Shown: positions 1 through 64,000 of the stretch, piece after piece
Layout of the letters: each line of letters begins with the position of its first letter
Position numbering within the stretch: the stretch's first letter is position 1
Assembly: GCF_020595125.1 (NCBI RefSeq)
Contig: NZ_JACNMS010000005.1
Location: 62,001 to 126,000 of the forward strand
Direction of reading: 5' to 3'
Source of the DNA: Jeotgalibacillus aurantiacus
GTDB lineage: Bacteria > Bacillota > Bacilli > Bacillales > Jeotgalibacillaceae
Length of the DNA stretch: 64,000 bases
Position numbers and translations under genes: made by a program
The notes under the pieces: generated by a model
What the model was told of the DNA's origin: nothing
Databases searched by the model: none
Seen by the model: the letters and a program-made list of their open reading frames with translations, nothing else

Positions 1-195
1 CCGTTGATTAACACAAACTGTGAGGACGTTGAGGGTTTTACGCCGTTTAACAATAATGGAAGCTGTCAGTTTACAGTATCGCAAGTGATCTGTGTGACGA
101 TTCCGCTTGATTTCTTTGTGGATGTTGATGCTTTTCAGTCTGGTGGTGCGTGTGGTGAGGTCGTCGCGGGTAACGTATGTCCATCAAATTTATAA
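1..195 (+). CDS. Cys-rich repeat-family protein, C-terminal fragment (cut by window edge)
   Basis: The reading frame is open from base 1 and ends with TAA at 193-195; no start lies inside the window, so about 64 C-terminal residues are visible. The visible part (pattern C-x-F-x-V-x-Q-V-I-C-V, then P-L, then G-G-A-C-G-x-V-V) matches almost residue for residue the C-terminal domain of the next gene, so the two are tandem paralogues. Function is not recognised. The even spread of cysteines and the linked spore-type genes suggest a coat or surface protein, which is inference. Confidence 0.7.
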   Translation, partial: PLINTNCEDVEGFTPFNNNGSCQFTVSQVICVTIPLDFFVDVDAFQSGGACGEVVAGNVCPSNL

Positions 196-211
196 AATAG
201 GAGGTGATGTA

Positions 212-1012
212 ATGGCATGTCCATTATGTGAAGATTTTTTCACTGGGGATTTTTTGTGCGTAAATGTGCCAGATGGCGGAACGCTTCAATATGGTGTTCA
301 GCTTCAAGGTGTTCCACAGGCTGGTCCGGGTCCTGGACAAACAAGTGTGTTCTACAGGATTTGCAACTGTAATGATGTTCCGGGTGTTGGAATCAGTCAT
401 GTGAATTTTCAGCTTTGTGAAGGGGGAGCACTGCCTGTTCAAGCGTTGATTGGCGGGACTTCGCTAGTCATTGATCCGGCAGGGGATGCATTTTTTGCAG
501 TGCCGAACTTCAAGGTTGAATTTGGCAATATCGAAGTTGGAGCTGAAACGTGTGTGACTCTCCAGCTTGTCTATAATGTGAGCCCGGAATTATTTGCCTT
601 CTTTTCAGGTAGGTTTGGCGTCAAGGTTGGTGGCGGTGGCGGTGCTGCTAACGAGACAAATGCAGGGTTTGTAGACGGATTGCAAATTCCGTGCGTTGAG
701 ATTCCGGCATGTACACAGGACGTGACCGCTGAAATCTGTGCGCAGGCAACGGTTACTTTGACACCAAGGGTACAGGCTCGACAGGCTACAGTGACTTGTA
801 TTAATGGTCCGGTTATCGATGTGGCTTGCGCGGATATTAATGATTTTGATCCGCTTCCGAATACCGGATCCTGTACGTTTGATGTGGCTCAGGTCATCTG
901 TGTAACAGTTCCATTGAAATTTTCTGCAGGTGTTAACGCGGTTCCTTCAGGAGGAGCCTGTGGTGATGTAGTGCCTGGCAACGTTTGTCCGTCAAATGAT
1001 GTAGACGGATAA
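212..1012 (+). CDS. Cysteine-rich protein, 266 aa, possible spore-surface protein
   Basis: The start ATG at 212 has an AGGAGGTGATG ribosome binding site directly upstream; an earlier in-frame ATG at 107 lies inside the preceding gene and lacks a site. The protein begins M-A-C-P-L-C-E-D and contains about 14 cysteines in pairs, a Gly-rich linker near residue 140 and no signal peptide or membrane segment. Its last 75 residues form a domain shared with the gene to the left and with the minus-strand gene at 1153-1485: alternating V-T-x-T-P-x-V, a C-x-F-x-V-x-Q-x-I-C core, a P-L-x-F-S-A strand and a final C. The domain loosely recalls beta-rich spore-coat modules, but I do not recognise a named family. 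It follows the fragment by 16 bp and is probably cotranscribed. Confidence 0.75.
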   Translation: MACPLCEDFFTGDFLCVNVPDGGTLQYGVQLQGVPQAGPGPGQTSVFYRICNCNDVPGVGISHVNFQLCEGGALPVQALIGGTSLVIDPAGDAFFAVPNFKVEFGNIEVGAETCVTLQLVYNVSPELFAFFSGRFGVKVGGGGGAANETNAGFVDGLQIPCVEIPACTQDVTAEICAQATVTLTPRVQARQATVTCINGPVIDVACADINDFDPLPNTGSCTFDVAQVICVTVPLKFSAGVNAVPSGGACGDVVPGNVCPSNDVDG

Positions 1013-1128
1013 AAGCGGCTCTATAAGCTGTCAGAAACAAACCTTGAATGGTTGCGAATATGTGCCGTAATTCAGTGAACCATTGGAAGTCTTCAAAGCT
1101 AAGAGGGTACACAAAACAATGTACAGAT

Positions 1129-1154
1129 AAGAAGCAGACAAATGTCTGCTTCTT
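1129..1154. terminator. Perfect hairpin between convergent Cys-rich genes
   Basis: A 12-bp perfect inverted repeat (AAGAAGCAGACA, 2-nt loop, TGTCTGCTTCTT) lies between the converging 212-1012 and 1153-1485 genes and touches the stop codon of the latter. There is no long T-run on either side, so it is a terminator-like structure rather than a textbook intrinsic terminator. Confidence 0.5.
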
Positions 1155-1485
1155 AATCGTCTTTCTCTTCCGTATCACAGATGACTTCCTTGGGGACTAC
1201 AGTCGTTTCGGCTGAGAAAACAAGGGGGATTTTTATACATAAATCCTGTTTAACAGTAAACTTGCAAGGTTCTTCAGGCTTTTTTTCTTTAGATAAATAC
1301 TTATTCAAACCGAACCGGGGATACGAAGATTTCTCATCTTCCGAACAAGGATGAATGTCGCAACATTCCACCTTATAACCATCACCAATGATCACTTTTG
1401 GCTTAATCGTCACCTGCGCCTCAATCCGCAGATTTTTATGGATAAACGACAAACAAGTCTCAGTTGCATGATGCTCTGTTGTCAA
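1153..1485 (-). CDS. Cys-containing protein, 110 aa, paralogue of the adjacent Cys-rich family
   Basis: The start is TTG at 1485-1483 with a GAGAGGATG site about 8 bases upstream. The sequence carries A-Q-V-T-I-K-P-K-V near residue 27, C-K-F-T-V-K-Q-D-L-C-I-K-I-P-L near residue 75 and a closing V-I-C, the same order of conserved strands and cysteines as the C-terminal domain of the 212-1012 protein. It has a more charged middle (E-K-K-P-E-E). Function is unknown; a spore coat or crust role would fit the cysteines and lack of a signal peptide but is inference. Confidence 0.6.
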   Translation of the reverse strand: MTTEHHATETCLSFIHKNLRIEAQVTIKPKVIIGDGYKVECCDIHPCSEDEKSSYPRFGLNKYLSKEKKPEEPCKFTVKQDLCIKIPLVFSAETTVVPKEVICDTEEKDD

Positions 1486-1549
1486 AGATAATCATCCTCT
1501 CGAAAAGCAGCTAAGGAGAGTTTATGATGAGGAAATGACAAACATGCCT

Positions 1550-1601
1550 GGGGACGGAGCGGGTGTTCAATTTTCCAAAAAGGAACACCCGCTCCGTCCC
1601 C
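1550..1601. repeat. Short palindromic element (19-bp arms)
   Basis: Two 19-bp arms (1550-1568, GGGGACGGAGCGGGTGTTC, and 1583-1601) are perfect inverted repeats around a 14-nt A/T-rich loop. It sits in the gap between two minus-strand genes and abuts a 21-bp periodic array. It resembles the ends of the larger palindrome-ended elements elsewhere in the window, with different arm sequence. Confidence 0.8.
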
Positions 1602-1604
1602 CTT

Positions 1605-1751
1605 GTTTGGTTCAATACTCCCGATCCTGAGAAACTCGCAAAAAATCCTGTGAACCAGGCTGAAAATCTTTTGAACGAACAGCAACATTCTGCGAACCTC
1701 GTGTATAATGTTTTGAACGAGGGGCGAAATTCTGCGAAACTTTCATTCGCA
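1605..1751. repeat. 21-bp degenerate tandem array A1
   Basis: Six consecutive 21-bp units start at 1626, 1647, 1668, 1689, 1710 and 1731; a weaker unit precedes them at 1605. Each unit opens with a variant of YYTGYGAAC and most end in AAT, while the middle is variable. The period holds without a single indel. The array fills the gap between the MarR gene and the palindrome at 1550-1601. Because 21 is a multiple of three, long frames stay open on both strands, which produces spurious heptad-repeat peptides. Confidence 0.8.
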
Positions 1752-1765
1752 CTCAAAATATTTTG

Positions 1766-2197
1766 TTATTTCACACCCTTCATCGCTTCATTAAATTTAC
1801 TCAGCAGTTTCCCGAACTGTTCGCGTTCTTCGTCGGTCCAGTCGTTTAAGAGGTTTGCGACTTTTTCGCGGCGGATGTTCCGGTATTGCTTCATTTCTGT
1901 TTCGCCGCTTTGTGTCAACTCAAAGAAGTAGGAGCGTCTGTCTGAAGGGGACTGAATTTTTTTAACGTACCCTTTCTGCTCGAGGGAGGCTGCCTGTCTG
2001 CTGACGGTTGAGATGTCGAGCTGAAGTTCCTCAGCGAGATCTTTTACGCCGGCTGGCCCTTTTGTTGAGATTTGATGCAGCAACAGATAAGCCGAGCGCA
2101 CGAGGCTTTCGTCTTTTCTGTTCAGAGCAATTGTTGTGATTCTCCTTGCCAATATCGCCATTTCTAGCTCAATGGCACGAAGGGATTCTTCTTTCAT
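1766..2197 (-). CDS. MarR-family transcriptional regulator
   Basis: This 143-aa protein has the MarR winged-helix layout: an N-terminal dimerisation helix, a helix-turn-helix around residues 55-85 (L-A-E-E-L-Q-L-D-I-S-T-V-S-R-Q), the wing with S-D-R-R-S-Y, and a C-terminal helix. It is divergent from an EmrB/QacA-type exporter gene 113 bp away, and the gap holds two copies of a 13-bp palindrome, so the simple model is a local repressor of itself and the exporter, relieved by a small ligand. The start ATG at 2197 follows an AAAGGCGG site. The ligand cannot be told from sequence. Confidence 0.9.
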   Translation of the reverse strand: MKEESLRAIELEMAILARRITTIALNRKDESLVRSAYLLLHQISTKGPAGVKDLAEELQLDISTVSRQAASLEQKGYVKKIQSPSDRRSYFFELTQSGETEMKQYRNIRREKVANLLNDWTDEEREQFGKLLSKFNEAMKGVK

Positions 2198-2239
2198 ATT
2201 TTAAACCGCCTTTTCCTGAACGTGTTTTTGAAGCTGAAT

Positions 2240-2277
2240 ACTTGTATGATACAAGCATATAGTTGTATCATACAAGT
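2240..2277. promoter_or_regulatory. Paired palindromic operator for the MarR regulator
   Basis: Two copies of TTGTATSATACAA, at 2242-2254 and 2263-2275, are each self-complementary apart from the central base, and together form a 15-bp-arm inverted repeat (2240-2254 with 2263-2277). Their centres are 21 bp apart, two helical turns, so two MarR dimers could bind the same face. The position midway between the divergent marR-type and exporter genes supports an operator role. Confidence 0.8.
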
Positions 2278-2310
2278 AATTGATCAAAAAATAAAGAAAG
2301 AAGGATTAAT

Positions 2311-3726
2311 ATGGCTTATGCACAGGAAAGGCCAAAGGATACGACTTCCTTTAATAAAGTTCCGCTCCTGATCGTGTTGATTTCAGGAGCTTTTGCCGCC
2401 ATTTTAAATCAGACGCTCTTGGCTACAGCGTTACCGGTTATCATGGCTGACCTTAATTTACAGGCGAGTACGGCTCAGTGGCTGCAGTCTGTATTTATGC
2501 TGGTAAACGGGATTATGATTCCGATTACGGCTTTTTTGATAGAGAGATTTACAACGAGAAGACTATTTTTAACTGCGATGGGCTTATTCGGGCTCGGTAC
2601 ACTTATATGTGCGATCGCACCCGGCTTTGGCTTTCTGATGGTCGGACGTATTTTACAGGCATCAGGTGCGGGTATCATCATGCCATTAATGCAGACCATC
2701 CTGTTTTTAATTTATCCGGTTGAAAAGCGCGGGGCTGCGATGGGGATGTTTGGACTTGTGATTGCCTTTGCACCGGCGATTGGTCCTACGTTATCCGGCT
2801 GGATGGTGGATCAATTCCCTTGGAGAAGCCTGTTTTATATTATTCTGCCGGTCATTATCATTGATATCATTGTGGCGTATTTTATTTTGAGAAATGTAAC
2901 GAAGCAAACCTTTCCAAAAGTGGACCCGCTTTCGATTGCGCTGTCTACACTTGGATTCGGTGGACTATTATATGGATTCAGTACAGCAGGAAACACTGGC
3001 TGGTTAAGCTGGCAGGTGATTGGATCGCTCGTAGTTGGAACTGTATCACTAACCTGGTTTATCTACAGACAAAATCATCTTGAAAAGCCGATGCTTGAAT
3101 TCAGGGTATTTAAAAACCCGATATTCACGCTGACAACAGCTATTGGCATGATTGTGTTTATTGCGATGATTGGCGGAGCGGTTATTCTGCCGCTTCTCAT
3201 GCAGAATATGCTTGGATTCAGCGCACTTGAATCCGGATTGATGCTGCTTCCAGGGGCACTATTAATGGGAGCCATGAGTCCAATAGCAGGAAAACTGTTT
3301 GATAAATTCGGAGCGAGATGGCTAGCGATTACTGGGATGTCGATTCTGACCATTACGACATTCATGTTCACAAACCTATCAGCTGAGACTACATTTATGT
3401 ATTTAGCTGTTGTGAATATGTTCCGTATGTTTGGTTTATCTATGGTCATGATGCCAGTCACCACTGCGGGTCTGAACCAGCTGCCTAACCACCTGATTCC
3501 ACACGGTACAGCGATGAATAATACGATGCGACAGGTGGCAGGTGCTGTAGGTACTGCCTTGTTAGTCACTGTGATGACCATGACCCAGATTCCTGATGAA
3601 GGCGTCAGCGGCATGATAAGAGGCGTCAACATTTCCTTCGTCGTAGCAGGTATCACAGCTGTCATCGGACTCGTTCTCGCCTTTTTTGTGAAAACGAAAA
3701 AGCAGACGGATGAGGCTGCTGCGTAG
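2311..3726 (+). CDS. MFS multidrug exporter, DHA2 (EmrB/QacA) family
   Basis: The 471-aa protein is strongly hydrophobic with about 14 membrane segments, the number expected for drug:H+ antiporters of the DHA2 family. Visible signatures are the motif-A-like loop R-F-T-T-R-R after the second segment and G-P-T-L-S-G-W near residue 153 (motif C region typical of exporters). Closest remembered relatives are Bacillus LmrB/Mdr-type efflux pumps. ATG at 2311 has an AGAAGGA site. The linked MarR gene and operator indicate induction by a substrate; the substrate is unknown. Confidence 0.9.
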   Translation: MAYAQERPKDTTSFNKVPLLIVLISGAFAAILNQTLLATALPVIMADLNLQASTAQWLQSVFMLVNGIMIPITAFLIERFTTRRLFLTAMGLFGLGTLICAIAPGFGFLMVGRILQASGAGIIMPLMQTILFLIYPVEKRGAAMGMFGLVIAFAPAIGPTLSGWMVDQFPWRSLFYIILPVIIIDIIVAYFILRNVTKQTFPKVDPLSIALSTLGFGGLLYGFSTAGNTGWLSWQVIGSLVVGTVSLTWFIYRQNHLEKPMLEFRVFKNPIFTLTTAIGMIVFIAMIGGAVILPLLMQNMLGFSALESGLMLLPGALLMGAMSPIAGKLFDKFGARWLAITGMSILTITTFMFTNLSAETTFMYLAVVNMFRMFGLSMVMMPVTTAGLNQLPNHLIPHGTAMNNTMRQVAGAVGTALLVTVMTMTQIPDEGVSGMIRGVNISFVVAGITAVIGLVLAFFVKTKKQTDEAAA

Positions 3727-3771
3727 AAAGCGAAGGGATGAACTGGAACGATTTGGAGATTCAGCAACCTG

Positions 3772-3809
3772 AAAAACCGTAACCCTTATCATAAGAGTTA
3801 CGGTTTTTT
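3772..3809. terminator. Bidirectional intrinsic terminator
   Basis: The stem AAAAACCGTAAC pairs with GTTACGGTTTTTT, giving a T-run on both strands. It separates the exporter from the convergent DUF3817 gene. Confidence 0.85.
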
Positions 3810-3812
3810 CTA

Positions 3813-4106
3813 TCAGCTGAACCTCTTCTCAATTCTCCGATCCAGCACGAAATTCCCAAACGGTATAAACGCGACAGCAACAGCGCTGAACAGCCACATG
3901 AAATGCCACCTGATTTTAAAAGTCGTATAAAGCGCAAGCATAACATAAACAACAAATAGGAAACCGTGAATAGATCCTACGAGTGTAACAGCTTCCGGAA
4001 TGCCGGCCATATATTTCAATGGCATGGCAATAAATAATAAAATGAGCAGGGATCCGCCTTCAACCAATCCCATCATACGGAATCGTCCGATATGAGTTTT
4101 CATCAT
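3813..4106 (-). CDS. DUF3817 small membrane protein (YdzA-like)
   Basis: With the start chosen here the protein has 97 residues and three hydrophobic segments (about residues 7-30, 37-60 and 66-85), with G-R-F-R near the N-terminus, G-S-I-H-G in the middle and F-V-L-D at the end, as in DUF3817 proteins. The function of the family is not established. The ATG at 4106 is preceded by GGAGGGA at the right distance, whereas the upstream in-frame ATG at 4121 has no site. It is a single gene ending at a shared bidirectional terminator. Confidence 0.75.
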   Translation of the reverse strand: MMKTHIGRFRMMGLVEGGSLLILLFIAMPLKYMAGIPEAVTLVGSIHGFLFVVYVMLALYTTFKIRWHFMWLFSAVAVAFIPFGNFVLDRRIEKRFS

Positions 4107-4226
4107 GATTTTTCCCTCCATGTCTATTAGGCATTATAAAAGATTCAGCTAAATAATGTGTGAACAATTCGTGTTGATTGTGCTGGTTGAAAAAAATAGT
4201 TAATTGTTTACATTTTTAGTGTGAGG

Positions 4227-4243
4227 GTAATGTCTACCATTAC
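4227..4243. promoter_or_regulatory. Small palindrome upstream of the YqcI/YcgG gene
   Basis: GTAATG and CATTAC form a 6-bp inverted repeat with a 5-nt spacer, 22 bp before the start codon at 4266. It is placed where an operator would be, but no regulator can be named and such a short palindrome could be chance. Confidence 0.25.
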
Positions 4244-4265
4244 ATATTTTTGGAGGCGGATTTAA

Positions 4266-5012
4266 ATGGTGAATAAAAGTTCCGGGTTATTGACGAAAGA
4301 GGATATGCAGGATCATGAAAGGCTGCCTGATTGGCTCGTGCAGGAGTATAAAACGTTTGAGAAGACTGTGCTTGATCCAACGTTTCCATGCTATTTCGGA
4401 ATGAAAGGCCAGCGAAAAGGGGAGCTTCGCTATGCCTACATATCGCAAAAAGACTGGTCTAATCTTCCTCAGGCGGTCGGTGAATTTCTCGCACTTTTTA
4501 AATCAGAAACAAAAATAAAGCACGGTTTGTTTTTATTTGTGGAACCGTTTGAAGTGGAGCAGGAGCTTGATCATTACCGCGCTCAATTTTGGGAGATTCT
4601 TCAGTATCTTCATGAGCAGGATGAGAAAGCCTGGCCTGAAGAACATCCGAGAGACCCTGATCATTTTCTTTGGGATTTTCATTTTGATGGAGAACCGATT
4701 TTCGTTTTTGGGAATGCACCAGCCTATAAGCAGCGGAAAACAAGGAATCTTGGCAATGCGATGGTGCTTGGATTTCAGCCCCGTGCGATTTTTCAAGGCC
4801 TCGAGGGAACGGAAAAGGGAGGAATCATGTCCCGGGAAAAGGTAAGGGAACGCGTTGAAAAGTGGGATCAGCTGCCAAAGCACCCGGATATCAGTCATTA
4901 CGGGGATCCGGATCATCATGAATGGAAACAATCCTTTATTGGCGATGACATTAATCCTGTTACGGGTAAATGCCCATTTCAGCATAAAGAGCTGGTGAAA
5001 CAAAACGGATAA
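4266..5012 (+). CDS. YqcI/YcgG family protein (GntA-like heme enzyme family)
   Basis: The 248-aa protein shows the family's hallmark regions: F-P-C-Y-F-G near residue 40, a central W-D-F-H-F-D-G-E-P-I-F-V-F-G-N-A block, the N-A-M-V-L-G-F-Q-P-R strand and the C-terminal H-P-D-I-S-H-Y-G-D-P block followed by a C-P-F motif. Members of this family include a heme-dependent N-hydroxylase (GntA); the chemistry of the Bacillus members is not known to me. It lies 19 bp upstream of the NAD(P)H-hydrate dehydratase gene and is probably cotranscribed, although no functional link is obvious. ATG has a TGGAGGCG site. Confidence 0.8.
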   Translation: MVNKSSGLLTKEDMQDHERLPDWLVQEYKTFEKTVLDPTFPCYFGMKGQRKGELRYAYISQKDWSNLPQAVGEFLALFKSETKIKHGLFLFVEPFEVEQELDHYRAQFWEILQYLHEQDEKAWPEEHPRDPDHFLWDFHFDGEPIFVFGNAPAYKQRKTRNLGNAMVLGFQPRAIFQGLEGTEKGGIMSREKVRERVEKWDQLPKHPDISHYGDPDHHEWKQSFIGDDINPVTGKCPFQHKELVKQNG

Positions 5013-5031
5013 ATAAAAGGAGAAGAGACAT

Positions 5032-5853
5032 ATGTGGACAGCAGATGATGTAAAGGAGACACTTCCTGTTCGTTTGGCAGATGCACATAAAGGAACATTT
5101 GGCACGGCATTGCTCGCGGTCGGCAGTCCGTTTATGCCGGGCGCTGCGATTCTAGCCGGTATGGCATGCCTGCGCAGTGGTGCGGGTAAGCTCGAAATGG
5201 GGGCGGATGAATCCGTTTTTCCTCATGTATCTGCTCATTTACAGGAAGCAACGTATGTGCCGGAATTCAGTGAGAAGATAATGAGAGGGGACCTTGATCT
5301 CTCTACTTATCGTGTGTTGACATGCGGATCCGGGAGAGAACCGGGTCCTGAGACAGAAAAAATCATTGATCGTTTTCTACGGACGGATCTACCTGTTGTC
5401 CTGGATGCAGGAGCGCTTTCAAAAAGAACATACGCAGTCAGGAACGCACCCGTTATCCTGACTCCTCATCCGGGGGAGTTTGAAAGGATTTCGGGAATAG
5501 AGCTGGAAGGTTCCAAAGAAGCACGAATTCAGGCTGCTGAAGAAATGGCACAAACATTTGGTGTAACCATTGTGCTAAAAGGAGAAGAAACTGTCATTTC
5601 TTTTCCGGATGGAGAGACGAGAATCAACCCGACCGGTAACAGCGCACTTGCCAAAGGTGGAACAGGTGATGTGCTGACAGGCATGATTTCAGGCATGCTG
5701 TGCTGTCATGAAAACTGGAAGCATGCTGTTTTAAATGCAGTCTATTTGCATGGAGCCTGCGCAGATGAATGGATCAAAACAAAATCGTCCCACACCATGC
5801 TGGCAAGTGAAATCACAGAGCTGCTGCCGGAAGTGTGGAAAGCGCATGAGTGA
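5032..5853 (+). CDS. nnrD: ADP-dependent NAD(P)H-hydrate dehydratase
   Basis: The 273-aa ribokinase-fold enzyme converts the damaged (hydrated) form of NADH or NADPH back to the normal cofactor using ADP. Key motifs are H-K-G-T-F-G-T near residue 22, G-A-G-K-L for the nucleotide, L-T-P-H-P-G-E-F near residue 142, V-L-K-G-E and the catalytic N-P-T-G-N-S-A-L-A-K-G-G-T-G-D-V-L-T-G block near residue 203. The length equals the single-domain Bacillus YxkO type, lacking the NAXE epimerase domain that is fused in E. coli. The start follows AAAAGGAG. Confidence 0.9.
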   Translation: MWTADDVKETLPVRLADAHKGTFGTALLAVGSPFMPGAAILAGMACLRSGAGKLEMGADESVFPHVSAHLQEATYVPEFSEKIMRGDLDLSTYRVLTCGSGREPGPETEKIIDRFLRTDLPVVLDAGALSKRTYAVRNAPVILTPHPGEFERISGIELEGSKEARIQAAEEMAQTFGVTIVLKGEETVISFPDGETRINPTGNSALAKGGTGDVLTGMISGMLCCHENWKHAVLNAVYLHGACADEWIKTKSSHTMLASEITELLPEVWKAHE

Positions 5854-6203
5854 ATGAAATTCAGTACTTCATAACGTGTTGACTTTAAATGGTTAACCTA
5901 TCCTATTGTTAATTATTTGTTCTGTCTATGAAAACAATACTGTGACATTTCAATGGTCTTAGTTAAATAGATCAGCATTTTATAACAAAGAGGCGTATTC
6001 CCCCGGAGACTCCTGCTACAGAAAAGCGAAAGGTTTCCAGTCCCTCCCCATTGCTGCTGAACAAAGGAAAGGGGGATATGCTCCGATATCTAAGAAATAT
6101 GAGACTCATGACTCACACTTCCTCTTTACATTTACCTAAGTCCCTACTACTATTAAATCATCACTCTGTAATATAAACGGGCTGATATGAGAGGGTGGCA
6201 AAG
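5854..6203. other. Intergenic stretch with a decayed palindrome-ended element
   Basis: No gene is visible. From about 5988 to 6079 there is a decayed copy of the palindrome-ended element family: GGAGACTCCTGCTACAGAAA resembles the internal GTAGACTCCTGCGGCAG of the copy at 12226-12333, and GCGTATTCCCCC near 5991 is partly complementary to GGGGGATATGC near 6071. The rest is A/T-rich leader for the diguanylate cyclase gene. Confidence 0.45.
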
Positions 6204-7853
6204 GTGAGTGTGGAAAAATTACTTTTTAGAGCTGTGATGAAAGGCATAAAGGAAATGGTTTTCATCGTCAAGGCAGAGCCTGACGGTGAGTTTACTTATG
6301 CTTTTTTGAATGAAGAGGCGAAGATGCGTTCAGGCTTGTCGGATGAGGATCTTGGAAAACCGATCCAGTGTATTCAGCCTGATTTATCTTCCTTTTTATA
6401 TAGCCAGTATCGTAAGGCTGCGGAAACAAAGGAAGATGTCGTCTATAAAGATTCCTATACAGCTCTATCTGGAGAAACCTATTATTCTAAAACCCGGCTT
6501 TCCCCTTTGATGGATGAAAAGGGAGAGTGCACTCATATTACTGCGCTCGTAAATGATATTACAGAATCAACCTGGGCGGAGCTTGACGCAGAGGAGTCAA
6601 GAGAACGGGCTCTTGAAAGCCGTGAAAGATTCCGCTCGCTGTTTGATCATAATCTGGACGCTATTTTTTACTTGAATCTCGATGGAATTACAATTAGCGG
6701 CAATCGTGCTGCTGGAGCGTATATTGGATGGGAATCAGAGCCGGAGGAAATTCATTTTCGGGAATGGTTCAAGGAGAAGGATTTAACGGAGGTTCATCAC
6801 GCTTTCCTAAAAGCTAAAACAGGTGAAGCCTCGTCTTTTCGTACAAAGGTATATATGAATGGGAAAAAAATAGACGGACTCTCTATTTTTGTTCCTGTTA
6901 TGATTCATCATGAAGTCACAGGTATTTACTGGATACTCAAAGATATTTCAACAGAAATGGATGCTATCAAACGCTTCAGGGACAGTGAAAAGAAGCTGAG
7001 AATTATTGCAGAGAATGCACAGGACCTGATCACGCTTGTTGATCATAAGGGTACGATTATTTATGCATCTCCATCCTACCGGCAGGTGCTAGGTTATCAT
7101 GAGAGGGAATATGAAGGGCAATTGTTTTCTCATCGGGTAGAAGAGGAATATCTACCTGAACTGGAAGCTTCTTTCATAGAATCTATCCAGCAGGGCACCC
7201 CCTGGAAGCTACAATTGCGCCAGCAGCACCATGATAAAGAGTGGATGTGGACGGAACTCCATGGAACGCCTGTTTTTGATGACCAGGATCAATTTAATTA
7301 TATGGTGGTTGTTTCTAGGGACATTACGTTTAATAAAAAGCAGGAATCACGTCTTGAATACTTTGCTTATCATGATTCTTTAACAGGCTTACCAAACCGC
7401 CGGCTTCTCCAAAAAACAATGGAAGAGGAGCAGCAGTCTGGGCGGCAGCCATTTTCAGTTTTAATGCTGGATATTGATCATTTTAAAACGATTAACGATG
7501 AACTGGGACATGATGCAGGAGATGCAGTCATTGAGGAATTTGGTCGGCGGCTTAAGATGAGCACGAGAAGCTCTGATCTTGTTGCAAGATTAGGCGGTGA
7601 CGAATTTATCGTGTTACTGCGCGGGGTTGAAAATGAAGATAAGCTTTCAAAAGTGGCGGATAAAATGTTGTCTGCGATTCGCGATCCTTTTCACTTTAAT
7701 GGCATGGAAATGAGTGTGACAACGAGTATAGGAATGACTGTTGTTGAAAACACTTCCTGTTCACCGGCTGAAATTTTAAAAGCTGCTGATAAAGCCCTTT
7801 ATCAGGCGAAGGCCAGGGGACGCAACACTTTTTCAATCCTGTCCCTGAACTGA
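6204..7853 (+). CDS. Diguanylate cyclase with three PAS domains
   Basis: About 549 aa. Three PAS/PAC sensor units occupy roughly residues 10-125, 135-255 and 265-385 and are followed by a GGDEF domain (385-549), which makes cyclic di-GMP from two GTP. The active-site loop is an intact G-G-D-E-F near residue 464, and R-S-S-D sits exactly five residues before it, matching the product-inhibition I-site. No EAL domain or membrane segment is seen, so sensing is cytoplasmic. I prefer GTG at 6204, eight bases after AGAGGG, over GTG at 6195, which overlaps that site. The ligand of the PAS domains is unknown. Confidence 0.9.
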   Translation: MSVEKLLFRAVMKGIKEMVFIVKAEPDGEFTYAFLNEEAKMRSGLSDEDLGKPIQCIQPDLSSFLYSQYRKAAETKEDVVYKDSYTALSGETYYSKTRLSPLMDEKGECTHITALVNDITESTWAELDAEESRERALESRERFRSLFDHNLDAIFYLNLDGITISGNRAAGAYIGWESEPEEIHFREWFKEKDLTEVHHAFLKAKTGEASSFRTKVYMNGKKIDGLSIFVPVMIHHEVTGIYWILKDISTEMDAIKRFRDSEKKLRIIAENAQDLITLVDHKGTIIYASPSYRQVLGYHEREYEGQLFSHRVEEEYLPELEASFIESIQQGTPWKLQLRQQHHDKEWMWTELHGTPVFDDQDQFNYMVVVSRDITFNKKQESRLEYFAYHDSLTGLPNRRLLQKTMEEEQQSGRQPFSVLMLDIDHFKTINDELGHDAGDAVIEEFGRRLKMSTRSSDLVARLGGDEFIVLLRGVENEDKLSKVADKMLSAIRDPFHFNGMEMSVTTSIGMTVVENTSCSPAEILKAADKALYQAKARGRNTFSILSLN

Positions 7854-7938
7854 CGTCATCAGTTGCCTTCTTCTGTTAAAATAAGTATAGTGAATAGGCA
7901 GGTATTTTGAACAACTCACGGAAAGAGAGTGACCAATT

Positions 7939-8655
7939 ATGGGACGTAAGTGGAACAATATTAAGGAAAAGAAAGCAGCAAAAGACGCGAATACAAGTCA
8001 GGTTTACAATAAATTCGCGCGTGAAATATATGTAACAGCCAAGCAGGGAGAGCCGGATCCGGAAGCCAATACAGCTTTGCGTATGGTACTGGATCGTGCT
8101 AAAACATACAATGTGCCAAAAGCCATCATCGAGCGCGCAATTGAAAAAGCAAAAGGCGGCGGTGAAGAAAGCTATGACAGCCTCCGATATGAAGGTTTTG
8201 GCCCGGCAGGATCGATGATTATTGTCGATGCGCTCACTAATAACGTAAACCGCACTGCTTCTGAAGTGCGTGCCGCATTTGGTAAAAATGGCGGGAATAT
8301 GGGTGTCAGCGGATCTGTGTCTTATATGTTTGATTCTACTGCGGTATTTGGCGTGGAAGGAAAAACTGCTGATGAGATACTGGAGCTGTTAATGGAAAAA
8401 GATGTGGATGCCCGTGACATTCTTGAAGAAGATGATGCAGTCATTATTTATGCAGAACCTGACCAGTATAACGCGGTTCAACAGGCTTTAAAGGATAGCG
8501 GCATTACGGAATTTACTGTAGCCGAGCTGACAATGCTTGCTCAAAATGATGTGTCAGTATCTGAAGAAGATCAGGCACAGATTGAGAAGCTGATCGGTGC
8601 ACTCGAAGATCTTGAGGATGTACAGCAGGTGTATCACAACGTGGAATTGAATTAA
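7939..8655 (+). CDS. yeeI: YebC/TACO1-family protein (YeeI type)
   Basis: The 238-aa protein begins M-G-R-K-W-N-N-I and carries the conserved E-G-F-G-P-x-G block near residue 90 and N-R-T-A-S-E-V-R near residue 106. Family members have been described as transcription regulators and, more recently, as ribosome-associated factors that help translate difficult proline-rich stretches. The N-terminus matches the YeeI/YeeN subgroup rather than the YrbC/YebC subgroup. ATG at 7939 lies after AAAGAGAGTG. It is monocistronic with its own terminator. Confidence 0.9.
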
Positions 8656-8663
8656 ATTTGAGG

Positions 8664-8692
8664 AAGACCTGTCCTGAGGGCGGGTCTTTTTT
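8664..8692 (+). terminator. Intrinsic terminator after the YebC-family gene
   Basis: AAGACC-tgt-CC pairs with GG-c-GGGTCTT, followed by TTTTTTG. Confidence 0.8.
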
Positions 8693-8735
8693 GTTTGAAA
8701 AGATCTTTTTAGCTGGACTGGGCCTTTTTACACTA

Positions 8736-8861
8736 AACTGACGAAGTCACAGGCGGAACTCACAAAAGTAAGGTTTAAGCTCACGAATTCAACTCCTAAC
8801 CTCACAACCCCGCCCCCTGAACTCACGAAAACATCCGCCCACCTCACAAACTCAAAATCAC
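8736..8861. repeat. 21-bp degenerate tandem array A2
   Basis: Six units of exactly 21 bp begin at 8736, 8757, 8778, 8799, 8820 and 8841. Five open with AMCTCACRA; the first has AACTGACGAA. The remaining 11-12 bp of each unit are unrelated. The array lies between the terminators of two convergent genes, so neither message should include it if termination is efficient. Confidence 0.85.
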
Positions 8862-8865
8862 ATAG

Positions 8866-8896
8866 AAAAGACACCGGTCACCCCCGGTGTCTTTTT
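8866..8896. terminator. Terminator of the Ena-like gene (bidirectional)
   Basis: AAAAGACACCGG pairs with CCGGTGTCTTTTT around a short loop. It directly abuts array A2. Confidence 0.85.
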
Positions 8897-8899
8897 AAC

Positions 8900-9286
8900 T
8901 TAAGCCTCGTACAATACCTGCATTTTGAAAGAACCTGTGTAATTCTGGCCGAATGAGTTGACGGTTACGCGCACGACTTCATCATGGATGAATGTCAGGG
9001 AAGAACCAGCCTGTACAGGGATGGTTTCCTGGCTGTTGCGACGGATAATCGTGATGTTCAGTCCGTTGTTGCTGAAGTTTTCAATTGTAGCAGCCAATGT
9101 GACGCGAAGGTCATTCGGCTCTACGTCAAAGATGATATTGTTTGGTGTGTTCGGTCCGCCTGCAAATGGTGCACAGTTTTCAAACAGCAGTTTCTCAGGC
9201 TTTTCCTTCTTTGGACGCTTAGGGCAGTCACAGTCACACTGACCAATCGTTCCTAAAGGGCGCTTGTAGTGATCTTTACATGTCAT
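8900..9286 (-). CDS. Possible endospore-appendage (Ena/DUF3992-like) protein, 128 aa
   Basis: The N-terminal third is Lys/Cys-rich with a C-D-C-D-C run near residues 18-22 and K-R-P-K-K-E-K; the rest is predicted beta-sandwich ending G-S-F-K-M-Q-V-L-Y. The order (Cys-bearing N-terminal arm, then a sandwich with G-S-S-L-T-F, V-x-R-V-T-V and a closing strand) resembles the Ena subunits that build Bacillus spore appendages, where N-terminal cysteines crosslink stacked subunits. The similarity is by eye and weak. ATG follows AGGAGGTGA. A sigma-K-like promoter lies just upstream, which supports a late mother-cell product. Confidence 0.45.
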   Translation of the reverse strand: MTCKDHYKRPLGTIGQCDCDCPKRPKKEKPEKLLFENCAPFAGGPNTPNNIIFDVEPNDLRVTLAATIENFSNNGLNITIIRRNSQETIPVQAGSSLTFIHDEVVRVTVNSFGQNYTGSFKMQVLYEA

Positions 9287-9609
9287 TTATTTTCACCTCC
9301 TAGAATTAGAATATGAGATTCATAGAATTTTGGTTGGACAAGTGATGAAAATTGGCATTTGTCTTTTATTCTCGTTTATAGCCTATAGGGTAGGTAGGTA
9401 TTGTGTATCCATCGGACTATATAAGAGAAAAGTAATATGTTAAATGAACTAATCCCATTCGAGAAAAAATAAGGAAATGAACTCAAGGAATACCAGTTAA
9501 ATTAACAGAATATTAACTATGTTCGTTATTTTATGAAAAAATGAGGAAGGAGCTTTAAATAAAGTAAAACGTTTGATACAAATTTTCTGAGATTGAAGGG
9601 AGAAAAAGA
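9287..9609. other. Divergent intergenic region, Ena-like gene and subtilase
   Basis: Besides the sigma-K-like promoter the 320 bp hold a run of GTAGGTAGGTA near 9390 and A/T-rich sequence before the subtilase start. No clear promoter for the subtilase could be identified by eye. Confidence 0.4.
9307..9335 (-). promoter_or_regulatory. Candidate sigma-K promoter for the Ena-like gene
   Basis: On the minus strand the order is AC, 17 bp, CATATTCTA. The -10 part matches the sigma-K consensus CATANNNTA completely; the spacer is one base longer than the usual 16. It ends about 20 bp before the start codon at 9286. Confidence 0.45.
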
Positions 9610-12042
9610 ATGAAAAAGAATACAAAGAGATCAGTACTTTCGACATCTGCATTATTGCTTGCGTTATCTGCATTCGGCATGGGGGCCGGTGCAAATGCGG
9701 GAGTGAACGTGAAGAATGCAGATGAACTGGCTTTGCTGAAAGGAGATTTTAACTTTCAGTCAGGCAAAGAAGCAACCGTGATTGTCGAGCTTGATGCTCC
9801 ATCTTTAGCGGAAGCAAAGCTGAAAGGTCTTGCGCAGTCTAAAGGAAAACTGAAGCTGGAAAGAGATGAAGTAAAAGTGGCACTGAAAAAAGCAGTATCT
9901 AAAGCTGATGTGAATCAGGAATACGATTCAGTATTCTCAGGTTTCTCTGTTGCGCTGCCTGAAAGTGCGATACCTGAACTGCTGGCAATCGAAGGGGTAA
10001 AAGCAGTTTATCCAAACGTTACATACACGGCGTCGGTTGTCGGTGAAGCAACGGATCTTTCTTCTGATGAAATCAGTACAGAAATGTTCGACAGTGCTCC
10101 ATTTATCGGATCTGATGAGGCTTGGGCTGACGGGTTTACAGGTGAAGGAATTACAGTAGCGGTTATTGATACGGGTGTTGATTATACGCACCCTGATTTA
10201 GCTCACGCGTTCGGTGATTATAAAGGATATGACTTCGTTGATAACGATGAGGATCCTCAGGAAACGTCAAATGGTGACCCAAGAGGAGAATCGACCATTC
10301 ATGGCTCGCACGTAGCTGGAACGGTAGCAGCAAATGGAGCGATCAAGGGCGTAGCACCTGATGCTGAGCTGTTGGCTTACCGTGTGCTTGGACCTGGCGG
10401 AAGCGGTTCAACTGAAAACGTTGTCGCGGGAATTGAAAAAGCAGTGGAGGATGGAGCGGACGTGATGAACCTGTCACTAGGGAATTCACTGAATGACCCG
10501 GACTGGGCAACGTCGATCGCACTTGACTGGGCAATGTCTGAAGGGGTTGTGGCGGTTACTTCTAATGGAAACAGCGGTCCGAATAACTGGACAGTCGGTT
10601 CACCAGGTACTTCCCGTGAAGCGATCTCTGTAGGTGCTACTCAGCTTCCATACAATGTTTACACAGCAGCGGTGGAAACGTCTGAAGGCGTCAGCTATCC
10701 ATCAGCTAACGTAATGGGCTTCCCGAGTGATGAGGAGCTTTTAGCGTTAAATGGACAGGATTTTGAATTTGAATATGTGGGTCTTGGCGGGCCGGAGGAT
10801 TTCGAAGGGAAAGATCTGACAGGTAAAATCGCTGTGATCCAGCGAGGAAACTTCCCATTTGTTGATAAAGCAGATAATGCAAAAGCGGCAGGAGCCGTTG
10901 GCGCGATTATTTTCAACAATGTTCCTGGCGTACAGCCTGATATCCCAGGCATTTCACTTCCTACTATTAAAATGAGTAATGAAGATGGACTAAAGCTTCT
11001 GGCTGAGCTTGAAGCTGAAAATAACACAGTGTCATTCAACGTAGCATTCGACCGTGAAGTAGGCGAAACAATGGCTGGATTCTCATCACGCGGTCCGGTT
11101 ATCGATACTTGGATGGTAAAGCCTGACGTGTCTGCACCTGGTGTGAACATCGTCAGCACAATCCCGACGCATGATGAAAATGTACACGGCTATGCTGCGC
11201 TTCAGGGAACAAGTATGGCATCTCCACACGTGGCAGGAGCGGCTGCACTGATCCTTCAGGCTAATCCTGACTGGAGTATTGACGATGTAAAAGCATCATT
11301 GATGAATACTGCACAGGATCTGATTGACCCGGCGACAGGAAAATCATATCCGCATAACTCACAGGGAGCGGGAAGTATTCGTGTTCCTGCAGCCATTGAA
11401 ACAGATATTCTTGTTGGTAATGGCAGCCACTCATTCGGCGTATTTGATAAAACAAAAGGTAAGCAGGTTGAAAAGAATCACTTTGAAGTAAAGAACCTAT
11501 CTGACGAGCGTAAAACGTATTCATTCGACGTAGACTTCGGTGCAAACAATAGTGCCATTAAAGTCAGTACCAGCAAGAACACAAGCGTCCATGCAGGGGC
11601 AACACAAAAGGTGAACATGAACGTTCAGGTTGATGCGTCTAAATTAGCTCCAGGCTATTACGAAGGCAGCATCAAAGTATCTGATGGTGAGAAAACGGTA
11701 GATGTACCTACGATCCTGTTCATTCAGGAGCCTGACTACCCACGCGTATCAAGCCTTGGTGTAGAGCAAAATGGTGATGCGTTTACAATCAGCGGATACT
11801 TCCCTGGTGGAGCTGAGACAGTTGAACTGTTTGTCTATTCATCCAATGCAGCGGGAGCACCTGTCACGTACCTTGGTGATATCTCAGTTGTTGAAGATGT
11901 AGAGTCCGGATTCCAGTCGTTTGCCTGGGACGGCACAATCAATGGAGAAAAGCTGGAGGCTGGCAAATACTATAACGTATATGCTTATGCTACCTACAAA
12001 AACAAATCGGATCTTTCAGGTGTAAACTTCCTGATGGAATAA
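9610..12042 (+). CDS. vpr: Secreted subtilisin-like serine protease (S8, Vpr-like)
   Basis: The 810-aa precursor has a Sec signal peptide (residues 1-30, ending A-N-A), an I9-type inhibitor propeptide (about 55-140) and a subtilase domain with Asp187 (V-I-D-T-G-V-D), His231 (H-G-S-H-V-A-G), oxyanion Asn321 and Ser535 (G-T-S-M-A-S-P-H). A PA-type domain is inserted between Asn and Ser (about 365-470), as in Vpr and C5a-peptidase relatives, and two beta-rich C-terminal domains follow. Vpr of B. subtilis is 806 aa, so the length agrees. The role would be extracellular protein degradation; it is a single gene with its own terminator. Confidence 0.88.
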   Translation: MKKNTKRSVLSTSALLLALSAFGMGAGANAGVNVKNADELALLKGDFNFQSGKEATVIVELDAPSLAEAKLKGLAQSKGKLKLERDEVKVALKKAVSKADVNQEYDSVFSGFSVALPESAIPELLAIEGVKAVYPNVTYTASVVGEATDLSSDEISTEMFDSAPFIGSDEAWADGFTGEGITVAVIDTGVDYTHPDLAHAFGDYKGYDFVDNDEDPQETSNGDPRGESTIHGSHVAGTVAANGAIKGVAPDAELLAYRVLGPGGSGSTENVVAGIEKAVEDGADVMNLSLGNSLNDPDWATSIALDWAMSEGVVAVTSNGNSGPNNWTVGSPGTSREAISVGATQLPYNVYTAAVETSEGVSYPSANVMGFPSDEELLALNGQDFEFEYVGLGGPEDFEGKDLTGKIAVIQRGNFPFVDKADNAKAAGAVGAIIFNNVPGVQPDIPGISLPTIKMSNEDGLKLLAELEAENNTVSFNVAFDREVGETMAGFSSRGPVIDTWMVKPDVSAPGVNIVSTIPTHDENVHGYAALQGTSMASPHVAGAAALILQANPDWSIDDVKASLMNTAQDLIDPATGKSYPHNSQGAGSIRVPAAIETDILVGNGSHSFGVFDKTKGKQVEKNHFEVKNLSDERKTYSFDVDFGANNSAIKVSTSKNTSVHAGATQKVNMNVQVDASKLAPGYYEGSIKVSDGEKTVDVPTILFIQEPDYPRVSSLGVEQNGDAFTISGYFPGGAETVELFVYSSNAAGAPVTYLGDISVVEDVESGFQSFAWDGTINGEKLEAGKYYNVYAYATYKNKSDLSGVNFLME

Positions 12043-12058
12043 GTGAATCCGTAATATG

Positions 12059-12095
12059 AAAACCCCCTCGGTTAATTTGACCGAGGGGGTTTTTA
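12059..12095 (+). terminator. Intrinsic terminator of the subtilase gene
   Basis: AAACCCCCTCGGT pairs with ACCGAGGGGGTTT around a short A/T-rich loop and is followed by T's. Confidence 0.9.
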
Positions 12096-12225
12096 ATGAT
12101 TGTGATTTTATAAAATCATAGAGAGAACATCCTTCGCAGACATTTGATGAACCTTCTCAATCTAATTTAAGGGTTTTTAAAAGGGATTTGTCGGATTCAT
12201 AGATATTTTTCTTGTAATACTAAAA

Positions 12226-12333
12226 GTGCCGGGTCATTCCGTAGACTCCTGCGGCAGAGAAGCGACAGGTGAGACAGCGTAATGCGGAGCATTAGCTGGC
12301 TCACCGCGCGGCCGCGAAGGAATGACCCGGCAC
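12226..12333. repeat. Palindrome-ended element, short form
   Basis: The ends GTGCCGGGTCATTCC (12226-12240) and its exact complement (12319-12333) are 15-bp terminal inverted repeats. Inside are GTAGACTCCTGCGGCAG, AGCGACAGGTGAGACAG and GCTGGCTCACCGCGCGGCCG, which also pair with one another, so the single strand would fold into a branched structure. The internal blocks recur in reverse order in the copies at 20166, 27574, 56489 and 59420, so this copy lies in the opposite orientation to those. Confidence 0.85.
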
Positions 12334-12337
12334 GGTT

Positions 12338-13903
12338 TTAATAATTAACCCAGGCCTTCTCATACATCTGCAGAAGAATCGGGTTGATCAGTGTGTTTGG
12401 CTCATACTCAAAAGGTTCACCGTTTTGTGTTTCAATCTCGCGGTCAATGTCTTTACCGAAAACCTGAAGTCCCTGAAGGACGTCCTCATCTAGAAATCTG
12501 GTCTCTACGTCAAAACTCAGTTCTTCAAAAACGTCATCCGTCTCTTCACGCTGGGCAAACACAAATCCCCAGTCCCCGAAGCTTGGCACATCAACGTGCA
12601 GGTTTTCGGTGGATAGACCGGCTTCCTGAACGGTATGGTCAATGGTCCAGTACACCTCTGTTGCAAAGGTTGGACTCGTTGATTGAATCATGATCGCGCC
12701 ACCTGGCTCCAGTGCATTTCGAAGGAGCTGATAAAATTGCAACGTGTAAAGCTTGTTCAGTGATTCATTATTTGGGTCAGGCAGGTCGACTATGATCACA
12801 TCATAGAAGTCATCGACACTTTCCATAAATGAAAAAGCATCTGCATGATGAACGGTTACACGCTCATCCTCAAAAGCATTTTCATTGAGACGGGAAAGGT
12901 CATAGTGAGTAGAAGCGAGATCTACAACTGCCGGGTCCAGATCAACGAGATCAACGGACTCTATGTCATCATATTTCCACAGCTCACGTAATACGAGGCC
13001 ATCTCCGCCACCTAAGACCAGTACTTTTTCAGGAGAATCAGTTGCTGCTATTGTTGGATGTACAAGTGTTTCGTGATAGCGGTATTCATCTGTTGAACTC
13101 ATCTGAAGCTGTCCATCTAAAAATAGGCGGACATCTCCCTGTTCCTTAGTGAGGATAATCTGCTGATAATCCGTTTGCTCATGATACACGATTGGATCAC
13201 GATACAGCCGCTGTTCAAAAGAAAACGCCATTTCCTCGCCCCAGAATATACCTGAAAACAAAATAATGAAAAATCCGATTCCTGCTGTCAGATGAAGGCG
13301 GAACCTTTTGATCTCTTTTCTGAAATAAAACAGCACCCAAAGCGCAACAGCGACATTGATCAGACCGACAACGAAAGCAGACTTTACAAGACCGAATTCA
13401 GGTCTGAGTAAAAAGACAAACAACAGTCCGCCGATCAAACCGCCGGCATAGTCAGAAAATAGAACGCGTGCGGTACTTTTTCTAAGCGTAACGCCAATCT
13501 CATTAGCTTTACGAATCAGAATCGGAAGCTCAAGTCCGGTTAAGCCGCCAACGAGCAGCGTAATGGTATAGAGAAAGATCGCATCCGTGCCATCAGGCAG
13601 AAAGGCTGTCACACCAAAAAATAAAAAGGTGGACAGTCCGCCAATCAACCCGATCGCATATTCAATCCAGATGAAGGAGGGGATCAGATTTTTTGTCACT
13701 CGTTCACTGATCGATGCCCCGATTCCCATTCCGGTTAAAAAAAGTGAGATGGTGAGCGTGTACTGCTTCACACCATCTCCTAAAATGTAAGAGCCTGCAG
13801 CTCCAAATAATACTTCAAAGATAATTCCGCAGATGGAGACAATTCCGGACGCCCAGTAGATCGTCTTACTCTGGCGGATACCGAGTTCATTGATTGTCTT
13901 CAT
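12338..13903 (-). CDS. speE: Membrane-fused spermidine-synthase-like protein
   Basis: The 521-aa protein has about seven membrane segments in residues 15-225 and a class-I methyltransferase-fold domain after residue 250 with G-G-G-D-G-L-V-L-R-E, the acidic V-D-L-D-P block and I-V-D-L-P-D-P, as in polyamine aminopropyltransferases. These move an aminopropyl group from decarboxylated AdoMet to putrescine, but the exact substrate of membrane-fused members is not established. It is the last gene of the DUF4178-PspA-DUF4247-DUF350 operon, 24 bp after DUF350. A link of polyamine-type chemistry to membrane stress is inferred from context. The gene symbol is approximate. Confidence 0.8.
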   Translation of the reverse strand: MKTINELGIRQSKTIYWASGIVSICGIIFEVLFGAAGSYILGDGVKQYTLTISLFLTGMGIGASISERVTKNLIPSFIWIEYAIGLIGGLSTFLFFGVTAFLPDGTDAIFLYTITLLVGGLTGLELPILIRKANEIGVTLRKSTARVLFSDYAGGLIGGLLFVFLLRPEFGLVKSAFVVGLINVAVALWVLFYFRKEIKRFRLHLTAGIGFFIILFSGIFWGEEMAFSFEQRLYRDPIVYHEQTDYQQIILTKEQGDVRLFLDGQLQMSSTDEYRYHETLVHPTIAATDSPEKVLVLGGGDGLVLRELWKYDDIESVDLVDLDPAVVDLASTHYDLSRLNENAFEDERVTVHHADAFSFMESVDDFYDVIIVDLPDPNNESLNKLYTLQFYQLLRNALEPGGAIMIQSTSPTFATEVYWTIDHTVQEAGLSTENLHVDVPSFGDWGFVFAQREETDDVFEELSFDVETRFLDEDVLQGLQVFGKDIDREIETQNGEPFEYEPNTLINPILLQMYEKAWVNY

Positions 13904-13927
13904 GGTGAAGCTCCTAACCGCTTTTAA

Positions 13928-14323
13928 TTATGTAATCGACGCACCAATGACAAATGCAAGACCTACAGATACTCCAAAACTGATGATTCCTACTGCGAGA
14001 TTGCCTTTATGAAGCTGCTCTTCAACAGAGAATTTACGAGTAAACAGTTCGAATAACAGATAAGCAATCAGCTGAAGGGCAACTCCGAGTCCACCCCAGA
14101 TTAACGTTTCCCATACGGCAAAGCTGTGATAAATGGCAAAAGCTAAAATGATACAGATTCCGATGATTTTACCGCTGATCGAGAGCGCTACCGCTTTATT
14201 ACCGGCAAGAACCTCATCCCAGTCTTTATATTTTTTTGTTAAAAGTTCAAAAATCACAATTCCAATGAGTACAACAACGACTGCGATAGCAAAATACATA
14301 ATCGTTAAAAGAAATGCGTTCAT
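13928..14323 (-). CDS. DUF350 membrane protein
   Basis: This 131-aa protein has four hydrophobic segments with small polar loops and the repeated design typical of DUF350 (two halves, each with a charged loop: Y-K-D-W-D-E-V and F-S-V-E-E-Q-L-H-K-G-N-L-A). The function of the family is unknown. DUF350 genes often stand beside PspA, DUF4178 and spermidine-synthase-like genes, exactly as here. The start ATG follows GGAAAGGAGA. It is cotranscribed with the flanking genes (28-bp and 24-bp gaps). Confidence 0.8.
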   Translation of the reverse strand: MNAFLLTIMYFAIAVVVVLIGIVIFELLTKKYKDWDEVLAGNKAVALSISGKIIGICIILAFAIYHSFAVWETLIWGGLGVALQLIAYLLFELFTRKFSVEEQLHKGNLAVGIISFGVSVGLAFVIGASIT

Positions 14324-14351
14324 TTTTCAGTCTCCTTTCCATATCGAGTTA

Positions 14352-14936
14352 TTATTTTCCTGAGCCGATTCCGCCGCCGCGATTACTCGAACCGCGAATC
14401 GTCGGGATTGCATTTTTACCTACGTATGTGCCAGATGAATTGTAGCCTCCATAACAGCGTTCAGGATAAAGATTGCAGTCCTGACTTCTGCTGGTGGACC
14501 ATCCTGAACCAAAACGGGTATTTAAAAGGGATGCCAGCAGATAACCTTCAAAGAATGAAGGGCGATAATTATCACGGGCAAATTCTTCTTCCGCGACTTC
14601 AATCATCGTATCAGACGCATTTTCCTCAGATTCAGTAAGCGTAACAAACAGGTCATCATAAACCAGGATTTGTTTGCCATCCCGGATTTCACTTATTTCT
14701 TCGGGAGTTTCGTGATTTTGCAGCTCGTCAGACACAGCAGCGAGATCACGTCCTTCCGCCTGATAAACGCTGGCATACTGGTCCGTGTTAGCGGCACTTG
14801 ATATCGTATCGTAAAGAGGGTATGTAGTACTGATATAATCGCTGATTCCGTCTTTAAAAATCGATCCGCCGTTTCCGCATGCAGCTAGAAATAGCATAAC
14901 GGCAACGATTAAGATGGATACCATGGACCGTTTCAT
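14352..14936 (-). CDS. DUF4247 lipoprotein
   Basis: The 194-aa protein starts with a lipoprotein signal: charged M-K-R-S, a hydrophobic core and the lipobox L-A-A-C, so it should be anchored outside the membrane. The mature part has an acidic region, an R-S-Q-D-C block with a second pair of cysteines (E-R-C-Y-G-G-Y) and a glycine/serine-rich C-terminus. ATG at 14936 follows GGACGGTGAG; longer in-frame starts would destroy the signal peptide. The gene is the third in the PspA-containing operon. The biochemical role is unknown. Confidence 0.75.
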   Translation of the reverse strand: MKRSMVSILIVAVMLFLAACGNGGSIFKDGISDYISTTYPLYDTISSAANTDQYASVYQAEGRDLAAVSDELQNHETPEEISEIRDGKQILVYDDLFVTLTESEENASDTMIEVAEEEFARDNYRPSFFEGYLLASLLNTRFGSGWSTSRSQDCNLYPERCYGGYNSSGTYVGKNAIPTIRGSSNRGGGIGSGK

Positions 14937-15050
14937 ATTCTCACCGTCCTTTCTAAGAGAATCATAACCTAAAAGAGGGGATGATGCCAGATGATTCCAA
15001 GAATCTTCCGGCATTCATACCCCCTGATGTTGTTTTCTTTGTTAAAACAA

Positions 15051-15716
15051 TTACTCTTTACCCATTTTCTTCTTAAGTGCAGCTAGTTCATCATCTACAC
15101 TGTTATCGAGTGCATCGAACTCGTCATCAAGGCTGCGGTTTGACTGGCGCATATCTTCACTTGTTTCCGCTTCAGCTTCGAACTGAAGTACTTTTTCTTC
15201 CATTCTTTCGAACCCGCCACGGGACTCATCCGAACCGATTCCTGACAGTGTACGATTCATCTTCGTCCGTGTTTTAGCTGATTCAGCACGTGCTTTTAAC
15301 GAATCCTTTTTAAGCTTCATTTCATTGTATTCTTTTTTCATTTCATCCAGCTTTGATCGAAGAACGGCAACATCTTCTTTTGCACGTGCATACGACTCTT
15401 CAAGAGAAGCAGCCTGATCTGCATGGTTTTTCTTATCTTCAAGCGCACGGCGGGCAAGATCTTCATTACCTGCTTCGATCGCCTTCATTGCCTGATCTTC
15501 ACGCTTTTTCATCATGCTCTGTGCATCTTCCACTTTCTTTTGAAGCAGCTTTTCGTTTGCGATCTGTTTGGCAACAGCTGTTTCCACCTCGCGAATATCC
15601 GCTTCCATATCACGCATAAACTGATCCAGCATTTTTACCGGATCTTCAGCTTTATCCAGCATTGAATTTAATTCTGCTCCTACAACGGTTTTTACTCGTT
15701 TAAAAAATTGAAACAT
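15051..15716 (-). CDS. pspA: PspA/IM30-family membrane-stress protein
   Basis: The 221-aa protein begins M-F-Q-F-F-K-R, an amphipathic helix as in PspA, and is otherwise a long alpha-helical coiled coil (residues 25-190) with the family's D-P-x-K-M-L-D-Q-F near residue 25. PspA/ESCRT-III-like proteins polymerise on damaged inner membrane and restore its barrier. ATG is preceded by a perfect AGGAGGA. It lies between DUF4178 and DUF4247 in one transcription unit headed by a sigma-W-like promoter. A second family member (LiaH-like) lies at 51418-52023. Confidence 0.9.
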   Translation of the reverse strand: MFQFFKRVKTVVGAELNSMLDKAEDPVKMLDQFMRDMEADIREVETAVAKQIANEKLLQKKVEDAQSMMKKREDQAMKAIEAGNEDLARRALEDKKNHADQAASLEESYARAKEDVAVLRSKLDEMKKEYNEMKLKKDSLKARAESAKTRTKMNRTLSGIGSDESRGGFERMEEKVLQFEAEAETSEDMRQSNRSLDDEFDALDNSVDDELAALKKKMGKE

Positions 15717-15734
15717 GTCAATTCCTCCTAAAAT

Positions 15735-16247
15735 TTAATTTGATCCTGCTATAATTTTTATTTCATATTCTTCTATACTGTAACCGGTACTCGCTTCAAC
15801 ATCTCCGCCCCATATTTCAACGGATAGCGCTTTTTCATCTTCTTCATCGTAGTATTCGGCGTACTTACATCTTACACCATCTACGTTCTGACTGCGGCCT
15901 TCACCCTTTACGATGGCTTCACCCTTTTCGTCTAAATAATAAATGGTTCCCTCATACTCGATTTCTTTTGGCAGCGGCTCCTGCAGCTTAAGTGTCGCTT
16001 TTTTGTAAATGCCAAGCTCAAGCTCATCATCCATTTCCACACTCAGCCAGATCACATCCTGAACACCCTGCAGCTGATACGCTGTCCACTTGAATCCGTG
16101 ATCATTATACGAAAGCTTTCCAACCACTTCATAATCCTGAAGGTCGTAAGTCACGATGTCTTTCACTTTGAGGTTCATCACTGATCGTTCCTCCACCTCA
16201 GGCCGTGCAGGTTCTTTTCCGCCAAACAGGCGTTTAAACAAGCTCAT
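15735..16247 (-). CDS. DUF4178 protein, first gene of the PspA operon
   Basis: About 170 aa from the ATG at 16247, which has AAAGGATG upstream; a GTG at 16268 overlaps that site and is not preferred. The protein starts M-S-L-F-K-R-L-F-G and is beta-rich, with L-K-V-x-D-I-V-T-Y-D and W-T-A-Y-Q-L motifs as in DUF4178. No signal peptide or membrane segment is present. The family function is unknown, but it is repeatedly found with PspA, DUF350 and polyamine genes. It is 18 bp upstream of pspA. Confidence 0.75.
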   Translation of the reverse strand: MSLFKRLFGGKEPARPEVEERSVMNLKVKDIVTYDLQDYEVVGKLSYNDHGFKWTAYQLQGVQDVIWLSVEMDDELELGIYKKATLKLQEPLPKEIEYEGTIYYLDEKGEAIVKGEGRSQNVDGVRCKYAEYYDEEDEKALSVEIWGGDVEASTGYSIEEYEIKIIAGSN

Positions 16248-16292
16248 CTGATCATCATCCTTTATCACTGTCTTTCCTGCTACAATACCTTA

Positions 16293-16318
16293 TACGGAGA
16301 AAAAAGGGAAAGGTTTCT
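16293..16318 (-). promoter_or_regulatory. Sigma-W-type ECF promoter for the PspA operon
   Basis: On the minus strand the order is AGAAAC, 16 bp, CGTATA, an almost exact match to the B. subtilis sigma-W consensus TGAAAC-N16-CGTA. It lies 45 bp upstream of the first gene of the DUF4178-PspA operon and only about 80 bp from a divergent ECF sigma gene, which may be the factor that uses it. Confidence 0.75.
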
Positions 16319-16396
16319 GTTTTTATGAAAAAAAACAAAACTATTTTTGGAGCAGCTGGGTCTAATGATTAGAAAGAGAGTGAGAGGGGGAGGCGA

Positions 16397-16945
16397 ATGG
16401 ATTTAGAATCAATGGCCGGGAAAGCAATAAAAGGAGACGACGATGCCTTCATCTCGATCATCAGAGAAGTTAGAACTGATTTATATAAAACGGCATACGC
16501 TTATCTGAAAAACGAAGATGATGCAGTGGAGGCGATTCAGGAAGTGACCTACAGGGCATACCGCTCCATCGGAAAGCTGAAGGAGCCGGCTTACTGTAAA
16601 ACGTGGCTGATACGAATTACGATTAACGTCTGTCAGGATGAACTGAAAAAGAAGAAACGGATCATTCAGACTGAAGTAAATGATCAGCTATTGGCTTCCG
16701 AAGAAGATCTTTCGTTTATTAATACAAACGAAGCACTCGAACAGCTTTCTTTTGAAGAACGGGAGCTGCTGCACATGAAGTACATATGTGACTTGACGAT
16801 CCGAGAGGTAGCTGAGTCTCTGGACGTCTCGGAAGGAACAATCAAAACGCGTTTGTATAAAGCACTTGGACGATTAAGAAATTGGATGGAGAAAGGAGAT
16901 GACCATCATGTTCCAGGAAGAAGAAAAACGGCTAAACGAATATAA
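16397..16945 (+). CDS. ECF (sigma-70 family) RNA polymerase sigma factor
   Basis: The 182-aa protein has region 2 (about residues 20-90, with D-D-A-V-E-A-I-Q-E and the core-binding helix) and region 4 (about 110-170, E-R-E-L-L-H-M-K-Y then the helix-turn-helix L-T-I-R-E-V-A-E-S-L-D-V-S-E-G-T-I-K-T-R). This is the ECF group that pairs with DUF4179 anti-sigma proteins, and such a gene follows with a 38-nt overlap. Start ATG has GGGGGAGGCG. It is divergent from the PspA operon, whose promoter has a sigma-W-like sequence, so that operon is a plausible target. Confidence 0.9.
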   Translation: MDLESMAGKAIKGDDDAFISIIREVRTDLYKTAYAYLKNEDDAVEAIQEVTYRAYRSIGKLKEPAYCKTWLIRITINVCQDELKKKKRIIQTEVNDQLLASEEDLSFINTNEALEQLSFEERELLHMKYICDLTIREVAESLDVSEGTIKTRLYKALGRLRNWMEKGDDHHVPGRRKTAKRI

Positions 16946-18179
16946 GAACAAAATTCAGCGTCTTGAGATTCCGGAAGAAAAGCTGGAGGGCGCCATATTC
17001 GAAGGGATCAGACTGGCGAAGAAGAAAAAGCGCAGTTCTAAATGGATGTTACCGGCTGTGGCGGCAGCGGTTTTTCTGATTACTTTCATCATGACAGTCA
17101 GGGTATCTCCTGTCATGGCCGGGCACATTGCCTCTATTCCCGGAATGGAGAGGATTGTTGAACTCATCCGTTATGACCGCGGTCTACAATCCGCTGTTGA
17201 TAACGAATATATGGAGCCTATTGGCGTTTCAAGATCGATTGACGGTGTAAAGGTGACAATCGATTCAGCGATTTATGATGAGTATGGGCTGGTGTTGTTT
17301 TATACGATTGAGCTGGATGAGGCGAAGGAGAATTTTAATGTATGGCCAACAAACATTGCAGGTCCGGATGGACTCAGCATGTTAGCGTCGAGTTCCGGAC
17401 CAGGTCTTGATGCCAGTAATGACAACAAAACCTATACTGGTATGTGGAACTTGATCTTTGAAGATAAAACCGAATTGAATGACTTTACAATTGAGTTTGA
17501 GATTGATGAAGAAACACTATCCATTCCAGTTTCTTTGACAGGTGAACCTCTTGAAACAAAGCAATTTGACCTCAATCAAGTTGTAGTGGTAGAAGAGCAA
17601 AAAGTCAATATACAAAACATCAAAATCACGCCAATCAGGGCCATCGTTGAACTTGAGGCTCTCGATGAAAACGATCTGAAGCTGCTGACTTTTGAAAATA
17701 TGAAAATGGTCAATGAAGATGGAGACGAGTGGGGAAAGGTCTCGAACGGTGTCTATTCAACAGGTGATAATTTGCTGCTTCAGAGCAATTATTTTGAAAT
17801 GCCGGAGGAACTTTACTTAATGCTGGGAGAAATACAGGTAATTGATAAGGACGAATCAAGTCTCATTATTGACACGGAGCAAAAAAAGATCATAAAGAAG
17901 CCTGAAAATTTTCCGTTTGAGATTACTTCAATAGAACGCAAATTAATTGAAATAGAGAAGAGTGGTAAGGAGTTTCCTTATGGTCTATTCAGCCAGGCTA
18001 TTGATGCAAATGGTAACAAGGTGGACATATCCAGAAGTGGAATCCGTTATTCTGCAGGAGAGGTTTCGATGTTTGATATGAGTTTTGAGACAGTTGATTA
18101 TGAAAACCCAATTTCACTAGAATTTCAATTTTACCCTCAATGGATCGAATCAAATGAAAAAATAAAAATTTTCGATTAA
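16908..18179 (+). CDS. DUF4179 membrane anti-sigma factor
   Basis: About 423 aa from ATG at 16908, nine bases after AAAGGAG; an ATG at 16899 overlaps the site. The N-terminal 40 residues are charged and cytoplasmic, followed by one membrane segment (about 45-65) and a large extracellular part with the DUF4179 region (V-S-R-S-I-D-G-V-K-V-T-I-D-S-A) and a second beta-rich domain. The overlap with the sigma gene indicates translational coupling and a stoichiometric inhibitor. The signal that releases sigma is unknown. Confidence 0.85.
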   Translation: MFQEEEKRLNEYKNKIQRLEIPEEKLEGAIFEGIRLAKKKKRSSKWMLPAVAAAVFLITFIMTVRVSPVMAGHIASIPGMERIVELIRYDRGLQSAVDNEYMEPIGVSRSIDGVKVTIDSAIYDEYGLVLFYTIELDEAKENFNVWPTNIAGPDGLSMLASSSGPGLDASNDNKTYTGMWNLIFEDKTELNDFTIEFEIDEETLSIPVSLTGEPLETKQFDLNQVVVVEEQKVNIQNIKITPIRAIVELEALDENDLKLLTFENMKMVNEDGDEWGKVSNGVYSTGDNLLLQSNYFEMPEELYLMLGEIQVIDKDESSLIIDTEQKKIIKKPENFPFEITSIERKLIEIEKSGKEFPYGLFSQAIDANGNKVDISRSGIRYSAGEVSMFDMSFETVDYENPISLEFQFYPQWIESNEKIKIFD

Positions 18180-18215
18180 AAAATGAGAGTCCGCCGGGAT
18201 GGGGACTCTCATTTT
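18180..18215. terminator. Bidirectional intrinsic terminator
   Basis: AAAATGAGAGTCC pairs with GGACTCTCATTTT around a short GC-rich loop; it serves the anti-sigma gene and the convergent chemoreceptor gene. Confidence 0.9.
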
Positions 18216-18219
18216 GTAT

Positions 18220-20034
18220 TTATGAAGCTTTCTCATCCTCCAAAGACTCAGTCGATTCAGGTTCTTCTGAAGATCTAAACTCGTCTTCAACATCTGTTTC
18301 TTCCAGGTCTTCTTCAAACAAATCATCAGCCTGTGCAGTTTCGTCTGGTAATTCAAATGTGCCAATCAGTGATTGAAGCTCTTCTGCCATCCCTGTCAGT
18401 GCTGCAGCGGATGATGTTACTTCTTCCATAGAAGCAAGGGTTTGCTGGGCGGCTGCGCTGACGCTGGCTGAATGGTCGTTTGTTTGTTGTGCGATGCCAG
18501 TCATGTTACCGACGATTACAGTCACTTCGTCTGATTTGGAAGCAATCGCCTGAGCGGTTGCGTTCATCTGTTCAATTTGAGAAGTCATTTGTTTGACAGA
18601 TCCGATAATCAGGCTGAACTTTTCTCTTGTCTCCTGAGCAGAGGTAATACCGCGCTGAACCTCTGATTTTACATGATCCATTGTATCAACTGAATGCTGA
18701 GAATCTTTCTGCATTTCTGAGATCAGGTCGTTGATTTTGTGTGTGGATCCTGCTGATTGTTCAGCCAGTTTTCGAACCTCATCCGCTACCACTGCAAAAC
18801 CTTTACCGTGTTCTCCGGCACGTGCTGCTTCGATTGCTGCATTCAGTGCAAGCAGGTTCGTCTGGTCTGCGATTCCACGGATCACTTCCAGGATTGAACC
18901 GATTTCATTAGTACGTGCAGATAATCCCTGAATGGCTTTATCAGATTCTCCGACTGACTGATGAATGGATTCCATATTATGAACCGTTTTTTCTACAAGT
19001 GTTCCACCCTCATTTGCGTGACGAAGAGATTCAGCAGAATAATTTTCAATTACTTCTGAGCTTGCGGCAATGGTCTGGATGCCTCCTGTGACGTCTGCCA
19101 GCGCATTCACACTCTGATCCGCTGCCTGAACCTGTTCTTCTGATCCGCGTGAAATGCTCTCAATAGATCCTGCCGTCTGTTCAGTAGCACGTGATGTCTG
19201 CTCAGCATTGGCTGAAAGCTCCTCGGATGAAGCAGCTACCTGAGAGGCGTTCAGTGAGATATTACGGATCAGCAATTTCAGATTATCCTGCATCGCAATA
19301 AATGAATGCTGAAGTTTTGCCATCTCATCTTTTCCTTTTAACGGTGTAGGATTATCTGTAAGATCTCCTTTGGCAACGCGCTCTGCCATTTCAGTCATGG
19401 CTTTTAACGGCTTTGTTAATCTTGAAGTCAGGATAAGTCCCAGGACAACCGCTAAAATAAAGGCAAGCCCCATCGTAATAGCTGAAAACAATCGCGATTG
19501 TGCCATTGATTCATTTGAAGCCTCAAGTGTTGCGCTGATTTGCTCATCTATGTTGATGATCATTGCATCGACGTCATCGTTTAACTGATTGGCGAGTGGA
19601 GTCATAGAACCTGTTGCCTGAACGCGTGCTACTTCCGGACGCGTTTCGAAAGTCTCAAGCATACTTTCCCCAATGCGTAATAGCTCGCTGTTTTTATCAA
19701 TAATGGAAGTCAGGATTTCCTTTGAGGCAGCATCATCAATCATTCCTGACAGCTCTTCACCAAGCTTTGCTGTCGACTCATTTAATGCGTAAAACCGGTC
19801 AAGGTAAATGGATTGTGAAGTTAATAAAAATCCACGGTACTGACTATTTTGTTCCTGGACTCCTGCCTGCATTTCCAGAACGGTTGCCCGGGTTTCGAAT
19901 AGAGATTCTGTTACTTCTTCAAAAGTAGCACTCATTGAACGCATGTTTATGTAAGAATATACTCCAGAGGCTGCGAAAACCAACGCGACAATTACGAATG
20001 CTAATACAAGCTTTTGGCCTACCGATCTCATCAT
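18220..20034 (-). CDS. Methyl-accepting chemotaxis protein
   Basis: The 604-aa receptor has a membrane segment at about 10-30, an extracellular helical sensor (35-185, four-helix-bundle/CHASE3-like), a second membrane segment (about 187-208), a HAMP domain and the signalling coiled coil. The highly conserved hairpin tip is present ([21 protein letters not shown]). The C-terminal tail is strongly acidic and lacks a CheR-binding N-W-x-x-F pentapeptide. It would relay a signal to CheA/CheW. The ligand is unknown and no other chemotaxis gene is nearby. Confidence 0.92.
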
Positions 20035-20165
20035 GTTGTCACCCTTCCTTCCAGTTAAATAGGGATAAAGTAATGATATATAACTCCTATTTAGATTAGA
20101 TGATTAGTTATTTCGAGTCAAGAAGAGATTTTGAAGAAAGGGAATTTTCTGAATTGAAAAGAACC

Positions 20166-20278
20166 GGGACGGGACCATTCTACGCTTTCCGTGGCCGGGC
20201 GGTGAACCCGGCTGTGCTGCGCACAGTCGGTTTCACCTGTCCCTTTCCGCCACAGGAGTCTCCGAATGGTCCCGTCCC
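20166..20278. repeat. Palindrome-ended element, short form
   Basis: The ends GGGACGGGACCATTC (20166-20180) and its perfect complement (20264-20278) enclose the family core: CGCTTTCC, GTGGCCGGGCGGTGAACC, a GCTGTGCTGCGCACAG hairpin, TCACCTGTCCC and GCCACAGGAGTCTCC. The ends differ in sequence from those of the copies at 12226 and 27574 yet pair perfectly. Confidence 0.85.
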
Positions 20279-20585
20279 TATGTTATCCAAGTAATCTTAT
20301 AGCATAGTAAATGAAACTTCGCATAAATTGTAAAAAAATAAAATATATGACCCTATTGCTTAGAGCTCAATCAATATCTTTAGTCTGTTGGGTAGTAGGG
20401 GAGTGGATGGAATCATTACTGGATTTCTATAGGAGTGGAGAGATGTAAGCTGTTGATAGAGCAGCCCAAGTTGCCGTTAGAAGGAAATTTAATTCCAATT
20501 GTCGAAACATCTGATAGGCTAAGGTAATCTATGTTTACTAAATAACGATTTCCTATAAATGAACGATTTTAACAAGGAGGTTTAT
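20279..20585. other. AT-rich intergenic leader
   Basis: No gene is visible. The sequence becomes clearly more A/T-rich than its surroundings, continuous with the orphan gene that follows, and holds no obvious terminator or repeat. Confidence 0.4.
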
Positions 20586-21038
20586 ATGAAAAAGTTATTG
20601 ATATTGACAATTCCTGTTCTTGTCATAGCGCTAATAGCATTTACTTCAAATAACGACAGATTGGTCCATCAACCAATTTCACTTGATAAGATAGAAGAAA
20701 TTGTGATGTTCCAAGAATATTATAAGGTTGAAAATGGTGGTGGTGGTGTCTCAATTGAACATCTTAATTCTCATATAGATACTACTGAAAAAGAAGCCAA
20801 ATTGCTGATAAAATGGTTTAATTCTGTTTCAGAAGAAACTATATTACTTGAAAATGAAATTCCTGAAACTTTGGCTGGTGTATCGTTTGAAATGAAAAAC
20901 AATAACAACGTAATAGTTTATTATAAAGAAGGTATATTTTATGTTTCTAATGAGAAAAATACATATTCATTTGTTAATAATGATATGAAGGACTATTTTG
21001 AAAAAACATTGAAAAAAAGTGAATTTAATCTTGAATAG
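20586..21038 (+). CDS. AT-rich orphan, exported or membrane-anchored protein
   Basis: About 150 aa from the ATG at 20586, which has AAGGAGG eight bases upstream; an ATG at 20559 lacks a site. Residues 1-22 (M-K-K-L-L-I-L-T-I-P) are a signal peptide or anchor without a lipobox cysteine. The rest is hydrophilic with G-G-G-G near residue 58 and several N-N-N runs. No family is recognised. The A/T-rich codon use contrasts with neighbours and suggests recent acquisition. Confidence 0.6.
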   Translation: MKKLLILTIPVLVIALIAFTSNNDRLVHQPISLDKIEEIVMFQEYYKVENGGGGVSIEHLNSHIDTTEKEAKLLIKWFNSVSEETILLENEIPETLAGVSFEMKNNNNVIVYYKEGIFYVSNEKNTYSFVNNDMKDYFEKTLKKSEFNLE

Positions 21039-21144
21039 ATATTATTAAATGAAATTTTAATGCAACTATCAAACGGCTCCAATTTATTTGGAAGCAGTTT
21101 AACAATAGTTAAAACAACATTAGACTTTAACAAAGCCAATAAAT

Positions 21145-21170
21145 AAAGACCCCTGTTCAAGGGATCTTTA
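21145..21170 (-). terminator. Terminator of the DUF6509-like gene
   Basis: On the minus strand AAAGATCCC pairs imperfectly with GGGGTCTTT around TTGAA, just downstream of the gene stop. Confidence 0.6.
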
Positions 21171-21175
21171 CATGA

Positions 21176-21475
21176 TTATTCTTCTTCTGCTTCCTGCCAG
21201 TGTTCGCTGCAGAACGTTTGGATGAAGTTGATTTCCTCGTCTTCGAGTTCAAAGTCGAGAACGTTTTCTGTGTTGCGTTCCATGAGGTCGTATTTGAGGA
21301 ATTTTTCTTCTCCGTCTTCTACTTTATAGAGTGCTTTTACGACAACGCCGTTTTCCATGAAAAGCTCATCATCTTCCTCGACTTCGATTTCGATCATAAA
21401 TTCGTAACGGTCACCTGTTAAAATGCCGAATGGATCGTTTATCTTCTCCACTGTATAAGCGGTAATGTTCATCAT
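21176..21475 (-). CDS. DUF6509-like acidic protein, 99 aa
   Basis: A small acidic protein beginning M-M-N-I-T-A-Y-T-V-E, with D-P-F-G-I-L-T-G-D-R-Y-E-F near residue 14 and L-K-Y-D-L in the middle, features I associate with the uncharacterised DUF6509 family of Bacilli. It has no membrane segment or cysteine cluster. ATG follows GGCAGGA. It is divergent from the YfkM-like gene with 90 bp between them. No function can be assigned. Confidence 0.6.
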   Translation of the reverse strand: MMNITAYTVEKINDPFGILTGDRYEFMIEIEVEEDDELFMENGVVVKALYKVEDGEEKFLKYDLMERNTENVLDFELEDEEINFIQTFCSEHWQEAEEE

Positions 21476-21565
21476 TTGTATTCCTGCCTTTCCTTTACTA
21501 TAGTTTCAGTATACATGAAACAGGTTATGGATTGTATGTGAGAGAGAAAACAGGAGGGATTTAAT

Positions 21566-22090
21566 GTGAAGCTGAAGGATAAAAAAGTGATTGCGCTTGT
21601 CAGTGATGATTTTGAGGATCTGGAGCTGTGGGTTCCGGTTATGCGTCTCAGAGGTGAGGGTGCGGTCGTTCATCTTGTAGGTGAAAAAGCGGGCGAAACG
21701 TATAAGGGGAAGTATGGTGTTCCTGCTGAAAGTGATTATGCATTTACAGATATTCATGTGCATGAATATGATGGAATTTTAGTCCCTGGCGGCTGGTCCC
21801 CGGATAAGCTGAGAAGATATCCTGAGGTGCTTGAGATGGTCCGTCATATGAATCAGCATAAAAAAGTCATCGGCCAGATTTGCCATGCGGGCTGGGTACT
21901 GATTTCGGCTGGTATTCTTGATGGGGTGAATGTGACGAGTACGCCTGGCATTAAGGATGATATGACAAACGCCGGTGCGATCTGGCATGATGAAGCGGTC
22001 GTTGTGGACGGTCATATTGTTTCAAGCCGTCGTCCGCCGGATCTGCCTGAATACGGAAATGCGCTGGTTGAAGCATTTGCAGGTGAATAA
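21566..22090 (+). CDS. yfkM: DJ-1/PfpI-family protein (YfkM-like general stress protein)
   Basis: The 174-aa protein has the class-I glutamine amidotransferase-like fold with the nucleophile elbow I-C-H-A-G-W near residue 107, the glutamate in D-D-F-E-D-L-E near residue 17 and the closing histidine region A-I-W-H-D-E. In B. subtilis the orthologue YfkM is a general stress protein; family members act as proteases, chaperones or deglycases, and which applies here is unknown. The start is GTG at 21566, seven bases after GGAGGG; the overlapping ATG at 21564 runs into an immediate stop. Confidence 0.85.
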   Translation: MKLKDKKVIALVSDDFEDLELWVPVMRLRGEGAVVHLVGEKAGETYKGKYGVPAESDYAFTDIHVHEYDGILVPGGWSPDKLRRYPEVLEMVRHMNQHKKVIGQICHAGWVLISAGILDGVNVTSTPGIKDDMTNAGAIWHDEAVVVDGHIVSSRRPPDLPEYGNALVEAFAGE

Positions 22091-22103
22091 AGTGATTAAG
22101 ATG

Positions 22104-22138
22104 ATGCCGGGACTTCTAAGAAGATTCCGGCGTTTTTT
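22104..22138 (+). terminator. Intrinsic terminator of the YfkM-like gene
   Basis: GATGCCGGGA and ATTCCGGC form an imperfect stem followed by TTTTTT. Confidence 0.7.
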
Positions 22139-22394
22139 ATTGCTGATGGTGAGGCAAGGCAGGAAGAAGGTTTATTCTACCGTATGCTTGTGAAATTAAG
22201 AATTCATCTCCATCACAAAAAATCGTCAGTCCTGCAAATGAGTCTACCTTATACAATTAGCCACCTGAACAGTCATTCAAAACACACACAATTATTTATA
22301 AATACTTTTTCTTCTTGTTACCGGGGACTTGTTAAAAGTATTGTAAATACAACTTTGATATAATAAAGATAAGTAATGGCAAAGGAGTGAGTCT
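22139..22394. other. Leader region of the K+/H+ antiporter gene
   Basis: No gene or repeat is visible. A TATAAT at 22359-22364 is a possible -10 box, but no good -35 box lies at the right distance. Confidence 0.3.
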
Positions 22395-23891
22395 GTGGAT
22401 TTTACGGTTGATGGTTTGATTTTTCTGATGGCTGTGATGTTAATCATCGGTGTAGTTGCCACTAAATTTTCCTCTCGTTTAGGAATGCCCTCTCTCGTTC
22501 TCTTCTTACTTGCAGGTATGCTGCTAAGTGAATTTATTTACTTTGATAATACTGAATTTGTTCAGTTAGTCGGAATTCTTGCTCTTATTATCATTTTATT
22601 TGAAGGTGGTACGCAGACTCAGTGGCAAAGTATCCGCCCTGTGATTGGTCCGGCTGCATCCCTTGCGACGCTGGGGGTTGTGATCACTTCCGGGCTGGTT
22701 GGTCTAGCTGCCGTTTTAATCCTGGATTTGAGCTGGCTTGAAGGCCTATTGCTTGGAGCTATTGTAGGATCCACTGACGCTGCTGCTGTATTCTCAGTTT
22801 TGGGGAGTAAAAACATAAAAGAACGCTTAACATCTACGCTCGAAGCAGAATCCGGGACGAATGATCCGATGGCTGTCTTTTTAACGATTATGTTCATTGA
22901 ACTTATCCAGTTCCCGGATACCTCTGTTTTATCGTTAATTGGCGGCTTTGTTATGCAGATGTCGATCGGCCTTGTAGCGGGGCTGGTGCTGGGGAGAACC
23001 ACGGCTGTTGTGATTAATAAGATTAACCTTGATGCTTCTGGTTTGTACCCGGTGCTTGCTCTGTCTTTTGCTATTTTTACTTATGCGGGAACTACTTTTA
23101 TAAATGGAAGCGGGCTTCTTGCAGTTTATGTTATGGCAGTTATGGTAGGAAATCATGACCTGACGTATCGTCATTCAATTCTCCGTTTCAATGAAGGTTT
23201 TGCATGGATGATGCAGATTGTTATGTTTATTATGCTCGGTCTTCTCGTATTTCCTAACCAGCTGCTTGATGTGATCTGGCAGGGCATTCTCTTATCACTA
23301 ATTCTAATGCTCATTGCCCGTCCGGTTGGTGTCTTTCTTAGTATGATTGGTATGAAATATTCAACGAAAGAAAAAGTGTTCATATCCTGGGCAGGGTTGA
23401 AGGGAGCCGTACCGATCGTACTGGCTACCTACCCGATTGTAGCAGGAGTAGAAAATGCTTTGCTGATTTTTAATACAGTTTTTTTCGTTGTATTGACTTC
23501 AGCGCTGATTCAGGGTGGAACATTATCGTGGCTTGGAAATAAACTTGGGCTTGCAGGTGAAGAAGTCCCGCCAAGTCCATACAGCCTTGAACTTGTTTCT
23601 CTTGGAAAAACTGAATCGGAAATGGTTGAACTGACAATTCCGAAGGATTCTGCTGTAGCAGGATATCAGCTCGTTGATATTACACTACCGAAGCATACGC
23701 TGATTACAGCAATTATCCGAAATCAGAAAATCCTGACACCTACTGGGAATACAAGAATTAAAGAGGGGGATACGCTATATGTCCTGACACGCAAAAAGAC
23801 GAGGGATTTGGTTAAAGTCAGGTTTTATCAAAAAAGAATCCCTGTCGTTAATGCGGAGCAGGATATCAAAAAGTCAGACTCAGGCACATGA
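22395..23891 (+). CDS. Potassium/proton antiporter, CPA1 family with TrkA-C domain
   Basis: The 498-aa protein has 12-13 membrane segments (residues 5-390) with the exchanger signature G-S-T-D-A-A-A-V near residue 125 and E-S-G-T-N-D-P near 154, where the two acidic residues carry the ion. A cytoplasmic RCK-C (TrkA_C) domain occupies about residues 400-480. This arrangement is that of NhaP2/CvrA-type K+/H+ antiporters, exporting K+ or Na+. In several Bacilli RCK-C domains bind c-di-AMP, which is possible here but unproven. GTG start after AAAGGAGTGA. Confidence 0.85.
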   Translation: MDFTVDGLIFLMAVMLIIGVVATKFSSRLGMPSLVLFLLAGMLLSEFIYFDNTEFVQLVGILALIIILFEGGTQTQWQSIRPVIGPAASLATLGVVITSGLVGLAAVLILDLSWLEGLLLGAIVGSTDAAAVFSVLGSKNIKERLTSTLEAESGTNDPMAVFLTIMFIELIQFPDTSVLSLIGGFVMQMSIGLVAGLVLGRTTAVVINKINLDASGLYPVLALSFAIFTYAGTTFINGSGLLAVYVMAVMVGNHDLTYRHSILRFNEGFAWMMQIVMFIMLGLLVFPNQLLDVIWQGILLSLILMLIARPVGVFLSMIGMKYSTKEKVFISWAGLKGAVPIVLATYPIVAGVENALLIFNTVFFVVLTSALIQGGTLSWLGNKLGLAGEEVPPSPYSLELVSLGKTESEMVELTIPKDSAVAGYQLVDITLPKHTLITAIIRNQKILTPTGNTRIKEGDTLYVLTRKKTRDLVKVRFYQKRIPVVNAEQDIKKSDSGT

Positions 23892-23903
23892 GTCTGACTT
23901 TTT
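23868..23903 (+). terminator. Intrinsic terminator overlapping the antiporter stop codon
   Basis: AAAAAGTCAGACTC pairs perfectly with GAGTCTGACTTTTT; the stop codon TGA (23889-23891) is inside the hairpin. Confidence 0.9.
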
Positions 23904-23992
23904 AATGCTTAATTCTCCGAAATATTCAAAAAATATGGTAAAGTAACGGTATCTATTTCGTGAATCAAATGAGTTTGGAAGGACGTAGCGCT

Positions 23993-25732
23993 ATGACAAA
24001 AATCACTTCATTTTTAACACCGTACCGGATTGCCATTATCATTGCGCTTTCCTTAATGCTGACGGAGCTTGCAGTCGAGCTAGTCCAGCCTTTATTAATT
24101 TCCTATATTATTGACCAGGGCATTCAGCAGAATGATCTGGGGTCCGTTATGTTCTGGGGAGGCATTCTCGTTGCCTGTTCATTAGCCGCCTTTGCGGCTG
24201 GGGTGACAAACTCTTTTTATTCCTCTCATGTCAGTCAGAGCTTTGGGTTTGATATAAGAGAAGCGCTGTATAAAAAAGTGCAGGCTTTCTCGTTTTCAAA
24301 TTTCAGTGTCTTCCCGACTTCCTCGCTGATTACCAGACTGACAAATGATGTCACGATGCTTCAGAATACAGTGTTTATGAGTTTGCGGATTATGATGAGA
24401 GCTCCGCTGCTGGTGATCGGAAGTGTGATTATGGCACTTTTGGTTAATCCATTTTTGGCGCTCGTGCTGGTGATATCCGTTCCGGTCCTTGTCTTATTTT
24501 TGATTGTGGTGATGAGTAAGGCAGGGAGCTTGTTTAAATCCGTTCAGGCACGTCTGGATCATGTCAATAATGTCATGCAGGAAAATCTGATCGGAATGCG
24601 GCTCATTAAAGCATTTTTACGTGGTAAACATGAGATCAAGCGATTCAGACAGTCCAGCGAACAGCTGATGGAAAAGACGGTTTCAGCTCTGAGGCTGATT
24701 GAAGTCACGATGCCGGTTATTTTATTGCTGATGAATTTAAGTATCCTCGTGATTCTGTGGTATGGAAGTATCGAGGTACAGACGAATGGGGCGACAGTAG
24801 GAGAAGTCGTCGCAATCGTCAACTATGCGACCCGGATGACAGGGGCACTGTCGATCGTCACGATGATTATTATGGTGTTTTCCCGTGCAAAAGCATCGAG
24901 TGAGCGGATTACCGAGGTGCTGAATACCGATATTGATCTGGCAGATCATGAGGCCAGTCATTCTTTTGTAATCAAAAATGGAAAAATTGAATTCCGGAAT
25001 GTTGATTTTGTCTATCCTGAAACGTCTGTAAAAGTATTGGACCAGCTTTCTTTTAAAGTGAATCCGGGAGAAAGGATATCGGTTTTAGGCGGAACAGGTT
25101 CTGGTAAATCAACGATATTCCAGCTGATTCCGAGACTATACGATGTATCCGGCGGGGAAATTAGAATAGATGATCAGCCGATTTATGATATTACGTTAAA
25201 GGATTTACGCAGTCAGATTGGTTTCGTTCCACAGGAAGCAATGCTGTTTACAGGGACGATTGCCGAAAATATCCGGTGGGGAAATGAGCACGCAACCCTT
25301 GAAGAAGTACAGGAAGCGGCTAAGCGTGCGCAGATTCATGATACGATCATGGGCTTGCCAAAACAGTATGAGACTATTCTTGGACAAAAAGGTGTTAATC
25401 TCTCCGGTGGTCAGAAGCAGCGACTTTCCATTGCGCGTGCGCTTGTTAAAAAGCCGGTTATTTTATTACTGGATGACAGTACGAGTGCCCTTGATATGAA
25501 AACCGAGGCCAAGCTGCTTGAAGCACTTGAAGAATATAATTGTACGACGATCATGATTACGCAGAAGATCAGTACAACGATCGCTTCAGACCGCATTCTG
25601 CTGATTGATGATGGAAAGCTGATTGCAGAGGGTTCACATCAGGAGCTGTTAAAAACATCTGAACTTTATCAGAAAATCGTTCAATCTCAGACTGGAACGG
25701 AGGTGGGCTCAGTTGCTAAAGGAAATCGTTAG
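23993..25732 (+). CDS. ABC exporter half-transporter, degenerate-site subunit
   Basis: About 579 aa from ATG at 23993 (GGAAGGA upstream; an earlier GTG at 23960 has no site). An N-terminal six-helix exporter domain (1-310) is followed by an ATPase domain with Walker A G-G-T-G-S-G-K-S-T and canonical L-S-G-G-Q. Walker B ends I-L-L-L-D-D, with Asp where the catalytic Glu is expected, and the switch position reads I-T-Q-K-I-S with Gln in place of His. These are the features of the catalytically impaired partner in heterodimeric exporters such as TM287/288 and BmrCD. It overlaps the next gene by 20 nt. Confidence 0.9.
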   Translation: MTKITSFLTPYRIAIIIALSLMLTELAVELVQPLLISYIIDQGIQQNDLGSVMFWGGILVACSLAAFAAGVTNSFYSSHVSQSFGFDIREALYKKVQAFSFSNFSVFPTSSLITRLTNDVTMLQNTVFMSLRIMMRAPLLVIGSVIMALLVNPFLALVLVISVPVLVLFLIVVMSKAGSLFKSVQARLDHVNNVMQENLIGMRLIKAFLRGKHEIKRFRQSSEQLMEKTVSALRLIEVTMPVILLLMNLSILVILWYGSIEVQTNGATVGEVVAIVNYATRMTGALSIVTMIIMVFSRAKASSERITEVLNTDIDLADHEASHSFVIKNGKIEFRNVDFVYPETSVKVLDQLSFKVNPGERISVLGGTGSGKSTIFQLIPRLYDVSGGEIRIDDQPIYDITLKDLRSQIGFVPQEAMLFTGTIAENIRWGNEHATLEEVQEAAKRAQIHDTIMGLPKQYETILGQKGVNLSGGQKQRLSIARALVKKPVILLLDDSTSALDMKTEAKLLEALEEYNCTTIMITQKISTTIASDRILLIDDGKLIAEGSHQELLKTSELYQKIVQSQTGTEVGSVAKGNR

Positions 25733-27548
25733 ACCTTTTCAATATAAACGTCGCCGTTTGAGTGAAATTGATACAGCAGGTTCATCTGGTCAAAAGAAAA
25801 AAGCCGATGATTTCGGCGGAACACTAAAGAAAATCTGGCACTACCTTGCGATGAGTAAAGGGAAGCTCAGTCTTGTTATGCTCATGGTTTTAATCAGTTC
25901 AGCCATGTCACTGCTTGGCCCTTATCTTGTCGGGATGGGGATTGATGATTTTATCGTAACAGGTGACTCGGGGGGATTAGTTCAACTGATCATTGTTTTG
26001 GCAGTTGTTTATGTCGTTTACTCGCTAAGTATGTGGTTCCAGGCCATGTGGATGGTAAGGATCGCACAGCAGACTGTATTTACGATGAGAACACAGCTTT
26101 TTGAGCACCTGCAGAAGCTGCCGATCCCGTTTTTCGATAAGCGCCAGCACGGGGAACTGATGAGCCGTGTGACGAATGATATGGAAAATGTGAGCTCAAC
26201 GTTAAACAGCTCTGTGATTCAGATTGTATCGAGCGTGCTTACACTCGTCGGCACAATCGGCGTAATGCTTTATTTAAGTCCGCTGCTGACCCTGATTACA
26301 GTACTTGTCATTCCGGCTATGTTTCTAGGGCTTAAATGGATTACAAATCGGACAGGCCGTCTGTTTAAAGAACAGCAGCGAAACCTGGGAGACATGAACG
26401 GTTATATTCAGGAGACATTATCGGGACAGAAAATCATTAAAACTTTTTCACAGGAAGACTGCGTGATCGAACAGTTTGAAGAAAAAAATGAAAAACTCAG
26501 ACTTGCGGGCTTCTGGGCGCAGACATTCTCAGGATTTATTCCGAAGCTGATGAACTTTTTAAACAACCTGAGCTTTGCTGTGATTGCGCTCGTCGGGGGC
26601 CTGCTTGCGCTGAGAGGGGATATTTCCATCGGAGTGATTGTCATCTTTGTAGAGTATTCAAGACAATTTACCCGTCCGCTGAATGATCTGGCTAACCAGT
26701 TTAATACGCTGCTGTCTGCCGTAGCAGGGGCTGAGCGGGTGTTTGACATTATGAATGAAGATGAAGAGCGTAAGGATGAGAAGGACGCAGTGGAGATTGA
26801 TAAAATTTCAGGAAATGTGTCTTTCGAGGATGTTATGTTCTCTTATGAAGCGGATGAGCTCATTTTAAATCATGTGTCGTTTCGAGCTAAGCCAGGTGAA
26901 ACGATTGCACTTGTCGGACCGACCGGAGCAGGGAAAACGACCATTATTAATCTTCTTTCGCGTTTTTACAATCCGACCGGAGGAGAGATTCGCATCGATG
27001 GAAAAGACATTTCTATGATCAAACGATCCAGTCTGAGAAGTCATATGGCATTTGTGCTTCAGGATTCCATTCTTTTTCAGGGGACCATTCGCGAAAATAT
27101 CCGCTATGGCCGTTTGACTGCATCGGATGAGGAAGTGGAAAAAGCAGCCCTGCTTGCGAATGCTGACAGCTTTATCCGCAAAATGCCTGAGGGATACGAT
27201 ACGGTGTTGAAGGCAGATGGAGAAGGTATCAGTCAGGGACAGAGACAGCTTCTTGCCATTGCCCGTGCGATGCTTGCGGACCCCGACCTGCTCATATTAG
27301 ATGAAGCGACCAGCAGCATTGATACGGTGACTGAGATTAAGATTCAGGAAGCGCTTGAGACACTGATGAAAGGCAGAACGAGCTTTGTCATTGCGCACCG
27401 GTTAAATACAATTCAGAATGCGGATCAGATTCTGGTGCTGAATAACGGCCAACTGATTGAGCGCGGTAATCATGATGAATTGATGAAGCGTAATGGTTTT
27501 TATGCGGATCTTCAGAAGAATCAGTTGAAGGAACAGCTTGCTCTTTGA
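25713..27548 (+). CDS. ABC exporter half-transporter, catalytic subunit
   Basis: The 611-aa partner has a six-helix membrane domain and an ATPase domain with Walker A G-P-T-G-A-G-K-T-T, Walker B L-L-I-L-D-E (catalytic Glu present) and switch His in I-A-H-R-L-N. Its signature motif is I-S-Q-G-Q, not L-S-G-G-Q, which completes the degenerate ATP site with the first subunit. Together they should form one heterodimeric drug, lipid or peptide exporter. The TTG start at 25713 has GGAGGTGG six bases upstream. Substrate unknown. Confidence 0.9.
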   Translation: MLKEIVRPFQYKRRRLSEIDTAGSSGQKKKADDFGGTLKKIWHYLAMSKGKLSLVMLMVLISSAMSLLGPYLVGMGIDDFIVTGDSGGLVQLIIVLAVVYVVYSLSMWFQAMWMVRIAQQTVFTMRTQLFEHLQKLPIPFFDKRQHGELMSRVTNDMENVSSTLNSSVIQIVSSVLTLVGTIGVMLYLSPLLTLITVLVIPAMFLGLKWITNRTGRLFKEQQRNLGDMNGYIQETLSGQKIIKTFSQEDCVIEQFEEKNEKLRLAGFWAQTFSGFIPKLMNFLNNLSFAVIALVGGLLALRGDISIGVIVIFVEYSRQFTRPLNDLANQFNTLLSAVAGAERVFDIMNEDEERKDEKDAVEIDKISGNVSFEDVMFSYEADELILNHVSFRAKPGETIALVGPTGAGKTTIINLLSRFYNPTGGEIRIDGKDISMIKRSSLRSHMAFVLQDSILFQGTIRENIRYGRLTASDEEVEKAALLANADSFIRKMPEGYDTVLKADGEGISQGQRQLLAIARAMLADPDLLILDEATSSIDTVTEIKIQEALETLMKGRTSFVIAHRLNTIQNADQILVLNNGQLIERGNHDELMKRNGFYADLQKNQLKEQLAL

Positions 27549-27573
27549 TTTGAAAAGAACTAATTTGAAAACC

Positions 27574-27837
27574 GTGCCGGGTCATTCCTTCGCTTTCTTT
27601 TGTGTCCAGCTACGACGGGCAGGGACTAGCAAACTTCCCGTCCTCTCGTACGATAAGTCAACATCAGCTCACTTCGTTCGCTGTGTTTCCTTTATCTTCG
27701 TCGAGGACAGTCCAGTTTGTACGTCCCTAAACGCCCGCCTACGCTTTTCTGTGGCCGCGCGGTGAGCCAGCTGTGCTGCGCACATCTGTCTCACCTGTCG
27801 CTTCACTGCCGCAGGAGTCTACGGAATGACCCGGCAC
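27574..27837. repeat. Palindrome-ended element, long form
   Basis: Terminal inverted repeats GTGCCGGGTCATTCC (27574-27588) and complement (27823-27837) are identical to those of the short element at 12226. Inside, a module of about 125 bp absent from the short forms folds on itself: GGGC/GCCC, AGGGAC/GTCCCT, AAACT/AGTTT, GTCCTC/GAGGAC and GATAAG/CTTTATC pair in nested order. The common core (GTGGCCGCGCGGTGAGCC, TGTGCTGCGCACA, CTCACCTGTCGC, GCCGCAGGAGTCTAC) follows. Confidence 0.85.
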
Positions 27838-27881
27838 TTTTTTATTCTTTCTAAAATGCATAGCATCTTTTAATCAGAATC

Positions 27882-27952
27882 GTGCCGGGAACATCCTCCG
27901 CTTTACGTGACCGCATGGTGAGCCACAGGGAGTCTGAGGATGTCCCCGGCAC
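27882..27952. repeat. Palindrome-ended element, deleted form
   Basis: The ends (27882-27898 and 27936-27952) pair over 17 bp with one mismatch. The core is reduced to CGCTTTACGTGACCGCATGGTGAGCCACAGG-type sequence without the inner hairpin. It lies 45 bp after the long form, so two members stand in tandem between the ABC exporter and the helicase gene. Confidence 0.75.
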
Positions 27953-28060
27953 GGTTTTGTAGGAAAGTCAATCATATAAACTGATATTGATCAGACTGTG
28001 CGTAATTTCTCCAGGAATGATACAATTAATCGTATCGAAATGAACGGAGAGTGGAAAGAG

Positions 28061-29185
28061 ATGTTAGAGTTAACGCAAAAGAAATGGGAAGAGGCCGGGT
28101 TTACTGAAATGACGGCTGTCCAAAAGCAGGTTATCCCATTATTAAAAGAAGGAAAAGATGTCATTGCAGAATCACCGACTGGAACAGGAAAGACACTTGC
28201 TTATGTTCTTCCTTTAATAGAAAATCTGAACGCTTCACAAAAGCTTCCGCAGGCAATTATTTTGGCGCCATCGAAGGAGTTATCCATGCAGATTCTTGAT
28301 GTTCTTCAGCAGTGGGGAAAGGATGCAGGCTTGAAAGCTGCTTCGATCATTGGTGGAGCGAATCCGAAAAGACAGCTTGAGAAATTGAAGAAGCAGCCTC
28401 ATGTGATTGTAGGCACGCCGGGTCGAATTCACGAATTGATTAAGCAAAAAAAGCTGAAAATGCATGAGGTGAAGACGATCATCCTTGATGAGGCGGATCA
28501 GCTGTTTTTACCTGAGCATCAGGATGAAATCGGACAGATTGTGAAAAGCACACTAGCAGATCAAAGGCAGCTTGCCATGTTTTCAGCGACCTTGTCTGAA
28601 GATGTTGTGAAGCACGGACAAGAGATTATGAATGAACCTGAAGTGGTTCGCGTGGGAAGAGAAGAAGTGAAACAGGGCAAAGTACGCCATCAGTTTATGG
28701 TGTGTGAGGCCCGTGAAAAAGTGGATATGATCCGGCGTATGGTCCGGATGGACGCGATGAAAAAAGAAAAATCACTTGCCTTTATGCAGGAAGTGCTTGA
28801 TGTGATGACAGCTGCTGAAAAGCTCAACTATAAGAACCTTGAAATTGCTGTGCTGCATAGTGATTTATCAAAAGAAGAGCGTGCTGCATCTATGAGAAAG
28901 TTCAGAAAGGGCGAGCTTCCATTGCTGTTAGCTACTGATGTAGCTACACGCGGACTTGATATCCAGGATGTCACGTATGTGATCCACATGGATGCTGCTG
29001 AGAATCTTGACCAATATATTCACCGCTCAGGTCGGACAGGCAGAGCTGGCGCAGAGGGAACAGTCCTTAGCTTTGTGACGCCTGGTGAAATTAAAAAGCT
29101 CCGCAAGTTTGCAAAGGAATTGAATGTTGAACTTGAGGAAGTCACGATGTACCGTGGGAAGTGGGTATACCAGGATCATCAGTGA
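28061..29185 (+). CDS. yfmL: DEAD-box RNA helicase (YfmL-like)
   Basis: About 374 aa from ATG at 28061, nine bases after GGAGAG; YfmL of B. subtilis is of similar length. Motifs in order: a short Q-motif region with M-T-A-V-Q, Walker A S-P-T-G-T-G-K-T, P-S-K-E-L (Ia), G-T-P-G-R (Ib), D-E-A-D (II), F-S-A-T (III), A-T-D-V-A-T-R-G-L-D (V) and H-R-S-G-R-T-G-R-A-G (VI). There is no C-terminal RNA-binding extension. YfmL-type helicases assist ribosome assembly and growth in the cold. Confidence 0.9.
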   Translation: MLELTQKKWEEAGFTEMTAVQKQVIPLLKEGKDVIAESPTGTGKTLAYVLPLIENLNASQKLPQAIILAPSKELSMQILDVLQQWGKDAGLKAASIIGGANPKRQLEKLKKQPHVIVGTPGRIHELIKQKKLKMHEVKTIILDEADQLFLPEHQDEIGQIVKSTLADQRQLAMFSATLSEDVVKHGQEIMNEPEVVRVGREEVKQGKVRHQFMVCEAREKVDMIRRMVRMDAMKKEKSLAFMQEVLDVMTAAEKLNYKNLEIAVLHSDLSKEERAASMRKFRKGELPLLLATDVATRGLDIQDVTYVIHMDAAENLDQYIHRSGRTGRAGAEGTVLSFVTPGEIKKLRKFAKELNVELEEVTMYRGKWVYQDHQ

Positions 29186-29251
29186 TGTTGGACTGGAAGG
29201 CGTTCAGTCTGTTTGAATGAAACCGGCAACGAAGAGTGAATAAATAATCAG

Positions 29252-29287
29252 GCTGCGCGCTCCTTATGTGAGCATGCAGCTTTTTTA
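29252..29287 (+). terminator. Intrinsic terminator of the helicase gene
   Basis: GCTGCGCGCTC pairs with GAGCATGCAGC, two mismatches, followed by TTTTTT. Confidence 0.8.
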
Positions 29288-29399
29288 TTGCCTTTTAATA
29301 ATTATCACGATCATTTTGATGAATATCATGCGTTTTTAATAAAATACATCAATTCCTTTTATTTGTAGCCAGTATGATTTGACTTTTACCGATTAAAAG

Positions 29400-29428
29400 T
29401 TGACAATTTGAGAAGAAGCTAGAGATAA
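29400..29428 (+). promoter_or_regulatory. Candidate promoter of the B12-sensor/STAS pair
   Basis: TTGACA (29400-29405), a 17-bp spacer and AGATAA form a fair sigma-A promoter about 40 bp before the gene. A second TTGACT lies exactly 21 bp upstream (29379). Confidence 0.3.
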
Positions 29429-29465
29429 AGAATCGATGATAAAGAGATCGGAAGGCGTGAATTAA

Positions 29466-30128
29466 ATGGAGTTGTCTACAGCAAAATTTACTGAAGCACT
29501 GTTGAATGGGGATCAGGATGCCTGCTGGTCCATGGTGCAGGAATGTGTGAATGCAGGTCAGACTACAGAACAAATCTATTATCACGTTATGACTCCTGCG
29601 ATGGTTGAAATTGGGAGGCTCTGGCAGGAGAATGAGATCTCAGTAGCTGATGAACATCTGGCTACAACGACGTGTGATTTTACGATGTCGCGTTATAAGC
29701 ATGAAGTCTTATTGCCGAGAATACAAGGCCAGCCTCAGGATCAGGGGCGAGCGCTTTTCTTTTGTGTAGAACAGGAAGAACATGATCTTGGTATCCGGAT
29801 GATTGCGCAGATTTTTGAGGAAAAAGGATATCTTGTGCGCATGATGGGTGCAAATCTTCCAGTTGAGTATGCATTGTCTATGGCTGTGAACTGGGAACCG
29901 GATGTTATGGGGGTATCAGCCAGTATGATCAAACAGGGAGAGAAGGTACCTTCCTATATCCAGCGATTAATGGAGCGTTTTCCTTCAGTTGAGTTGCTGA
30001 TTGGCGGCCGTTTTCTAACCTATCCCGAGCAGTCGCTGCAAAATGTACCTGAAGAAAGAGTAACCCTTATTAAGGATGGCAATGGACTGACGTCCTGGTT
30101 TGCCGGCCGGAACAGAAAGGAAGAGTAA
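29466..30128 (+). CDS. Cobalamin-binding sensor protein with CarH-type light-sensor signature
   Basis: The 220-aa protein is a helical B12-binding cap (about 1-90) plus a Rossmann B12-binding domain (about 95-212) and nothing else. The cap has W53 followed after exactly nine residues by E63-H64, the W-x9-E-H signature of CarH/LitR adenosylcobalamin photoreceptors. The Rossmann domain has E-E-H-D-L-G with His106 placed as the lower cobalt ligand, then V-S-A-S and G-G. It lacks the MerR-type DNA-binding domain of CarH and any methyltransferase partner. The next gene, one base later, encodes a STAS protein, so it is probably the input half of a two-protein sensor. Light sensing is inferred from the motif only. 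Confidence 0.8.
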   Translation: MELSTAKFTEALLNGDQDACWSMVQECVNAGQTTEQIYYHVMTPAMVEIGRLWQENEISVADEHLATTTCDFTMSRYKHEVLLPRIQGQPQDQGRALFFCVEQEEHDLGIRMIAQIFEEKGYLVRMMGANLPVEYALSMAVNWEPDVMGVSASMIKQGEKVPSYIQRLMERFPSVELLIGGRFLTYPEQSLQNVPEERVTLIKDGNGLTSWFAGRNRKEE

Positions 30129-30129
30129 C

Positions 30130-30876
30130 TTGATCACACTTGATACGATGCCTCTTCCCGCTTTTAAAATGTCTCAGGATTTAACCATTTTAGAAGCTTC
30201 AGAGGATGCCAGACAATTATTTGGCCATGCTCCCTCTTTTTTAGATTGGGTTGACGTGGAAAGTCGCGAGAAGGCACAGAAATTTATGTCAACTCAGTAC
30301 GATGAAAAGGTCGAGTTGAACCTTGTCACTACAGAAGGGATTATCTCATCTTATATCCTTCATATTAAGTGGGATGGTCAGGAAGGTACCGTGCTGATGC
30401 AGCAGCAGGATCAAATGATGCTAAAGCTGATGCATTCTGTTAATGAACACAGGCGCAGGTTGGAAGAAAGCGATATGGAGCTGATTCTGAAAAAGAATGA
30501 GCTTGAAAAGTCTCTGATCAGAATTCAGGAGCTATCGACGGCAGTCATTCATTTAACACCAAATGTTGTGCTGATACCGATATTTGGAGATTTAAATATT
30601 GAGCTGATTTTATCAAATAAAGACCGGATTTTAAAACAGCTTTATGACGAGCAGATTGATGAATTGATCATTGATCTTCAGGCTGTCGGTAAAATAACAG
30701 ATGATGGTGTGGAGGAATTCAGTCTTCTGTTGAAAAACTGCTCATTACTGGGGGCAACCTGCAGTATTACCGGAATTAGACCAGAGCATGTACCCCAGTT
30801 ACACCAAAAAGAAATTGCAGGAAAGGTTATGTTTATTAACAGCCTTAAAGATACTTTAACAAGAATTGTTTCATGA
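30130..30876 (+). CDS. PAS-like/coiled-coil/STAS protein (RsbR-type)
   Basis: About 248 aa from a TTG at 30130 with AAAGGAAG upstream, starting one base after the B12-sensor stop. Residues 1-95 look like a degenerate PAS fold, 105-145 are a charged coiled coil, and 145-248 form a STAS domain with V-V-L-I-P-I-F-G, L-I-I-D-L-Q-A-V and a Thr at the position (K-I-T-D-D-G) where RsbR-family proteins are phosphorylated. RsbR-type proteins build the stressosome that controls sigma-B or other outputs. The tight coupling suggests it receives the signal of the B12 protein. Confidence 0.75.
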   Translation: MITLDTMPLPAFKMSQDLTILEASEDARQLFGHAPSFLDWVDVESREKAQKFMSTQYDEKVELNLVTTEGIISSYILHIKWDGQEGTVLMQQQDQMMLKLMHSVNEHRRRLEESDMELILKKNELEKSLIRIQELSTAVIHLTPNVVLIPIFGDLNIELILSNKDRILKQLYDEQIDELIIDLQAVGKITDDGVEEFSLLLKNCSLLGATCSITGIRPEHVPQLHQKEIAGKVMFINSLKDTLTRIVS

Positions 30877-30886
30877 AAAATATTTC

Positions 30887-30917
30887 AAGACCGGTGCCTT
30901 TGCTTGGCCCGGTCTTT
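30887..30917 (+). terminator. Intrinsic terminator of the STAS gene
   Basis: AAGACCGG pairs with CCGGTCTT around a 14-nt loop, followed by T's and C's. Confidence 0.75.
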
Positions 30918-31023
30918 CCTGTGATTTCAGAGCTAAGCATATCAGATTGATCAAGGCTTGGATCGTAAAGAAATAAAAAATTTCATTTCCCCTCTTTACT
31001 CCTGAGATTAAGGGGAGTAAACT

Positions 31024-31172
31024 ATCTCTCAGAATACATGAAAACCGCTTAATCCTGAAAAGCAGGAGCGGGGGAACCGGCGTGCCTTGCGCACATGGGG
31101 TGAAGTCTAATCAGACAGGGAACTCTTAATCCCTAACCCGTCAGCTAACCTCGCAGGCGATTAAGAGAACTG
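31024..31172 (+). ncRNA. c-di-AMP (ydaO/yuaA) riboswitch
   Basis: The leader of ktrA contains the full conserved core of this class: CCGCTTAATCCTG, CGGGGGAACCGG, GGGGTGAAGTC, AGGGAACTCTTAATCCC and AACCCGTCAGCTAACCTCG, closed by CTCTC near the start with TTAAGAG at the end. An intrinsic terminator follows at 31191-31221. In the known system c-di-AMP binding favours termination, so high c-di-AMP should switch off K+ uptake. Confidence 0.95.
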
Positions 31173-31190
31173 ACTTGTGTGAAAGCAGCC

Positions 31191-31221
31191 AACCACAGGA
31201 ATGTCCTCCTTGTGGTTTTTT
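31191..31221 (+). terminator. Riboswitch-controlled terminator before ktrA
   Basis: AACCACAGGA and the TCCTTGTGGTT side form a stem followed by TTTTTT, 34 bp before the ktrA start; it is the expression platform of the c-di-AMP riboswitch. Confidence 0.85.
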
Positions 31222-31254
31222 GTATGCCAACATACGGGAGAAAGAAGGATCTGA

Positions 31255-31911
31255 ATGAAAAAACAATTTGCAGTGCTTGGCCTCGGGAGTTTTGGAGGTC
31301 ATCTTGTAGAGGAATTCCATGAAATAGGTGCGGAAGTGTTCGCAATGGATCGTGATGAAGAGCTGGTTGATAAATACGTGAATCTTGCTACTCATGTGGT
31401 TCACGGGGATGCACAGGATGAGCAGCTGCTTCTTCGCGCAGGAATCCGGAATTTTGATCTGGTTGTCGTGTCGTTCGGAGAAAACATTGAAGCAAGTATT
31501 TTAACGACGATTATTCTTAGCGACCTTGGTGTCAAAGAAATCTGGGTCAAGGCTTCAAGCATTTATCATCAGAAGGTACTTGAGAAGATCGGTGCCACAA
31601 GGGTCATTCGTCCTGAAAAGGATATGGCACGCAGGATTGCCCACCGTCTGACTTCCAATCATTTTATTGACTATGTGGAGCTTTCCGAAGAGCATTCCAT
31701 GGTAGAAATAAAAGCAACCAAAAAAATTGTGGGGAAAACGATCGCGCAGCTTAATATCCGGAATCGTTTTGGCTGCAATATAGTAGGGATTTACCGGTCT
31801 CACGATATGCTTGTTTCTCCAAGCGGGGATGACCGTATAGAAGAAGGAGACGTTTTAATTGTGATCGGTGAGAACAGAAAGCTACACCGGTTTGAAAAGC
31901 AGGGGGTGTAG
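31255..31911 (+). CDS. ktrA: KtrA potassium-uptake regulatory subunit (RCK)
   Basis: The 218-aa cytoplasmic protein has an RCK-N Rossmann domain (G-L-G-S-F-G near residue 9, D-R-D-E at the end of the second strand, G-D-A-Q-D) and an RCK-C domain (about 140-218). It forms an octameric ring that binds ATP/ADP and c-di-AMP and gates the KtrB channel. It is followed by ktrB after two bases and preceded by the c-di-AMP riboswitch, which is the KtrAB arrangement of B. subtilis. Confidence 0.93.
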   Translation: MKKQFAVLGLGSFGGHLVEEFHEIGAEVFAMDRDEELVDKYVNLATHVVHGDAQDEQLLLRAGIRNFDLVVVSFGENIEASILTTIILSDLGVKEIWVKASSIYHQKVLEKIGATRVIRPEKDMARRIAHRLTSNHFIDYVELSEEHSMVEIKATKKIVGKTIAQLNIRNRFGCNIVGIYRSHDMLVSPSGDDRIEEGDVLIVIGENRKLHRFEKQGV

Positions 31912-31913
31912 GG

Positions 31914-33233
31914 ATGAAGAAAAAACTTTTTCAGAACCCTCCTCTTTTTTTGATTGTCCTGTTTTTAACCGGAATCCTGCTTGGAGGCGCTGCACTTAAA
32001 ATTCCTGCAGCAACCGTTACGCCGATCGGCTGGCAGGATGCTTTTTTTACAGCTGTTTCTGCCATGACAGTAACAGGTCTGGCGGTCGTTGATACGGGAA
32101 CGGTATATACGACGTTCGGTCAGACGATTATTATGATCCTGATTCAAGTTGGTGGCCTTGGGATTATGACGTTTGCAGTAGTGGTTTTTCTAATGCTTGG
32201 CAGAAAGATTGGATTCAAGGAAAGACTGATCATTCAGCAGGCATTAAACCAAAATGCTGTAGGTGGTATTATCCGCCTTGCTATTCAGCTGATGATCTAT
32301 TCAATATTAATAGAATTATTTGCGGTCATGCTTTTATCTACTGTATGGGTGCCTGAAATGGGATGGAAAGATGGATTATTCTTTAGTCTTTTCCATGCGG
32401 TATCAGCCTTTAATAACGCAGGATTTGGGCTGTTGAGTGATAGTCTGATGTCCTATGTGGGAAATCCTATGGTTAACCTTGTGATTTCTGCATTATTTAT
32501 TTTAGGTGGAATCGGATTCACTGTCCTGGTAGATTTGTTCCGTTCGACATCCATTCGCAGATGGAGCCTTCACACCAAGCTGATGGTATCAGGTACACTG
32601 ATCATCAACATTTTTGCCATGATCTATTTATTCTTTAATGAATTTGCTAACCCGGCCACACTTGGTGGGCTGACACTGGATGAGAAAATATGGGCAGCTT
32701 ATTTTCAGGCGGTCAGTCCGAGAACCGCAGGCTTTAATTCTATTGATATTGCTTCTATGGATGATTCAAGCCTGCTTTTTATCATTATCCTTATGTTTAT
32801 AGGAGCAGGCAGTGCATCAACTGGTGGCGGGATCAAGCTCACGACATTTATCGTGATTTTGCTCGCTACTGTCGCGTTCTTCAGACGAAATACAGAGATT
32901 CATATGTTTGATCGCGAAATTCGTCAGGAAATTATTTTTAAATCGCTTGCTATTGCCATGAGCAGTGTATTATTTATCATTGCAGCGTTGAGTATTATGA
33001 CGCATACAGAGGATGGTGCCGGTTTCCTGCCGATTGTATTTGAAACGGTTTCTGCCTTTGGAACGGTTGGATTATCAATGGGGCTTACACCTGACTTATC
33101 AGATATGGGTAAATATGTAATAATGCTGGTGATGTTTATCGGAAAAGTTGGTCCGTTAACCTTATTCTTTTCAATCGCTAAACCGGATTATCGTAAAATT
33201 AAGTATCCGAAAGCAGATGTACTTGCTGGGTAA
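31914..33233 (+). CDS. ktrB: KtrB potassium-uptake membrane subunit
   Basis: The 439-aa protein belongs to the Trk/Ktr/HKT superfamily: four M1-P-M2 repeats, each with a pore loop, the first reading V-S-A-M-T-V-T-G-L-A, the second S-A-F-N-N-A-G-F-G-L, the third S-P-R-T-A-G-F-N and the fourth S-A-F-G-T-V-G-L-S. The glycines of these loops make the K+ filter. It is cotranscribed with ktrA and takes up K+ in exchange for or with Na+ during osmotic stress. Confidence 0.93.
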   Translation: MKKKLFQNPPLFLIVLFLTGILLGGAALKIPAATVTPIGWQDAFFTAVSAMTVTGLAVVDTGTVYTTFGQTIIMILIQVGGLGIMTFAVVVFLMLGRKIGFKERLIIQQALNQNAVGGIIRLAIQLMIYSILIELFAVMLLSTVWVPEMGWKDGLFFSLFHAVSAFNNAGFGLLSDSLMSYVGNPMVNLVISALFILGGIGFTVLVDLFRSTSIRRWSLHTKLMVSGTLIINIFAMIYLFFNEFANPATLGGLTLDEKIWAAYFQAVSPRTAGFNSIDIASMDDSSLLFIIILMFIGAGSASTGGGIKLTTFIVILLATVAFFRRNTEIHMFDREIRQEIIFKSLAIAMSSVLFIIAALSIMTHTEDGAGFLPIVFETVSAFGTVGLSMGLTPDLSDMGKYVIMLVMFIGKVGPLTLFFSIAKPDYRKIKYPKADVLAG

Positions 33234-33265
33234 TGGTTTATTTTCAGCAAGTGAATGTCATAACG

Positions 33266-33305
33266 AAAAAGCTGAAAAACGCAATGTGCGTCTTTCAGCT
33301 TTTTA
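33266..33305. terminator. Bidirectional terminator, ktrB and SRAP gene
   Basis: AAAAGCTGAAA pairs with TTTCAGCTTTT around a GC-containing loop. Confidence 0.85.
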
Positions 33306-33938
33306 TTTTCGTTTAAACCGTTCTCCTGAAATTTTGCTGATTTTCAGCTCTCCTGTAAAAGGACTCAATAAATAGTTTAACTCTTCCACATCTCCATCAT
33401 GGTTCAGCCATCGGTCGAATTGGTCAGGTGAAAGAATGACAGGCATGCGGTCGTGAATTTGGCTCATTGCGCTATTCGGCTCAGTTGTAATAATGGTGCA
33501 GCTTCTGATCAGGTCATTCTGTTCGTTTCGCCATGATTCCCAAAGTCCAGCAAACGTTAATGGATCCCCGCTGACAAGTTTTATTTCATAAGGCTGTTTG
33601 TTCCCTTCCTCTGTTTTCTTCCATTCGTAAAAGGAGCTCGCGGGAATTAAGCACCGTTTAGATCGGAAGGCTCTGCGGAAGCTCGGCTTTTCAGAAACGG
33701 TTTCTGCCCGGGCGTTAAAGGTTTTGTATCCGATTTTTTCATCTTTAGCAAAAGGCGGAATGAGCCCCCAGCGAAAATAAGCGGGGTATCGCTTCCCTTC
33801 AACACTGACAATAGCGGCTACCTGATTGCTGGGTGCAAGGTTAATGTGTGGGTAGACATCAAAGTCATCCCGCATATTGAATTGGTAATATTCCTTTAAA
33901 TCCTCAAGCGCTTCGGTTAAAGAAAATCGTCCACACAA
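33303..33938 (-). CDS. SOS response-associated peptidase (SRAP/YedK/HMCES family)
   Basis: The 211-aa protein starts M-C-G-R-F; after removal of Met, Cys2 forms a covalent crosslink with abasic sites in single-stranded DNA. Other active-site residues are visible: Asn75 and Glu79 in F-N-A-R-A-E, Glu105 in F-Y-E-W and His162 in I-H-D-R-M-P. The start is TTG (33938-33936) seven bases after GGAGGGG, the only choice that puts Cys at position 2. It protects abasic sites during replication. It is a single gene; no LexA box is evident. Confidence 0.92.
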   Translation of the reverse strand: MCGRFSLTEALEDLKEYYQFNMRDDFDVYPHINLAPSNQVAAIVSVEGKRYPAYFRWGLIPPFAKDEKIGYKTFNARAETVSEKPSFRRAFRSKRCLIPASSFYEWKKTEEGNKQPYEIKLVSGDPLTFAGLWESWRNEQNDLIRSCTIITTEPNSAMSQIHDRMPVILSPDQFDRWLNHDGDVEELNYLLSPFTGELKISKISGERFKRK

Positions 33939-34108
33939 GTAAATTCCCCTCCTTATTTACTAACACTATCGTAACAAATAATAAAAACATTGCGAAGATA
34001 GAGAAGATTTAATCTTATTTCCTTTTACAGGAAAATGGTTGATTTATTTCGCATTGCGAATAATAATGAGGAAGTGTCATTTTTACATATCTAGGAGGGT
34101 GTTCAATT

Positions 34109-34612
34109 ATGAAGAAATTTTGGTTAGTATCTGCGCTTGCTGCATCACTTATGCTTGCAGCATGTTCAGAGGAAACAGACGAATCAGCTGGTAACGCTGA
34201 ATCAGCACAAGAGACAACAGAAGAAACGGAAGCGCCTGAAGAAACGTCAGAGCCGGCTTTATATGTTGTAGAGGATGAGGTTCAGACGGGTGATCTGACG
34301 ATGACAGCTGTCAGTGCAGGTGTGACAGAGCAAATCGACGAAACAAATCGTGTTTATGAAGTCAGTTTCAGTATTACGAACAATGGTGAGGAAGAAGCTG
34401 TGATTACAGGTGATCAGTTCCGTTTAACAGATCTGGCTGATGAGGAAAAATCTGCCTATGGTGATCCGGTTGAATGGACAGTGCCTGCCGGTGAAACAGT
34501 TGAAGGATCACTTCAATTTGAGGCATCTGCTACTACAGCCTTTAAGCTGTTCGGTACTTTTGGCGAAGAGGAAATTGAATGGAGACTGCCAGGCATTACT
34601 TCACTGGATTAA
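34109..34612 (+). CDS. DUF4352-like lipoprotein
   Basis: The 167-aa protein has a lipoprotein signal (L-M-L-A-A-C near residue 19), a Glu/Thr-rich acidic linker (22-50) and an immunoglobulin-like beta domain (about 52-160) with Y-E-V-S-F-S-I-T-N-N-G-E-E and V-P-A-G-E-T-V-E-G-S-L-x-F, the pattern of DUF4352 extracellular domains. It should be tethered to the outer face of the membrane. Binding partner unknown. ATG follows AGGAGGGTG. Confidence 0.8.
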   Translation: MKKFWLVSALAASLMLAACSEETDESAGNAESAQETTEETEAPEETSEPALYVVEDEVQTGDLTMTAVSAGVTEQIDETNRVYEVSFSITNNGEEEAVITGDQFRLTDLADEEKSAYGDPVEWTVPAGETVEGSLQFEASATTAFKLFGTFGEEEIEWRLPGITSLD

Positions 34613-34720
34613 TGCATCAACCATTACAATTTGCTGAACAGTCTGTTTAATCGCGGTTCTGCTGTTGACAGAAGGGGCTTTAGTCTAGTAGAGTTATCAT
34701 AATTAACTAAATAGTGTGGA

Positions 34721-34830
34721 TTCTTATCAAGAGAGGTGGAGGGACAAGGCCCTGCGAAACCTCAGCAACCATCACACAAGTGAAAAGGTGCTAAATCCAT
34801 CCCGTATTTTTACGGGGAAGATAAGGAGAG
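34721..34830 (+). ncRNA. SAM-I (S-box) riboswitch
   Basis: The sequence has the conserved order CTTATCAAGAGAGGTGGAGGGA, GGCCCTGCGAAACCTCAGCAACC, AAGGTGCTAAATCC and GATAAGGAGAG, with the P1 helix formed by CTTATC and GATAAG. It precedes a terminator at 34850-34885 and the yitJ-metH operon. S-adenosylmethionine binding favours termination, so the operon is on when SAM is scarce. Confidence 0.96.
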
Positions 34831-34849
34831 TTGTTCCGTTTTCTAACAC

Positions 34850-34885
34850 AGGTCTTCTTATTCAAGCGATAAGAAGGCCTTTTTG
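34850..34885 (+). terminator. SAM-riboswitch terminator
   Basis: AGGTCTTCTTAT pairs with ATAAGAAGGCCT (one G-T pair), followed by TTTTTG. Confidence 0.9.
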
Positions 34886-34931
34886 TATAGACAACCTTGA
34901 TAAGATCCACGAATACGGAAGGGGAAGTAAC

Positions 34932-36791
34932 ATGACTTTATTAGACGAAATGAAAAATCGCATCCTGATCGGTGACGGTGCAATGGGAACCCTCCTGTAT
35001 TCGTATGGAACGGATCAGTGCTATGAGGAATTAAATCTTTCGCAGGCTGAGCATATCCAGAAAATCCATCGTGCTTATATTGAAGCGGGCGCGGACATTA
35101 TTCAGACGAATACGTACGGCGCAAACTACCACAAGCTTGAGCGATACGGACTTGAGGAACAGGTAAGGGAAATCAATACTGCAGCGGTCAGAAATGCCAA
35201 AAAGGCTGCAGGTAAAGATACATTTGTTCTCGGGACTTCAGGAGGGATTCGCAGCTTTCGTCCTCAGTCCATTGAACTGAATGAAATTAAGCGAACCTTC
35301 AGAGAACAGCTTTACTGTTTGCTTTTAGAAGGAGTGGACGGGCTGTTATTTGAAACGTATTACGACCTTGAGGAACTGTCAGCCGTGCTTGAAATTGCCC
35401 GTAAAGAAACGGATCTTCCGCTTATTACCCAGATCTCGGTTCAGGAGCCTGGCGTCATGCAAAATGGAACGTCAGTGGCGGAAGCACTGCTGCGTCTCGA
35501 ACAGGCAGGAGCTGATGTAGTCGGATTGAACTGCAGACAGGGGCCTTTTCACATGTTGAAATCACTTGAGCAGGTTCCGCTGCCTGAGCGAGCTTATTTA
35601 TCATGTTATCCGAATGCAAGCCTGCCATCTTATACAGATGGTGCACTTCAATACAGTAATAATGCTGCCTATTTTAAGGAGATTGCCCCATCTTTCAGGG
35701 AGCAGGGGGTACGTTTATTAGGCGGGTGCTGTGGTACGACACCTGAGCATATCCGCTCCTTCAGTGAGGCGTTAAGTGGATTAGAGCCTGTCAGTGAGAA
35801 AGTGATTACACAGCCGATTGAACCAATCATCGTGAGAGACCGGGCAAAAGAGCTGCCTGAACCATTAACGGAAATCGTTAACCGGAGAAAGTCCGTGATC
35901 GTAGAGCTTGATCCTCCAAAGAAGCTGTCCACAGATTCATTTATGGAAGGAGCGAAAGCACTGAGTGAGGCCGGTGCAGATGCGGTGACACTTGCGGATA
36001 ATTCACTGGCAAGCCCTCGGGTGTCCAACGAATCACTCGGCTATCTGATCAAGCAGCAGGGTGTCCGGCCACTTGTCCATTTAACGTGCCGTGACCGTAA
36101 TCTGATTGGCCTTCAATCTCACCTTATGGGACTTCATACACTCGGGTTACATGATATTCTGGCCGTTACGGGTGATCCGACAAAGGTAGGTGATTTTCCG
36201 GGGGCCGCTTCTGTCTATGATGTGTCATCATTTGAACTGATTGAAATGATTGCCCAGCTGAATAAGGGAATGTCGATGTCCGGTAAGGATCTCGGTGAAA
36301 AAGCATCCTTTACAATCGGTGCCGCCTTTAATCCGAATGTCCGGAGTGTGGAACGTGCTGTACAACGTCTGGAAAAGAAAATTGATGCTGGAGCAGACTA
36401 CTTTATGAGTCAGCCGGTCTTTTCGGAAGAGAAGCTGATTGAAACATCGGAAGCCGTAAAGGATCTTGGAAAACCTGTGTATATCGGGCTGATGCCTTTA
36501 ACAAGCAGCAAAAATGCAGACTTCCTGCATAATGAAGTACCTGGGATTAAATTGACGGATCAGGTCAGGGAACGGATGGCTGCTGTATCAGGAGATCGTG
36601 AAAAATCGCACCGCGAAGGGATTGCGATGACGAAATCTCTGATTGACACAGCGCTTGATTTATTTAACGGAATTTATTTAATCACGCCGTTTATGCGATA
36701 TGAAATGACGGCTGAATTAACGAGATATGCCAATGAACAGGCAGCAAAACGCGCCGGGGGGAATCAGTATGTCACGAACAAACTTCACTAA
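34932..36791 (+). CDS. yitJ: Bifunctional homocysteine S-methyltransferase/methylenetetrahydrofolate reductase
   Basis: About 619 aa from the ATG at 34932, which follows GGAAGGGG; the frame extends upstream through the riboswitch but that part is RNA. The N-terminal homocysteine methyltransferase domain (1-290) has the three zinc cysteines (G-L-N-C near 201 and G-G-C-C-G-T-T-P near 266). The C-terminal MTHFR domain (about 310-619) has L-T-C-R-D-R-N and D-I-L-A-V-T-G-D-P, making 5-methyl-THF. B. subtilis YitJ has the same two-domain layout and an S-box leader. The gene overlaps metH by 23 nt. Confidence 0.93.
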
Positions 36792-39700
36792 ACAGCTTGA
36801 AAAACGCATTCTCATTATGGACGGTGCAATGGGAACGATGCTTCAGGAAGCGAATCTGACTGCGGAGGATTTTGGAGGAGAAGCACTGGAAGGGTGTAAT
36901 GAAAACCTGAACAGAACCCGTCCTGATGTTATTGAAAACATTCACGACGCTTATTTTGAAGCAGGTGCGGATATTGTTGAAACGAATACTTTCGGAAGTA
37001 TGAGCGTCGTGCTTGAAGAATATGACATCCAGGCTGACGCCTATGAATTGAGCCGTCTTGGTGCTGAATTAGCCCGGAAATCCGCAGATAAATGGTCGAC
37101 TGAAGAACGTCCCCGTTTTGTAGCAGGTGCAATGGGTCCAACAACAAAAACATTAAGTGTTACCGGTGGAACAACGTTTGAAAACCTTCAGGCGTCGTAT
37201 GCAGAGCAGGCACGCGGACTGATTGATGGAGGCGCAGATCTTTTACTGATCGAGACAAGTCAGGACCTGTTAAACGTAAAAAGTGCTTACCTCGGTATTC
37301 AGCAGGCATTTGAAGAAACCGGAAAAGAATTACCACTGATGATTTCCGGAACCATTGAACCGATGGGGACAACACTTGCCGGACAGACGATTGATTCTTT
37401 TTATATCAGTGTTGAGCATATGAACCCGGTATCTGTCGGACTGAATTGTGCGACCGGACCGGAATTTATGCAGGACCATATCCGCTCGTTATCTGAAATC
37501 AATCAGTCTTATGTCAGCTGTTATCCAAATGCCGGACTGCCGGATGAGGAGGGTGTATATCATGAAACACCTGAAACGCTTGCACGAAAGCTGAAAGGAT
37601 TTGCTGAAAAGGGCTGGCTGAATATTGTCGGCGGCTGTTGCGGGACGACACCTGCACATATTAAAGCGATTGCGGACGTCATGAAGGATTATGAACCGCG
37701 TAAGCAGAGACCTGAAAAGCATCACACCGTGTCAGGAATCGAGCCGCTTGTCTATGATGATCCATCCATGAGACCACTGATGATCGGAGAACGGACAAAT
37801 GTCATTGGCTCAAGAAAGTTCAAACGCCTCATTGCGGAAAAGAAAATAGAGGAAGCATCGGAAATCGCCCGTGCCCAGGTGAAAAAAGGCGCACACGTCA
37901 TCGATATCTGTCTGGCCGACCCGGATCGCGATGAAGAAGAAGATATGGAAGCCTTCATGCAGGAGGTTGTCAAAAAAGTGAAGGTACCTTTAGTCATTGA
38001 TTCTACAGACGAAAAGGTAATTGAAAAAGCACTTCGGTATTCTCAAGGTAAATCGATAATTAACTCGATTAATTTAGAGGATGGGCTTGAACGTTTTGAT
38101 GCAGTTGTACCACTTGCGAAAAAATATGGTGCTGCACTTGTTGTCGGAACAATTGATGAAAAAGGAATGGGTGTATCAGCGGAACGCAAGCTTGAAATCG
38201 CTAAGCGTTCATACGACATTCTGACAAAGGATTACGGTGTTCACCCGACTGATATCATTTTTGACCCGCTCGTTTTCCCGGTTGGAACAGGGGATGAACA
38301 GTATATTGGTTCAGCCAATGCAACAGTGGAAGGAATCCGTCACATAAAAGAGGCCTTCCCGCAGGTGCAAACCGTGCTCGGCATCAGTAACGTATCCTTT
38401 GGTCTACCTCCGGTTGGCCGAGAGGTGCTGAATGCCGTGTATCTGTACCACTGTACACTTGCAGGTCTGGATTATGCGATTGTCAATACAGAGAAACTGG
38501 AGCGTTTCGCTTCTATTGATCCCGCTGAGGTCAAAATGGCTGAAGAACTGTTATTCAATACGACTGATGAATCACTCGCTGAATTTACCGCCTTTTACCG
38601 TGGTAAAAAGAAAGAAACGGCTTCAGGACTTCCGGATATGCCGCTTGCGGAGAGGCTTGCCTATTATGTCGTAGAAGGTACAAAAGAAGGTTTGCTGCCG
38701 GATCTGGAGCAGGCGCTCACTGAGTACGATGAGCCGCTATCCATCATTAACGGCCCTTTGATGACAGGCATGAAAGAGGTTGGACGCTTGTTTAATGACA
38801 ATCAGCTGATTGTAGCTGAGGTGTTACAGAGTGCTGAAGTCATGAAAGCAGCTGTTGCTTATCTTGAACCGCACATGGAAGCGTCTGATGATTCTTCCTC
38901 TAAAGGTAAGGTACTCCTCGCTACGGTAAAAGGGGACGTACACGACATCGGTAAAAACCTTGTAGAAATTATTTTAAGTAACAACGGTTTTGAAGTGGTT
39001 GACCTTGGCATTAAAGTAACCCCGCCGGAGCTGATCGAAGCCATCCGTCGTGAAAAGCCGGACATTGTCGGTCTGTCAGGTCTGCTCGTTAAATCAGCCC
39101 AGCAGATGGTCATTACGGCAGGAGATATGAAGCAGGAAGGCATGGAGATTCCAATTCTGGTTGGCGGAGCGGCACTCTCGCGTAAATTTGTGGATACAAA
39201 AATTTCACAAAACTATGACGGTCTTGTTTTATATGCAAAGGATGCGATGAACGGTTTGAGCCTTGCGAACCAGCTTCAGGACGAATTGGAGCGTGCCAAG
39301 CTTGTAGAAGAGCGGGAGGCGAAAAAGGGAGCCATTGCATCAGCAGCTCCTGCCCCTAAACGTGAAAGCAATGTCGGTGTACTCGAAAAGCCGGCTGTTG
39401 CCCCTGCCCCTGTTTTTGTGCCGAATGATGTGCAGCGTCATGTGATCAGCTCGTACTCTGTTTCACATGTTGAGGCTTATATCAATATGCAAATGCTGAT
39501 CGGACATCATCTCGGCGTCAAAGGTAAAGTATCACGCCTTTTAGCTGAAGGAGATGAAAAAACCATCAAGGTAAAAGAAACCGTTGATCAGCTGATTCAG
39601 GAAGTGAAAAAAGAAGGATTGATTACACCGGCTGCTGTGTATCAGTTCTTTCCTGCCCAGAGTGAGGGTGATGATGTGATTATTTATCATCCAGAAGAGG

Positions 39701-40206
39701 GACACGAGATTGAACGTTTTACTTTCCCAAGACAGCCTAGAGCGCCATATTTATGTCTTGCTGATTATCTCCGCTCAAAAGAAAGCGGCGAGATGGATTA
39801 TGTAGGATTTTTTACCGTCACAGCCGGCCGGGGAATCAGGGAGAAGGCTCAGGAGTATAAGGAGCAGGGAAGATTTCTTGAAAGTCATGCGCTTCAGGCG
39901 CTGGCTCTTGAAACAGCAGAAGGCTTTGCGGAGCTGCTTCATCAGCAGATGCGCGACCGCTGGGGCTTCCCGGATTCAGTTGATTTCACGATGCAGGAGC
40001 GCTTCAGCGCCAAGTATCAGGGACAGCGTTTCTCCTTTGGATACCCTGCCTGTCCGGAGCTTGAGGATCAGGAAAAGCTGTTTAAGCTGATCCAGCCGGA
40101 AGAGATTGGTGTCCAGCTGACTGACGGCTTCATGATGGAACCGGAGGCCAGCGTATCAGCCATTGTGTTTGCTCATCCGGATGCACGATATTTTAACGTA
40201 TTATAA
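36769..40206 (+). CDS. metH: Cobalamin-dependent methionine synthase
   Basis: About 1145 aa from ATG at 36769 with a GGGGGG site; the overlap with yitJ suggests translational coupling. Domains in order: homocysteine-binding zinc barrel (1-310, G-G-C-C-G-T-T), methyl-THF-binding barrel (about 335-610), B12 cap and B12-binding domain (about 620-860) with D-V-H-D-I-G and His725 as cobalt ligand, an Ala/Pro-rich linker, and the SAM-dependent reactivation domain (about 890-1145, ending with F-S-F-G-Y-P-A-C-P). All four catalytic modules are present, so it should be fully functional. It takes the methyl group from methyl-THF to homocysteine. Confidence 0.95.
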
Positions 40207-40214
40207 AAATTACG

Positions 40215-40253
40215 GCTGCTCTCTCAGCGGTTTCATAGACCGGGGAGCAGCTT
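40215..40253 (+). terminator. Hairpin after metH
   Basis: GCTGCTC pairs with GAGCAGC and CGGT with ACCG inside the loop; the T-run behind it is short. Confidence 0.6.
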
Positions 40254-40295
40254 CTAATACATTCTTTCACTATCAAATTACGGGAGGTTGACTGG

Positions 40296-41105
40296 ATGGA
40301 TCGTGATTTCCCCCGGAACTCTTTGGAAAAAAAGGGGTTCCGTTTGGTTTTTAATGATGATTTTGATCAGGTGAGTCTTGACCTGTCAAAGTGGCTGCCA
40401 TTTTATTTGCCTCAATGGAGCAGCCGTGAAAACGCCAAAGCGAATTATCGTATAGAAAATAGTGAACTGAAGTTAATGATTTCAGCTAATCAGCAGCCAT
40501 GGTGTCCGGAACTGGACGGCAATATTAAAGTGAGTAATCTTCAGACAGGAGTTTATTCAGGTTCACTTGGAAGTAAATTTGGACAGCATCGCTTTTCTGA
40601 ACATTGCATCGTTAAAGAGGAGCAGACACCTGAGCGGTTATTCACACCACAGTATGGCTATTTTGAGATTCGGGTAAAGGGGCTAGCAACTCCTGAAAAT
40701 GTCTGTGCTTTCTGGATGATTGGGTTTGAGGATCAACCTGAACGGTCTGCGGAAATCTGTCCATTTGAACTGAAAGGGTGGAATGTTAAAGAAGATACCT
40801 GCACATTGGGGTATGGAATACGTGCTTTCAGCGATCCATCGATACAGGACGAATTTTTTGAACGGGAATTTAAATATGATCCTACTAACTATCATATATA
40901 CGGTTTTGACTGGTCAAAAGATGGCGTATCATTCTTTCTTGATCATCAGCTGATTCATCAATCAAAGCAATCACCGTCCTATCCGATGCAAATGATGCTG
41001 AACATATATGAAATACCACGAGAAAATTCTGATGAAACAACTGTAAAACAATACCCGTATGAATTCTCTATTGATTACATACGGGCTTATGAACGGATAA
41101 AATGA
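40296..41105 (+). CDS. Glycoside-hydrolase-family-16-like protein with altered active site
   Basis: The 269-aa protein has the GH16/laminarinase beta-sandwich pattern: F-N-D-D-F at residue 20, W-x-P-F after it, Y-G-Y-F-E-I-R-V-K near 120, W-M-I-G near 140, and Y-H-I-Y-G-F-D-W-S near 205. The catalytic block, normally E-x-D-x-x-E, reads E153-I-C-P-F-E158: both glutamates remain but the middle Asp is Cys155. There is no signal peptide, so the protein appears cytoplasmic, unusual for GH16. ATG follows GGGAGG. It may act on an internal glycan or be a non-classical binding protein; this cannot be decided. Confidence 0.75.
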   Translation: MDRDFPRNSLEKKGFRLVFNDDFDQVSLDLSKWLPFYLPQWSSRENAKANYRIENSELKLMISANQQPWCPELDGNIKVSNLQTGVYSGSLGSKFGQHRFSEHCIVKEEQTPERLFTPQYGYFEIRVKGLATPENVCAFWMIGFEDQPERSAEICPFELKGWNVKEDTCTLGYGIRAFSDPSIQDEFFEREFKYDPTNYHIYGFDWSKDGVSFFLDHQLIHQSKQSPSYPMQMMLNIYEIPRENSDETTVKQYPYEFSIDYIRAYERIK

Positions 41106-41117
41106 AGATTTTAATAG

Positions 41118-41149
41118 ACCGCTCACGCAAAGGACGTGAACGGTTTTTT
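41118..41149 (+). terminator. Intrinsic terminator of the GH16-like gene
   Basis: ACCGCTCACG pairs with CGTGAACGGT (one mismatch), followed by TTTTT. Confidence 0.8.
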
Positions 41150-41195
41150 ATATGCGGAACCCTTATGTAAGCGGTATGGTGGATTAACATTCATT

Positions 41196-42218
41196 TTAAA
41201 GCTCCCCAGGTTTTACACTCGGAACAGCCACAAATGATTTCCTTTTTCTCAGAAGAGCGTGGATCGATAACAGCTCAAAATAAATATAGCTCTTTGCAGG
41301 AAGCTCATCTTCATCCGTTTCACCTTTTAATGCACTTCTAAGCATAGCAAGTGCGGCAGGGTCAACTGGCTCCTGTTCATCAGAACGGATAATACGGTTG
41401 TTGAGCTGGCTGATCAATGTTCTGACGGCTTTTTTCTCCTCAATTGACCATTCCGGAATTTCATCAGTTGGAAGTGTCACGAGATTGGAAAGATGGTAGG
41501 AAAGCTGTCTTAACAAGTAAATCTTTTTTTGATACATCTGCACTTCATTCATTTCCTCACGTTTATAAGAATGATAGTGCCATTCCTGAAGCTGATAGCG
41601 GCAAAATGTCTCAGCACGGTCAAGCTGGCTTCTGAGCTGGTTCGATGCCGATTCCAGATTAAGTGCTGAAGGCTTCTGATCAAGCAGCTCATTCATGCGC
41701 TCTGTCAGGATTTTGGTTACATCTGACTGCGCGAGATATAAAAATTCAATGATCTGACTCTTATATTTAGGAGGCATTAATACGAAATTCACCAGTGTGG
41801 AGGTTAAAATACCGATCCCCGTAGTGCCAAGCCGTTTGATGAATTCTAGAAGAAAATGATCGTCTGCTCCGGGAATCATGGCAACGGCCGTTAAGGTAGC
41901 GACAAGCATACCAGCCTCAAGCTTCAGCTTATAGCAGATCCAAATTGTCAGTACGGCGGAAATGGTGTATGTAATAGCGTGGTCACAGAGTAAAAAAGTG
42001 GCAAGCATCGCAATAGATGCCCCGATGGCTGACGCCGGAAAACGGATCAGCCCTTTGCGGATCGAATCTGCGGCAGTCGGTTCAATCGTGACGATCGCTG
42101 TGATCACGGCAAAAACGACCGGAAGATTAAATAGCTGACAAATGAGTGCTGTTAAAAAAACCGCGACCCCCGTCTTGACGATTCTTCCGCCAATAAATCT
42201 TTGTTTAAGCCACTTCAT
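41196..42218 (-). CDS. FUSC/aromatic acid exporter family membrane protein
   Basis: The 340-aa protein has about five to six hydrophobic segments in residues 12-145 with the family block I-V-T-I-E-P-T-A-A-D-S near residue 43 and I-G-A-S-I-A-M-L, followed by a helical cytoplasmic region (150-335) rich in charged residues. This is the ArAE_1/DUF939 layout of Bacillus YqjA-type proteins. Transport of aromatic acids is known for distant relatives only. It stands alone on the minus strand. Confidence 0.75.
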   Translation of the reverse strand: MKWLKQRFIGGRIVKTGVAVFLTALICQLFNLPVVFAVITAIVTIEPTAADSIRKGLIRFPASAIGASIAMLATFLLCDHAITYTISAVLTIWICYKLKLEAGMLVATLTAVAMIPGADDHFLLEFIKRLGTTGIGILTSTLVNFVLMPPKYKSQIIEFLYLAQSDVTKILTERMNELLDQKPSALNLESASNQLRSQLDRAETFCRYQLQEWHYHSYKREEMNEVQMYQKKIYLLRQLSYHLSNLVTLPTDEIPEWSIEEKKAVRTLISQLNNRIIRSDEQEPVDPAALAMLRSALKGETDEDELPAKSYIYFELLSIHALLRKRKSFVAVPSVKPGEL

Positions 42219-42342
42219 GCCTCATTCACCCCTTTTTCTGCCACTTAAAGACGTGTCATAGTATAGCATAAAACTTTACATTGTGACCTTCATTTACATG
42301 ACTTTTATCACGAAGTGCGATATACTGATCGCAGATGCAATT

Positions 42343-42430
42343 TCCACAAGGGGAGCCCTTTCGGCTGAGAGTGAACAATCTGTTCAGACCCTTCGAACCT
42401 GTAAGTTAATGCTTACGCAGGAATGTGGAT
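42343..42430 (+). ncRNA. TPP (THI-box) riboswitch
   Basis: The conserved elements CCACAAGGGGAGCCC, GGCTGAGAGTGAAC, GACCCTTCGAACCTG and GTAAGTTAATGCTTACGCAGGAATGTGG are all present, with TTCCACA and TGTGGA closing the structure. It precedes a terminator and thiT. Thiamine pyrophosphate binding would favour termination and reduce thiamine uptake. Confidence 0.96.
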
Positions 42431-42442
42431 GGAAACGGACCT

Positions 42443-42486
42443 GAGTATGGTCCCGGGTTTCTATCCCCGGGACCATACTCTTTTTA
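42443..42486 (+). terminator. TPP-riboswitch terminator
   Basis: GAGTATGGTCCCGGG and CCCGGGACCATACTC form a perfect 15-bp stem followed by TTTTTAT. Confidence 0.95.
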
Positions 42487-42558
42487 TTTTACGATGAAAG
42501 TGTCTGTTGAATTCCCCTCTGTGCGAGCTGCATCGATTTCGCAAAGGAGGAAATAGGA

Positions 42559-43131
42559 ATGGAAAGAACAAAGCTTGTGTTTTTAATGGAAGTCGCAATT
42601 TTTTCAGGAATCGCTTTGATTCTTGACCGCTTTTCTTTCTCAATCTGGCCGCAGGGAGGTTCTATCAGCTTTGTGATGGTCCCGATTATCCTGATGGCAT
42701 TCAGATGGGGATTGAAAGGAGGTCTGCTTTCAGGACTGCTTGTCGGGCTGCTGCAGACATTATTCGGCGCATATATTGTGGATCCGGTCCAGTATGTGCT
42801 GGATTATCCGTTGGCATTTACCGTCATTGGACTGGCCGGTCTGTTTGCAGGAGCGATTAAACGCTCACTCGATGAAGGACAGATGAGAAAAGCGATCGTC
42901 TATATTACACTTGGCGTTTTTACTGGAGCGCTACTGCGGTTCATGTGTCACTTTTTTGCAGGATGGGTGTTCTTCGGATCAGGTGCAGAAGGCGTGCCGG
43001 CATGGCAATTTTCACTCGCATACAACGGATCCTATATGGGACCTGCTTTCATCCTGACCACTATTATTCTGGCTACACTGCTTGTCAGCGTACCAAGGGT
43101 GGCGACACAGTCACGTATGCGAAGTGCATAA
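42559..43131 (+). CDS. thiT: Energy-coupled thiamine transporter ThiT
   Basis: The 190-aa S-component of an ECF transporter has six membrane segments and the thiamine-binding block Y-V-L-D-Y-P-L-A-F near residue 79, preceded by W-G-L-K-G-G and followed by G-A-L-L-R-F-M-C-H-F. It binds thiamine outside the cell and needs the shared EcfAAT energy module, encoded elsewhere. The TPP riboswitch in the leader fixes the substrate. ATG follows AAAGGAGG. Confidence 0.95.
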   Translation: MERTKLVFLMEVAIFSGIALILDRFSFSIWPQGGSISFVMVPIILMAFRWGLKGGLLSGLLVGLLQTLFGAYIVDPVQYVLDYPLAFTVIGLAGLFAGAIKRSLDEGQMRKAIVYITLGVFTGALLRFMCHFFAGWVFFGSGAEGVPAWQFSLAYNGSYMGPAFILTTIILATLLVSVPRVATQSRMRSA

Positions 43132-43145
43132 CATAAGATCAGAAC

Positions 43146-43180
43146 AAGAGGGTGGACTTAGTCACACCCTCTTAGTTTTT
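43146..43180 (+). terminator. Intrinsic terminator of thiT
   Basis: AAGAGGGTG pairs with CACCCTCTT, then AGTTTTT. Confidence 0.85.
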
Positions 43181-43275
43181 ATCTAAACTAATAGAGGAAG
43201 CAAAATATGTTCATAAAATTATCCCGATCCATCTGTTTTATCAGTGTCTGAAAGAGGAAAGGTATGATATAGTGA

Positions 43276-44052
<777 letters not shown>

Positions 44053-44088
44053 AAAAACAGCGGACCTTGTTGAGGTTCGCTGTTTTTC
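44053..44088. terminator. Bidirectional terminator after map
   Basis: AAAAACAGCGGACC pairs with GGTTCGCTGTTTTT (one mismatch). Confidence 0.85.
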
Positions 44089-44430
44089 TTACTTCTTCAT
44101 TTGTTCCTTCATATTGCGCCGCTGCTCCATAAAAATGGCTGCAGCCAGGATGAAAAACGATAAGGCAGTCGGCACGGAGATCCATGATGAGATGATCAGC
44201 ATCACGAGTATGCCTGCACCACCCGGCGTTGGATTATTGGCAGCAATCGTATCCAGCTGTACCAAATAAAACCCTGCGATTCCAATCGCGAATAATAAAA
44301 ATACCACATTTGTGATCCAGACCCACTTTAGTCCCCGCTTGCGTCCAAAGATGATGGAAATAATCATCAGAACCGGACCTACTAAAAGTGTAGCCAGAAA
44401 CATGGCAAATACAAACTGTCCATCTTCCAA
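44089..44430 (-). CDS. Small membrane protein of unknown function
   Basis: The 113-aa protein has three hydrophobic segments (about 8-28, 38-58 and 72-98), an R-K-R-G-L-K-W loop and a basic C-terminus (R-R-N-M-K-E-Q-M-K-K). I do not recognise the family. It is followed upstream by the TspO-like gene 60 bp away on the same strand and may share its transcript. Confidence 0.6.
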   Translation of the reverse strand: MEDGQFVFAMFLATLLVGPVLMIISIIFGRKRGLKWVWITNVVFLLFAIGIAGFYLVQLDTIAANNPTPGGAGILVMLIISSWISVPTALSFFILAAAIFMEQRRNMKEQMKK

Positions 44431-44493
44431 AACAATACCCTCATTTCATTTTCGATAAGGTTATCGTATCAGATTTGAAGGCTGTCATCCAAT

Positions 44494-45249
44494 CTATTTA
44501 AAGCTCAGCTTACGAGTACTGTAGCCTTTGTCCTTTTTCTTTCTAAATATAAAGAGTCCAATGAAGATGACTGCTGCGAGTACATAAGCGGTAAAAACAA
44601 CGACAGATGATTCGCCTTCATTTTGCACGCCAATGCCGATAAAGGCCCAGATAAAGACGAGCGGATAAATCCAGTCGCGCTCTTTATAACGGATACCGAG
44701 TGCAATCAAGGTCGCTACAATCAGCAGCAGAACGGTCCAGAAAACGGATCCGATTCCAAGTCCGCCATACCCTGCTTCATTAATCGTGTAAGCAATATTC
44801 GCCACGGTTGCCACACTGACCCATCCCATATAAACAGAGAAGGGCAGACGGTCTAGAAATGTCGGATTACTGCGCTTGATCTGTCCGTAAATCAGAATGA
44901 TGGAAACGAGTAAACTGATAATTACAAGGACAGAAAGTGGAAAAAATTCATAGTGCCAAAGCAGAATCCAGGTAATATTAAACACACAGGATAAGACAAA
45001 CAGTGTGCTCGTGTTTGTGTAAATGTCGCGATTGCGCTGTGATTTCAATGCGCCACGGAGCACCCAGATCGTTAACAGCGTATAAATCAGCCCCCAGATG
45101 GAGAACACATAGCCTGCTGGCGTGAAAAGTACATTCAGCCTGTTCGAAATTTCACCGGTTGTCTGGCCGTTGATTGGAATAATGTTGGCCAGCGCATTAA
45201 TCGTGATGACTGCGGCAAGCGCAATCAGGTTGATCCAGAATCGTTTCAT
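44494..45249 (-). CDS. TspO/MBR-like tryptophan-rich membrane protein
   Basis: The 251-aa protein has about eight hydrophobic segments, more than the five of classical TspO (about 160 aa). Conserved TspO-type features include P-A-G-Y-V-F-S-I-W-G-L-I-Y near residue 45, F-N-I-T-W-I-L-L-W near 90 and P-F-S-V-Y-M-G-W near 136. This longer form is usually annotated as a tryptophan-rich sensory protein; tetrapyrrole binding is known for the short form only. It lies immediately beside a 21-bp repeat array. Confidence 0.75.
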   Translation of the reverse strand: MKRFWINLIALAAVITINALANIIPINGQTTGEISNRLNVLFTPAGYVFSIWGLIYTLLTIWVLRGALKSQRNRDIYTNTSTLFVLSCVFNITWILLWHYEFFPLSVLVIISLLVSIILIYGQIKRSNPTFLDRLPFSVYMGWVSVATVANIAYTINEAGYGGLGIGSVFWTVLLLIVATLIALGIRYKERDWIYPLVFIWAFIGIGVQNEGESSVVVFTAYVLAAVIFIGLFIFRKKKDKGYSTRKLSFK

Positions 45250-45368
45250 TTGATGACCTCCTCATCTGTTCCTTTATTCCCTTTTTCAATGAGGTTACCC
45301 TTCTTTCAGCAGATTGAATCGGTCGACAAAAAGATCTTGTGCAAATGGGGAAAAGGTTGTGTGGCGGG

Positions 45369-45566
45369 ATTGTATCGTTATGGAGAGTTTATGAATCGAA
45401 TGGGAATTTTATTGTACTGTTTGAACGTTTAAATGTATTGATTCAAAAGTTAATTGTATTGTTCTGCGTTGAAGGTGTGGTTTTTGTTATGTTCATAATC
45501 ATAATTGTCCTTTTTCAAACTTTATATGTACTGTTTCAAAAAAGAATTGTACTGTTCACGCAACGG
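45369..45566. repeat. 21-bp degenerate tandem array A3
   Basis: Units of 21 bp start at 45369, 45390, 45411, 45432, 45453, then after one 30-bp unit (45474-45503) at 45504, 45525 and 45546. Most begin with a variant of ATTGTAYTGTTT. On the plus strand the frame stays open and would give heptads such as I-V-L-F-E-R-L and I-V-L-F-Q-T-L; no ribosome binding site supports translation. The array fills the gap between the TspO-like start and the recQ terminator. Confidence 0.8.
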
Positions 45567-45591
45567 TCGGGCCTTCATGGAGACATACAAT

Positions 45592-45635
45592 AAAAAACCG
45601 GCACCCCCTCATTTATCAATCGGGAATACCGGTTT
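45592..45635 (-). terminator. recQ terminator
   Basis: Read on the minus strand, AAACCGG and CCGGTTT pair around a loop containing TTCCCGA and GGGGGTG, followed by TTTT. Confidence 0.7.
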
Positions 45636-45642
45636 AAACGAT

Positions 45643-47799
45643 CTACACGAGCTGATTCTTCACCAGCACCATCTTGATCTGTGTATACGTCACTTCCTCA
45701 GGCAGTGACTCCTTTAACGGCTTGAGGCGGGGTTCCTCTAGCTCGCCACGTTTGGTCAGAATGAGTGATTCGAGTTCTTCATCAAACCAATCGTCAAAAC
45801 GGAGTGTATGTCCTTCTTCGTATGCTTTTTGCAGATGTTTTTCAATCGTCTGACTCGTCATACCACGCATGTCAGCAATTTCTGTGATGGATTTGCCTTC
45901 TTCATACAGCTCATAGCTCAGCAGGTGACTTGGCTGATCGCTTTCCGGCAGTACTTGCGGCTCCTTGCGTTTCGCAGCAGGCACTGATGCAGGAAGGGGC
46001 GTCATTTTGTTGTTTTTCCCATTTACCTCCGTATAGCTCTTGATTGCCGAGATAAATGGTTCACCGTAAGCGTCCCGTTTCCGTTCACCGACACCTTTAA
46101 TCGAGGAAAGCTCGTCCATCGTTTCAGGATAATACTGCGCCATTTCACGCAGTGTGGCATCGGAAAAGACGACGTATGGCGGAACACCGTGCTCCTTGGC
46201 CAGAGCGGAACGGACTTTACGGAGCTCTTCGAATAAGGATTCGTCGTAGTCCGCTTTTTGCTGGTGTAATTCAAAGCCAGACTTCAGCCAGACTTCCTGC
46301 TGACCTTTCAGAACGGGAACGGCTTCCTGTGTCAGCTTCAGGACAGGAAACTGACCTCCATCAAGGGTTAAATACCCTTCGGCAATCAGGAGCTGAATCA
46401 AGTCAGAGATTTCCCTTTCCTTCATGCGGGACATTAATCCGTAAGTCGTAATTTTATCGAGCCTGAAATCGAGCAGCTTTTTGTTACGCGAACCTTTCAG
46501 CACTTTTGCTGTCATCCCAGTGCCGAAACGCTCGCCCATTCGTTTTACCGTTGAGAGAATCATCTGAACCTCGCGTGTTCGGTCGGATTTTTCACGGCTG
46601 TCGAGACAGCTGCTGCAGTGTCCGCAGTCTGACGTCATCTGATGGTCCTCAAAGTAGGTAAGAATATAACGCGGCAGGCAGCTGTTGCTGTGACAGTAGT
46701 TAATCATCTGCTGCAGCTTCCCGTATTCCTCAGCTCTCTTTTCCTCACTGTGAATGGATTGTTCAATCAGAAAGCGCTGGAGCATCGTGTCCTGAGGGCT
46801 GTAAAGGAGATAACAGTCTGAAGGTTCCCCGTCACGTCCTGCACGCCCGGCCTCCTGATAATACGATTCCATATTCATCGGCAGCTGGTAATGAAGAACG
46901 TAGCGTACGTTTGATTTATCAATCCCCATACCAAATGCATTCGTTGCGACAATGATGTTTTTCTCGTCATAAATAAACTGCCGCTGTGATTCATTACGCT
47001 CCTCTTCAGACAGTCCTGCATGGTAGCAGACTGCTTCAAATCCGGTTTCATTCAGCCAGTCGGTCAGCTGATCAGCATCTTTCCGGGTAGCCGTGTAAAT
47101 GATGCCGGTCTGATCCTGCTTTTCTTTTAGAAAACGGGAAATAAAGGTGCGTTTATCGCCGGTCTTCACGACATGAAAAGATAAATTATCACGCGCAAAA
47201 CCGGTGTTGACAATATGGTCAGCATCAATGGATAGCAAACTTGTAATGTCCTGAATGACGCGGTCTGTTGCAGTAGCTGTAAGAGCCGTCAAAACAGGGA
47301 GATTCGGCAGCTGTTTGATCGTTTCAACAATGGTCCGGTAGCTCGGTCTGAAATCATGTCCCCACTGGGAGATACAGTGTGCCTCATCAAAAGCGATCAG
47401 GGAGAGTGGGATTTGTGAAATCGTATTGAAAAAGGCGCTCGAGTCAAAACGCTCCGGTGCTGCATACATAAATTGATAGCGGCCTTCCCGCAATCCCTGC
47501 AGCCGTTCACGCGTTTCAGCAGCGGATAATGTACTGTTTATATAGGTGGCAGAAATGCCGTTTTCATTTAACGCATCAACCTGATCACGCATCAGTGAGA
47601 TCAGGGGAGAGATGACAAGGGCAGTGCCTTCCATCATTAACCCGGGAATCTGGTAGCAGATCGATTTCCCGCCGCCAGTCGGCATGATGCCGAGCGCGTT
47701 TTGGCGGTCTAAAACCGATTCAATGATCCGGTCCTGTCCCGGCCTGAATGCTTCATAGCCGAAATAGGTTTGCAGGACTTGCTGAGCCTGCTTATTCAT
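45643..47799 (-). CDS. recQ: ATP-dependent DNA helicase RecQ
   Basis: About 718 aa from ATG at 47799, nine bases after GAAGGG; longer in-frame starts overlap that site. The helicase core has G-G-G-K-S near residue 45, D-E-A-H-C-I-S-Q-W-G and a second RecA domain with Q-x-x-G-R-A-G-R-D-G. It is followed by the RQC zinc site (C-L-P-R-Y, C-G-H-C-S-S-C), an HRDC domain (about 500-580) and a C-terminal HTH_40-type helix-turn-helix (Y-E-E-G-K-S-I-T-E-I-A). It unwinds 3'-tailed duplexes during recombinational repair. Confidence 0.93.
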   Translation of the reverse strand: MNKQAQQVLQTYFGYEAFRPGQDRIIESVLDRQNALGIMPTGGGKSICYQIPGLMMEGTALVISPLISLMRDQVDALNENGISATYINSTLSAAETRERLQGLREGRYQFMYAAPERFDSSAFFNTISQIPLSLIAFDEAHCISQWGHDFRPSYRTIVETIKQLPNLPVLTALTATATDRVIQDITSLLSIDADHIVNTGFARDNLSFHVVKTGDKRTFISRFLKEKQDQTGIIYTATRKDADQLTDWLNETGFEAVCYHAGLSEEERNESQRQFIYDEKNIIVATNAFGMGIDKSNVRYVLHYQLPMNMESYYQEAGRAGRDGEPSDCYLLYSPQDTMLQRFLIEQSIHSEEKRAEEYGKLQQMINYCHSNSCLPRYILTYFEDHQMTSDCGHCSSCLDSREKSDRTREVQMILSTVKRMGERFGTGMTAKVLKGSRNKKLLDFRLDKITTYGLMSRMKEREISDLIQLLIAEGYLTLDGGQFPVLKLTQEAVPVLKGQQEVWLKSGFELHQQKADYDESLFEELRKVRSALAKEHGVPPYVVFSDATLREMAQYYPETMDELSSIKGVGERKRDAYGEPFISAIKSYTEVNGKNNKMTPLPASVPAAKRKEPQVLPESDQPSHLLSYELYEEGKSITEIADMRGMTSQTIEKHLQKAYEEGHTLRFDDWFDEELESLILTKRGELEEPRLKPLKESLPEEVTYTQIKMVLVKNQLV

Positions 47800-47939
47800 G
47801 AAAATCATCCCTTCTTCAAGCAATCTCTTATTATTTTAACATGAGAAATGAAGCAGTACGATAAGCTTGTGTTTCGAAAGTCGAAGTATTATGGTAAGAT
47901 AAAACATGTAGTCAGAAAATTGAAACAGGAGGAATCGTC

Positions 47940-49733
47940 ATGTCAACAGCGGTATACCCGGAAACATGGGATTTAGATGTCTTTTTTAAAGGCGGAAGTC
48001 AGTCAGAGGAATTAGCACAGCACCTAGATACATATGAAAATAAAACATCCCTTTTTGCTGATCGTGTAAAGGCGTTCAACACACCTTCATCTGCAGATCA
48101 GGGAGATGAAGTATATGCACTGATTCAGGAAGCAAAAGAAGCAATGATGGGGCTTCGCCAGGCTGGCGCATTTGCAAGCTGTCTTGAAGCAGCCGATACA
48201 TCAGATACAGGCGCAGGTGTACTGAGAGGAAAAGTTGTTTCTCTTTTTGCAGATTTCGGTACAGCGTATCAGGCATTTCAGCAGAAGCTTGCAGCAGCAG
48301 ACGATCAGGTATGGGATCAGCTGGTCGCACATGAGAAGCTGAACGAGTACGCATTTATTCTTGGTGAGTGGCGCGAGAGTGCAAAAGAAAGATTATCAGA
48401 GGCAGAAGAAGGTCTGATCAGCGCTTTAGGCGTAGATGGATATCATGGCTGGGGACAGATGTACAATGCGCTTGTCGGTGAGATGTCCATTGAAATGGAA
48501 GTAGACGGTGAAAAGAAGACACTGTCAGTCGGACAAGCAAATAATTTGAAGTCACATGAAGATGCAGCGGTTCGTGAAGAAGTGAAACAAAAACTTGATG
48601 AAGCGTGGCAGAAGCAGGAGAACCTGTTTGCACAGACCCTGAACCATCTTGGCGGTTTCCGTCTGGCTCTTTACAAAAAGCGCGGCTGGGATGACTTTAT
48701 GAAGGAGCCGCTTGATTACAACCGCATGAAGCCTGAAACATTGGATGCCATGTGGGGCGCGATCAGCAAGAGCAAGGAGCCTTTTGTGAAATTCCTGGAT
48801 CATAAAGCGAAGCTTCTTGGACTGGAGAAAATGAAGTGGGCTCATCTGGATGCACCGATCTCATCGAGTGTGAAGAAACTTCCATACAGCGAAGGGGCTG
48901 CTTTTATTTTAAAGCATTTTAAGAAATTTGGCCCGGAAATGGCTGCATTTGCTGAAAAAGCTTTTGAAGAAGGCTGGATTGAAGCAGAGGACCGTGCCGG
49001 TAAACGTCCGGGTGGATTCTGCACAGGCTTCCCTCAAAGTGAGCAATCCCGTATTTTCATGACATACAGCGGCACGATGTCAAATGTGGCGACACTTGCC
49101 CATGAGCTTGGCCACGCCTTCCATTCGTATGCGCTTCGACCTATGGACCAACTGAACAGAATGTATGCGATGAACGTGGCAGAAACGGCGTCAACGTTTG
49201 CTGAAATGATCGTGTCTGATGCGGCGGTTAAAGAAGCGGAAACAAAAGAAGAGCAGGCAGCTTTGCTTGAGGATAAAGTATCAAGAAGCATCGCCTTCTT
49301 CATGAACATTCACTCACGCTTTATTTTTGAAAAGAATTTCTATGAAGAGCGCAAGCAGGGCTTCGTAACTGCCGAGCGTCTGAATCAGCTGACGGTTGAA
49401 GCGCAAAATGAAGCGTATTGTGGTGCCGTGGAAGATAACGAGCCGCGTTTCTGGGCTTCAAAGCTTCATTTCCATATTACAGGCGTACCATTTTACAACT
49501 TCCCGTATACGTTTGGTTACCTGTTCTCATTAAGCATTTACGCTCGTGCACTGGAAGAGGGAACCGATTACGAGGAGAAATATATGGCACTGCTTCGTGA
49601 TACAGCCGTGATGACAACGGAAGAACTTGCGATGAAGCATCTAGGTGAAGACATCACAACAGAAGCCTTCTGGATGAAAGGCATTGAGTTGTGTGTGAAG
49701 GATGCGGAAGATTTTATTGCGCTAACTTCCTGA
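47940..49733 (+). CDS. M3-family oligoendopeptidase (PepF type)
   Basis: The 597-aa metallopeptidase has the zinc site H-E-L-G-H near residue 384 with the third ligand Glu in V-A-E-T-A-S-T-F-A-E about 26 residues later, and a long helical N-terminal half that covers the active-site cleft. It degrades short peptides in the cytoplasm. ATG lies after AGGAGGAATC. It is a single gene, read away from recQ. Confidence 0.9.
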   Translation: MSTAVYPETWDLDVFFKGGSQSEELAQHLDTYENKTSLFADRVKAFNTPSSADQGDEVYALIQEAKEAMMGLRQAGAFASCLEAADTSDTGAGVLRGKVVSLFADFGTAYQAFQQKLAAADDQVWDQLVAHEKLNEYAFILGEWRESAKERLSEAEEGLISALGVDGYHGWGQMYNALVGEMSIEMEVDGEKKTLSVGQANNLKSHEDAAVREEVKQKLDEAWQKQENLFAQTLNHLGGFRLALYKKRGWDDFMKEPLDYNRMKPETLDAMWGAISKSKEPFVKFLDHKAKLLGLEKMKWAHLDAPISSSVKKLPYSEGAAFILKHFKKFGPEMAAFAEKAFEEGWIEAEDRAGKRPGGFCTGFPQSEQSRIFMTYSGTMSNVATLAHELGHAFHSYALRPMDQLNRMYAMNVAETASTFAEMIVSDAAVKEAETKEEQAALLEDKVSRSIAFFMNIHSRFIFEKNFYEERKQGFVTAERLNQLTVEAQNEAYCGAVEDNEPRFWASKLHFHITGVPFYNFPYTFGYLFSLSIYARALEEGTDYEEKYMALLRDTAVMTTEELAMKHLGEDITTEAFWMKGIELCVKDAEDFIALTS

Positions 49734-49736
49734 TGA

Positions 49737-49770
49737 GAGAGGAGCTGCCTTTAGGGGTGGCTTCTTTTCA
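49737..49770 (+). terminator. Weak hairpin after the oligoendopeptidase gene
   Basis: GAGGAGCTGCC and GGTGGCTTCTT pair with mismatches and are followed by TTTT. Confidence 0.5.
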
Positions 49771-49777
49771 AGTTAAC

Positions 49778-50015
49778 GAAGGCATGTTTTGACAAAAGGT
49801 GCGTGTGGGGCAGTTTGATTGAATTCAATTTAGAAATGAAGGAATCGTGCTGTCGTAGTGATGGAATCATGAGAGTCAATGAAGGGAAAATGAAGGCTTG
49901 AGGACGTAGTGAGGGAATTATATTTTCAAACGAAGGAATCATTTTTTAGAAAGAAGGAATAAAAATCTGATTCGATTGAAAAATTTTCCTTAAAGAAGGA
50001 ATACCGTCGGGCTCC
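49778..50015. repeat. 21-bp degenerate tandem array A4
   Basis: Anchored on variants of GAAGGAATC (and GATTGAA), units start at 49817, 49838, 49860, 49881, 49911, 49932, 49953, 49974 and 49995. The steps are 21, 22, 21, 30, 21, 21, 21 and 21 bp. The single 30-bp step echoes the 30-bp unit in array A3. On the minus strand most units read I-P-S-L/F-type heptads. No gene is present; the array separates two plus-strand genes. Confidence 0.75.
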
Positions 50016-50120
50016 GATTATGACTTTCTATGATCAAAGAAAATTCACATTCCACAGTCGACCATCAGACAGGTTTTGGTTTACACTAAAAGAAACAACT
50101 AGACATTGGAGAGAGTGCTT

Positions 50121-50666
50121 ATGGTGCTACTAAAAAGTGAACGTCTGTATTTCAGACCTCTGGCGGAAGAGGACATTGATGAGTTTGTCGAGCTTTTAAT
50201 CCGCAATCGCAGGTTTTGGACCATTTATGAACCGAAGCATCCTGACCCTTTTTATACGAGGGAAACCCAGCTTGAAAAACTGGCTGAAGCGAAACAGCAG
50301 CAAAAGCTTGGGAAAGAATACAGCTGGGGAATCTATCATTCGGAAACGAATCGTTTAATCGGGAGCGTATCAATTTACTCCATTCGGCGCCTGCCATTTG
50401 CCTCTGCCTACATCGGTTATTCCCTTGATGAGGAGCACACGAAGCAGGGTTATGGAACGGAGGCCGTTCAGGCTGCACTGCGCTTTGCCTTTCGCGACTT
50501 TGGTCTGCACCGGATCGAAGCGCTTGTCTCACCTAAAAACGAAGCCTCACAAAAGGTGCTCGAAAAAGTCGGCATGCAGCAGGAGGGCCTTCTCCGCAAA
50601 AACCTGTTTATCAACGGTGTTTGGGAGGATCATTATTTGTACAGCATGCTTGAGGATGATTTCTGA
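50121..50666 (+). CDS. GNAT acetyltransferase, RimJ/RimL type
   Basis: About 181 aa from ATG at 50121, seven bases after GGAGAG; the upstream in-frame TTG at 50106 overlaps that site. Acetyl-CoA-binding elements are Y-I-G-Y-S-L-D near residue 97, Q-G-Y-G-T-E-A near 112 and the closing N-E-A-S-Q-K-V-L-E-K-V-G-M block. R-L-Y-F-R-P-L at the start is typical of the RimJ/RimL branch that acetylates protein N-termini, but small-molecule substrates are also possible. Confidence 0.88.
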   Translation: MVLLKSERLYFRPLAEEDIDEFVELLIRNRRFWTIYEPKHPDPFYTRETQLEKLAEAKQQQKLGKEYSWGIYHSETNRLIGSVSIYSIRRLPFASAYIGYSLDEEHTKQGYGTEAVQAALRFAFRDFGLHRIEALVSPKNEASQKVLEKVGMQQEGLLRKNLFINGVWEDHYLYSMLEDDF

Positions 50667-50728
50667 AAGGGTAAGACCTTTTGGGAACGCTATGTCGTAC
50701 GTTTATTAAACCGGTTTATACAATAGAG

Positions 50729-50767
50729 AAGCTGGAACACTCTTGAGGGAGCTGTTCCGGCTTTTTT
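50729..50767 (+). terminator. Intrinsic terminator of the acetyltransferase gene
   Basis: AAGCTGGAACA pairs with TGTTCCGGCTT (one mismatch), then TTTT. Confidence 0.85.
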
Positions 50768-50785
50768 GATGTGCGTTTTTAAGGA

Positions 50786-50954
50786 GAGTCGTTAAATGAA
50801 TGCAAAGAGTGGTTAAATAACCTGATAGAGTGGTTGAATACTCCGATAGAGTGGTTAAATAACCCGAAAGAGTGGTCGAATAACCCAAAAGAGTGGTCGA
50901 ATCCATCCCGAACAGCCACTTAATCACTTCAAAGAGTTCTCAAATGGCTTACAG
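50786..50954. repeat. 21-bp degenerate tandem array A5
   Basis: GAGTGGT or a close variant starts at 50786, 50807, 50828, 50849, 50870 and 50891, exactly 21 bp apart; one unit is decayed and a last GAGTTCT stands at 50934. Units continue with TAAATAACCCGAAA-like sequence. The minus strand is open and would give heptads S-T-T-L-S-G-Y. The consensus is nearly the same as that of array A6 six kilobases away. Confidence 0.85.
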
Positions 50955-51057
50955 CCTACTACGCCTCAGGTCCTACTCCAAAATCAAGCTCCGGCTCCTG
51001 TCGGGGTTTTTTGCTGTGCTCTAAACTAAGGTTACAAAGAAAAAAGGAGGAAACAAC

Positions 51058-51396
51058 ATGAACAAATTCTGGTTAACCCTGATTGGTGTGACCGCAGCGA
51101 TTGTCTTGCTTTCAAATCTTGGATCGATAGCGGGTCTGGTTGTCAGCCTTGTGATTACTTATTTCGCTGCAAAATGGTATGTGTCATCTGACAAGCTGTG
51201 GGTGAAGATTACGACAGGAATTGTCGGAGCGATTGCCGCACTGTCTGCTATTTTTAATGTCCCAGCCATTCTCGGTGTCCTTGCTATTTACGTCCTGTAC
51301 TTTGTTGTGAAAAAGTGGAATCGTGAGCCTGTGACCAATGAGCCGTTTTCATACTTTGAAAAACAGTGGCATGATCTTAAGAAAAAATCATACTAA
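51058..51396 (+). CDS. Small membrane protein of the lia operon (lmo0954/LiaI-like)
   Basis: The 112-aa protein has three to four hydrophobic segments (about 5-30, 44-62, 65-88) and a basic tail. It precedes the LiaH-like gene by 21 bp, the position of LiaI, the membrane anchor for LiaH in B. subtilis. Sequence type is that of Listeria Lmo0954. A weak hairpin (about 50989-51012) with T6 stands upstream and could be an attenuator or a stray terminator. ATG follows AAAGGAGGAAAC. Confidence 0.75.
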   Translation: MNKFWLTLIGVTAAIVLLSNLGSIAGLVVSLVITYFAAKWYVSSDKLWVKITTGIVGAIAALSAIFNVPAILGVLAIYVLYFVVKKWNREPVTNEPFSYFEKQWHDLKKKSY

Positions 51397-51417
51397 ACAT
51401 AAAAAGGAGACGATCAT

Positions 51418-52023
51418 ATGAATCACGTACTATCAAAAATAGCAGAAGTCATCAAACAGGATTTTAAAGATGCGAAGTGGAAGAAAGAGATGTCGAATCC
51501 TCTCACAGCTTTGTCAAAGGAGATCAAGGATTGTGAGGGTGCAGTGAAGCGTGCACAACAGCTGACAGATCGCCAGAAGCTCCTTAAAAAGGAATTTGAA
51601 AAGGAATTCCGCGAAGCAAAATCAATGGCTGAAAAACGCAAAGAGCATGTTAAGCTGGCGGAAGAAGCAGGGAAAGAGGAGCTTGCAGCAGCGGCATTAA
51701 GAGAATACACCTATTACAGCGGCCGCACAGAGCGCCTGGAGATCACGATTCGTGAAGCGGAGGCCCAGCTGAAGGATCTTGAGCATCAGCAGGAACAGAT
51801 CACATTTAAGCTGAAAGACCTTCAGTTGAAGCGACTTGAGTATATGGCAAAGGAAAATGCCGTAAAGGGTGAAAAACAGGCGTCATTTATGCTGAATCCG
51901 GAGCAGGTAACGGATGAGGATCGCCGTTTTATGCAGATTGATCAGTACTTAAAGTCCGAAGAAAAGAAAAAAGAAGTGCTGACGATTGATGAACAAATTG
52001 AAGAGTTGAAACACGAAAATTGA
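51418..52023 (+). CDS. liaH: PspA/IM30-family protein, LiaH-like
   Basis: The 201-aa protein is almost entirely coiled coil (about 25-180), with no membrane segment, and is followed by liaF-liaS-liaR. It differs from the PspA at 15051-15716 by starting M-N-H-V-L-S-K-I and lacking the D-P-x-K-M-L-D-Q motif in clear form. LiaH forms large rings that shield the membrane after bacitracin or daptomycin damage. RBS AAAGGAG. Confidence 0.85.
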   Translation: MNHVLSKIAEVIKQDFKDAKWKKEMSNPLTALSKEIKDCEGAVKRAQQLTDRQKLLKKEFEKEFREAKSMAEKRKEHVKLAEEAGKEELAAAALREYTYYSGRTERLEITIREAEAQLKDLEHQQEQITFKLKDLQLKRLEYMAKENAVKGEKQASFMLNPEQVTDEDRRFMQIDQYLKSEEKKKEVLTIDEQIEELKHEN

Positions 52024-52130
52024 TGAATTCGGGAGAAAGGGGAGACCCTTCCTCCCGAATTTGGGGTTCCGGTAAACAGAATGAAAGGCTAAAATAAGGA
52101 AGCAGGATGATCAACAAGGGGGTGGGCAGA

Positions 52131-52862
52131 ATGAAATGGCTAAAAGAAATGTCCTTATCAAACTGGGTAACTGCCTGTCTGGTACTCGTATTCATTGAAA
52201 TTATTTTATTTAACAGCGGGATGATCTTTTCGTTTGCGGTAGCAGGTGCATTTATTTACTTTGGAAAACGCCGCTGGGACCGGCTGTATGGGAAGATCCT
52301 GTTAGGTGTTGGAGCGCTTTCTTTATTAACGGCTGTTTTGTCGATGGTCACATTGAGAATTCTCGCAGTCGTGCTGATTGTTTATTTGATTATGAAATAT
52401 ACAGAGTCTAAGAAAGACCCTGTTACGTATAGAGCGAAAATGGAAAGTAAGTTCAAGGAAGATAAAGAAAGACTTCTTTTATCTAAAAAACCTTTTTTCC
52501 TGAATAAATGGGTGGGATCTCATTCTACACCTGATCACTCATTTGAATGGGAAGATATTCATCTGCAAAACGGAATCGGTGATGTACTCATTGATTTGAG
52601 TAATACAGTGTTACCGGACCGGGAAGTATTTATTTCGATGAGAAATCTGGCCGGGAACATTACGATTCTTGTCCCTTATGAACTGGATATCTCTATTCAA
52701 CATGCTGCTGTTGCCGGGGAAGCTTCGATTTTTAAGAAGCATTCCTCCCGTCTGTGGAATGAAAATCTTGTATATGAAACAGAGCATTACCGGTCCGCTT
52801 CTCAGAAAGTAACGATTTTCACATCAGTGCTTGTCGGGGATATCGAGGTGAAGCGCGTATGA
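52131..52862 (+). CDS. liaF: LiaF, inhibitor of the LiaSR system
   Basis: About 243 aa from ATG at 52131, seven bases after AAGGGGGTG; an earlier ATG at 52107 has no site. The N-terminal part has three to four membrane segments and the C-terminal 120 residues form a beta-helix-like domain (I-G-D-V-L-I-D-L, G-N-I-T-I-L-V-P-Y, S-V-L-V-G-D-I-E-V). LiaF keeps LiaS inactive until the envelope is damaged. It overlaps the LiaS gene by 4 nt. Confidence 0.88.
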   Translation: MKWLKEMSLSNWVTACLVLVFIEIILFNSGMIFSFAVAGAFIYFGKRRWDRLYGKILLGVGALSLLTAVLSMVTLRILAVVLIVYLIMKYTESKKDPVTYRAKMESKFKEDKERLLLSKKPFFLNKWVGSHSTPDHSFEWEDIHLQNGIGDVLIDLSNTVLPDREVFISMRNLAGNITILVPYELDISIQHAAVAGEASIFKKHSSRLWNENLVYETEHYRSASQKVTIFTSVLVGDIEVKRV

Positions 52863-53884
52863 TGGCGAAAAATACGTTTCAGGCGGTGGGGCTGAGTGTC
52901 CTGACAGTATTGCTGACTTTTGGCGTCTACCTTTTAATGTTTCCACCCGAACAGTGGGGAAGCCTTTGGCAGGAGACGATCCTGGATATTCCGATCGTTC
53001 TGTTTCTTGTCCTGCAGCTGCTGCTTGTGTCCATGATCTGGGGACTGATTCAGGGGCATGGTTATAAAAGACAGGTGATGATGGTGCAGCGTCAGCTTGA
53101 TGATCTGCTTTTAGGACGTGCAACATCAGAGGGAAGCCTGCCCAAAACGGCGGAGCTTTCCAAGCTGTCAGAAAAAGCATCAGAGCTGCAGACGTTATGG
53201 ACAGAACAGGTGCTGACGAGTCAGAAGCTTGCAAGTGAGAAGGTTGAACAGCAGGAGCAGAAGATTCAGGAGATGGTCTCTCAGGAACGGCAGCGGCTGG
53301 CACGTGAGCTGCACGATTCAGTCAGCCAGCAGCTGTTTGCCGCATCGATGCTGATGTCAGCGATTAATGAGGAGGAAAGCGCGCGGGAAAATCGTCAGCT
53401 GCAAATGGTGGAGAAGATGATTCAGCAGTCTCAGATTGAGATGCGTGCGCTGCTTTTACATTTAAGACCGGCTGCTTTAAAAGGTAAAACATTGGCGGAA
53501 GGTATTGAAGAACTGCTGACTGAGCTTCAGCTGAAGGTTCCATTGAAGCTGACCTGGAAGGCTGAGCCGCTTGAACTTGAGAGAAGTGTGGAGGATCATC
53601 TGTTCCGTATTTTACAGGAATCGATTTCAAATACATTACGTCATGCTGAGGCGGAAATTCTCAGCGTTTTATGCATTTTACGGGATGATTATGTCATTCT
53701 GCGAATTACGGACGACGGTAAAGGTTTCACGATTTCAGAGGATAAAGCAGGCTCATATGGTCTTGCCAGCATGCGTGAACGCGCTGCTGAAATTGGCGGG
53801 AAGTTAAAAATCGTCTCTCTTCCTGATCAGGGAACGCGTCTTGAAATCAAGGTACCTTTTAAAAGAAGGGAGGAAGCGGAATGA
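52859..53884 (+). CDS. liaS: LiaS sensor histidine kinase
   Basis: The 341-aa kinase has two membrane segments (about 8-28 and 42-62) with a very short outside loop, as in intramembrane-sensing kinases, then a coiled linker, the HisKA_3 phosphoacceptor [10 protein letters not shown] near residue 147 and an ATPase domain with N-T-L-R-H-A, D-D-G-K-G and G-S-Y-G-L. It phosphorylates LiaR on envelope stress. It overlaps both neighbours by 4 nt. Confidence 0.92.
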
Positions 53885-54513
53885 TACGGGTATTATTCGT
53901 AGACGATCACGAAATGGTCCGGATTGGCGTGGGATCTTATTTAGCGGCTCAGCATGATATTGAAGTGGTGGGCGAATGTGACGACGGAGAACCGGCTGTG
54001 AAAATGGCATTAGAGCTGAAGCCGGATATTATTTTAATGGACCTTGTCATGAAAAAGATGGATGGCATCGAGGCGACCTCACAAATCATCAAAAAGTGGC
54101 CGGAAGCAAAAATCATCATTGTCACAAGCTTTTTAGACGATGATAAAGTTTATCCTGCACTTGAAGCAGGAGCGGTCAGTTACTTACTTAAAACATCGAA
54201 AGCAAAAGACATAGCAGACGCGATCCGGAAAACGCACAACGGAGAAACGGTTTTAGAGCCTGAGGTAACCGGAAAAGTCATGCAGCGTATGAGAGGTGGA
54301 GTACCTAAATTGCTGCATCAGGATCTGACGGACCGTGAAAAAGAAATTTTACTGCTCGTTGCAGAAGGAAAAACAAATCAGGAGATTGCTGATGAGTTAT
54401 ACATTGCCTTGAAAACCGTCAAAACCCATGTCAGTAACATTCTTGGGAAGCTTGAAGTTCAGGATCGAACACAGGCTGTTATATATGCATTTAAGCATGA
54501 TTTGGTAAAATAG
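53881..54513 (+). CDS. liaR: LiaR response regulator
   Basis: The 210-aa NarL/FixJ-type regulator has a receiver domain (1-120; acidic pocket D-D-H near residue 8, phosphorylated Asp in I-L-M-D-L near residue 54, Lys in L-K-T-S) and a LuxR-type helix-turn-helix (about 145-205, L-T-D-R-E-K-E-I-L and V-K-T-H-V-S-N-I-L). It activates the lia operon after phosphorylation by LiaS. I could not find a confident LiaR box upstream of the operon. Confidence 0.92.
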
Positions 54514-54584
54514 GTAAATGATGATGTTAAGGACTTTTGTTTCTGGGTAAACAAATACAAACGCTCTTGAAAGGAGTCCTATGC

Positions 54585-55193
54585 ATGCATTCCTTATTGG
54601 AAAATCAGGCGAAAGACTGCTGCTGGTTGAACGAACCGCCGGACTACGCGCTTGAAGATAAAGAATTAATCGTCAAAACAAAAGAAAAAACAGATTTCTG
54701 GAGAAAAACGCATTACGGCTTTGATCGCATGGATGGACATGTCTTTTATAAGGAAATCATAGGTGCATTTGAAACAGAAGCCGTATTTACAATGAAGGAT
54801 CCGAAAAGCCGGTATGATCAGGCGGGCCTTTTTATTATGGTATCAGATGACTGCTGGCTGAAAGCGTCACTTGAATATATTCCGGAAAAGCATTCTTTCC
54901 TGGGAGCCGTAGTGACTAATAATGGATTTTCCGACTGGTCATCGTGTAATGTGCCGACACCGGAGAACGGGATTAAGCTCGCGTTCAAAATTTCCCGTGA
55001 AGGTGGCAATTACCGGATCTGGTCTAAGCCTGCAGAAGGTGACCATGAATACCAGCAGTTAAGAATTGCCCGTCTCCATGAGGATGACCATAATGGCAAA
55101 GTAAAACTCGGCTTATACGCATGCAGTCCATCACCAGGCGGAGGTTTCACCACAGTTTTTCACTCCTGGACCGTTCAATTAGAAGTGAAGTAA
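54585..55193 (+). CDS. DUF1349 protein (YesU-like lectin fold)
   Basis: About 202 aa from ATG at 54585, eight bases after AAAGGAG. The sequence is beta-rich with T-D-F-W-R-K-T-H-Y-G-F near residue 39, D-Q-A-G-L-F-I-M near 80, W-L-K-A-S-L-E-Y and S-x-V-V-T-N-N-G-F-S-D-W-S, the pattern of DUF1349 concanavalin-like proteins. It lacks a signal peptide. A carbohydrate-related role is presumed from the fold only. Confidence 0.8.
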   Translation: MHSLLENQAKDCCWLNEPPDYALEDKELIVKTKEKTDFWRKTHYGFDRMDGHVFYKEIIGAFETEAVFTMKDPKSRYDQAGLFIMVSDDCWLKASLEYIPEKHSFLGAVVTNNGFSDWSSCNVPTPENGIKLAFKISREGGNYRIWSKPAEGDHEYQQLRIARLHEDDHNGKVKLGLYACSPSPGGGFTTVFHSWTVQLEVK

Positions 55194-55205
55194 AGGAATG
55201 ATTGG

Positions 55206-55685
55206 ATGATTACAATAGAAGATTGGTTTTCCTATCATAAATGGGGCACGCAGAAACAGCTTGATCATTTGAAAACATTACCTGAAGAGATTTACACAAG
55301 AGAAATCCAAAGTGTATTTCCATCCATAAAGGAAGTGTTCGACCACGTCTATGTAGTGGATTATTTGTGGCTGGAGCGGATCAAAGGAGTAGAAAGACCG
55401 GAGGCTCCAGCAACATCACTCAGAACTGTCGAGGAAGCATCAGCCGCTTTTAAGGAGCTCCACCAGCAATACGATCAGCTACTGACAAAGATTGACCCTG
55501 TTACGGTTCACTCCTTTGTTACGATGAAAGGAATACCGATGACAAATACGATAGAGGAAATGGTGTACACAGTCGTCAATCACGGCTCCTACCATAGAGG
55601 AAACGTGACAGCCATGCATCGTCAGCTTGGATATAGCGGGGTTGTATATGATTATATTTATTATTTGAATGAAAAAAGAAGCTGA
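55206..55685 (+). CDS. DinB-family protein
   Basis: The 159-aa four-helix protein has the probable metal ligands of the family: His near residue 48 (F-D-H-V) and two histidines in N-H-G-S-Y-H-R-G-N near 127-131. DinB/YfiT-like proteins include thiol-dependent transferases; this one cannot be assigned a substrate. It follows the DUF1349 gene by 12 bp and is probably cotranscribed. Confidence 0.85.
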   Translation: MITIEDWFSYHKWGTQKQLDHLKTLPEEIYTREIQSVFPSIKEVFDHVYVVDYLWLERIKGVERPEAPATSLRTVEEASAAFKELHQQYDQLLTKIDPVTVHSFVTMKGIPMTNTIEEMVYTVVNHGSYHRGNVTAMHRQLGYSGVVYDYIYYLNEKRS

Positions 55686-55707
55686 AATCAGATCAGCTTC
55701 TTTTTTT
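55676..55707. terminator. Bidirectional terminator after the DinB gene
   Basis: AAGAAGCTGA pairs with TCAGCTTCTT, followed by TTTTT, between convergent genes. Confidence 0.85.
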
Positions 55708-55709
55708 CA

Positions 55710-56276
55710 TTAAGCTTTTACATAACCCTCAGACACCAGATCAAGACGGCCTGTTTCAGGATCGATAACAAGTCCGTGGACAGGAACTTTGGCATCCATC
55801 AGCGGATGATTACGAACAAGCTCTGCTGTATGCTTCACGCTTTCAGATACGTCATCAAAACCTTTCAGCCACTCGTGTAAATTGATGCCTGAATATCCTA
55901 ATGTATCAATTGTTTCATCAGAAATACCACGGTTCTTCATTTTAGAAATCATGGATTCACTGTTTACCGCACCCATACCGCAATCGTAGTGGCCGATAAT
56001 CAGTACTTCATCTGCCTGAAGCTCATAAACTGCAACAAGAAGGCTTCGCATGACGCTTCCAAACGGGTGAGTAATCACGGCTCCGGCATTGCGGACCATT
56101 TTGACGTCACCGTTTTTAAGGTTCATCGATTTAGGTAAAAGCTCTAGAAGACGTGTATCCATGCATGTCAGGATGACAAGCTTTTTGTCAGGGAGCTTTG
56201 TCGTGGCGTATGTTTCATATTCTTTTTCTTTAACGAATGTTTCGTTATAGGTAAGCAGTTCGGATAATAGTGTCAT
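55710..56276 (-). CDS. Beta-class carbonic anhydrase
   Basis: The 188-aa enzyme has the zinc site Cys38 and Asp40-x-Arg42 in T-C-M-D-T-R-L, His96 and Cys99 in G-H-Y-D-C-G. Beta-carbonic anhydrases interconvert CO2 and bicarbonate; this short form matches the Bacillus YtiB/YvdA type. ATG follows AAGGAGGAT. It is a single gene. Confidence 0.88.
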   Translation of the reverse strand: MTLLSELLTYNETFVKEKEYETYATTKLPDKKLVILTCMDTRLLELLPKSMNLKNGDVKMVRNAGAVITHPFGSVMRSLLVAVYELQADEVLIIGHYDCGMGAVNSESMISKMKNRGISDETIDTLGYSGINLHEWLKGFDDVSESVKHTAELVRNHPLMDAKVPVHGLVIDPETGRLDLVSEGYVKA

Positions 56277-56370
56277 GTAAATCCTCCTTGTGTAGATGTG
56301 GATTGAGTCGTTGCAGTTGATCTTCCTTCTTTATTGTAAGTAAAGATTTGGGTTCTGTCGAATGTATTTG

Positions 56371-56475
56371 GAGAACCGGAGCGGATTCTTTCTTCCGTGG
56401 CCGGATGTTGAATCCGTCTTTGCTTCAGCTGTTTTTACCTGACCGTTTCCTCAATAGGAGTTGACAGGAGAACAA
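56371..56475. repeat. Decayed palindrome-ended element
   Basis: TTCCGTGGCCGGATGTTGAA, a CTTTGCTTCAGC segment, ACCTGACCGTTTCC and CAATAGGAGTTGAC follow the core order of the intact copies, but the ends no longer pair. Confidence 0.5.
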
Positions 56476-56488
56476 GGATTTAAAAAGC

Positions 56489-56728
56489 GGGCAGAAGGCA
56501 TCCTTCGCTTTCCTTTGTCTAGCTGCGGCGACTAGCCCCTCGAGGTCATAAGTCAAAGATGAACGAGGGCAAAGATCAGCCCTCTTTTCATCTTCGCCTT
56601 ATGCTTGTCGGGGCTGGACGAGTCGCCTCCGCTTTTCTAAGGCCGCGCGGTGAGCCAGCTATTGCTGCGCAATACGCTGTCTCACCTGTCGCTTCACTGC
56701 CGCAGGAGTCTACGGATGCCTTCTGCCC
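56489..56728. repeat. Palindrome-ended element, long form (variant 2)
   Basis: The ends GGGCAGAAGGCATCC (56489-56503) and complement (56714-56728) are perfect 15-bp inverted repeats. The inserted module (56525-56632) folds into one long hairpin by nested pairs GCGACT/AGTCGC, AGCCCC/GGGGCT, CATAAG/CTTATG, AGATGAA/TTCATCT and GAGGGC/GCCCTC. The shared core follows. The module differs in sequence from that of the 27574 copy but occupies the same place. Confidence 0.85.
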
Positions 56729-56793
56729 TGGGTTTGTGCAGTAGATTTCGGTTTTTTTGGAAAGATAGTTGGTTAAGTTCAAGAACTGACCCA

Positions 56794-56919
56794 GATTCTC
56801 AGTAGTTTTTGAGAGAGTGGTTATATAGATGGAGAAGGTTGTTAAAAAGATAGAAAGAGTTGTCTAATAATCAGAATAAGTTGTTTGATAATCAGAAAGA
56901 GTTGTCAAATAAGTTTCAG
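56794..56919. repeat. 21-bp degenerate tandem array A6
   Basis: GAGTGGT, AGGTTGT, GAGTTGT, AAGTTGT and GAGTTGT start at 56815, 56836, 56857, 56878 and 56899, each exactly 21 bp apart; a weak unit may precede at 56794. Units continue with CTAATAATCAGAA-like sequence, nearly the array A5 consensus. It lies between a long palindrome-ended element and the msrAB terminator. Confidence 0.85.
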
Positions 56920-56925
56920 TCATAA

Positions 56926-56963
56926 AAAAACCTGAATGCCGTTTGTCGGGCATTCAGGTTTTT
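56926..56963 (-). terminator. msrAB terminator
   Basis: AAAAACCTGAATGCC pairs perfectly with GGCATTCAGGTTTTT around an 8-nt loop. Confidence 0.9.
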
Positions 56964-56969
56964 CTGCAA

Positions 56970-58124
56970 TCAGGATTCAAACAGGTATGAAAATTCTCCG
57001 TAGCCTTCTGCTTCCAGGTCTTCAGCAGGGATGAATCTCATGGCTGCTGAGTTCATGCAGTAGCGGAGGCCGGTTGGTTCGGGTCCATCTTCAAATACGT
57101 GGCCGAGATGAGAGTCGGCGTATTTACTGCGGACTTCGATTCTCATACCGAAAATTCCCGGATCTTCAACTTCTACGATATTTTCAGGGACGAGTGGTTT
57201 CGTAAAGGAAGGCCAGCCCGTTCTGGAATCGTATTTGTCTGTAGAACTGAATAATGGTTCCCCTGATACGATGTCTACATAAATGCCGTCTTCGTAAAAT
57301 CCGTCATACTCGTTATCAAAAGGGGTTTCTGTCCCGTCTTCCTGTGTCACTTCATATTGAATGTCGGTTAGCATTTCACGCAGTTCCTCGTCAGTATAGC
57401 TGACATTATAAGGACTGTTTTCTTCCTGTTCTTCTTTTGTTGGCAAATCACCATTTCTTTCATCGGCTGTCCAGTACTGATTTAAGAATTGATCCCGACC
57501 GGAGTTTGCACGGTACAGTTCATATCGTCCTTCATTTTTAATGTAATAATCCTGATGATATTCTTCTGCAATATAAAATGTGGAAGCATCTGTAATCGGA
57601 ACGATGATCTCAGCATCGAATCTGCCGGAATCGATTAATTCCTGTTTGGAAGCTTCAGCCGCAGCTCTTTCTTCATCATTCTTTACAAAGATTTCAGGAC
57701 GGTATTGCTTTCCACGGTCAATAAACTGACCTTCTGCATCTGTCGGATCAATCTGTTTCCAATAAACATCAAGCAGATCCTCGTAACTGATGACGCTTGG
57801 ATCATAAATGACCTGCACGGCTTCTGTATGACCGGTTTCGCCACCGGCTACTTCACTGTATTCAGGGTTTTCTTCTTCTCCACCGGTATAACCGGATACC
57901 GCATCACGCACACCGGCAAGCTTTTCAAACGGTGGCTCCATACACCAGAAGCATCCGCCGGCAAAAATAGCGACTTCTTCATTAGGTGCAAGGTCCGCGC
58001 CTGAGCTTGCTTCACTGCCGTATGACCGGTTCAGCAATTCATCGGAGAAGGCGAAAAAGAGGCCTGCAGCAGCTACAACCAGCCCCACACTGATTAATAG
58101 CCAGTTTTTCTTTTTTCTTTTCAT
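56970..58124 (-). CDS. msrAB: Membrane-anchored bifunctional methionine sulfoxide reductase MsrA/MsrB
   Basis: The 384-aa protein has a basic start (M-K-R-K-K-K) and one membrane segment (about 8-27) with the rest outside, so it should repair oxidised extracytoplasmic proteins. The MsrA domain (about 48-205) has Cys58 in G-G-C-F-W-C; the MsrB domain (about 240-375) has G-W-P-S-F and the catalytic Cys356 in R-Y-C-M-N-S. The two domains reduce the S and R isomers of methionine sulfoxide. The usual Bacillus enzymes are cytosolic and separate, so this secreted fusion is an additional type. Confidence 0.92.
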
Positions 58125-58302
58125 TCGCTCACCCCATTAGTTTTAGATGGAAGTGAAATGTCCAACTCTTAAGTAAAACATAACATATTTACAGATTCTT
58201 TAATAAAAATAATGCTCAGACCCTATCTTTAAGTATTCAGAATTTGCTAAAATATAAGAAAATAGTTCACGGTACGACTCCCCAGGCGAAAGGAGCGCGA
58301 AT

Positions 58303-58785
58303 ATGAGTGATTTCGAAATCGTTAGAAAATCAAGCTTTTACTTTGTCGGCATGAAATGGACAGGCACATATGAGGCTGCTGCACACGGAGATATTTTCCC
58401 GGTCATTGAAGAATGTCAGAAGAGGATAAAGGAACTTGACCTTGCGAGTGAGGAATCAGATTATATCGGTCTGTCTTATCAGGATCGTCCGGATGGATTT
58501 ACGTATTACTTTGGAGTGGAGGCACTTCGCACACAGAAAATCCCACCCGATATGCATCGGATCATCGTGCCATCCCATCATTATGCCGTCACAGAGCACA
58601 ATGGACAGCAGGCATGGAAAAGCTATGAAAAACTATACCGCTGGGCACAGTCACAGGGCATTCAGCTGAATCAGGCAGGTCTCGATCATATCGAAGTCTA
58701 CTCAGCAGATTACAACCCTTACAAAATGTCACCAACCCTGAAAATCGGACTGCCCGTCAAACAACGAAATCTTGCAAATACATGA
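58303..58785 (+). CDS. GyrI-like effector-binding protein
   Basis: The 160-aa protein is a single GyrI-like/AraC-effector-binding domain: V-G-M-K-W-T-G near residue 15, I-G-L-S-Y near 50, Y-Y-F-G-V-E-A near 68 and a final E-V-Y-S-A-D-Y-N. Such stand-alone domains bind small hydrophobic or cationic ligands. There is no DNA-binding domain. ATG follows AAAGGAGCG. Confidence 0.8.
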   Translation: MSDFEIVRKSSFYFVGMKWTGTYEAAAHGDIFPVIEECQKRIKELDLASEESDYIGLSYQDRPDGFTYYFGVEALRTQKIPPDMHRIIVPSHHYAVTEHNGQQAWKSYEKLYRWAQSQGIQLNQAGLDHIEVYSADYNPYKMSPTLKIGLPVKQRNLANT

Positions 58786-58817
58786 CAGGATGAGTAAAAT
58801 AAATGCTGGAATTACTT

Positions 58818-58849
58818 AAGAAGCATCTGGAACGGGATGTTTCTTTTTT
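58818..58849 (+). terminator. Intrinsic terminator of the GyrI-like gene
   Basis: AAGAAGCATC pairs with GATGTTTCTT (one mismatch), then TTTT. Confidence 0.8.
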
Positions 58850-58917
58850 GTCTGTATAAAAGGTGGAGTAAGGGTCTGTCCCTAACGCTGCAATATTATA
58901 AAACAGGAGGTACAGCC

Positions 58918-59415
58918 ATGTCAGGCCGTAATGAGAAAGAATTGGAAGGTGTTAATCTTCTTGGAAATCAGGGAGTGGAGTATTCATTTAATTATTCACC
59001 GGATGTGCTTGAAGCGTTTGAAAATAAGCATGTGAACCGGGATTATTTTGTGAAGTTCAATTGTCCTGAGTTTACTTCACTTTGCCCTAAAACAAATCAG
59101 CCGGACTTTGCGACGATCTATATCAGTTATATTCCTGATCAAAAGATGGTGGAGAGTAAGTCACTGAAGCTATATTTGTTCAGTTTCCGTAATCATGGTG
59201 ATTTCCACGAGGACTGCATGAATATCATTTTGAATGATCTGGTTGAATTGATGGATCCTCGTTACATTGAGGTGTGGGGTAAGTTTACGCCGCGTGGCGG
59301 AATTTCGATTGATCCATATACGAATTACGGGAAGCCGGGTACGAAGTATGAAGAGATGGCGTATCACCGCCTGATGAATCATGATATGTATCCGGAGAAG
59401 ATTGATAATCGTTAA
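58918..59415 (+). CDS. queF: NADPH-dependent preQ0 reductase QueF
   Basis: The 165-aa single-domain enzyme reduces 7-cyano-7-deazaguanine (preQ0) to preQ1 in queuosine synthesis. The active-site Cys is in P-E-F-T-S-L-C-P near residue 56, with Asp in Q-P-D-F, the family block E-S-K-S-L-K-L-Y-L near 80 and [10 protein letters not shown] near 91. ATG at 58918 follows ACAGGAGG. queC, queD and queE are not adjacent. Confidence 0.94.
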
Positions 59416-59419
59416 TGAG

Positions 59420-59694
59420 AGCCGGGCCGTATTCCCCCCTTCGCTTTCAGTTGTCTAGCTACGTCGGGCAGGGACTAGCAAACTTCCCGCCCCCTCGTCC
59501 GATAAGTCAACATCAGCTCACTCTGTTCGCTGTGTTTCCTTTATCTCCGTCGGGGCCAGTCCAGTTTGTACGTCCCTAAACGCCCGTCTCCGCTTTTCGT
59601 TGGCCGGGCGGTGAGCCAACTCTCGCTTCGCGCTACGTTGTCTCACCTGTCGCTTCTCTGCTGCAGGGAGTCTCCGGATGTGACCCGGCCCTTT
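59420..59694. repeat. Palindrome-ended element, long form (variant 1), partly decayed ends
   Basis: The same inserted module as in the 27574 copy (GGGCAGGGACTAGCAAACTT at 59469 and its partner strand ending GTACGTCCCTAAACGCCC) and the shared core are present. The outer ends GCCGGGCCGTATTCC and GGATGTGACCCGGCC pair only in part. Compared with 27574-27837 the copy carries substitutions in both strands of the inner stem. Confidence 0.8.
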
Positions 59695-59728
59695 GGTTTT
59701 TTCGATTTCTTTAATAGAATAAATTGTT

Positions 59729-59773
59729 GAGCCGGATTCCATTTGCTAACTTAGCAGTGAGATCCGGCTTTTT
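59729..59773 (+). terminator. Hairpin with T-run after the repeat element
   Basis: AGCCGGAT pairs with ATCCGGCT, with TTGCTAA and TTAGCA pairing inside the loop, followed by TTTTTG. It is the likely terminator of queF transcription reading through the repeat. Confidence 0.7.
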
Positions 59774-59922
59774 GTCTGCGTATTTTTATGAACAAAGCAG
59801 TTTTTTAGTTGATGAGAAGAATTAAGTCATGAGGGTTTTACTTATTTCACTAATAGATTAAAGAGCTGACTGAATGATAAATATCTTTTTCGGCAACGCT
59901 TGTTAGAAAAGGCGGTTAAGCG

Positions 59923-60615
59923 ATGAACGAATATTTGATCGTAATCATAAGAGCGGTTTTGATTGTGTTGGTTTTGTTTGTTTGTACAAAGCTTCTTGGG
60001 AAGAAACAGATTTCCCAGCTATCTTTTTTTGAATATGTGACGGGCATTACGATTGGCAGTATCGGTGCGGAGGTGATTACTGGTCTGGATCGAAACTTTT
60101 ATCATGGGGTTCTCGGAATTCTGGCTTTTATTGCGATTCCGCTGCTTGCTGATTTCGGTTCTTTGAAAAGCAAGAAACTGCGTGACCTCATAGAAGGAGA
60201 GGGGACGGTAATGATTCAGCGTGGTGAGATCATTGAAAAAAATCTAAAAAAAGAACGTTATACATCGGATGAGCTGCTGGAGCTTTTGAGAAAAAAAGAA
60301 GTTTTTGAGGTGTCTGATGTTGAGTTTGCGATCCTTGAACCTTCAGGAGATCTGAATGTTCTCCTGAAGGATGAAGCGAAGCCGCTTACAAAAAAAGATG
60401 TTTTCGGCACGCAACCCCAGTCAGGAGAGCCTGTGGTTTTGATTATGGATGGAAAGCCTATGGATAAGGCACTTCAATCGATAGAAAAAACGAGAGAGTG
60501 GATGACAGAGGAGCTTGCCAAAAGAAGGCTGCTGATGAAAGATGTTTTTCTTGCCCAGATGAATGGTGATGGCAGAATGTACTTTGATTTATACGATCAT
60601 CAGGAAAAAAATTAA
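59923..60615 (+). CDS. DUF421 membrane protein (YetF/YrbG-like)
   Basis: The 230-aa protein has three membrane segments (about 5-22, 35-55, 60-80) and the family block K-L-L-G-K-K-Q-I-S-Q-L-S-F-F-E-Y-V-T-G-I-T-I-G near residue 23 (shown here in part), then a cytoplasmic domain with the YetF-type E-G-E-G-T-V-M-I-Q-R-G. Related proteins include B. subtilis YetF and YkjA; members are implicated in spore or stress biology but the activity is not known. Single gene. Confidence 0.85.
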   Translation: MNEYLIVIIRAVLIVLVLFVCTKLLGKKQISQLSFFEYVTGITIGSIGAEVITGLDRNFYHGVLGILAFIAIPLLADFGSLKSKKLRDLIEGEGTVMIQRGEIIEKNLKKERYTSDELLELLRKKEVFEVSDVEFAILEPSGDLNVLLKDEAKPLTKKDVFGTQPQSGEPVVLIMDGKPMDKALQSIEKTREWMTEELAKRRLLMKDVFLAQMNGDGRMYFDLYDHQEKN

Positions 60616-60741
60616 ATCCGGCTGTCTTTATAAAAATGACAGATTCCCGCATATATCAGCGTTAAAATCGCTTACAATTGCATAATCATACGACCGGCAG
60701 AATCATTAAAAAAGACTGATAATACCTTGAGCCCGAACCTC

Positions 60742-60770
60742 TTTACATGCTGATTTACAGCGCGTATAAT
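60742..60770 (+). promoter_or_regulatory. Sigma-A promoter of the YitT-family gene
   Basis: TTTACA (60742-60747), a 17-bp spacer and TATAAT (60765-60770) form a near-consensus housekeeping promoter 43 bp before the start codon. Confidence 0.75.
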
Positions 60771-60813
60771 GCGTTTTTGTGAATTGAAAATTGCATAGAG
60801 GGAGGCATTTCGC

Positions 60814-61659
60814 ATGAAAAAATTAATGAGTTTCCTATTGATGAATCTTGGAGCATTTTTTGTTGCTGTTAACGTTCATTTTTTCTTATCCCCGAACAGC
60901 CTTGCAACCGGAGGCGTCAGCGGAATGTCCATCGTATTAAATTCTCTTTTTCCGGGATTATCGATCGGACTGTTTATGATTATTGTTAATATTCTATTGT
61001 TTATTTTAGGCGTTATTTTTCTTGGCTTTCAATTCGGTGCCAAAACGATTTATACAAGCTTTGCATTATCAGGTTACGTCTGGCTCCTTGAATGGATCGC
61101 GCCGATGACAGCGCCGCTCAGCGATGATATTCTGATTCAGCTCATTATCGGTCAGTGTATTGCCGCAACAGGAATGGCGATTGTGTTTCACCAGCGTGCT
61201 TCAACGGGCGGTACAGATATTATCGCAATGATTTTAAACAAATATATCAAAATTGAAATTGGGCGTGCAGTGCTCTTTTCAGACCTTGCCGTCGCACTAT
61301 CTTCATCTCTGCTGTTTGGTCCACAAACGGGTATGTACGCATTTTTCGGCGTTATTTTAAATGGCTTAATGATCGACTATACACTTCAGCAATTTAACGC
61401 AAACAAAGAAGTCGTCATCATCAGCCAGAAGAGCGCACTCATCCGTGCATTTATCGTAGGTGAACTCGGCCGTGGTGCCACTATCCACACAGCTAAAGGT
61501 GCCTTCAATTACGAACAAAAAGAAGTCATCACTACCATATTAGGACGAAAAGATCTGTCACGTCTAAAAAACTATATCGGCAAACAGGACGAAAAAGCCT
61601 TTATAACCGTCCACAACATGAACGAAATCCTCGGCCAGAACTTTAAACGTCTCGCCTGA
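60814..61659 (+). CDS. YitT-family membrane protein
   Basis: The 281-aa protein has five to six membrane segments (residues 5-190) with N-x-F-L-x-P-N-x-L-A-T-G-G-V-S-G near residue 24 and R-A-S-T-G-G-T-D-I near 127, both diagnostic of the YitT (DUF161) family, followed by a cytoplasmic DUF2179 domain (about 220-278). Roles are unproven. ATG after GGAGGC. Confidence 0.88.
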   Translation: MKKLMSFLLMNLGAFFVAVNVHFFLSPNSLATGGVSGMSIVLNSLFPGLSIGLFMIIVNILLFILGVIFLGFQFGAKTIYTSFALSGYVWLLEWIAPMTAPLSDDILIQLIIGQCIAATGMAIVFHQRASTGGTDIIAMILNKYIKIEIGRAVLFSDLAVALSSSLLFGPQTGMYAFFGVILNGLMIDYTLQQFNANKEVVIISQKSALIRAFIVGELGRGATIHTAKGAFNYEQKEVITTILGRKDLSRLKNYIGKQDEKAFITVHNMNEILGQNFKRLA

Positions 61660-61663
61660 CTCT

Positions 61664-61693
61664 AAACCACAGCAAAAAAAGCTGTGGTTTTTT
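61664..61693 (+). terminator. Intrinsic terminator of the YitT-family gene
   Basis: AAACCACAGC pairs with GCTGTGGTTT around A7, then TTT. Confidence 0.9.
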
Positions 61694-61756
61694 CATTTGT
61701 TAATTTCTAATTTTGAAAAAGATTACTTAATCAAGAGCCAGTCGAGTGGAAATAGA

Positions 61757-61994
61757 CTCGAGGGCTGGACTCACCTGACGGAAAGGGTCAGATGAAACCG
61801 AATGTGCGCAGCACAGGCGGGTTCACCGCCCGGCCTTAGAAAAGCGAAGGCGACTCGCCCAGCCCCGACAAGCATAATGCGAAGATGAAAAGAGGGCTGA
61901 TTTTTGCCCTCGTTCATCTTTGACTTATGACCTCGAGGGGCTAGTCGCCGCAGCTAGACAAAGAAAGCGAAGGATAAGTCCGGCCCGGTTTTAT
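61757..61994. repeat. Palindrome-ended element, long form (variant 2), inverted
   Basis: Read on the minus strand this copy matches the element at 56489-56728 in order: module (61844-61952 as complement, with GCGGCGACTAGCCCCTCGAG), core and right end. The core and module are well conserved but the ends pair only partly (GGGCTGGACT with AGTCCGGCCC). It precedes the NO synthase gene. Confidence 0.8.
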
Positions 61995-62148
61995 AATGTA
62001 TAAACGTTATCCAAATCCTCCAACAAACATGCACAAACTATATATGTTTATAAATGTCAATCTATCGACAATTACCCACACAATAGTGTAGATTGTCACA
62101 GATTCATGTTAAGATTGCGAATAGACAAAAAGTAAAGAAGGGCTGCAC

Positions 62149-63282
62149 ATGAACGACTTATTCAACAAAGCAGAGTCCTTTATCAAGCAGTACTACAGAG
62201 AGAAAAAACTGCCGGATTCCGCTCGGAAAAAAAGGCTAAATGAAATCAAGGAAAGTATTATGTCCTCCGGTACTTACGAACAAACCTATGATGAAATCGA
62301 GTTTGGTGCGAAAGTCGCCTGGAGAAACAGCAACCGCTGTATAGGCAGACTGTTCTGGAACAGTCTGAACGTTTTTGATGCGAGAGAAGCCGCATCTGTT
62401 GAAGATGTAAAACAGGCATTATTTAATCATATTGATTATGCGACGAATGACGGAAAGATCCGTTCGACAGTGACTTTGTTCAAACCAAGAAGAGCTGATG
62501 GATCTGATCCTCTCCGTATTTATAATCATCAGCTGATTCGTTATGCAGGATACAAACAGGAGGATGGATCGATCATTGGGGATCCTCATTCTGTGGAGCT
62601 GACTGAGTTCTGTAAGAATCTTGGTTGGGAGGGAAAAGGCACTCCATATGATGTGCTTCCTATTGTTATTCAATTGGATGGGGAGTCACCAGTGTATTTC
62701 GAAGTACCTTCTCATTTGATAAAAGAAGTTCCGATCATGCATCCTGAGTCTGATGCGTTTAATAAGTTAGATCTGCGCTGGTATGCGGTGCCGATTATTT
62801 CAGAAATGAAGCTTGAAATCGGCGGGATTGAGTATGTCACGGCACCTTTTAACGGCTGGTACATGGAAACGGAAATTGCGGCCAGAAACTTTGCGGACGA
62901 AGATCGTTATAACCAATTAACGCAAGTAGCAGGTGCATTTGGGCTTTCAACGGTCTATCAGTCATCGATGTGGAAAGACCGGGCGATTATTGAGCTATGT
63001 ACAGCTGTTATGTATTCGTTTAAAAAAGCGGGAGTCAGCATTGTCGACCATCATACGGCAAGTCAGCAATTTGCAAGATTTGAGGAAAGGGAAAATGAGG
63101 AGGGGAGAGAGGTGACGGGAGACTGGACCTGGCTCATTCCGCCTGTATCTCCGGCATCGACGCCCATTTTTCATAAACAATATAATAATACATGGAAATC
63201 CCCAAACTTCTTTTACCAGCCATCTGTAATGGATACAGCTGCTAAGAGCGGGTGCCCGTTTTTCCAATCCATAAAAAAATGA
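62149..63282 (+). CDS. nos: Bacterial nitric oxide synthase, oxygenase domain only
   Basis: The 377-aa enzyme has the NOS oxygenase fold with heme-ligating Cys64 in N-R-C-I-G-R-L, and the Arg-binding Glu in G-W-Y-M-E-T-E-I. It lacks the reductase domain and the N-terminal zinc hook of animal enzymes, as expected for Bacillus bNOS, which borrows electrons from flavodoxin-type partners. It makes NO from arginine; in Bacilli this protects against oxidative stress and some antibiotics. ATG follows AAAGAAGGG. Single gene. Confidence 0.95.
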   Translation: MNDLFNKAESFIKQYYREKKLPDSARKKRLNEIKESIMSSGTYEQTYDEIEFGAKVAWRNSNRCIGRLFWNSLNVFDAREAASVEDVKQALFNHIDYATNDGKIRSTVTLFKPRRADGSDPLRIYNHQLIRYAGYKQEDGSIIGDPHSVELTEFCKNLGWEGKGTPYDVLPIVIQLDGESPVYFEVPSHLIKEVPIMHPESDAFNKLDLRWYAVPIISEMKLEIGGIEYVTAPFNGWYMETEIAARNFADEDRYNQLTQVAGAFGLSTVYQSSMWKDRAIIELCTAVMYSFKKAGVSIVDHHTASQQFARFEERENEEGREVTGDWTWLIPPVSPASTPIFHKQYNNTWKSPNFFYQPSVMDTAAKSGCPFFQSIKK

Positions 63283-63307
63283 CTGCCCATGAGGCAGTCG
63301 TTTTTTT
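63281..63307. terminator. Bidirectional terminator after nos
   Basis: GACTGCC pairs with GGCAGTC, followed by GTTTTTTT; it overlaps the nos stop codon and serves the convergent anti-sigma gene. Confidence 0.85.
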
Positions 63308-63308
63308 A

Positions 63309-64000
63309 TTAAATTTCTGAAGCCATGACAACGTCACCTAAAGGTGTTTCGCTATTGGCATCGGGTTCCTGTGAAATGGCAATCTGGTTCCACTGCTCAA
63401 GGTCAAAGTCATTAACGTCCATTTCAAAAACAACGGTTCCTGTTCCTGATTCATTGGACTTAAATGTACCTGCACGTTGAGGTGCTTCATCATCAATCAG
63501 CCAAACCTGATACACTTCTTCTTCCTGAAGCGGTCCAAGGGAAGAGGCGTTAATGACGACATTGATTTCAGATCCATTCCGGACGATAGAGGCTGTTCCA
63601 CTCGGTCCGTTCTCACCTTCGATCGGTGTAAGCTGAACAAACTGCAGCAGTTCATCAATAGATTCCTGTGTCTCAGCGAGTTCAGTAGACTGGGTCTGAA
63701 GTTCACTGAACAGGTAGGCGTTAGCCCCTAATGACAGTAATAACACAGCAGCTGCAGGAATCAGCCATTTGGAGCCTGCAGGACGTTTTTTCCTATCCGC
63801 AACAAATGGGACCGGTTTTTCAAGCTTCTTTTCTACCGGTTTCTCATGCGAAATAGTCTTGGATTCAAGCGGTTTTTCCTCCGCAAATACATGGGTTAAT
63901 ACCCGTTCCCTCATGCCTTCAGGTGGTTCAATCTCCTCTGATTCGTAAGGCAGATCATCAGCCAGCGCATTCCATTCTGCCAGTTCTGTCTGACATTCTT
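63309..64000 (-). CDS. Zinc-type anti-sigma factor (RskA family), N-terminus cut by window edge
   Basis: The frame stays open from the stop at 63309 to base 64000. An ATG at 63914 exists, but the upstream part (E-C-Q-T-E-L-A-E-W-N-A-L) is the end of a zinc-binding anti-sigma domain, so the true start is beyond the edge. Visible: the final zinc-site Cys, an acidic linker, one membrane segment (near 63750), then an outside RskA domain with V-Y-Q-V-W-L-I-D and a closing G-D-V-V-M-A-S. The partner ECF sigma gene should lie just outside on the same strand. Confidence 0.85.
   Translation of the reverse strand, partial: ECQTELAEWNALADDLPYESEEIEPPEGMRERVLTHVFAEEKPLESKTISHEKPVEKKLEKPVPFVADRKKRPAGSKWLIPAAAVLLLSLGANAYLFSELQTQSTELAETQESIDELLQFVQLTPIEGENGPSGTASIVRNGSEINVVINASSLGPLQEEEVYQVWLIDDEAPQRAGTFKSNESGTGTVVFEMDVNDFDLEQWNQIAISQEPDANSETPLGDVVMASEI

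Follow-up and report, generated by a model that had tools for sequence, protein, structure and literature searches.

What kind of sequence repeats with a 21-bp period between the genes of Jeotgalibacillus aurantiacus, and what could it be for? The question arises from a 64-kb stretch of the genome (the window), in which an earlier note had pointed to six gaps holding degenerate units in almost perfect 21-bp phase. Genes in the window were called with a simple coding-potential caller, and an array was recorded wherever an intergenic gap of at least 110 bp (n = 30) had a lag-21 or lag-42 score of at least 36/63. Six of the 30 gaps passed, exactly those of the earlier note and no others (Table 1); local-composition shuffles, 500 per gap, never matched the observed score in five of them and did so once at 45369. 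Tandem Repeats Finder at score 30 recovers only 50785-50902, 56814-56912 and, weakly, 49914-49960. The lag scores bear out a strict period, but a phase break separates the two sub-arrays at 45369. Lag 42 beats lag 21 at 1605, 8736 and 49778, alternate units often being more alike than adjacent ones. At the first of these, the alternation of two unit types accounts for the strength of lag 42. All six arrays lie between called genes, as had been stated, and coding heptad repeats were rejected for the window on this ground.

Table 1. Arrays and terminator-like hairpins in the 64-kb window. Hairpins were read by eye; TRF, Tandem Repeats Finder.
Feature	Position	Strand	Gap	Score	Matching shuffles	Remarks
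F4-like array, TTCGCAGAAT / TTCAAAACAT units in alternation	1626..1754	-	convergent	lag 42, 43/63	0/500	
F3 array, TTCGTGAGGTTA type	8725..8861	-		lag 42, 36/63	0/500	between yebC-like gene 7939-8655 and convergent gene 8900-9286
Terminator-like hairpin GACACCGG...CCGGTGTC, then T-run on minus strand	8870..8891	-				directly before F3 array
F6 array ATTGTAYTGTTY, two sub-arrays	45369..45566	+	tandem	lag 21, 37/63	1/500	
F5 array GAAGGAATAA	49778..50015	+	tandem	lag 42, 39/63	0/500	
Terminator-like hairpin GCTGGAACA...TGTTCCGGC + T-run	50731..50767	+				upstream of F1 array 50786..50954
F1 array GAGTGGTYRAATAA	50786..50954	+	tandem	lag 21, 53/63	0/500	TRF score 128
F1 array	56794..56919	+	tandem	lag 21, 45/63	0/500	TRF score 87; faces end of msrAB-like gene 56970-58124

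The periodicity extends well beyond the window. In the 864 kb of the J. aurantiacus genome (G000) that were scanned, the gaps with a match number 36 (lag 21), 32 (lag 42), 18 (lag 63) and five (lag 84), and none of 14 further lags yields more than one. When every stretch was shuffled once, the window, this genome and the genus were left with no array, whatever the lag, and 80 Bacillales loci with seven, at various lags but never at 21; the excess of lag-21 autocorrelation over shuffled DNA, proposed earlier as a check, is thus found. That each array has a consensus of its own is not borne out, since the families of all six were found again at other loci of the genome: F1 (GAGTGGTYRAATAA, shared by the last pair of arrays, as had been claimed), F3 (TTCGTGAGGTTA), F5 (GAAGGAATAA), the F4-like family (TTCGCAAGATTTTGAT, present with mismatches at 1605) and F6 (ATTGTAYTGTTY), the last at five other loci. 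By eye, F1 and F2 resemble each other (RAGTGryCAA), and similar words occur in some other genera. Unit-to-unit spacings in F1-F5 chains are 21 bp in 248 cases, 42 in 17 and one off in 16. Most of these chains (n = 77) span 4-6 units, 10 span only three and none more than eight, and 24 of the 31 F1 chains span 5-6. Two matches at locus L153 fall inside a called gene, were read as coding heptad repeats and were left out of array membership. The units are direct repeats with an asymmetric consensus, and F1 is ordered along the array, its first, inner and last units being different; no recognition core common to all families was found. In CRISPR arrays, identical repeats, usually longer than 21 bp, alternate with similarly long spacers next to cas genes; here the whole period is 21 bp.

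Tandem repeats of constant size (20-21 nt), variable sequence and unknown function have been reported from Bacillus (Subirana and Messeguer, 2021, PMC8161180), and the 21-bp arrays belong to this class as far as its description there goes. They share with it the 20-21 unit, variable sequence, several families per genome, a mostly non-coding location and a short conserved word in each unit. Most chains also reach the minimum of four repeats applied in that report, the exceptions being the 10 of 77 with three units. Like the published repeats they are species-specific, except that F5-type units are also present in another species (G007), so that not every family is confined to one. They differ in their host, Jeotgalibacillus instead of Bacillus, and in being more degenerate, Tandem Repeats Finder at score 30 finding three of the six. 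The earlier note was right that no function is described, the account in PMC8161180 offering suggestions only, but the class as such has been on record since 2021. To what is set out there on these repeats, our analysis adds selection, gap class, a hairpin head, ordered ends and depletion near the replication terminus.

The arrays are unevenly placed with respect to transcription. Outside the terminus zone of G000 they occupy 14 of 33 convergent, 20 of 113 tandem and 3 of 41 divergent gaps (convergent versus divergent, P = 0.0006). The 3' preference is weak in other genera, where arrays were found in 2 of 196 divergent gaps versus 19 of 521 others (P = 0.08) and convergent gaps show no excess. 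A hairpin upstream on the array strand accompanies 15 of 30 F1 arrays versus 70 of 876 controls, and in 8 of the 30 it ends 10-11 bp before the first unit. Such upstream hairpins were seen in 4 of 14 F2, 2 of 13 F3, 1 of 5 F4 and 0 of 14 F5 arrays, and in 5 of 14 F2 arrays a hairpin lies downstream on the same strand.

This placement could be that of wrapping sites for DNA gyrase or another topoisomerase, relieving positive supercoils at transcription-unit ends like E. coli BIME-2. An array of about 12 helical turns, the 10.5-bp phasing of A+T in G000 and in other genera and the 3' and convergent preference are consistent with it, as are data for E. coli, where the gyrase motif is described as a phased 10-bp variation in G/C, with cleavage sites overrepresented in BIME-2 and downstream of strongly transcribed operons (PMC6379681). 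However, the phasing is weak or unclear in G007, and the cores are sharp, asymmetric and different between families and species. Gyrase is essential, yet two Jeotgalibacillus congeners are almost without arrays in the DNA sampled, and we regard wrapping sites as rather unlikely.

Whether mutation alone could maintain the period was judged against the sister species (G004). Of the 77 F1-F5 arrays, 50 have no aligned DNA there; nine of the 27 pairs were dropped (flank identity below 80%), leaving 18 clean pairs, and F4 yielded no ortholog pairs. Conserved columns were defined as those at least 90% uniform within G000, independently of G004. These differ at 12 of 667 positions over the 18 pairs, compared with 133 of 1264 in the other columns (P = 3e-14) and 334 of 5362 in the flanks (P = 2e-7). 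The contrast is smaller when the whole motif, degenerate letters included, is taken as the core (64/1176 versus 81/755, P = 3e-5), and this core changes no more slowly than the flanks (P = 0.35); an alternative core list (32/901 versus 113/1030) is not relied on because it was picked after the ortholog counts had been seen. Change is heterogeneous over the 21 unit positions in F1 (P = 0.006) and F3 (P = 0.02) and not significantly so in F2 (P = 0.28). Positions in all these comparisons are counted from the first unit, which slightly blurs the phase in the six pairs of a length not divisible by 21. While the flanks have 24 small indels (1-3 bp) to 334 substitutions, the arrays show two 1-bp gaps with 145 substitutions, where 10.4 would be expected (P = 0.002). 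Judged from these alignments, the key letters and the spacing of the units are kept by selection.

The same comparison bears on slippage, the second reading that the earlier note had offered: neutral minisatellites formed by replication slippage or unequal exchange, with the constant period a property of the mutation process. As in a VNTR minisatellite, unit number varies between the two genomes. G004 is shorter by exactly two units (42 bp) at both F1 arrays, 50786 and 56794; gains or losses of 21, 42 and 126 bp occur beyond this pair, and blocks of whole arrays have been duplicated locally. An F1 pair at locus L242 combines a 41-bp insertion with two 1-bp gaps (net 41). Other window arrays align without gaps, at 8736 (241/280 identical) and at 49778 (380/390), and G004 has a lag-21 array at the site matching 1605 (L051 3836-3940), in an area that aligns by blast. 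Whole units are therefore gained and lost, but uneven change over the unit columns, in which the arrays are unlike VNTR minisatellites, and scarce small indels mean that slippage alone does not explain the arrays. The ordered units, narrow unit number and preference for convergent and tandem gaps also speak against it, and a purely neutral origin seems improbable.

A different role is suggested by the position of the arrays on the chromosome. In the terminus zone of G000, 1 of 141 gaps carries an array versus 8 of 65 elsewhere, and in that of G007 0 of 41 versus 18 of 135, the two species having different families. The arrays might accordingly be sites for chromosome segregation or division timing, working like those of Noc or SlmA. 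The Noc sites described for B. subtilis resemble the arrays in being distributed along the chromosome but scarce around the terminus, where they are in fact lacking (PMC4331003). In our data, palindromic Noc-like sites likewise avoid most of contig C2, with 1 of 21 sites at 0-1 mismatch lying there. The Noc-site consensus is a palindrome close to ATTTCCCGGGAAAT. Such sites consist of one palindrome each and occur in G000 apart from the arrays, whereas the array consensus sequences differ, and the arrays were rejected as Noc sites for this reason. Noc itself occurs in each of 12 genomes, together with a palindrome type of its own. Furthermore, the G000 terminus zone is also poorer in convergent gaps, which may make the depletion an indirect effect, and arrays are likewise missing from several of the G007 stretches sampled outside the terminus. 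A segregation role appears improbable.

Small-RNA or RNA-structure elements, of the kind suggested for the 52-nt class, are a further and still more doubtful option. Transcription has been reported for the 52-nt repeats of B. coagulans (PMC8161180, PMC8625621), and F1, F4 and F3-sense have a slight folding advantage over shuffles (mean z from about -0.9 to -1.5). F2, F5 and F3-antisense, however, give no fold signal (mean z -0.34 to 0.11), and RNA folding was rejected as a common basis, there being no signal shared by all families; half of the F1 arrays are preceded on their strand by a terminator-like hairpin, and no Rfam family matches the window arrays at gathering score.

Least probable is a selfish dispersed element, a hairpin head plus array copying itself into gene ends: F1 and F2 abound in G000 and G004 and stay at the control level in the other congeners searched, an array follows each of seven head-box matches with hairpin and T-run, and from species to species the same gap may carry another family or none, but all 27 alignable G000 arrays are present in G004, so that no fresh insertion is seen, and heads differ between loci. 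Nor do candidate enzymes fit, Y1 transposase occurring in two array-poor genomes, G003 and G010, but not in the array-rich G007, and reverse transcriptase not being found in G004. Since neither tracks array-rich genomes, both were rejected as array makers; one mobile element as sole cause finds no support, and neither does templated addition, the third reading of the earlier note, as far as these two enzyme families go. E. coli REP/BIME elements, for which some accounts propose roles in supercoiling and termination, are likewise short repeated units in intergenic DNA, but they are palindromic, alternate in orientation and have a linked RAYT (Y1) transposase, whereas the arrays are direct repeats in 21-bp phase that Y1 does not track.

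Phased protein-binding sites are the best fit of the three readings, because the sister species have both retained the conserved columns and the 21-bp phase while other columns change. We suggest, at a probability of roughly 0.5, that the arrays are polar, helically phased sites for a putative protein that may work as an insulator or roadblock at transcription-unit ends. Each array would be a polar row of mostly 4-6 sequence-specific putative binding sites, two helical turns apart, and this spacing would let one putative protein, or its polymer, cover one face of the DNA over about 84-126 bp. The putative DNA-binding protein would read the conserved letters, could act as a roadblock, insulator or supercoil trap where transcription units end, and may change together with the unit consensus between lineages.

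A narrower version of the binding-site reading is offered tentatively, as a good deal less probable: the arrays may be sites of a candidate lineage-restricted DNA-coating protein with a fast-changing recognition word, which would form a polar phased block at transcription-unit ends, often just behind a terminator, and be kept from the replication terminus, Reb1/TTF-I-like in action with a Noc-like distribution. The Reb1/TTF-I roadblock terminators of eukaryotes are asymmetric protein sites behind a T-run. Reb1 is described as blocking RNA polymerase II (PMC10310618); the comparison is one of working principle only, with bacterial intrinsic hairpins here and a release element there.

The 20-21-nt repeats of Bacillus entered the literature in 2021 as a puzzle. 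The constrained letters and phase, the preference for gene ends, the ordered ends, the scarcity near the terminus and the differences between congeners make this puzzle testable, and if the DNA-coating-protein reading is true, the 20-21-nt repeats of the Bacillales would gain a function.

A strict 21-bp period had been claimed in an earlier note for six intergenic gaps of the window, and these proved to be exactly the gaps scoring at least 36/63 at lag 21/42 (matches of a sequence with itself shifted by the lag) among the 30 gaps of 110 bp or more in the window. When each gap was compared with 500 composition-keeping shuffles, the observed score was matched by 0/500 at five of the six and by 1/500 at the array starting at 45369. 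Intergenic autocorrelation over 864 kb of the J. aurantiacus genome (G000) bore out the claim, with 36 gaps positive at lag 21, 32 at lag 42 and 18 at lag 63, and 0 or 1 at each of 14 other lags; the array density in this count is biased, because 15 of the forty 20-kb stretches it includes were picked for matches to the F1 motif. With genes unmasked, 21 and its double were the leading lags in the window, in C1:1-100000 (sampled without regard to arrays), across the genus and in a set of 80 loci from Bacillales; in that set periods of 52-53 formed the second class. Arrays of 51-53 bp were seen at five other Bacillales loci (L068, L080, L083, L100, L103), none of which (0/5) also holds a 21-bp array, while 15 loci hold 21-bp arrays only. 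The window is C5:62001-126000 of G000, a genome of 3.5 Mb. Among named genomes Jeotgalibacillus sp. R-1-5s-1 is the nearest to it, with a YebC-like protein identical over 238 residues (locus L051, in the same place as the sister species G004).

The claim that each array has its own consensus did not survive, as the units group into families F1-F6, each at several loci, and the window's six arrays belong to F1, F3, F4, F5 and F6. The lag-21/42 catalogue of the window plus 400 kb holds 47 matches, two of which, both in locus L153, fall within a called gene. Families F1-F5 total 77 chains of at least three units in the G000 DNA searched, and unit number is narrow: F1 has 5-6 units in 24/31 chains, and 0/77 chains exceed eight. 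A two-unit F1 pattern has 142 matches in G000 and 144 in G004 (reversed controls 7 and 3, respectively), with 0-6 (controls 0-5) in ten other Jeotgalibacillus genomes; F2 has 62 in G000 (control 1), 105 in G004 (control 0) and none in the five congeners searched. Elsewhere in the genus other units occur, among them the TTCTAAGAAC and GTGACC types of G007 and, in G005, TATCGATCA. F6 arrays tend to be split into two short sub-arrays that are out of 21-bp phase with each other (window 45369-45566; L156 583-759; L249 11799-11934).

Unit families of the 21-bp arrays in G000, and further features seen in the window
Feature	Unit	Window position	Occurrence or remark
F1	GAGTGGTYRAATAA		31 chains of at least 3 units in G000 DNA searched
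F2	AAAGTGACCAAG		14 chains of at least 3 units in G000 DNA searched
F3	TTCGTGAGGTTA		13 chains of at least 3 units in G000 DNA searched
F4	TTCGCAAGATTTTGAT		5 chains of at least 3 units in G000 DNA searched
F5	GAAGGAATAA		14 chains of at least 3 units in G000 DNA searched
F6	ATTGTAYTGTTY		six loci
c-di-AMP riboswitch		31036-31174	
SAM riboswitch		34721-34827	
TPP riboswitch		42339-42440	
DHA2-family efflux transporter gene		2311-3726	above EmrB subfamily model cut-off

Where G000 and G004 align (397 kb), they share 92.4% identity, and all 27 of the 77 F1-F5 arrays that could be aligned are present in G004. Eighteen ortholog pairs have flanks that are at least 80% identical. In these, columns in which 90% or more of the G000 units agree have changed at 12/667 positions vs 133/1264 in other columns (P = 3e-14), and are slower than the flanks (334/5362; P = 2e-7). 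The motif core including its degenerate letters differs at 64/1176 vs 81/755 outside (P = 3e-5) and is not slower than the flanks in these pairs (P = 0.35); without degenerate letters the values are 50/1090 vs 95/841 (P = 4e-8; vs flanks P = 0.04). Changes are uneven across the 21 unit positions in F1 (P = 0.006) and F3 (P = 0.02), and not significantly so in F2 (P = 0.28, 30 changes). Phase is likewise conserved: the flanks have 24 small indels (1-3 bp) alongside 334 substitutions, the arrays two 1-bp gaps alongside 145 (10.4 expected, P = 0.002). The remaining length differences within arrays comprise four of 21 bp and one each of 41, 42 and 126 bp; two longer ones, 56 and 276 bp in size, sit at array ends.

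Outside the terminus zone, G000 has arrays in 14/33 convergent, 20/113 tandem and 3/41 divergent gaps of 110 bp or more (convergent vs divergent P = 0.0006, vs tandem P = 0.005); the counts in G007 are 7/21, 9/118 and 2/37. Other genera show a weak trend against divergent gaps (2/196 vs 19/521 for the others, P = 0.08) and no convergent excess over tandem (3/107 vs 16/414). Of 30 F1 arrays, 15 have a terminator-like hairpin with a T-run on their own strand, no more than 110 bp upstream (control windows 70/876), compared with one upstream on the other strand, five downstream on the same strand and seven downstream on the other; in 8/15 the first unit starts 10 or 11 bp after the end of the stem, and TTTT occurs at -14 to -4 in 15/28 F1 arrays vs 9.8% of control windows. 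Upstream hairpins on the array strand are found in 4/14 F2 (three of them 9-10 bp away; 5/14 have one downstream on that strand), 2/13 F3, 1/5 F4 and 0/14 F5 arrays. The box CAT.AAGWGC, 5' of the hairpin, has 15 pattern matches, seven followed by an array (hairpin and T-run judged by eye) and eight without one. F1 units are themselves ordered, with T at position 7 in 25/28 first, 43/93 inner and 6/28 last units, and C at position 12 in 12/28 last vs 15/93 inner units (P = 0.008). Several F1 arrays have as their neighbour a GC-rich interspersed repeat that includes pieces like CTGCCGCAGGAGTCTACGGATGC and GTCGCCTCCGCTTTTC; it lies at window 56621-56730 and upstream of arrays in L161, L162, L163, L164 and L167.

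The A+T periodicity of the units at 10.5 bp exceeds that of column shuffles, with a mean rank of 0.22 for the 63 arrays of G000, whose families are not independent, and 0.28 for 27 arrays from other genera, compared with 0.43 in G007 (15 arrays) and 0.46 in non-array DNA. Among the readings set out earlier, that the arrays are DNA gyrase sites is unlikely.

Arrays are scarce near the presumed replication terminus, the position of which is judged from the switch of gene strand and GC skew near 330-350k in C2:210-610k. This zone has arrays in 1/141 gaps vs 8/65 in the window and C1:1-100k together (P = 0.0005), and F1 with 0-1 mismatch is absent from C2:1-800k, with about 27 loci among the matches listed (P ~0.0009 if independent); F2 has one locus there, C2:544k. 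In G007, whose 3.5-Mb contig with a dnaA-like start was sampled in 22 stretches of 20 kb, arrays fill 0/41 gaps in six stretches at 1.41-2.31 Mb vs 18/135 elsewhere (P = 0.008), the limits having been drawn after the data were seen and 6/16 remaining stretches likewise lacking arrays. The terminus zone is comparatively poor in convergent gaps, so the scarcity may have another cause. A role as chromosome segregation sites appears quite improbable. Noc-like palindromes with 0-1 mismatch number 21 in G000, only one of them on the terminus contig C2; sites include C1:948152 and C2:793367, and an exact one lies between F2 and F1 arrays.

RNA folding gave no signal common to all of F1-F5: F1, F4 and F3-sense fold slightly more stably than shuffles, F2 and F5 do not. 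It is very doubtful that the arrays are RNA elements.

Arrays turn over between species. At 50786 and 56794, G004 proved exactly two units shorter. At the 50786 gap, G007 and G009 have ATTCCTTC (F5-type) arrays by eye (scores 34 and 33, below the threshold of 36), and G006, G008, G011 and G005 have none. Arrays are shared only with G004 at 8736 and 45369 (six alignable species each) and at 49778 (eleven species), and G006 and G007 carry TTCTAAGAAC arrays near the 1605 site, just before the point aligning with window 1777. Two congeners are array-poor (G003 0/87 gaps, G010 1/89; 12 sampled stretches each, which may include DNA near the terminus) compared with G007 (18/176) and with those G000 stretches that were not picked for motif matches and lie away from the terminus (8/62; pooled P = 7e-6). 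The distribution of Y1 transposase and reverse transcriptase does not match this split. A selfish origin is the least probable of these readings. Three F3 arrays at L168 3719-4198 recur as whole blocks of ~198 bp, so that array and linker can duplicate together; a similar duplication seems to have affected F2 arrays of contig C22 in G004.

In Bacillus, a published study reports tandem repeats whose size is constant (20-21 or 52 nt) and whose sequence varies, in several species-specific families per genome, with nucleoid proteins or small RNA as suggested roles (Subirana and Messeguer, 2021; PMC8161180). In the open-licence literature we found no paper that deals with what the 21-nt class does or where its arrays are placed. 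The arrays are constrained, phased and asymmetric sites, which suggests that they are read by something contacting DNA from one face. Their preference for gene ends suggests that an array would serve there as a block, an insulator or a supercoil trap.
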